Source: a virus
Direction: 5' to 3' (one strand)
DNA: 21,018 bases
Virus record (IMG/VR): IMGVR_UViG_3300046001_008696
Span: 1-21,018 of that record
Part shown: piece by piece, positions 1 to 21,018 of the stretch
Layout: the number at the start of each line of letters is the position of its first letter
Position numbering within the stretch: position 1 is the first letter of the stretch
Notes under the pieces: model-generated
What the model was told of the DNA's origin: nothing
The model's database searches: none
The model's input: only the letters and a program-made list of their open reading frames with translations
Program-made: the position numbers and the translations under genes

Positions 1-1
1 A

Positions 2-49
2 GGATTTTACATTCTTCAAGAAAACGGAGGAAAAATTATAATTACATAA
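2..49 (+). CDS. 3' end of an upstream gene (partial, virion-type C-terminus)
   Basis: Reading from base 2 gives fifteen residues, GFYILQENGGKIIIT, then a TAA at 47-49, one base before the next ATG. The 'FYILQENG.kIIIT' ending resembles C-termini of phage virion proteins (from memory of the family pattern). Only the end is inside the window, so no function can be assigned. The tight spacing suggests co-transcription with the next gene. Confidence 0.5.
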   Translation, partial: GFYILQENGGKIIIT

Positions 50-50
50 T

Positions 51-725
51 ATGGCAGAAGACTTACCAATATCAGGATTACCCCAAACAACCCAAATTAC
101 ATCAGATAGTATTATTCCTATAGTACAAGACGGAATTACTAAACAAATTACCTACTCAGATTTTTTATCCTCAGGTAGTGTAAATGCGGATAGTTTGGGA
201 GGAGCATCCGTTAGAACTCTTTACACTAGAAATAATGATATAATCTACACCTCAGGATCAGGTACAAATACAGATTTTTTAGGCAGTAGTACTACTTGGG
301 GTTCAAGAGCTTTACCACAATCATTCTTTGATGATTCTGTAAACTATGTAGCTAAAATTTTACACTTTAGAGCTGTAGGTAAATTTGCATCAGGTGGAAG
401 TAGTGATACAAATGCTGCTATTCGTTTACAAATAGGAGACCAAATCCTATCAGGTTCAAATTTCGGAACACAAACTTTAGCATTTTCAGTAAATAAACCA
501 TTTGAAATTATGGGAGAAATTATTATTACTGCAGGAATGGTATCAACTTGTTATGCTATAAAATACTGTGATCAAACAGGTGATTTAAAAGCAATACCTT
601 TAGGAGATACAACAGTAAGTGGAAGCTTTAATAACCTAACCCCAGGTGATTTCAAAATTATAGTAAGTGGTAGTACAAATAGAACTATGACTTCTTACTA
701 TGCTTATTTTCAAGTATTCAATTAA
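51..725 (+). CDS. Predicted virion structural / adhesin-like protein
   Basis: A 224-residue protein rich in Ser, Thr, Gly and beta-prone stretches, with no signal peptide or membrane segment. The N-terminus (residues about 7-40, 'ISGLPQTTQITSDSIIPIVQDG' region followed by 'KQITYSDFL') resembles the short linker often found at the start of phage tail-fibre and appendage proteins (pattern 'isdLp..t.l..de.ipvvqdG.t.kit..dl'). The rest is probably a beta-sandwich carrying the exposed function. It follows another virion-type C-terminus with one base between them and overlaps the next gene by one base (TAATG), so it belongs to a late structural operon. An SD-like GGAGG at 26-30 lies inside the upstream reading frame, about 20 bases from the ATG. 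Specific role (fibre, head decoration, adhesin) not resolved. Confidence 0.65.
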   Translation: MAEDLPISGLPQTTQITSDSIIPIVQDGITKQITYSDFLSSGSVNADSLGGASVRTLYTRNNDIIYTSGSGTNTDFLGSSTTWGSRALPQSFFDDSVNYVAKILHFRAVGKFASGGSSDTNAAIRLQIGDQILSGSNFGTQTLAFSVNKPFEIMGEIIITAGMVSTCYAIKYCDQTGDLKAIPLGDTTVSGSFNNLTPGDFKIIVSGSTNRTMTSYYAYFQVFN

Positions 726-985
726 TGACCCCATATACTGACATAGAAGTTACTGACAAGTATATTATTCGTGAATTCAACGAAAATATAGACCCAATAG
801 AACTTATGTGGCATCGTGATGATGAATCTCGTACTATTGAAATTCTAGAAGATACAAATTGGCAACTCCAATTAGAAAATTGCTTGCCTACCTCACTAAA
901 AGAACGTATATTTATACCAAGACACGAGTGGCATCGTGTAATAAAAGGAACAGGAACTTTAAAGTTAAAAATACATAAATCATGA
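725..985 (+). CDS. Small cupin-like protein with WHRD motif
   Basis: An 86-residue protein. It carries 'ELMWHRDDESRTIEIL' (about residues 26-41), then 'WQLQLENCLP', then 'IFIPRHEWHRVIKGTGTLKLKI' (about 62-83). This arrangement of WHRD, a short beta hairpin, a histidine-containing 'IPrheWHRvikGtG' turn and a final beta strand matches small single-domain cupin-like proteins common in marine myoviruses (recalled family pattern, not searched). The conserved histidines could bind a metal, but substrate and activity are unknown. The start overlaps the upstream stop (TAATG), and the stop overlaps the next start (ATGA), indicating translational coupling. In cyanophages similar proteins sit among structural genes, so a virion role is as likely as a metabolic one. 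Confidence 0.65.
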   Translation: MTPYTDIEVTDKYIIREFNENIDPIELMWHRDDESRTIEILEDTNWQLQLENCLPTSLKERIFIPRHEWHRVIKGTGTLKLKIHKS

Positions 986-1254
986 AATTAGATAATTTAA
1001 AACAATTAGTTAAAGAAGAACTTAATCGTACTTTAAGTGAAAATGTAAGAAACAATAAAGATATTAAAGCTGGAGAATATGAAATAACATATGAACCAAT
1101 GATTGGAGAACCTAAAACTATTACAGTTAAAGTAGAAGAGGACACTACTCCTCGTGATACAGAAAATTTTTGGAGAAGTTTATTATCTAAAACTCATAAA
1201 AACTATAAGTTAGAAGATCGTCAAAAGAAAATAAAAAAAATAGTAAAAGCATAA
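982..1254 (+). CDS. Small protein with capsid-targeting-like N-terminus (hypothetical)
   Basis: A 90-residue lysine- and glutamate-rich protein. Residues 1-20, 'MKLDNLKQLVKEELNRTLSE', form an amphipathic helix ending in L-S-E followed by Asn. L/I-x-E is the cleavage signature of the T4 prohead protease gp21, and similar helix-plus-L-x-E N-termini recur in this window (5657, 11621). The middle ('EYEITYEPMIGEPKTITVKVEED') is beta-prone, followed by a basic C-terminal helix ('KTHKNYKLEDRQKKIKKIVKA'). I infer a small internal head protein that enters the prohead and loses its first 20 residues, leaving a basic fragment; this is not proven. It is coupled to the cupin-like gene by an ATGA overlap. 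Confidence 0.6.
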   Translation: MKLDNLKQLVKEELNRTLSENVRNNKDIKAGEYEITYEPMIGEPKTITVKVEEDTTPRDTENFWRSLLSKTHKNYKLEDRQKKIKKIVKA

Positions 1255-1282
1255 TTTTTAATTAAATTATCTAATATTTAAC

Positions 1283-1297
1283 ATATTTATAATAAAA
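1283..1297 (+). promoter_or_regulatory. ATATTTAT + A-rich motif (putative phage promoter)
   Basis: ATATTTAT followed by AATAAAA lies 18 bases upstream of the ATG at 1316, in a 61-base gap. The same element precedes seven other genes in this window. A promoter role is inferred; a 5'-leader RNA role is possible. Confidence 0.5.
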
Positions 1298-1315
1298 ATT
1301 ATACATTTTACTTAA

Positions 1316-2245
1316 ATGATACTTACTAAAACAGAACAAAAATCAGTATTACGTATGGTAATAGAATCTTACCAAGGTATTACTTTAGCTGAAGTTAAAT
1401 CTAATCAAGATATTAAAGAAAAAATAAAATTAAATCTTAAATTTTATAATGAGGTTAAAAAAGGTTTTTTAAATGAAGATAAAAGTAATATTTTAGAAGC
1501 TGAAGGTATACTAGCAAGTATATTAAGTGTTATAGGTAATATAAAAGATTTTATTACTAGTACTAAACTAGGAAAAAATGTAGTAGAATGGGTAAAAAAT
1601 TTTATAACTAAATTTGTAGAAAAATTTAAAAATGCTATAATAAATTATATCCCCGGAGGAGAAACTATTTTAAAAGGAGCTAAATATATAACAGAAGCTA
1701 TTAGTAAATTTTTTAAATGGCTATATAATACTATTTCAGAAAAAGGATTAGCTAAACTTTTTGCTATGGTGCGTTATCGAACTTTTTCTCCAACAGAAGA
1801 ACAAGAGAATTGTATGTTACTAGCCGCTAAAAAAGCTTATAAATGGATTTTAATTACTCTTGTAGCAGCTTTTATTATTAAAATTTTAATAGTTGCTGCC
1901 CCCTTATTATTTACAACAGGATCTGCAATAAAAGCTGGTTTGCCTTTAGCTATAACCTTTGCCCCTTTTAAAACAATTTTACTTAATTTAGGATTTAAAA
2001 GTTTCTTTAGTACTTACAGTACTATTACAAAATTAGACCAAGTTAAAGAATTAGAAAAGGAAATTAAAACTGAAGAAACAATAGCTAAAGCTGGAGAATT
2101 AGATAGCTTTAATGAAGCTTGGAATAAGTGTCCTTTACCAAGTTATAATTCAAGTTTATTATCTTATCCTATACCTGGTTATAGTGGAACAGGTAAACAA
2201 CCTATAAATACTCCTTTTGATGCTGATGATTATTATAATACTTAA
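1316..2245 (+). CDS. Predicted membrane-active protein, putative capsid-packaged payload
   Basis: 309 residues, function not recognised. The N-terminus is helical and charged, with candidate prohead-protease sites L-A-E at residues 24-26 and L-N-E at 52-54, and an L-E-A-E/G stretch at 60-64. Residues 64-150 form a series of amphipathic, hydrophobic-basic helices ('ILASILSVIGNIKDFI', 'VVEWVKNFITKFVEKFKNAIINYI', 'ISKFFKWLYNTI'). Residues about 177-199 are a strong transmembrane segment and 203-227 a second hydrophobic helix. The C-terminus is polar, Pro/Ser/Tyr-rich. There is no signal peptide, which is odd for a cell-envelope protein but fits a protein loaded into the prohead and delivered with the DNA. 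A holin or lysis role is an alternative, though the length is unusual. It is the first of three consecutive genes with hydrophobic domains, each with its own upstream ATATTTAT motif. Confidence 0.6.
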   Translation: MILTKTEQKSVLRMVIESYQGITLAEVKSNQDIKEKIKLNLKFYNEVKKGFLNEDKSNILEAEGILASILSVIGNIKDFITSTKLGKNVVEWVKNFITKFVEKFKNAIINYIPGGETILKGAKYITEAISKFFKWLYNTISEKGLAKLFAMVRYRTFSPTEEQENCMLLAAKKAYKWILITLVAAFIIKILIVAAPLLFTTGSAIKAGLPLAITFAPFKTILLNLGFKSFFSTYSTITKLDQVKELEKEIKTEETIAKAGELDSFNEAWNKCPLPSYNSSLLSYPIPGYSGTGKQPINTPFDADDYYNT

Positions 2246-2292
2246 AAATTTTTACAAATACAAAAAATAGCAGCGGCTTAAAACAAAATAAT

Positions 2293-2307
2293 ATATTTAT
2301 GATAAAA
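2293..2307 (+). promoter_or_regulatory. ATATTTAT + A-rich motif; decides the downstream start
   Basis: ATATTTAT-GATAAAA ends immediately before the ATG at 2308. An in-frame ATG at 2299 is created by the motif itself (TTATGA), so 2308 is the better start. If this is a -10 promoter element the leader would be extremely short or absent. Confidence 0.45.
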
Positions 2308-2997
2308 ATGAAACAAATTTTAAGTGAACAGTTTTTTAGAATGCAAAAATTAGCAGGTATTTTAACTGAAAATCAAGAAAATGATATTTTAGCTCAAAAA
2401 GAATTTTTATCTGTTCTTCAAAAGAAAATAAAAGATCCAAATATTATAAAAAAAGCAGAAAAACTTGCTAGTAATTTATCAGATGAAGAAAAACAAAAAG
2501 TAATAGATACTGCAAAAAGTTTAATTCCAACCGGAGATCTTACATCCCAACTAAATGAATTTTTAACTGAAGAAATTGATTTAACAGATATTACTAATAA
2601 AATTCTTGCATCCCCTGGAGCAGAAGATAAATTAGAAAAATTATCTAACAATTTAACAGAATCAGATTTTAATTTAGAAGAAAACGATGGGGTAGGTGGA
2701 TTTGCTACTTTAGCTATATTTGGAATAGCAGGAGGATTATCTACTTGGATGGGAGTTGCGGGTTATGCAATCATAGCATCGAATCCTATTTTTGCTACAG
2801 CTGCAATATCTGCAGCATTAATTGCTTGTGTAGCATCAACCCTTGTAACATTTAGTTCAGACGGAAGCAAATACCCAAAACCTCAAACTGAGAAAGAACG
2901 TCAAGCATCCTTAAAAAGAAAAGAAACAAATCCTGAAGAATATGATTGGAGAAGTGGTATAAATGTTTTACCTGATTATGAAAACGAATCTAATTAA
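2308..2997 (+). CDS. Tagged hydrophobic protein, putative internal head / ejection protein
   Basis: 229 residues from the ATG at 2308; an ATG three codons upstream lies inside the promoter-like motif and is less likely. The N-terminal tag FFRMQKLAGILTE (residues 9-21) ends in L-T-E followed by Asn, a gp21-type cleavage site. Essentially the same tag forms the C-terminus of the scaffold protein (residues 393-403 there) and the N-terminus of the next gene. Residues 25-120 are charged helices. A second candidate site, N-L-E-E (122-125), immediately precedes a hydrophobic domain of two Gly/Ala-rich helices (about 129-158 and 160-182), followed by a polar basic tail. I infer that the tag directs the protein into the prohead and that processing releases a membrane-active C-terminal part. 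Family function is unknown. Confidence 0.65.
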   Translation: MKQILSEQFFRMQKLAGILTENQENDILAQKEFLSVLQKKIKDPNIIKKAEKLASNLSDEEKQKVIDTAKSLIPTGDLTSQLNEFLTEEIDLTDITNKILASPGAEDKLEKLSNNLTESDFNLEENDGVGGFATLAIFGIAGGLSTWMGVAGYAIIASNPIFATAAISAALIACVASTLVTFSSDGSKYPKPQTEKERQASLKRKETNPEEYDWRSGINVLPDYENESN

Positions 2998-3005
2998 AAA
3001 ATAAT

Positions 3006-3020
3006 ATATTTTTAATAAAA
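3006..3020 (+). promoter_or_regulatory. ATATTTTT + A-rich motif (variant, putative promoter)
   Basis: ATATTTTTAATAAAA, one mismatch from the ATATTTAT core, ends nine bases before the ATG at 3030 in the 32-base gap after the preceding stop. Position and A-rich tail match the other copies. Confidence 0.4.
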
Positions 3021-3029
3021 CTAAATAAA

Positions 3030-3599
3030 ATGAATAAAGAAACTTTTAGAATGCAAATGTTGGCCGGTATAATTACCGAAGGCCAATATAAAGAAAAACT
3101 TAATGAGGAATCAACAATTACCCCAGAACAAGTAGTTGATTCTACTTCAAAAATAATAAGTAAAATTAAAAATGATCCTAAAATTGATGCATTAGCCGCA
3201 AGTATAGCTAATGATCCAAAGAAAAAACAAGATCTATTAAATGCAGCAAAAAAATTAGGAATTAATCCTTTTAATTTAAATGAAAATTCAGAAGATTTCT
3301 ATAAAAAATTAGGTCTTATATTTGCTAAAAAATTAGAAAACGAAACAAATTCATTAGATGAGGAAGCTGATATGTCAGCAGCCGTAGGTCTTGGTTTTGG
3401 TGGATTAATTGCTGGAATGATTGGAGCTTCATATTTAGCCCAACAACTAGGAATGTTTGTAACTGAATATGTTAATGTTTGGGGAGATACTCTCGTAAAC
3501 CCCGCTGGATGGGTTCCTTTAGCAGGAGCGGCTGCGGGTGCTATTGGTGGTTTTATTTTCGGAGCAATACTAGAAGGAGTATTTGGAGATAGTAATTAA
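3030..3599 (+). CDS. Tagged Gly-rich hydrophobic protein, putative internal head / ejection protein
   Basis: 189 residues with the same plan as the upstream gene. The tag FRMQMLAGIITE (residues 6-17) ends in I-T-E followed by Gly, a textbook gp21-type site. A charged helical linker follows (about 20-108). A second candidate site, S-L-D-E-E (108-112), sits just before a C-terminal domain with two glycine/alanine-rich hydrophobic segments (about 115-147 and 158-184; 'GFGGLIAGMIGASYLA', 'AGAAAGAIGGFIFGAIL'). Such Gly-rich helical hairpins resemble pore-forming or membrane-inserting segments. The two proteins align best in the tag and in overall plan, so they may be distant paralogs or share only the targeting peptide. 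The gene ends a transcription unit: a terminator follows at 3658. Confidence 0.65.
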   Translation: MNKETFRMQMLAGIITEGQYKEKLNEESTITPEQVVDSTSKIISKIKNDPKIDALAASIANDPKKKQDLLNAAKKLGINPFNLNENSEDFYKKLGLIFAKKLENETNSLDEEADMSAAVGLGFGGLIAGMIGASYLAQQLGMFVTEYVNVWGDTLVNPAGWVPLAGAAAGAIGGFIFGAILEGVFGDSN

Positions 3600-3657
3600 A
3601 AAATAACTTACAGACAGATTCATAGCCTGTCGACTTAAAAAAATTATTAGAGATCTG

Positions 3658-3683
3658 TGGCCTCCTTTGGGAGGTCATTTTTT
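3658..3683 (+). terminator. Rho-independent terminator
   Basis: TGGCCTCC (3658-3665), loop TTTG, GGAGGTCA (3670-3677): an eight-pair stem with one G-T pair, followed directly by six T. It separates the hydrophobic payload genes from the metabolic cassette. Confidence 0.8.
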
Positions 3684-3690
3684 ATTTCGT

Positions 3691-3706
3691 ATATTTAAAC
3701 ATAAAA
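3691..3706 (+). promoter_or_regulatory. ATATTTAA + A-rich motif (putative promoter of the metabolic cassette)
   Basis: ATATTTAAACATAAAA lies between the terminator T-tract and the ATG at 3713. It is a variant of the recurring ATATTTAT element; its place just after a terminator supports a promoter role. Confidence 0.45.
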
Positions 3707-3712
3707 TAAAAC

Positions 3713-5077
3713 ATGGACAAAAAAATAGTAATAGTAGGAGCAGGTGTAGCAGGTATAAATGCTGCAACTAAATTAGTAGACAATGGATATCCTGGAGAAC
3801 TTATTACCATAATTGATATGGGTAAAGATCCATATAACCGCTTACCTGAAGAGGTAATGACAGGTATGCTAGGAGCTGGAGGATGGAGTGATGGCAAGTT
3901 AACTTACCATACCGCAATTGGTGGTGTATTATCAAAATACACAGGTGAGGAAAAAGCAATGGAATTGATGGATCAAGTGATTACTAACTTTAAACGTTTC
4001 CACCCTAAACCAGAGGAAGTACAATGTTCAAACCCTGAATCTGAACCTGAATTTATTAAACCATACTTTGGTTTACGTTTGTTTCCTGTATGGCACGTAG
4101 GTACAGATTACTTATCTGAAATTGCTAAAAATTGGTACGATTATTTAGTATCTAAAGGTGTTAAATTTGAATGGGGAGCTAAAGTTTATGCTATTGATTT
4201 TAAAAATAATATAGTTAAATTTAGAAACCAAAATCACCCTGAACTTCAAGCTAACATACAATATAATGAACTTATATTTGCAGTAGGCAAATCAGGTATT
4301 GACTTTGCCCAACAACTAGCAAACGAATATGAACTACCAGATGAACCCAAATCAGTACAAATTGGAGTTCGATTTGAGGCGCCACAACACCACTTTCAAA
4401 ATCTAATTGATATTTCATATGACTTTAAGTTATATAGAAAATTTGACGATAAAGGTGTTTCATTGCGTTCATTTTGTACAAACAATAATGCAGCATTTGT
4501 TGCTGTAGAGGAAACATATGGCGATGTAAGTTACAATGGACATGCTAAAAAAGATCCTAAATATTTAAATGGAATGACCAATTTTGGTATTTTAATGGAA
4601 ATTAATGGTATTGAAGATCCATTTACTTGGTCACGTGATGTAGTTTCTAAACTTAATGTAAGTGGTACTATACCACGTTTTCAAAATGATGGTATTTCTA
4701 ATTTTAATTTTAGAACAGGATTATATTACTCTCCAAACCAAACCCGTAAACCATCTTTAACATCTGAAGGTAACTCGGTTACTTGTATAGAATTATTTCA
4801 TGGATTAGATAAAATAAGAGATGCATTTGAAGGGTACTTTGAATATATTGAAGATTTTATTGAAGATATGAAAAAAGTATTCCCTACACTTAAAGATGAT
4901 TGGGGAATTTATATGCCGGAAGTCAAATATCTTTCACCAGAACCATTAGTAAATTATGAAGATCTTAGTTTAACAAAGTATCCTAACGTACATTTCGTAG
5001 GAGATGCTTTATCCGCTCGTGGTATAACAGTTTCGGGAGCGCATGGAGTTTATGTAGCAGAAAGTTTTTTAAAATAA
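3713..5077 (+). CDS. FAD-dependent oxidoreductase, COG2509-like
   Basis: 454 residues. The N-terminus has a Rossmann dinucleotide-binding motif, GAGVAG (9-14), with an acidic residue at the end of beta-2 (Asp35). 'GAGGWSDGKL' (54-62) resembles the GGAG-x-SDGKL signature of the COG2509 FAD-dependent dehydrogenases. Further family-like stretches are 'FPVWHVGTD', 'ELIFAVGKSG', 'IGVRFEAP' and 'SFCTNNNAAFVAVEE...NGHA'. The C-terminal 'VHFVGDALSARGITVSGAHG' (426-445) is the second FAD-contacting motif, with Gly-Asp near the flavin ribityl chain. All expected elements are present, so the enzyme looks intact. The substrate of this family is not established. It is an unusual gene in a phage structural region; it follows a terminator and a promoter-like motif and is paired with a kinase gene, suggesting an independently transcribed auxiliary metabolic cassette. 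Confidence 0.85.
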   Translation: MDKKIVIVGAGVAGINAATKLVDNGYPGELITIIDMGKDPYNRLPEEVMTGMLGAGGWSDGKLTYHTAIGGVLSKYTGEEKAMELMDQVITNFKRFHPKPEEVQCSNPESEPEFIKPYFGLRLFPVWHVGTDYLSEIAKNWYDYLVSKGVKFEWGAKVYAIDFKNNIVKFRNQNHPELQANIQYNELIFAVGKSGIDFAQQLANEYELPDEPKSVQIGVRFEAPQHHFQNLIDISYDFKLYRKFDDKGVSLRSFCTNNNAAFVAVEETYGDVSYNGHAKKDPKYLNGMTNFGILMEINGIEDPFTWSRDVVSKLNVSGTIPRFQNDGISNFNFRTGLYYSPNQTRKPSLTSEGNSVTCIELFHGLDKIRDAFEGYFEYIEDFIEDMKKVFPTLKDDWGIYMPEVKYLSPEPLVNYEDLSLTKYPNVHFVGDALSARGITVSGAHGVYVAESFLK

Positions 5078-5095
5078 ATAAATAAAATAAAAGTT

Positions 5096-5635
5096 ATGAA
5101 AATAGGATTTTGTGGAACAATTTCAGTAGGTAAAACTACATTAGTTAATGCTTTAAGAGAATTACCAGAATTTGCAGATTATCATTTTGCAACAGAACGT
5201 TCAAAATATTTACGTGATTTAGGTATTCCATTAAACACAGATTCAACATTAAAAGGTCAACTTATATTTTTAGCTGAACGAGCTAGTGAATTACTTCATG
5301 AAAATATGATAACAGATCGCACAGTAATTGATGTTATGGCATTTAGTCATTTATCAATTACTATTCCGTTTTTTATATCTGCTGATTTAAATAAGGCTGT
5401 ATCTGAATTAATACGAGATTATGATTATATATTTTATGTTTCACCTGAAGGTGTAGAATTAGAGGATAATGGAGTTCGTGTAGTAGATTCTGAATATAGA
5501 ATGGAACTTGATAAAACCATTAAAAACTTACTAGAACAACATAAATTTAAATTTAATACTATTACAGGATATGCTGAATTATCAGGTACTACCGAGGAAA
5601 GAATACAAAAAATTAAACAAGTAATGTCCCTTTAA
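5096..5635 (+). CDS. P-loop nucleotide/nucleoside kinase-like protein (AAA_28/NadR-type)
   Basis: 179 residues. A Walker A loop, GTISVGKT, lies at residues 7-14 at the very N-terminus. 'ITDRTVIDVMAF' (72-83) matches the DR-containing substrate-side motif of small nucleotide kinases, and 'YDYIFYVSPE' (109-118) the parallel beta strand that follows it. 'DNGVRVVDSEYR' (124-135) fits the arginine-containing lid, and a C-terminal region follows. Length and motif order suit the AAA_28 group, which includes NadR-like nicotinamide riboside kinases and phage deoxynucleotide kinases. The substrate cannot be read from sequence. It lies 18 bases after the FAD oxidoreductase gene and probably shares its transcript, so the two may act on related redox or nucleotide metabolites (inference). 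Confidence 0.75.
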   Translation: MKIGFCGTISVGKTTLVNALRELPEFADYHFATERSKYLRDLGIPLNTDSTLKGQLIFLAERASELLHENMITDRTVIDVMAFSHLSITIPFFISADLNKAVSELIRDYDYIFYVSPEGVELEDNGVRVVDSEYRMELDKTIKNLLEQHKFKFNTITGYAELSGTTEERIQKIKQVMSL

Positions 5636-5650
5636 TATTTATTAATAAAA
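5635..5650 (+). promoter_or_regulatory. ATATTTAT + A-rich motif (putative promoter)
   Basis: ATATTTAT-TAATAAAA begins on the last base of the upstream stop codon and ends six bases before the ATG at 5657, repeating the spacing seen at other genes. Confidence 0.5.
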
Positions 5651-5656
5651 TATAAT

Positions 5657-6514
5657 ATGAAACAGACTCGATTACTTGAAATTATACGTGAAGAAATAGC
5701 TGGTGCTTTAAGAGAAGGTGAAATGGAAGAGAAAGCTGCTAAAATGGCTCAAATTAAAGCTATTGATGCAAAACAAAAAGCATTAGATGCTGAAAAAAGA
5801 GATACTATGAAAAGTGGAGCTCTTGAAGAAGATACTTTAAATGAAATGGCTTATGATATTATCATATCTCTACCAAATGAATTAGCTAAATTACAAGATA
5901 AAATTAAAGATTCAACAAAAAAAGGTGAACAAAAACTTGCTAAGGCGTTAGAAATTATTCAAAAAACTAAAAAAGAAGGAAAACCAATTCGTCAAAGAGA
6001 TATTGCTAATGAAATGGGGTTAATTCAACAAGAAATTAATCCATTGATTAATAAACTTATTGATGTAGGTATTTTAGAAAAAGGTGAATCAGTAACTGGA
6101 GTAACTAAGAAAAAAGTTACTGATAAAGCACAAGGTAGACCAGCAGGTGAACCAAAATCAGAAAAACCAGCCTCTACAGGTAAAAAAGGAAGACCATCAG
6201 GTGAACCTAAAGCAGAAAAATCAGCTACTCTTACAAAGGGAGATGATGGATTTGATACAGTAGATTATTCAGATGATGAAGGATCAGCAGAAGCAATGAA
6301 AGCAGCAGGTAGTGATGAAACAGCAAAAGAATTAAGTAGCACACCTGAAGAAAAGAAAGTTAAATTTAACCAATTTTTAGCATCTGTTAAAAAAAATAAA
6401 GACGATAAAGCTAAAATTGATGGTATTTTAAAACTAGCAAAAGATAAATTTAAATTCGCTAAAACAATGATGGATGATTTAAAACGTGCTGCTGGTAGAG
6501 AAGTAGAAGTATAA
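5657..6514 (+). CDS. Putative capsid-packaged DNA-binding protein (winged helix + AT-hook-like repeats)
   Basis: 285 residues. The N-terminal amphipathic helix, 'LLEIIREEIAGALREGE' (residues 6-22), ends in L-R-E followed by Gly, a gp21-type cleavage site, and resembles the N-termini at 982 and 11621. Residues about 90-145 read as a winged helix-turn-helix: 'QRDIANEMGLIQQEINPLINKLIDVGILEKG'. A basic linker carries two near-identical repeats with GRP cores (160-172 and 178-190, 'GRPAGEPKSEK' and 'GRPSGEPKAEK'), similar to AT-hooks that bind the minor groove of AT-rich DNA. An acidic stretch (about 195-225) and a basic helical C-terminus (about 235-285) follow. I infer a DNA-binding protein loaded into the prohead, possibly condensing the AT-rich genome or acting on host or phage transcription after injection. 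A cytoplasmic regulator is the alternative. Its stop overlaps the next start (TAATG). Confidence 0.6.
   Translation: MKQTRLLEIIREEIAGALREGEMEEKAAKMAQIKAIDAKQKALDAEKRDTMKSGALEEDTLNEMAYDIIISLPNELAKLQDKIKDSTKKGEQKLAKALEIIQKTKKEGKPIRQRDIANEMGLIQQEINPLINKLIDVGILEKGESVTGVTKKKVTDKAQGRPAGEPKSEKPASTGKKGRPSGEPKAEKSATLTKGDDGFDTVDYSDDEGSAEAMKAAGSDETAKELSSTPEEKKVKFNQFLASVKKNKDDKAKIDGILKLAKDKFKFAKTMMDDLKRAAGREVEV
6134..6226 (+). repeat. Two 39-base in-frame repeats encoding AT-hook-like GRP units
   Basis: Unit 1 at 6134-6172 and unit 2 at 6188-6226 each encode thirteen codons of the pattern G-R-P-(A/S)-G-E-P-K-(S/A)-E-K-x-A, separated by a five-codon spacer. They differ mostly at third positions, pointing to an older internal duplication. 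Confidence 0.8.
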
Positions 6515-6873
6515 TGAAAGATAAAATATTTCAAATAAAGTTATCCCATCTTATCATAGGTGGGATACTTTTGTTGTTAACAATATTTTTACTTAAATGT
6601 AATGTTACTCCAACATTTGTCAACACATATGATAAAGAAAAAAAAGAAATAGACAGTTTACAAGTTGAAATTAGTAAATTAAAAAAATCTCAACTTAAAT
6701 TAAATAAAGATATAGATAAACAAATATTAATTACAGATTCATTAAATAAAGAAATTAAAATTACAGAAAAAGAGCTAACACAAACACGCACATATTATGC
6801 TAACAAAATTAAAAATATCAATAGTTCTTCTCCTTCTGAGCTTAACGAGTTTTTCACAGAAAGATACAAGTAA
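6514..6873 (+). CDS. Inner-membrane spanin-like protein (Rz-type), putative
   Basis: 119 residues. A short basic N-terminus is followed by one transmembrane helix (about 11-29, 'SHLIIGGILLLLTIFLL') and a long charged coiled coil (about 38-100, with Leu/Ile/Lys heptads). This is the topology of inner-membrane spanins (Rz): one N-terminal anchor and a periplasmic coiled coil. The end 'ELNEFFTERYK' resembles the 'FF.eRY' C-terminus of similar phage proteins (recalled). The next gene starts inside it in another frame, overlapping by 77 bases, as Rz1 genes do within Rz. No sequence family is certain, so the call rests on topology and arrangement. Spanins disrupt the outer membrane in the last step of lysis of Gram-negative hosts. 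Confidence 0.55.
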   Translation: MKDKIFQIKLSHLIIGGILLLLTIFLLKCNVTPTFVNTYDKEKKEIDSLQVEISKLKKSQLKLNKDIDKQILITDSLNKEIKITEKELTQTRTYYANKIKNINSSSPSELNEFFTERYK

Positions 6874-7225
6874 AATTTGCTTTTCATATAATAAAGCAAA
6901 ACAAATAGCAATTGACTTAGTCAGGGGAGACTCAGCTATAGCAGAATTAAAAATCATCAATAAATTAGTTTGGCAATTAAACGAAAAAATTAGTACTCAA
7001 GATAGTACTATTACACTTTACATAGCTAAAGAACAAAATTATATTAGTCAAATAAACAATTACGATAAAATTTCTACTAAAAAAGACGAAATAATAACGG
7101 GTCTTGAAAAAGATGTTACTAAATTAACTAAGAAAAATAATCGTTTAAAAACAGGACTTAAATACCTTGGTGGAGGATTCGTGGCTTCCATACTTACTAT
7201 TATTACCTTGATAGCAATTAAGTAA
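6797..7225 (+). CDS. Secreted coiled-coil protein with C-terminal anchor, spanin-pair partner (putative)
   Basis: 142 residues. The start lies 77 bases inside the preceding gene in a different frame; it is supported by the signal peptide it encodes (residues 1-20, ending TSFS before Gln, a cleavage context typical of flavobacteria). The body is a coiled coil (about 45-118), and a C-terminal transmembrane helix follows (about 122-141, 'GGGFVASILTIITLIAI'). There is no lipobox cysteine after the signal, so it is not a classical Rz1 lipoprotein; the only early cysteine is at about residue 28. N-terminal export plus a C-terminal anchor recalls unimolecular spanins. Its stop overlaps the terminase start (TAATG). 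Confidence 0.55.
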   Translation: MLTKLKISIVLLLLSLTSFSQKDTSKICFSYNKAKQIAIDLVRGDSAIAELKIINKLVWQLNEKISTQDSTITLYIAKEQNYISQINNYDKISTKKDEIITGLEKDVTKLTKKNNRLKTGLKYLGGGFVASILTIITLIAIK

Positions 7226-8823
7226 TGGCTGAAGATCTAAAAAAAGCAATAAGAGAAGAATATTTAAGATGTGCTACATCCCCGGCATATTTTATGAAAA
7301 AGTATTGCTACATTCAACATCCAAAACGTGGTAGAATCCAATTTAATCTTTATCAATTTCAAGAAAAAGTATTAACTTTATTTCAAGAAAATCCTTATTC
7401 AATGGTTTTGAAATCTAGGCAATTAGGAATTTCAACTTTATGTGCGGGTTATTCTTTGTGGATGATGATTTTTCATCAAGATAAAAATATACTGTGTATT
7501 GCTACAAAACAAGAAACTGCTAAAAACATGGTTACCAAAGTAAGGTTTATGTATGAAAGCTTACCTTCTTGGCTTAAAGAAAAAGATAAACCTACTGAAG
7601 ACAATAAATTAACATTACGTTTAAAAAACGGATCTCAAATTAAAGCAACAGCAGCATCAAGTGATGCAGGTCGTTCAGAAGCCGTTTCTTTGCTAATCAT
7701 AGATGAGGCCGCATTTATTAACAACATTGGAGAAATATGGGCTTCAGCACAGCAAACATTAGCTACAGGTGGTGGATGTATTGCTTTATCTACTCCTTAT
7801 GGTACAGGTAATTGGTTTCACCAAACATGGGTTGCTGCCGAAATGGCAGAAAACAGTTTTTTACCAATTAGATTACCTTGGCAAGTTCACCCTGAACGAG
7901 ATCAAGTATGGAGAGATAGACAAGATTCTGATTTAGGAATTAGAATGGCAGCACAGGAATGTGACTGTGACTTTTCTACATCTGGAGATACTGTATTTTA
8001 TCCTGACGATATAACATTTTACGAAAAAACATTTATAAAAGATCCATTAGAAAAACGAGGAGTAGACCAAAATCTATGGATTTGGGAACCTGCAGATTAT
8101 TCAAAAAACTATTTAATTGCGGCTGATGTAGCCCGAGGAGATGGAAAAGATTATTCTGCATTTCACATTTTTGATGTAGAAACATTTACTCAAGTAGGGG
8201 AATATAGAGGACAAATTGGTACAAAAGAATATGGTCATATGTTAGTAGGTATGGCTACAGAATATAATAATGCTTTACTTTCAGTAGAAAATTCTAACAT
8301 AGGATGGTCTACTATTCAAACTATTTTAGATAGAGGTTACCAAAATTTCTACTATTCACCTAAAGGTGGAAATATGAGTACAGATTCGTATTTTGATCCA
8401 TATATGGATACAAGTAGAATGACACCTGGATTCTCTATGACTACAAATACTCGACCTATTGCTATTGGTAAATTTCAAGAAGCAATACAAGACAAAGGAG
8501 TTACTTTTTACTCTAATCGATTACTAGAGGAAATGAAAGTATTTATATGGAGAAATGGTAGAGCAGAAGCCCAATCAGGCTACAATGATGACTTAATGAT
8601 GGCGTTTGCTATAGGTTGTTATTTACGTGATACCTCATTTAAATTTAGACAGTCAAATATGGATATGACTAGAAGTATGCTTAACGCTATATCAACTAAT
8701 ACCGCTAAATATTCGGGTGGGTATTCTTCTGGAGCAGCATATGCAGACAAATACAATAACAATCCATTTAATATTGATAACCCTTATTCAAACGAACAAG
8801 AAGATATTTCTTGGTTACTTTAA
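7225..8823 (+). CDS. gp17: Terminase large subunit (T4 gp17-like)
   Basis: 532 residues; the motor that drives DNA into the prohead and cuts it. The ATPase domain has a variant Walker A, KSRQLGIS (63-70), a Walker B with catalytic Glu, LLIIDEAAF (156-164), and a coupling motif, ALSTPYGTG (187-195). The C-terminal RNase H-fold nuclease has its acidic residues in 'LIAADVARGDGKDYS' (Asp301), 'LLSVENSNIG' (Glu355) and 'YNDDLMMAF' (Asp455/456). All key residues are present. It is a little shorter than T4 gp17 (610 residues). No small terminase was recognised in the window. The portal follows nine bases later, with no tail sheath or tube gene between, unlike T4. Confidence 0.95.
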   Translation: MAEDLKKAIREEYLRCATSPAYFMKKYCYIQHPKRGRIQFNLYQFQEKVLTLFQENPYSMVLKSRQLGISTLCAGYSLWMMIFHQDKNILCIATKQETAKNMVTKVRFMYESLPSWLKEKDKPTEDNKLTLRLKNGSQIKATAASSDAGRSEAVSLLIIDEAAFINNIGEIWASAQQTLATGGGCIALSTPYGTGNWFHQTWVAAEMAENSFLPIRLPWQVHPERDQVWRDRQDSDLGIRMAAQECDCDFSTSGDTVFYPDDITFYEKTFIKDPLEKRGVDQNLWIWEPADYSKNYLIAADVARGDGKDYSAFHIFDVETFTQVGEYRGQIGTKEYGHMLVGMATEYNNALLSVENSNIGWSTIQTILDRGYQNFYYSPKGGNMSTDSYFDPYMDTSRMTPGFSMTTNTRPIAIGKFQEAIQDKGVTFYSNRLLEEMKVFIWRNGRAEAQSGYNDDLMMAFAIGCYLRDTSFKFRQSNMDMTRSMLNAISTNTAKYSGGYSSGAAYADKYNNNPFNIDNPYSNEQEDISWLL

Positions 8824-8832
8824 AAACAAATC

Positions 8833-10731
8833 ATGGCAGACACAGGCTTATTTAAAAGATTACAACGTTTATTTTCAACTGATGTTATTATCCGAAATGA
8901 AGGAGATAATAAACTAAAAGTATTTGACATCAACAAAATACAAGTTTCAGGAGAATATGAAACAAATTCCCTAGTAGACCGATTTTCTAGAATATTTACA
9001 AACACAAACACTTCAATTTATGGATACCAAAGTAGTTTCAACTATCAAACAATACGCCCTACGCTTTATTCTGAATATGACTCAATGGATACAGATGCTA
9101 TTGTCGCCTCTGCTTTAGATATAATTGCTGATGAAAGTACATTACGTAATGATATGGGAGAAGTACTTCAAATACGTAGCTCCGATGAAGATGTACAAAA
9201 AATACTATACAATCTATTTTACGATGTATTAAACATAGAATTTAATCTATGGCCATGGGTTAGAAATATGTTGAAATATGGAGATTTCTTTTTAAAATTA
9301 GAAATAGCAGAAAAATTTGGTGTATATAATGTTATCCCATACAATGCCTTTCATATTGAAAGACAAGATGGATACGATAAAGAACACCCTGCATCTATAA
9401 GATTTAAATTTGATCCAGATGGAATTACAGCTGCCTCAAGTTATGGATTTTACAATGTTCCAAATTCTGGAAATCAAGCAAATGCTATTTATTTTGATAA
9501 TTATGAAATGGCTCACTTCCGTTTATTAACGGATACTAACTTTTTACCTTATGGTAGATCTTACCTAGAACCAGGACGTAAATTATTTAAACAATACACT
9601 ATGATGGAGGATGCAATGCTAATCCATAGAATTGTTAGAGCACCAGAAAAACGTATATTTTATATTAATGTAGGAAATATTGCACCTGCTGAGGTAGAAA
9701 ACTTTATGCAGAAAACGATTTCAAAAATGAAACGTACTCCATACATTGATCAAGAAACAGGCGATTACAATTTAAAATACAACATGCAAAACTTGCTTGA
9801 AGATTTTTATATTCCTGTTAGAGGAACAGATCAAGCAACTAAAATAGATAATTTAGGTGGTTTACAGTATGATGGAATCCAAGATGTTGAGTATTTAAGA
9901 GACAAATTATTTGCTGCTTTAAAAGTACCTAAAGCATTTATGGGCTACGAAAAAGATTTAACAGGTAAAGCTACATTAGCGGCTGAAGATATTCGTTTTG
10001 CTCGTACAGTTGAACGCATACAACGCATTATGGTGTCTGAATTAACTAAAATCGCATTAGTACATTTATACGCGCAGGGATACACAGATGAAAGTTTAAC
10101 TAATTTTACTCTTTCATTAACAACTCCATCAATCATTTACGATCAAGAAAGAGTTGCTTTACTAAAAGAAAAAGTAGATTTAGCTTCTCAAATGATAGAG
10201 CAAAAAATTATGTCTACAGATTGGATATATGAAAATATATTCCACTTAAGTGAAGATCAATACGATGAAAATAGAGACTTACTTGTTCAAGATGCTAAAC
10301 GTAAATTTAGAATAACTCAAATTGAAAACGAAGGTAATGATCCATTAGAAACAGGTAAATCTTATGGAACACCACATGATTTAGCTTCCCTATATGGTAG
10401 AAGTAGATATGAAGATGGTGAAGTTCCTGTTGGATATGATGAAAAAGAAACTTTAGGCAGACCAGCAGAAAAAGTAACTGATAGAAATACTCAAGATAAT
10501 GCTTTTGGCAAAGACAGAATTGGAGCATCAGATATGAAAAAAGATAACGATGAATCAGATTCAACTAAACCAAAATATCAAGGTGGATCTCCATTGGCGC
10601 TAGAAACAAAAACCACTAGAAATAAAAATTCTAAAATGTTTAACGATATTAAAAATCAAAAGAAACAAATGATTTTTGAAGCTGATATTAAAGGAAATTC
10701 ATTATTAGATGAATCACAGATACGAGAGTAA
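8833..10731 (+). CDS. gp20: Portal vertex protein (T4 gp20-like)
   Basis: 632 residues; forms the ring at the unique capsid vertex through which DNA passes and on which the prohead starts to assemble. Family-typical stretches are 'TDAIVASALDIIADEST' (88-103), 'MLKYGDFFLKLEI' (146-158) and the hallmark 'EDAMLIHRIVRAPEKRIFYINVG' region (259-281), closely matching T4 gp20. 'LEDFYIPV' and 'VPKAFMGYEKDLTGKATLA' complete the clip and stem part. The C-terminal 130 residues are polar and low in complexity and contain candidate L/I-x-E sites, so the tail may be trimmed. It lies between terminase and the core-protein genes. Length is above that of T4 gp20 (524) because of this tail. Confidence 0.95.
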   Translation: MADTGLFKRLQRLFSTDVIIRNEGDNKLKVFDINKIQVSGEYETNSLVDRFSRIFTNTNTSIYGYQSSFNYQTIRPTLYSEYDSMDTDAIVASALDIIADESTLRNDMGEVLQIRSSDEDVQKILYNLFYDVLNIEFNLWPWVRNMLKYGDFFLKLEIAEKFGVYNVIPYNAFHIERQDGYDKEHPASIRFKFDPDGITAASSYGFYNVPNSGNQANAIYFDNYEMAHFRLLTDTNFLPYGRSYLEPGRKLFKQYTMMEDAMLIHRIVRAPEKRIFYINVGNIAPAEVENFMQKTISKMKRTPYIDQETGDYNLKYNMQNLLEDFYIPVRGTDQATKIDNLGGLQYDGIQDVEYLRDKLFAALKVPKAFMGYEKDLTGKATLAAEDIRFARTVERIQRIMVSELTKIALVHLYAQGYTDESLTNFTLSLTTPSIIYDQERVALLKEKVDLASQMIEQKIMSTDWIYENIFHLSEDQYDENRDLLVQDAKRKFRITQIENEGNDPLETGKSYGTPHDLASLYGRSRYEDGEVPVGYDEKETLGRPAEKVTDRNTQDNAFGKDRIGASDMKKDNDESDSTKPKYQGGSPLALETKTTRNKNSKMFNDIKNQKKQMIFEADIKGNSLLDESQIRE

Positions 10732-10742
10732 ATAAGCTCCAT

Positions 10743-10758
10743 ATATTTATAAATAAAC
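10743..10758 (+). promoter_or_regulatory. ATATTTAT motif containing T4-late-like TATAAATA
   Basis: ATATTTAT-AAATAAAC lies upstream of the ATG at 10771. This copy also contains TATAAATA on the + strand at 10748-10755, identical to the T4 late promoter core, correctly oriented and with room for a short leader. Confidence 0.55.
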
Positions 10759-10770
10759 AAATATAATAGA

Positions 10771-11628
10771 ATGCAAATTAATCATTCCAAGTATAAAAAT
10801 ACTGGTATCCTATTTGAGCTTTTAATTCGCCAAATTACTAATGATACATTAGATAGTAAGGATTCACAGGCAACGAATATACTTAAAAAATATTTCGTTA
10901 AAACGGAATTAGGTCGTGAGTACAAGTTATATGAAACTCTATTAAAAAAAACATCTTTAACTGAAACTAAAGCAAATATTATTACTAATACATTGCTAGA
11001 TTCATCTAAATCTTTAAATAAAGGTGTTATTAAAAGACAAAAATACAATTTAATTAAAGAAATTCAAAATCATTATGATTTAAATGAATTTTTTAACCAT
11101 AAATTACCCAACTATAAAGTACACGCGGCATTCTATACATTGCTAGAAATATCTAATTCAACAAACCAAATAGACCCAGAACAAATCATCAACAATAAAG
11201 TTACTATATTAGAGCATTTAACAGCTGCTCAAATTAAATCAACTAAAATTAAAGATGAAGTAATGAGTGAATTTGAAAAATCAGATAAAGATGTTCGTTT
11301 TATAGCATATAAAATGTTATTAGAGAGCTTTAATGTAAAATACGATACATTACATACTAATCAAAAAACAATCTTAAAAGAATATATTACATCAGTAGAT
11401 AATACTTCTCGTTTAAAAGAATTTTATACTAATAAAATAAATGAAATTAAAACAGAATTAGCTGATTTGAATAAAAGAACTAAAAATAAAGTTACAAAAA
11501 TTAAAATTAACGAAATTATATCTATTATCACACCACCATTGAAAAATGCTAAGATTACAGATAATGATTTAGTTGATTTGTTACAGTATTATGACTTAAT
11601 TAATGAATTAGAAACTGTAAATGAGTAA
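10771..11628 (+). CDS. Conserved head-module protein in the core-protein position (function unknown)
   Basis: 285 residues, mostly helical, basic and Asn-rich, with no membrane segment and no N-terminal L-x-E tag. The start, 'MQINHSKYKNTGILFELLIRQITNDTL', and 'NILKKYFVKTELGREYKLYETLL' (about 42-64) match, from memory, a conserved uncharacterised family found near the portal and protease genes of marine T4-like phages. The C-terminus (about 220-285) contains a coiled coil. It lies between portal and protease, where T4 has the core proteins gp67 and gp68, so a prohead-core or assembly role is likely by position. It has its own upstream promoter-like motif, and its end overlaps the next start by eight bases. 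Confidence 0.6.
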   Translation: MQINHSKYKNTGILFELLIRQITNDTLDSKDSQATNILKKYFVKTELGREYKLYETLLKKTSLTETKANIITNTLLDSSKSLNKGVIKRQKYNLIKEIQNHYDLNEFFNHKLPNYKVHAAFYTLLEISNSTNQIDPEQIINNKVTILEHLTAAQIKSTKIKDEVMSEFEKSDKDVRFIAYKMLLESFNVKYDTLHTNQKTILKEYITSVDNTSRLKEFYTNKINEIKTELADLNKRTKNKVTKIKINEIISIITPPLKNAKITDNDLVDLLQYYDLINELETVNE

Positions 11629-12052
11629 TCTTAAAGAAATAATTAGAAAAAAATTAAAAGAAATGTCCGCTACTAATCAAGGCGGTTCTTCTTTTAGTGC
11701 GGGAAGTGGTGAAACATATGCTACTCCATTTGCTTTTTCTAAAACTTCAAAACCACCTAAATATTATTACAAATTAGGTTATAAACCTGTACCTAATAAA
11801 ATTAAAGGATCTAGTTTACAAGTTAAACAACTTTGGGAAGAAGAAAAAGAAAAAACAGATGTTAAAAAATTTCAAGAAGCAAGATTAAACGAATTTGATG
11901 AAATACAAAACGAACTAAATTCTCTTATCTCAAACGCAAAAAACCAAACCATAGAATACTATACAGCAAACCCAGGCCAATTTAGCGTATACAAACCTAC
12001 ATCAATGGCCTTAGAATATATTAAAAAAGCAAAAGAACTATTAAGTAAATAA
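11621..12052 (+). CDS. Small prohead-core-like protein with cleavable N-terminal helix
   Basis: 143 residues. The N-terminal amphipathic helix, 'MSNLKEIIRKKLKEMSATNQ', holds an L-K-E site at 12-14, fitting gp21 processing. It is followed by a Gly/Ser-rich turn and 'GETYATPFAFSKTSKPPKYYYKLGYKPV' (about 30-57), a motif seen in small proteins of marine myovirus head clusters (recalled, not searched). The rest is helical and charged. Position between portal and protease matches T4 gp67/gp68, small core proteins processed during maturation; homology to them cannot be shown by eye. It overlaps the upstream gene by eight bases and is two bases from the next, so the block is translated together. Confidence 0.6.
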   Translation: MSNLKEIIRKKLKEMSATNQGGSSFSAGSGETYATPFAFSKTSKPPKYYYKLGYKPVPNKIKGSSLQVKQLWEEEKEKTDVKKFQEARLNEFDEIQNELNSLISNAKNQTIEYYTANPGQFSVYKPTSMALEYIKKAKELLSK

Positions 12053-12054
12053 AA

Positions 12055-13818
12055 ATGAAAAAGACACTACAAGACCAGTATTTATTGATTAAAGAAGGTA
12101 AAGGACATAAAGGAGTTTTCCTTGCAGATGCAAAACGTCAATTCCCAAATATTGTACGCAACGCCGCTACATTTGAGGAAGCATCATCTTGTCTTAAAAC
12201 TAAAAATATTATATCGGAAAATGTAATTGGTTTAAATGCTATTAATTCTATATTTGAACCTAAAAAAAAGGAATCATATGAGTTAGCATTTGAAAACTTT
12301 TTAGCAGAAGCTAAAAAGAAAAAAGAAGAAGATGAAAAAGCTGAATTAAAAGCTACATCAAAACAAGTAGAAAAAGATTTAGAGCATAACTTTGATTATA
12401 AAGATGATAAAAATCCTGATAACTTGATATTTGATCAAATTATGACGGGTTATTATACGGAAATGAAAGATCCTAAAAATGCAGATAAAACCATGCAAGA
12501 ATTAAAAGACATGGTATTTAAAAACTTGCAGAAAGATCCAATCTTTTATACAAAAGAGGGACAATTTGGAGTTAAAGGTTTAGGATATTCAGTAGATCAT
12601 CCCGGTTTAGGTGAACCTAAAGAACCTAAAGGAAAATATAAAGCATCGGGATACGGTGATTTAAATGAAGGTGTAATGTATGGTGATTCTGATGGTGATT
12701 TTGACGAACAAGAAAATAATAAAGAAAGAGCTAATTGGTACTATGATGCATACCTAGGTGAAAAAGATCCTAAGAAAAAAGATGAGTACTTAAAAATAGC
12801 TCGTGAGTATGGTTCATATCTTGGATGGGGAGAAGAAGAACTTCCTGTAAATGAAGAAGAATCTAAATTACGTAAAGTAATTCGTGAGATGATTGATGCT
12901 GAACTTGAAGAAGCATATCAATTAGTTAATATTAATCCTTTAAAAAGTGATAAAGAAAGAAATGAGAGAGATCCTCAACAATTCCTTACAACGTATATTA
13001 AACCTTCAGTAGTAGATTCACTTACTAAAAATCAACACTTAAGAATCCTTAGAAACCCATCTAACCCAGAAAATGTTACACTTGCTATTCGTGCTACATT
13101 AGCTCCTATTTCTTCTAAAAATTTAGGTAAAACTACAGATAATTTAGATAAACTTGGAATAGATATTCCTACAGATTTTAAAAGTTTTTTAACTGATACA
13201 AATAATTTGGGTGGAGAAAAAAAATTACCAACAAGGATAGGAGAGATGACAACATATAAAATACTTAATAATGCTACTTTAAATAAAGATGGAAGTTTAG
13301 TAATTAAAGTTTTAAATCCAAAATATAATAAACCAATGGAATCCTTAAAGGAAAGCGTTGAAAAAGAATTGGCTGCCATCAATAAAGAAGCAGAACATGA
13401 AATTATTGCTTCTAAATTAGAAAAAGTACAAACATTAATTGATAAAAAGCAAGCTCAAATTTCTAGATTAGATGAAGATGAAGATTTAAAAGATCTTACT
13501 GACGCTAAAAAAGTTAAAGAAATTTCAAAAGACATCAAATCACTAGAAAAAGCAAAAGCTAAATTAGAGAAAATGATGCATAAAGGTAAAGCAAAATCTC
13601 CACGTAAAGAGGTAATTGATGAAACCGATGAAACTATTGATGAAGTTAATGTTCAACCAACTGAAGAATATTTAGCTGCTAAAAAAGATGCTGAAAATAG
13701 ATATGATAAAGGTGAAGAAATTGATTCAATTATGTCAAATTATACAAATTTATCTGACGAAGATCAAGAAAGATTATTTGATGATCTAGAAGGTAAAATG
13801 AACGGAATGGAAAACTAA
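12055..13818 (+). CDS. Large multi-site prohead-core / polyprotein-like protein (function unknown)
   Basis: 587 residues, highly charged (Lys, Glu, Asp). The N-terminus, 'MKKTLQDQYLLIKEGKGHKG', has an I-K-E/G site at 12-15. Further candidate gp21 sites lie along the chain, for example L-N-E/G at 203-206. An internal amphipathic helix, 'ESKLRKVIREMIDAELEEAY' (269-288), closely resembles the N-terminal targeting helices of the 982, 5657 and 11621 proteins, as if a second tagged unit began here. Residues about 290-430 look like a compact, less charged domain I do not recognise; coiled coils follow (about 430-515). By position and composition it is a prohead core protein that may be cut into several internal peptides. 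No enzyme motif is visible. It is two bases from the gene before and one from the protease gene. Confidence 0.6.
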   Translation: MKKTLQDQYLLIKEGKGHKGVFLADAKRQFPNIVRNAATFEEASSCLKTKNIISENVIGLNAINSIFEPKKKESYELAFENFLAEAKKKKEEDEKAELKATSKQVEKDLEHNFDYKDDKNPDNLIFDQIMTGYYTEMKDPKNADKTMQELKDMVFKNLQKDPIFYTKEGQFGVKGLGYSVDHPGLGEPKEPKGKYKASGYGDLNEGVMYGDSDGDFDEQENNKERANWYYDAYLGEKDPKKKDEYLKIAREYGSYLGWGEEELPVNEEESKLRKVIREMIDAELEEAYQLVNINPLKSDKERNERDPQQFLTTYIKPSVVDSLTKNQHLRILRNPSNPENVTLAIRATLAPISSKNLGKTTDNLDKLGIDIPTDFKSFLTDTNNLGGEKKLPTRIGEMTTYKILNNATLNKDGSLVIKVLNPKYNKPMESLKESVEKELAAINKEAEHEIIASKLEKVQTLIDKKQAQISRLDEDEDLKDLTDAKKVKEISKDIKSLEKAKAKLEKMMHKGKAKSPRKEVIDETDETIDEVNVQPTEEYLAAKKDAENRYDKGEEIDSIMSNYTNLSDEDQERLFDDLEGKMNGMEN

Positions 13819-13819
13819 G

Positions 13820-14452
13820 ATGAACAAAGAACTTTTAATAGAAACCAGACAATTTACCCCAAAACCAGTTCGCTTAATTGAAGGAATGGGTAATGGTGGT
13901 AATGTATTTGTTGAAGGTATTTTAGCTACTGTTGAAGTAAAAAATGGTAATGGAAGATACTATAAAAAAGAGTTATGGGATCGTGAAATTGAAAATTTTC
14001 AAAATAAAATTAAACAAAAATCTACAGAAACTGTAGGTGAACTAGACCACCCCGATTCTCAAGTAATTAATTTAAAAAATGCATCTCATGCCGTTCGTGA
14101 TTTATGGTGGGTTGGAGATGAAATCCATGGCAAAGTAGAAATATTCTGTGACATGGGTGATAAAGGCACTACCTCAGGTCGTATTGCAGGAGCATTAGTT
14201 AAAAATGGCTTAGTTATTGGTATTTCCTCTCGTGGAATGGGCTCATTAAAACAAATGGGTGAAGTAATGGAGGTACAAGATGATTTTGAACTATTAACAT
14301 GGGATTTAGTCTCAAACCCTTCAAATCCAGATTCATGGATGAAAAATGGTGCATTAAATGAATCACGTACTACATTTTTAGACCCATATTCAAAAACCAA
14401 CTCAATTATTACCGAAATTCTTTGCGCAAAAGGAACTTGTCCTTTATTTTAA
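13820..14452 (+). CDS. gp21: Prohead maturation protease (T4 gp21-like)
   Basis: 210 residues, the usual size of the family. This serine protease of the herpesvirus-assemblin fold cleaves scaffold, core and capsid proteins after Glu at L/I-x-E sites. Catalytic elements are visible: 'TVGELDHPDS' with the histidine at residue 77, and 'IGISSRGMG' (133-141) with the nucleophilic serine at 136 or 137. 'LLTWDLVSNPSNP' (159-170) is also family-typical. The N-terminus contains L-I-E sites (6-8 and 19-21), consistent with self-cleavage as known for T4 gp21. It sits directly before the scaffold gene, as in T4. All genes for its likely substrates are in this window. Confidence 0.93.
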   Translation: MNKELLIETRQFTPKPVRLIEGMGNGGNVFVEGILATVEVKNGNGRYYKKELWDREIENFQNKIKQKSTETVGELDHPDSQVINLKNASHAVRDLWWVGDEIHGKVEIFCDMGDKGTTSGRIAGALVKNGLVIGISSRGMGSLKQMGEVMEVQDDFELLTWDLVSNPSNPDSWMKNGALNESRTTFLDPYSKTNSIITEILCAKGTCPLF

Positions 14453-14591
14453 AACGCGACTTTAATAATCTTATACATACGTATACTAGAATATACCATC
14501 CCCCTCAACATATATGGTATTAATTAAATGAATATCTATTACGTTTTTTAAATAAACGTACTTTCCCAACAAAATTAAATTTAGGAAAAAA
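14453..14591 (+). promoter_or_regulatory. Protease-scaffold intergenic region with two inverted repeats
   Basis: This is the longest gene-free stretch in the window (139 bases). Two perfect 7-bp inverted repeats occur: ATACCAT (14493-14499) with ATGGTAT (14514-14520), and TACGTTT (14540-14546) with AAACGTA (14554-14560). Neither has a T-tract, so they are not standard terminators. They may set mRNA processing or stability and so raise scaffold and capsid protein output relative to protease. ATATCTAT at 14532-14539 is a weak variant of the window's promoter-like motif. Confidence 0.4.
14583..14586 (+). promoter_or_regulatory. Shine-Dalgarno-like AGGA before the scaffold gene
   Basis: AGGA lies five bases from the ATG at 14592. 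It is one of few SD-like sites with workable spacing here; most genes have only A-rich leaders. Confidence 0.45.
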
Positions 14592-15803
14592 ATGGCAACA
14601 AACAGAGCAATGCTTAAAGAAGCAATCGCTGACGCTAAAGCTGTAAAAGAAACAGCAATAGCAAACGCAAAAGCAGCCCTAGAAGAAGCCTTCACACCTC
14701 AACTTAAGTCAATGTTATCAATGAAACTTCAAGAAATGGACCTCGAAGAGGACAATTTTGAAGAAACATATATGTCCGAAGAAGATGAAAATCTTAAAGA
14801 AATGTATGATGAAAAAGATACAATGGAAGAAGTTGATTTAGAAGAGCTTTTGGCTGAATTAGAAAAAGAGGACAAAATGGAAGAAGGTCTTTATGAAGCT
14901 GAAGAAAATGAAGAAGACATGGAAATGTCTGACGAAGAAGAAACAGAAGATGAAGGCGAACCAATCGACCTTGAAGACATGACAGATGAAGATCTAAAAT
15001 CAATGATTGAAGATGTAATCGCAGACATGATCAAATCAGGTGAACTTGAAGCTGGTTCCGAAAGTAAAGAAGATGAAATGGACATGGACATGGAAATGGA
15101 ACCTGAAGACGAAGAAGTAGATTTAGCAGAATTGTTAAGAGAAATTGAAGAAATGGAAGATAACGAAAAACCAGTTAATGAAGTAGATTCAGATTTTTCA
15201 GATCCAGATTTTAAAAAAATGAAAGCTATTGAAGATCAATTAATGGAATCATCAACTACTTCTCTTAATGAAGAACCCGTTTCAATAATTGCTGTAATAG
15301 CAGGTATGGTTGCACTTTTTTCTGCATCTTTTGGAGTAAGAAAAGCTCAGGAATATGCTAAAAAAAGAGCAGAAACAGACCCAAAATGGAAACAATGGTA
15401 CGATTCCGCAGTTAAAACTGGAAAAGATATCAGTGATACAGGAATGGGTGGTTCAGGAGATCTTGAAGAAGCTTATTCTACTATTGAAACTTTAAAGTCT
15501 GAATTAAACGAGATTAATTTGTTAAATGCTAAATTGCTTTACACAAACAAAATCTTCAAGTCTAAAACTTTAAATGAAAATCAAAAAGTAAAAGTGTTAA
15601 GTTCTTTTGACAAAGCTAAAAACGTAGGTGAAGTAAAAATGGTATTTGAAACATTAAATGAGGGAATCAAAGTTTCAAAAAATACTATTAACGAAAACCT
15701 AGGTAGAGCTTCAAAAGGAACAATGGCACCTAACGTTAAAAAACCAATCGTAGAGTCAAACGAGGCATTTTTAAGAATGCAAAAATTGGCTGGAATTATT
15801 TAA
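14592..15803 (+). CDS. gp22: Prohead scaffold protein (T4 gp22-like) with inserted transmembrane segment
   Basis: 403 residues; T4 gp22 has about 270. The N-terminus is helical (1-50), followed by a very acidic Glu/Asp/Met region (50-200). The C-terminal part, 'LEEAYSTIETLKSELNEINLLNAKLLYTNKIFKSKTLNENQKVKVL' (291-336), is typical of marine gp22 homologues and contains many L-x-E sites that would be cut to small peptides. Between them, residues about 200-290 appear inserted: S-L-N-E-E (224-228), then a hydrophobic helix (229-248, 'VSIIAVIAGMVALFSASFG' region), then a basic helix. A membrane-type segment is unexpected in a soluble scaffold. The last eleven residues, LRMQKLAGII with the preceding Phe, are almost identical to the N-terminal tags of the proteins at 2308 and 3030. 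Position between protease and capsid gene supports the call. Confidence 0.88.
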   Translation: MATNRAMLKEAIADAKAVKETAIANAKAALEEAFTPQLKSMLSMKLQEMDLEEDNFEETYMSEEDENLKEMYDEKDTMEEVDLEELLAELEKEDKMEEGLYEAEENEEDMEMSDEEETEDEGEPIDLEDMTDEDLKSMIEDVIADMIKSGELEAGSESKEDEMDMDMEMEPEDEEVDLAELLREIEEMEDNEKPVNEVDSDFSDPDFKKMKAIEDQLMESSTTSLNEEPVSIIAVIAGMVALFSASFGVRKAQEYAKKRAETDPKWKQWYDSAVKTGKDISDTGMGGSGDLEEAYSTIETLKSELNEINLLNAKLLYTNKIFKSKTLNENQKVKVLSSFDKAKNVGEVKMVFETLNEGIKVSKNTINENLGRASKGTMAPNVKKPIVESNEAFLRMQKLAGII

Positions 15804-15832
15804 ATTATAAATTAAAAACAAAAAACAAAACA

Positions 15833-17545
15833 ATGTCAACAATTAATTCATTACTCGAAAGTTCTGCTTCCGGATGGAAAAACATGCAGAACGATGCCGC
15901 TAGAATGGCATCAAAATGGGGTAAAACAGGTCTCTTAGAGGGACTTGGTAGCGAAGTTAACAAAAATAACATGGCTATGATCCTCGAAAACCAAGCAAAA
16001 CAGTTAGTAACTGAGCAATCATCAACAGGTGGAGCAGGTACTCAAGGCAGTTTTACAGCTGGTCAAGGTGAACAATGGGCTGGTGTAGCTCTTCCATTGG
16101 TACGTAAAGTATTTGGTTCTTTATCAACTAAAGAATTCATGTCTGTACAACCAATGAATCTACCTTCAGGTCTTGTATTTTTCTTAGATTTCCAATATGG
16201 TGATCCAGATGGGAAAAATGCTCCAACAGGTCCTTTTGGTCCTGCTGGAAATACTTATGGTGCTACTTCTTCAATGTACGGTAACACAGACCCAGGAGCA
16301 AATGCTGATGCATCTCAAGGTTTATATGGTGCTGGTCGATTTGCATTCTCAATCAACCAATTCTCAGCTTCTGTAACTACTACAGTAACTACAGCTTCTT
16401 GGGCAGATGTAGATTATGATTCAACATTATCAGCTTCAATTGCAACTAACTCCTACTCTAAAGTTGCAGTCCCTGTAACTTCATTATCTGGTTCAGATCT
16501 TAAAGGTGTTCGTGCATTTGTTGTTGCTTCAGGATCTGTTTTAACTGCTGCTCAACAATTACGTTATTTACCTCAATATACTTCTACTGATGGTACTAAC
16601 GTATACTTTATCGCTTCAGGTTCAGTTAACGTAGGTGCAATCCTTCCATTGAATGGTGGTACTAACACAGTTTGGTATAACAAACAACCTGCAGATAATA
16701 CACGTGGTGATTTTGAAGATAAAAATGGAGGAGGATATTATAATGCCAACTCAACATCAACAGATGCATTAGCTATCCCAGAAATCAATATCCAAATGAA
16801 ATCTGAAGCTATTGTTGCTAAAACTCGTAAGTTAAAAGCACAATGGACACCAGAATTTGCACAGGATTTAAACGCATACCAATCATTAGATGCTGAAGCT
16901 GAATTAACATCAATCATGTCTGAATATATTGCTCTAGAAATAGATCTTGAAAACTTAGATATGTTAATCCAAGATGCTTCTGCTGCAGATGAGTATTGGT
17001 CAGCTAAAAACAATAATAACCTAAATGCTGCAAGAACAGCTTGGGAAACACCAACATCTGTTTCTCAAACAGGATTCTACAACACACAAGGTCAGTGGTT
17101 CCAAACTTTAGGTACTAAATTCCAAAAAGTAAGCAATAAGATTCACCAAAAGACTCTTAGAGGTGGTGCTAATTTCTTAGTATGTTCCCCAGCAGTAGCA
17201 ACTATCATTGAATCAATCCCAGGATTTGCTTCATCTTCAGATGGTGATGTTACTAAAGGTTCATATGCTTTTGGTATCCAAAAAGCAGGTCAATTTAACA
17301 GCCGTTACACAGTTTACAAAAACCCTTACATGACAGAAAACGTTATTTTGATGGGTTATAGAGGAGCTCAATTCCTTGAAACTGGTGCTGTATTTGCTCC
17401 ATATGTACCGTTAATCATGACACCTCTTGTGTACGATCCAGTAACATTTACTCCACGTAAAGGTTTATTGACTCGTTACGCTAAGAAAATGATCCGTCCA
17501 GAATTCTTTGGTCGTGTATTTGTTAATGATTTAGCTAGTATCTAA
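15833..17545 (+). CDS. gp23: Major capsid protein precursor (T4 gp23-like)
   Basis: 570 residues, HK97 fold expected. The helical N-terminal propeptide (about 1-61) has candidate cleavage points at L-L-E/G (34-37), I-L-E/N (50-53) and L-V-T-E/Q (58-62); the last is closest to the 65-residue propeptide of T4 gp23. 'VQPMNLPSGLVFFLDFQYG' (105-123) matches the gp23 hallmark 'VQPM..PtG.vF'. Residues about 160-310 are beta-rich and probably include the surface insertion domain. The C-terminus, 'FAPYVPLIMTPLVYDPVTFTPRKGLLTRYAKK' region, is also typical. The A-rich leader without SD (AAAACAAAACA before the ATG) is the flavobacterial style for a highly expressed gene. A strong terminator follows 24 bases after the stop. 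Confidence 0.96.
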   Translation: MSTINSLLESSASGWKNMQNDAARMASKWGKTGLLEGLGSEVNKNNMAMILENQAKQLVTEQSSTGGAGTQGSFTAGQGEQWAGVALPLVRKVFGSLSTKEFMSVQPMNLPSGLVFFLDFQYGDPDGKNAPTGPFGPAGNTYGATSSMYGNTDPGANADASQGLYGAGRFAFSINQFSASVTTTVTTASWADVDYDSTLSASIATNSYSKVAVPVTSLSGSDLKGVRAFVVASGSVLTAAQQLRYLPQYTSTDGTNVYFIASGSVNVGAILPLNGGTNTVWYNKQPADNTRGDFEDKNGGGYYNANSTSTDALAIPEINIQMKSEAIVAKTRKLKAQWTPEFAQDLNAYQSLDAEAELTSIMSEYIALEIDLENLDMLIQDASAADEYWSAKNNNNLNAARTAWETPTSVSQTGFYNTQGQWFQTLGTKFQKVSNKIHQKTLRGGANFLVCSPAVATIIESIPGFASSSDGDVTKGSYAFGIQKAGQFNSRYTVYKNPYMTENVILMGYRGAQFLETGAVFAPYVPLIMTPLVYDPVTFTPRKGLLTRYAKKMIRPEFFGRVFVNDLASI

Positions 17546-17568
17546 TAGTTAATTTTAACTAAAATAAA

Positions 17569-17594
17569 GAGCCGAACGAAAGTTCGGCTTTTTT
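17569..17594 (+). terminator. Rho-independent terminator after the capsid gene
   Basis: GCCGAAC (17571-17577), GAAA tetraloop, GTTCGGC (17582-17588), extended by an A-T and a G-T pair, followed by six T (17589-17594). It closes the head operon behind the most abundant transcript. Confidence 0.93.
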
Positions 17595-17606
17595 AGTCTT
17601 TTACTA

Positions 17607-17621
17607 ATATTTATCAACAAA
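17607..17621 (+). promoter_or_regulatory. ATATTTAT + A-rich motif (putative promoter for phoH)
   Basis: ATATTTAT-CAACAAA lies 12 bases after the terminator T-tract and nine bases before the ATG at 17631. A gene directly downstream of a strong terminator needs its own promoter, so this is the best-supported copy. Confidence 0.6.
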
Positions 17622-17630
17622 TATAGTTAT

Positions 17631-18329
17631 ATGAATGATTTTAACCGAACTCCGGAAGCAAAAAAGGTTTTTCAAGAAAAAAGAAAACCAAAAGGTCCCA
17701 TTAGATTTAACATCCAATTAAACGAAGAGCAAAAACGTGCTAAAGAACAAATTCTTTACAACACTGTAACTGTTTTAAAAGGTAAAGCTGGATCTGGTAA
17801 ATCGCTATTAGCAGCAAATATTGCTTTAGATTTACTTTTTAGTAGAGAAATTGAAAAAATAATCATTACTCGTCCAACTGTAGTAGCAGGACAAGATATT
17901 GGATTCCTGCCAGGAGATGTAAACGAAAAATTAGCTCCATTTACTGCTCCTGTATATGAAAATATGCATCGCCTATACAATAAAGAAAAAATTGAAAAAT
18001 GTATAGCAGATGGTGAAATTGAAATTGTTCCTGTATCGTTTATGCGTGGTAGAAATTTTACAAATTGTTTAGTTGTAATTGATGAAGCTCAAAACTTAAC
18101 AGATACACAAATGGAACTTTTATTAACTCGTATATGCCATGGTTCAAAAATGGTATTTTGTGGTGATGGTGCCCAAATTGACTTAAAAGATCGTAAATCT
18201 TCTGGATTTGATGTTGTATGTAAACATATGAAAGATGTACCTGGATTTGAGGTAATTACCTTAGAAAAAAATCACAGACACGAAATTGTAGAATATATTT
18301 TAGACATATATAAAAACCTTAGAGCATAG
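17631..18329 (+). CDS. phoH: PhoH-like P-loop ATPase
   Basis: 232 residues. Walker A GKAGSGKS (51-58), Walker B LVVIDEAQNL (147-156), 'VFCGDGAQIDL' (175-185) and 'VITLEKNHRHEIV' (208-220) are in the order of the PhoH ATPase domain, related to superfamily 1 helicases. Phage copies consist of this domain alone, as here. The family is widespread in marine phages; its role in infection is unsettled, with proposals of RNA or nucleotide metabolism and a link to phosphate stress. Placement between capsid and neck genes, after a terminator and with its own promoter-like motif, suggests a separate transcription unit. Confidence 0.93.
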   Translation: MNDFNRTPEAKKVFQEKRKPKGPIRFNIQLNEEQKRAKEQILYNTVTVLKGKAGSGKSLLAANIALDLLFSREIEKIIITRPTVVAGQDIGFLPGDVNEKLAPFTAPVYENMHRLYNKEKIEKCIADGEIEIVPVSFMRGRNFTNCLVVIDEAQNLTDTQMELLLTRICHGSKMVFCGDGAQIDLKDRKSSGFDVVCKHMKDVPGFEVITLEKNHRHEIVEYILDIYKNLRA

Positions 18330-18352
18330 AATTAAGATTAAAGTTTTTGTCA

Positions 18353-18367
18353 ATATTTATAACAAAA
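18353..18367 (+). promoter_or_regulatory. ATATTTAT + A-rich motif; decides the downstream start
   Basis: ATATTTAT-AACAAAA ends six bases before the ATG at 18374. An upstream in-frame TTG at 18347 would place the motif inside the coding region, so it is rejected as the start. Confidence 0.5.
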
Positions 18368-18373
18368 TATCAA

Positions 18374-18820
18374 ATGTCAACTACTTTAACACCATCAACA
18401 TTTAAAGTAACTATCTCAGAAGAGCAAATAGTTAAAAATAAAACTATTCAAAACGATAGTGTGTACTCTATCTCTAATGTAACTAATGTTGATAGGAGAA
18501 TATTAACATGCCCTCAAACCACATCAATTAATTTATTTAATTTAAATGGCCCTAACCCAGGGGCGGGCACATTTCCTTCAAGTAGTTTAAAATATGCTCG
18601 TATTACAAATTTAGATAATACAAATAATATTGCTTTAACAATAAGTGGTTCAATAACCTCATTTACTCAAGAGGTATTACCTCAATCAAGTATATTTGTT
18701 ATAAGCTCAAATGTTACCTCAAGTAAATTTAATGGTACTTTTGGAGACGATATTAATTTTATTCAAGCATACGCTATAAGTGGCAGCATTGATGTAGAAT
18801 ATACACTAGTAAACTCTTAA
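18374..18820 (+). CDS. Small beta-rich predicted virion protein
   Basis: 148 residues from the ATG at 18374, chosen because the longer TTG form would translate the promoter-like motif. It is Ser/Thr/Asn/Ile-rich, with alternating beta strands such as 'YARITNLDNTNNIALTISGSI' and 'FIQAYAISGSIDVEYTLV', and no membrane segment or catalytic motif. 'YARITNLD.TN' recurs in small structural proteins of marine phages (recalled). It lies between phoH and neck genes, four bases from the next start, so a minor head or decoration protein is plausible. Function not recognised. Confidence 0.6.
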   Translation: MSTTLTPSTFKVTISEEQIVKNKTIQNDSVYSISNVTNVDRRILTCPQTTSINLFNLNGPNPGAGTFPSSSLKYARITNLDNTNNIALTISGSITSFTQEVLPQSSIFVISSNVTSSKFNGTFGDDINFIQAYAISGSIDVEYTLVNS

Positions 18821-18824
18821 AAAC

Positions 18825-19976
18825 ATGGCAAATATTCCCATATGGAGCGGAAGCTCTACATTTACCCCCGGAGAAACACCATTTGGTTTTTATGATAACG
18901 ATTTACAATTTCAAGTAGATATTGATAAGTTTGCTGTATTTGCTTCTCGTCGATTAGGATATCCAATAGTTGAAATTGAATTACAAGATTTAAATTTTTA
19001 TGCTGCATTTGAGGAAGCAATTACCACATACGGAAATGAAATATATGCTTATCAAGTAGCTGAAAATTTATTAACTTTACAAGGAGCTCCAACAAATACA
19101 GCACCTGGTAACAATGAATTAGTTCAAGGAAGTTTATCTAATGTTATTTTACTTTCAAACCAATATGGAACGGAAGCTGGAGTTGGAGGAACTGTTTCTT
19201 GGTATACAGGATCACTTACATTAACTCCTGGAGTACAAAATTACGATATGAAATCTTGGGCAACGTCCCAAAATATTCAAGGTGGTATTGAAATTAAACG
19301 TATTTTTTACGAAAATACACCAGCCATTACTAGATATTTTGACCCGTATGCGGGTGCAGGAGCTGGAATGATGAGCATGATGGATAGTATGGGATTTGGA
19401 GGATATTCTCCTGCAATGAACTTTATGTTAATGCCTTTAAGTTACGACATGCAAAAATTTCAAATGATTGAATTTAATGATCAAATCAGAAAATCTCAAT
19501 ATTCGTTTGAATTAGTAAATAATATGTTAAGAATATTTCCTATTCCAAATGGAGGTGTAGATAAATTACGATTTGAATATATTTTATTATCGGATCGTAA
19601 TCAACCATATGTTGAACGAAACGGCCAAAGTATAATTACCAACGCCTCTAATGTACCATATACTAACCCAACATATACTACGATAAACTCGATTGGTCGT
19701 CAATGGGTATTTGAATATGGACTAGCAATAGTTAAAGAAATTTTAGGATATGTAAGAGGTAAATATTCAACTATACCAATTCCTGGATCTGAAGTAACTT
19801 TAAACCAAGGAGATTTAATTTCTGCAGCAACAACAGAAAAACAAGCACTGATTGAACGTTTAAGAGCCTATTTAGATACAACATCACGTAAAGTTTTACT
19901 TGAAAATAAATCACTTGAAGCAGAATACCAGAATAAAACTATAGCACAAGTACCAATGACAATTTTTATAGGATAA
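18825..19976 (+). CDS. Neck / head-completion protein, gp13-like (putative)
   Basis: 383 residues. The N-terminal 'VDIDKFAVFASRRLGYPIVEIELQDLNFYAAFEEAITTYGNEI' region (about 30-72) matches, from memory, neck proteins of marine T4-like phages annotated as gp13 homologues. A Met/Gly-rich loop (about 175-205, 'AGAGAGMMSMMDSMGFGG') is followed by 'FELVNNMLRIFPIP' and a conserved C-terminal half. T4 gp13 (309 residues) joins gp14 on the filled head, sealing the portal and allowing tail attachment. The following gp14- and gp15-like genes reproduce the T4 order 13-14-15, which strengthens the call. Direct similarity to T4 gp13 is not obvious by eye. It is one base from the next ATG. Confidence 0.6.
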   Translation: MANIPIWSGSSTFTPGETPFGFYDNDLQFQVDIDKFAVFASRRLGYPIVEIELQDLNFYAAFEEAITTYGNEIYAYQVAENLLTLQGAPTNTAPGNNELVQGSLSNVILLSNQYGTEAGVGGTVSWYTGSLTLTPGVQNYDMKSWATSQNIQGGIEIKRIFYENTPAITRYFDPYAGAGAGMMSMMDSMGFGGYSPAMNFMLMPLSYDMQKFQMIEFNDQIRKSQYSFELVNNMLRIFPIPNGGVDKLRFEYILLSDRNQPYVERNGQSIITNASNVPYTNPTYTTINSIGRQWVFEYGLAIVKEILGYVRGKYSTIPIPGSEVTLNQGDLISAATTEKQALIERLRAYLDTTSRKVLLENKSLEAEYQNKTIAQVPMTIFIG

Positions 19977-19977
19977 T

Positions 19978-20487
19978 ATGGCTCTTTACGGTACATCTCG
20001 AGACGTTTCATTAATTAGACACATTAATCGTGAGTTGTTACATGATATTATTTCCCAACAGTGTGTATTTTATCAATTACAAGCAGCAGAAACTAAAGTA
20101 AACATATATGGTGAATCCGCAGGTGCAAAATATTATGAAGAACCTGTAATTTTAAATATGTTACTTGATTTAGGAGATATATCATCTCCAACTGGAGATA
20201 TGGGTGTAGATTATGATTTACCAATTACATTTAAGTTTTTTAGAGATGATTTAATTGATGCTAATATTTTACCTAAAGTTGGAGATATAATAATGTGGTA
20301 TGAAGGATATTGGGAATTAAATAACGTAGCAGATAATCAACTATTTGTAGGCAAAGACCCAGATTACCCATACAGCCCAAATCCTTTAAACCCTGGACTA
20401 GAAAATTTTGGTGCTGATATATCTATTACATGTACTGCTCATTATGTTCCTTCAGATAAAGTAGGTATAACTAAAGAAAGGATATAA
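19978..20487 (+). CDS. Neck protein, gp14-like (putative)
   Basis: 169 residues. The N-terminal 'LIRHINRELLHDIISQQCVFYQLQAAETKVNIYGESAGAKYYEEP' region is typical of marine myovirus neck proteins. 'LPKVGDIIMWYEGYWELNNVADNQLFVGKDPDYPY' (about 99-133) resembles the T4 gp14 stretch 'EGDLIYFP...FEINWVEPYDPFYQLG' in order and spacing. It is shorter than T4 gp14 (256 residues). gp14 works with gp13 to complete the head after packaging. It lies one base after the gp13-like gene and five bases before the gp15-like gene. Assignment rests on motif resemblance and gene order. Confidence 0.6.
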   Translation: MALYGTSRDVSLIRHINRELLHDIISQQCVFYQLQAAETKVNIYGESAGAKYYEEPVILNMLLDLGDISSPTGDMGVDYDLPITFKFFRDDLIDANILPKVGDIIMWYEGYWELNNVADNQLFVGKDPDYPYSPNPLNPGLENFGADISITCTAHYVPSDKVGITKERI

Positions 20488-20491
20488 AACC

Positions 20492-21018
20492 ATGCCATCA
20501 ATTAGAAAACCACAACCAAAATCCCAAAAAGAGATATCAAATGGTTTAGTAGATCCTTATATCTCTCCTGAAACAGGTCAATCTTTAGGTAACCCAAATA
20601 CTCAAATAGAATTTAATCAATTTTCTGCAAATGATCAAAATGGAGTTGATTTTAATCGATCTAATCAAATGTCATTTAAAGGTGATACAACAAAACCATT
20701 TACTTTAGGTTTACAGGACATAGATGAGTCAATAATGTATTATTTTCAAAATGTTATTAGACCTACTGTTTTACAAAATGGTGTAAGAATACCGGTACCT
20801 ATTATATATGGATCTCCTGAAAGATGGAAATCTACTCAAAAAGATGGATACTATAAGGATAAAAATGGTGCAATTATGTCTCCTTTAATTATGTTTAAAC
20901 GAGATACAATTGATAAAAATCGTTCTCTTTCAAATAAATTAGATGCTAATACACCCCATTTATATACATCTTTTAAAAAAACATATAATTTAAAAAATGA
21001 TTATTCAAATTTTAATAT
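20492..21018 (+). CDS. Tail-completion protein, gp15-like (partial, 3' end outside window)
   Basis: The ATG at 20492 is followed by 175 open codons to the window end. After a polar N-terminus (1-65) comes 'DIDESIMYYFQNVIRPTVLQNGVRIPVPIIYGSPERWKSTQKDG' (76-119) and 'PLIMFKRDTIDK' (131-142). The pattern 'yF...I.p....Ng.ri.VPi.YgS.Erw' followed by 'lP.i.f' resembles T4 gp15 ('FIRVPITYASKEHF...LPRINL'), the tail terminator that caps the sheath and tube and docks to the neck. Gene order 13-14-15 supports this. It is only a moderate call because the alignment is by eye and the C-terminus is missing. Confidence 0.55.
   Translation, partial: MPSIRKPQPKSQKEISNGLVDPYISPETGQSLGNPNTQIEFNQFSANDQNGVDFNRSNQMSFKGDTTKPFTLGLQDIDESIMYYFQNVIRPTVLQNGVRIPVPIIYGSPERWKSTQKDGYYKDKNGAIMSPLIMFKRDTIDKNRSLSNKLDANTPHLYTSFKKTYNLKNDYSNFN

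Follow-up and report, generated by a model that had tools for sequence, protein, structure and literature searches.

A peptide common to the scaffold tail and to diverse small proteins suggests a head-targeting address in aquatic T4-like phages

Packaging signals and scaffold tails in described phages

In phage T4, the internal proteins IPI, IPII and IPIII carry a short N-terminal peptide, the capsid-targeting sequence (CTS), in which targeting is attributed mainly to residues 4 and 7, ahead of the cleavage site. This peptide directs the internal proteins to the core, and the proteins co-purify with gp22 (PMC9026906). The protease, gp21, is described as requiring only L/I-x-E. The accounts of T4-type targeting available to us give the affinity for the core and the gp22 co-purification, and they name no exact binding target. 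Other systems place comparable elements elsewhere. The scaffolding protein (SP) of phage 80alpha and the SaPI1 protein CpmB have in common a C-terminal RIIK helix-and-hook (the helix being amphipathic), comprising the last 16 residues, that binds the capsid protein, and CpmB enters the procapsid with this tail (PMC5644958). The C-terminus of the herpesvirus scaffold docks on the major capsid protein (MCP), and the maturation protease cuts approximately 25 residues from that end (PMC12474303). In phage P1, DarB has an N-terminal packaging signal; the description of this system gives no consensus for the N-termini of Dar proteins and identifies no separate P1 scaffold. For the giant phage SPN3US, head-protein propeptides are described, with identical N-termini reported for gp53 and gp54 only.

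Sequence comparisons among T4-like phages of one aquatic family suggest that unrelated small proteins ride into the head by imitating the scaffold. The peptide concerned (the "tag") resembles the T4 CTS in being a short N-terminal element on diverse proteins with a gp21-type [LI]xE site; by eye, however, its sequence is unlike the CTS except for the x-E site. Moreover, the cargo tag is also the scaffold C-terminus in the present phages, whereas in T4 the half of the IPIII CTS that does the targeting is unlike gp22. The 80alpha/CpmB pair offers another likeness, in that a second protein has the scaffold's C-terminal peptide (docking being presumed in the present phages), although no sequence relation to the tag was apparent by eye. 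CpmB, however, is a competing scaffold with its tail at the C-terminus, whereas here dozens of unrelated proteins have a mostly N-terminal peptide with an adjoining protease motif. P1 DarB and SPN3US are similar in having packaging signals or propeptides at the N-termini of head proteins. We know of no cargo that uses the herpesvirus scaffold tail.

The T4 genome was scanned with the same kind of sharing in mind. The IPIII CTS, used as an 11-mer, retrieved IPII (identical), a 54-aa ORF (36) and IPI (29, within the chance range), but not gp22. Because an 11-mer scan is unable to place the offset N-terminus of gp22, it was redone in pieces. The cleavage half of the IPIII peptide, YQEFIAEA, recurs (IAEA) at the gp22 N-terminus: KEQLIAEA of gp22 ranks fourth among T4 N-terminal zones (19; next best 18). 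With the IPIII targeting pieces, gp22 was not found among those zones (ranks 100 and 962). The C-terminal peptide of gp22 matched no cargo. T4 was rejected as another instance of a tag common to scaffold and cargo.

Tagged genes and protease motifs in the window

The window, by which we mean the whole 21,018-nt stretch of DNA that was analyzed, contains three near-identical peptides (Table 1). They had been quoted in a first-pass annotation of this DNA, and our translations match the quoted ones exactly. The tag occupies residues 12–24 of a 232-aa ORF, residues 6–17 of a 189-aa ORF and the extreme end of a 403-aa ORF. This last ORF is flanked by the S77 prohead protease and the gp23 capsid protein, an order equal to that of T4 genes 21-22-23. 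It resembles a gp22-type scaffold in that placement, as well as in being mostly helical (AF2) and acidic with several [LI]xE sites (sequence by eye); it differs in not being recognized by Pfam or PHROGs at E 0.001. The 232-aa and 189-aa ORFs likewise had no family in those searches, although the mature part of protein 2 belongs to a four-member cluster of tagged proteins.

Table 1. Features of the 21,018-nt window that bear on the tag.
Feature	Position	Strand	Evidence or remark
Tagged cargo-like protein 1	2299..2997	+	232 aa; hydrophobic segment; without known family
Protein 1 N-terminal tag, FFRMQKLAGILTE	2332..2370	+	translation; profile scores 27.5 (16-residue) and 30.4 (13-mer)
Predicted prohead-protease site LTE, 3' of protein 1 tag	2362..2370	+	sequence; motif enrichment
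Tagged cargo-like protein 2	3030..3599	+	189 aa; C-terminal half glycine-rich, hydrophobic
Protein 2 N-terminal tag, FRMQMLAGIITE	3045..3080	+	translation; like N-termini in G003, G004 and many contigs
Predicted prohead-protease site ITE, 3' of protein 2 tag	3072..3080	+	sequence; motif enrichment
Prohead protease, Peptidase_S77 (T4 gp21 type)	13820..14452	+	Pfam E 1.2e-26; PHROG head maturation protease
Scaffold (T4 gp22 position) with C-terminal tag	14592..15803	+	403 aa; gene order; like ORFs at 75 MCP loci
Scaffold hypervariable cassette, residues ~197–289	15180..15458	+	scaffold alignment
Predicted prohead-protease site IVE, directly 5' of scaffold tag	15747..15755	+	[IL]xE motif in 65/75 scaffolds
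Scaffold C-terminal tag, FLRMQKLAGII + stop	15768..15803	+	translation; core R and A kept in 75/75; AF2 helix
Major capsid protein (gp23), proposed docking partner (inferred role)	15833..17545	+	Pfam E 3.8e-70

The first-pass annotation had also proposed a gp21-type site directly after the cargo tags. Indeed, of 20 copies outside the scaffold, 19 have [LIV]xE where the tag ends, against a background of 5.6% (p = 3e-23); the 20 include homologues from related records, and a chance match without the LAG core (G005:45183) was dropped beforehand. By motif, then, 19/20 copies have the terminal L/I-x-E site expected of a CTS. The scaffold copy had been said to end exactly where the cargo copies have L/I-T-E. 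A scaffold site likely exists, but it would lie upstream of the tag: [IL]xE occurs 4–7 residues ahead of the tag R in 65/75 scaffolds. In the window, PIVE precedes the tag, placing the predicted site 15 residues from the chain end, vs. about 25 for the herpesvirus M-site. An AF2 model of the single scaffold chain (pTM 0.29, a weak model) has a tag helix at residues 391–399 behind a linker (365–387) with pLDDT under 50. The helical moment of the tag on a simple scale, 0.13–0.36, is unremarkable.

Occurrence of the tag among related phages

The pattern R[MFW][QKR]x[LI]A[GF] ends all 75 readable scaffold-position ORFs beside related capsid genes, with the core R and A present in every one. Of 80 capsid loci, two (L169, L204) had no room for the ORF and three had no ORF upstream; the others make up these 75, some of which are contigs that also belong to another set in this analysis. 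Relatives including Mel-JY01 and RM378 retain a similar scaffold tail, and no tagged cargo was found in them.

Searched as a DNA pattern, [RS]MQxLAG matched 23 times across 14 related records, while the backwards pattern gave none. A 16-residue profile with 11 distinct scaffold tails as its only input picked out seven additional non-scaffold copies, all above the reversed-protein control (maximum 12.2). Four are at protein starts (one in the window at 2299, two in the complete phage immuto and G006:18271), and three are internal (G005:13755, G009:9859 and residue 233 of G001:67470). In the Flavobacterium phage immuto_2-6A, the tagged proteins are gp230 and gp083, whose tags end in ITE, and the scaffold is gp067. 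The window copy at 3045 sits too near the N-terminus for this profile and fails the control of a 13-mer version (12.4, under a reversed-protein maximum of 13.8). It therefore rests on the exact pattern and on like N-termini elsewhere; the 13-mer profile also misses tags that are visible by simple pattern in G002, G004, G013 and G016.

A wider DNA pattern, which also allows N, S, Q or H ahead of MQ, was applied to viral contigs and to prokaryote genomes. The viral contigs yielded at least 120 stretches with the tag. Among the matches listed, 116 of 129 copies lie no more than 29 residues from the first possible start, a position not used in their selection, and the 124 distinct mature parts (the remainders after the tag) fall into 68 clusters. 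Pfam placed none of 20 tagged proteins above its cut-off. Like a CTS, then, the tag is N-terminal, 10–20 residues long and found on otherwise unrelated proteins, with a minority of copies internal. A piece resembling [SG][QE]YKxxLNE frequently comes next and constitutes a second conserved element. The 257 Gb of prokaryote genomes held four stretches in all. Two of these, L425 (a Fluviicola MAG) and L422 (a Flavobacteriaceae MAG, HMQKLAG), resemble tagged N-termini and are possibly phage DNA; L423 and L424 resemble chance matches.

A scaffold of the tagged type was found in 22 of 50 tagged contigs; G042 was left out of this count, since its match proved to be no scaffold but a tag-bearing protein encoded beside the terminase gene. 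Of the 16 large tagged contigs, S77 was found in 11 and gp23 in 9; the 5 without S77 and the 7 without gp23 may be fragments. Literature searches with the strings RMQKLAG, KMQKLAG, QKLAGII and QKLAGIITE found no occurrence, and nothing on point by title; for phage immuto, no proteome study appeared by title.

These surveys bear on several expectations of the first-pass annotation. It had proposed looking for the motif near either terminus, and the bias toward protein starts agrees with this, although some copies are internal. It had also held that the tag could sit at either end of a chain: two non-scaffold proteins, L033 and G031:29877-30422, do have it at the C-terminus, so that both ends can be occupied, and internal copies go beyond the idea. 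The expectation that the tag would identify packaged proteins from sequence holds to the extent that it nominates a candidate set, whose packaging is predicted.

The position after the tag R is M, F or W, and this state covaries between scaffold and cargo: they agree in 9.33 of 14 lineages (p = 0.014 vs. shuffles) or, with another lineage count, in 13.33 of 19 (p = 0.0015). The sample comprised 37 contigs: the 22 tagged contigs with a scaffold, plus 15 assembled records in which tags of both kinds occur. Cargo states were assigned manually (the second tag of G031 is C-terminal and that of G005 internal), and one lineage, whose scaffolds split into four M and four W, received a single state by tie. 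W pairs with W also in G051 and G059, whose scaffolds are very divergent. Mismatches comprise W scaffolds with M cargo (immuto, G028), F scaffolds with M cargo (G073, G075, G078), an M scaffold with F cargo (G037) and an M scaffold with W cargo (G054). The covariation supports one common partner; the annotation's claim of a single docking peptide for the same partner thus gains support, with imperfect agreement and a partner that is presumed. Columns of the MCP relate only weakly and unsystematically to the scaffold state (top columns 4 and 3, z = 3.55 and 2.53, of 321; kinship uncontrolled).

A proposed docking helix and its alternatives

The sequences directly show the common peptide and where it lies, the motifs beside it, the variety of proteins joined to it and the covariation; from these we infer packaging, cleavage and a partner. 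We think it probable that the tag is a capsid-targeting peptide that copies a scaffold docking helix, probably one for the inner face of the shell, and that it is freed by the prohead protease. The tag, with the consensus ~[NS]E-x-F-x-R-[MFW]-Q-K-L-A-G-[IL]-I, would form a short docking helix. At the scaffold C-terminus, on a flexible linker, it would anchor that protein while the prohead assembles, the likeliest anchoring surface being the interior of the gp23-type shell. Cargo proteins of unrelated kinds that have a copy of the helix, usually N-terminal, would occupy the same docking site and so enter the prohead. After assembly, S77 would cut beside the helix, at [IL]xE ahead of it in the scaffold and at [IL]TE behind it in the cargo, such that the cargo would be freed within the head and the peptides would be able to leave. 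A cargo tag that copies the scaffold tail would supply a concrete docking site for T4-type targeting and make that question testable.

We judge the shell to be about twice as likely a partner as the scaffold core. Docking on the core, with tails and tags bundling together or on the scaffold coiled coil, is nonetheless an alternative of some, if minor, weight: the same sequence evidence fits it, studies of T4 presume such docking for the internal proteins, and T4 internal proteins are targeted to the core and co-purify with gp22 (PMC9026906). Against it, a disordered linker precedes the tag helix in the weak single-chain model, and the 80alpha scaffold tail has been observed bound to coat protein (PMC5644958). 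We regard it as improbable that the tag mainly recruits S77 or is recognized by it, with packaging accomplished by other means. Cleavage motifs do adjoin nearly all copies in cargo and most in scaffolds, yet the site is behind the tag in the former and ahead of it in the latter; T4 gp21 is described as needing nothing beyond its tripeptide, and the N-termini of the capsid proteins, an expected substrate, have no such tag by eye.

Shared ancestry, in which one N-terminal piece was disseminated by repeated gene duplication or by shuffling and has no common function, could account for the second conserved element after the tag, which implies that some copies were passed on together with sequence beyond the tag itself. 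As a full explanation it is very improbable, given that the attached proteins are mostly unrelated, that the scaffold copy is at the opposite chain end with an invariant R and A, and that the M/F/W states covary. Three short matches would be weak alone, and the 3045 copy alone fails its profile control, but a chance likeness is refuted by the family-wide pattern: the forward matches set against none in reverse, the seven profile copies above control, and the start-biased viral stretches vs. the handful in prokaryotes.

For the probable capsid-targeting peptide, a broader role can be put forward tentatively: one docking helix may be a general address for the head interior, borne by the scaffold at its tail and by dozens of unrelated cargo families at their start, sometimes at their tail or between domains, and the scaffold may in addition bring along an exchangeable, protease-bounded cassette of in-line cargo. 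This is conceivable, though we would not lean toward it; loading of cargo would then be tied to scaffold docking sites. If such an address were general, packaged proteins could be read from sequence clade-wide. The rule points to dozens of small unknown proteins, encoded by phages that infect aquatic bacteria, as candidate packaged and injected factors, and the tag is a possible natural label for loading proteins into heads.

The scaffolds do carry a hypervariable cassette, which is possibly in-line cargo. It was delimited in an alignment of 77 rows, after nine 5'-open scaffolds had been dropped; of the 77 cassettes, the 26 shorter than 30 aa were set aside, as were identical ones, which left 46. 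Compared with all ORFs and mature cargo, these gave a single 26-residue match, and thus no domain was found both as a cassette and as a separate tagged protein.

The scaffold N-terminus was also considered as a second shared tag and was rejected, as a profile of scaffold N-termini failed to single out the other abundant N-terminal motif, of the LKxLIKEEI type: the best of its marked members scored 14.5 and 14.0, whereas reversed proteins reached 15.2. Scores of 15.5–16.7 came from four or five further matches; one of these, G001:148758, with the N-terminal LLEIIREEI, looks similar.

The shared peptide in the window and at scaffold C-termini

The first-pass annotation had described nearly identical peptides at the N-termini of two cargo-like proteins (2332-2370 and 3045-3080) and at the C-terminus of the scaffold (15768-15803), and all three were confirmed. 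The window, a virus record of 21,018 bases, has head genes of the T4 type. The scaffold ORF sits where T4 carries gene 22, with 21 and 23 on either side; a search of the tagged window ORFs against Pfam and PHROGs returned no family at E 0.001. The interval separating the tagged genes from terminase contains a pyridine nucleotide-disulphide oxidoreductase-like protein (3713-5077) and an AAA_28 NTPase (5096-5635). Among isolates, the capsid protein closest to the window's is that of Flavobacterium phage immuto_2-6A ("immuto"; 58.9% identity), followed by Microcystis phage Mel-JY01 (47.1%); that of Rhodothermus phage RM378 is farther away (35.7%).

Tagged ORFs and T4-type head genes of the window
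Feature	Position	Basis
Tagged cargo-like ORF 1, 232 aa	2299-2997	ORF listing
Tagged cargo-like ORF 2, 189 aa	3030-3599	ORF listing
Terminase	7225	T4-type head gene
gp20 portal	8833	Pfam 1.3e-69
S77 protease	13820	Pfam 1.2e-26
Scaffold-position ORF, 403 aa	14592-15803	ORF listing
gp23 capsid protein	15833	Pfam 3.8e-70

We fetched 80 viral loci via the capsid protein; 78 had room upstream, and 75 of these had a readable ORF directly before the capsid gene. The core R[MFW][QKR]x[LI]A[GF] stood at the C-terminus of all 75 ORFs, whose tails fell into 55 distinct forms: R and A were invariant, L was kept in 74 and G in 68, and the residue after R was M in 42, F in 25 and W in 8. An [IL]xE motif stood 4-7 residues upstream of the tag R in 65/75. 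More distant scaffold-position ORFs end similarly, namely those of Mel-JY01 (RMKKLAGIVK), RM378 (RIKRLAGL), the uncultured LR756508 (RMQKLADIS) and the contig G059 (RWQVLAGIKKVD); the resemblance is weaker in LR756511 (LKTLAGRKAK), and the C-terminus of T4 gp22 is unlike the tag. The AlphaFold2 model, based on 64 scaffolds, was weak overall (pTM 0.29); its tail forms a short helix at 391-399 (block pLDDT 82) that follows a linker at 365-387 with pLDDT below 50. Immuto gp067 (L084:25626-26867), annotated as a DNA polymerase phi-like protein, is identified as the scaffold by where it lies, by its similarity and by the tag at its C-terminus.

Tag copies on other proteins

A 16-residue profile, derived solely from 11 distinct scaffold tails, was run over 12 records, among them two contigs of ~156 kb and the full genomes of immuto and Mel-JY01. 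Seven non-scaffold copies exceeded the reversed-protein maximum of 12.2: N-terminal ones in immuto gp083 and gp230, window 2299 and G006:18271, and internal ones in G005:13755, G009:9859 and G001:67470 (residue 233). With a 13-residue profile (55 distinct tails; 29 records, 1,996,461 bases), 21 non-scaffold copies scored at least 12, three N-terminal and one internal copy being found in the 163-kb contig G025. The reversed maximum of 13.8 comes from a single peptide recurring in 11 records; five copies, including window 3030, score 12.0-13.8, below that maximum, and one match in this range, G005:45183, is a plain chance match. After a recount of the 21 and removal of the chance match, 20 copies remained, and [LIV]xE directly followed the tag in 19 of them, vs. 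a background of 5.6% within those ORFs (binomial p 3e-23, which is optimistic in that several copies are homologous). This motif is independent evidence, because the profile was built from chains that end before it.

The earlier proposal that the tag can occupy either chain end was borne out by C-terminal copies on two non-scaffold proteins (L033 and G031:29877-30422). One ORF, G001:67470-68627, has two copies, at residues 2 and 235, like a fusion of two tagged genes; a separate gene in G002 resembles its second part. Core-like proteins (G025:19155-20189, G021:27218-27910, G009:9859-10659 and L447) carry the tag deep inside or near the end in some phages, and the variable domain that at times follows it looks like a second cassette-like site.

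We scanned viral contigs for the M form of the tag followed by ITE and obtained at least 120 stretches. Among the matches listed, 116 of 129 R- or K-type copies in open frames lay at most 29 residues from the first possible start; of the other 13, 11 had an ATG 5-19 residues upstream, some seemingly internal, and two had none nearby. Copies are thus not restricted to chain ends, a minority being internal. The F form gave 23 stretches and the W form 15. All 13 W-form copies in open frames were within 29 residues of a start; about half of the 23 F-form copies were N-terminal, the remainder lying deep within a larger protein, which in L447 is the product of the gene preceding terminase. Once the tag was removed, the 129 listed copies and 16 assembled-record proteins yielded 124 distinct sequences of at least 40 aa in 68 clusters (single-linkage BLAST, E 1e-4), the largest of 31; twenty representative tagged proteins had no Pfam match above cut-off. 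In 257 Gb of prokaryote genomes the M pattern occurred in four stretches, two of which have the look of a tagged N-terminus; the MAGs are named Fluviicola and Flavobacteriaceae.

Covariation and a proposed docking model

A homologous scaffold was detected by similarity in 23 of 50 tagged contigs; one match proved false on reading. Together with 15 assembled records, the 22 true scaffolds gave 37 contigs that carry a scaffold tag as well as a cargo tag. The M/F/W residue of scaffold and cargo agreed in 9.33 of 14 lineages when scaffolds were collapsed at 70% identity (permutation p 0.014) and in 13.33 of 19 at 80% (p 0.0015); the permutation assumes independent lineages, which single-linkage collapse only approximates. 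The two disagreed in immuto, G028, G037, G054, G073, G075 and G078. When columns of the capsid protein were scanned for association with M/F/W, the signals were weak and unsystematic.

Both elements, the cargo tag and the scaffold tail, are of known kinds. T4 internal proteins are described as entering the core via an N-terminal capsid targeting sequence that gp21 removes at L/I-x-E (PMC9026906, PMC3012670, PMC5694885, PMC7411985). The 80alpha scaffold and SaPI1 CpmB bind the capsid protein through a nearly identical C-terminal helix and hook (PMC5644958), and the herpesvirus scaffold C-terminus binds the major capsid protein, with the protease cutting the last 25 residues (PMC12474303). In the present tail, a predicted helix forms the tip of a flexible linker and has a protease motif next to it. 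These features fit a tail that would dock on the shell and be imitated by cargo, for which packaging and cleavage are predicted. The scaffold core is an alternative putative partner. We did not find an identity of scaffold tail and cargo tag, with one peptide at opposite chain ends and on dozens of cargo clusters, in the open-access papers searched.

In T4, the IPIII targeting sequence matched IPII and a 54-aa ORF but not gp22, the IPI score being within the chance range. The gp22 C-terminus retrieved no cargo from the T4 genome, and the RM378 scaffold end had no other match within RM378. When the IPIII sequence was run in pieces against T4 N-terminal zones, its cleavage half placed the gp22 N-terminus (KEQLIAEA) fourth, barely above the next, and its targeting half did not find gp22. 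This piecewise search suggests that T4 scaffold and cargo may have a common N-terminal cut site without common targeting residues. The scaffold tail also occurs in some relatives in which no tagged cargo was found; hence, cargo of this clade may have copied the tail. The 54-aa ORF (AF158101, 18966-19130, minus strand) begins MKTFKEFIKED, near the IPIII sequence, and is possibly a further internal protein.

The scaffold cassette and a second N-terminal motif

In 77 aligned scaffolds, residues of about 197-289 (window 15180-15458) are hypervariable between conserved parts: the commonest residue accounts for ~0.1 of rows in most blocks. Cassette length ranges from 8 to 150 (under 30 aa in 26/77). 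The 46 distinct cassettes of at least 30 aa form 33 BLAST clusters, with a median pairwise identity of 0.11, compared with 0.73 over residues 1-50 and 0.61 over the C-terminal part. The cassette starts exactly after [LIVM]xE in 26 of the 46, vs. 1-8 at six shifted positions, although the alignment is rough in so variable a region and acidic flanks favor xxE. A strongly hydrophobic stretch occurs in 13/46, and the immuto cassette is a tandem repeat. The cassette is possibly an in-line cargo.

Another motif of protein N-termini, M..LKxLI[KR]EE[IVL], occurs in the window (982-1254 and 11621-12052) and in many related records; LNE often comes after it. Of its 57 matches, 46 lay within the first 21 ORF residues, and reversed proteins gave one match. 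It is perhaps a further targeting tag, recognizing a different partner; the scaffold N-terminus profile does not pick it out. Both non-scaffold proteins with a C-terminal tag (about 1310-2059 in L033, and the G031 ORF) begin with an LKxLIKEE-like motif, so that motif and scaffold-like tag occupy opposite ends.
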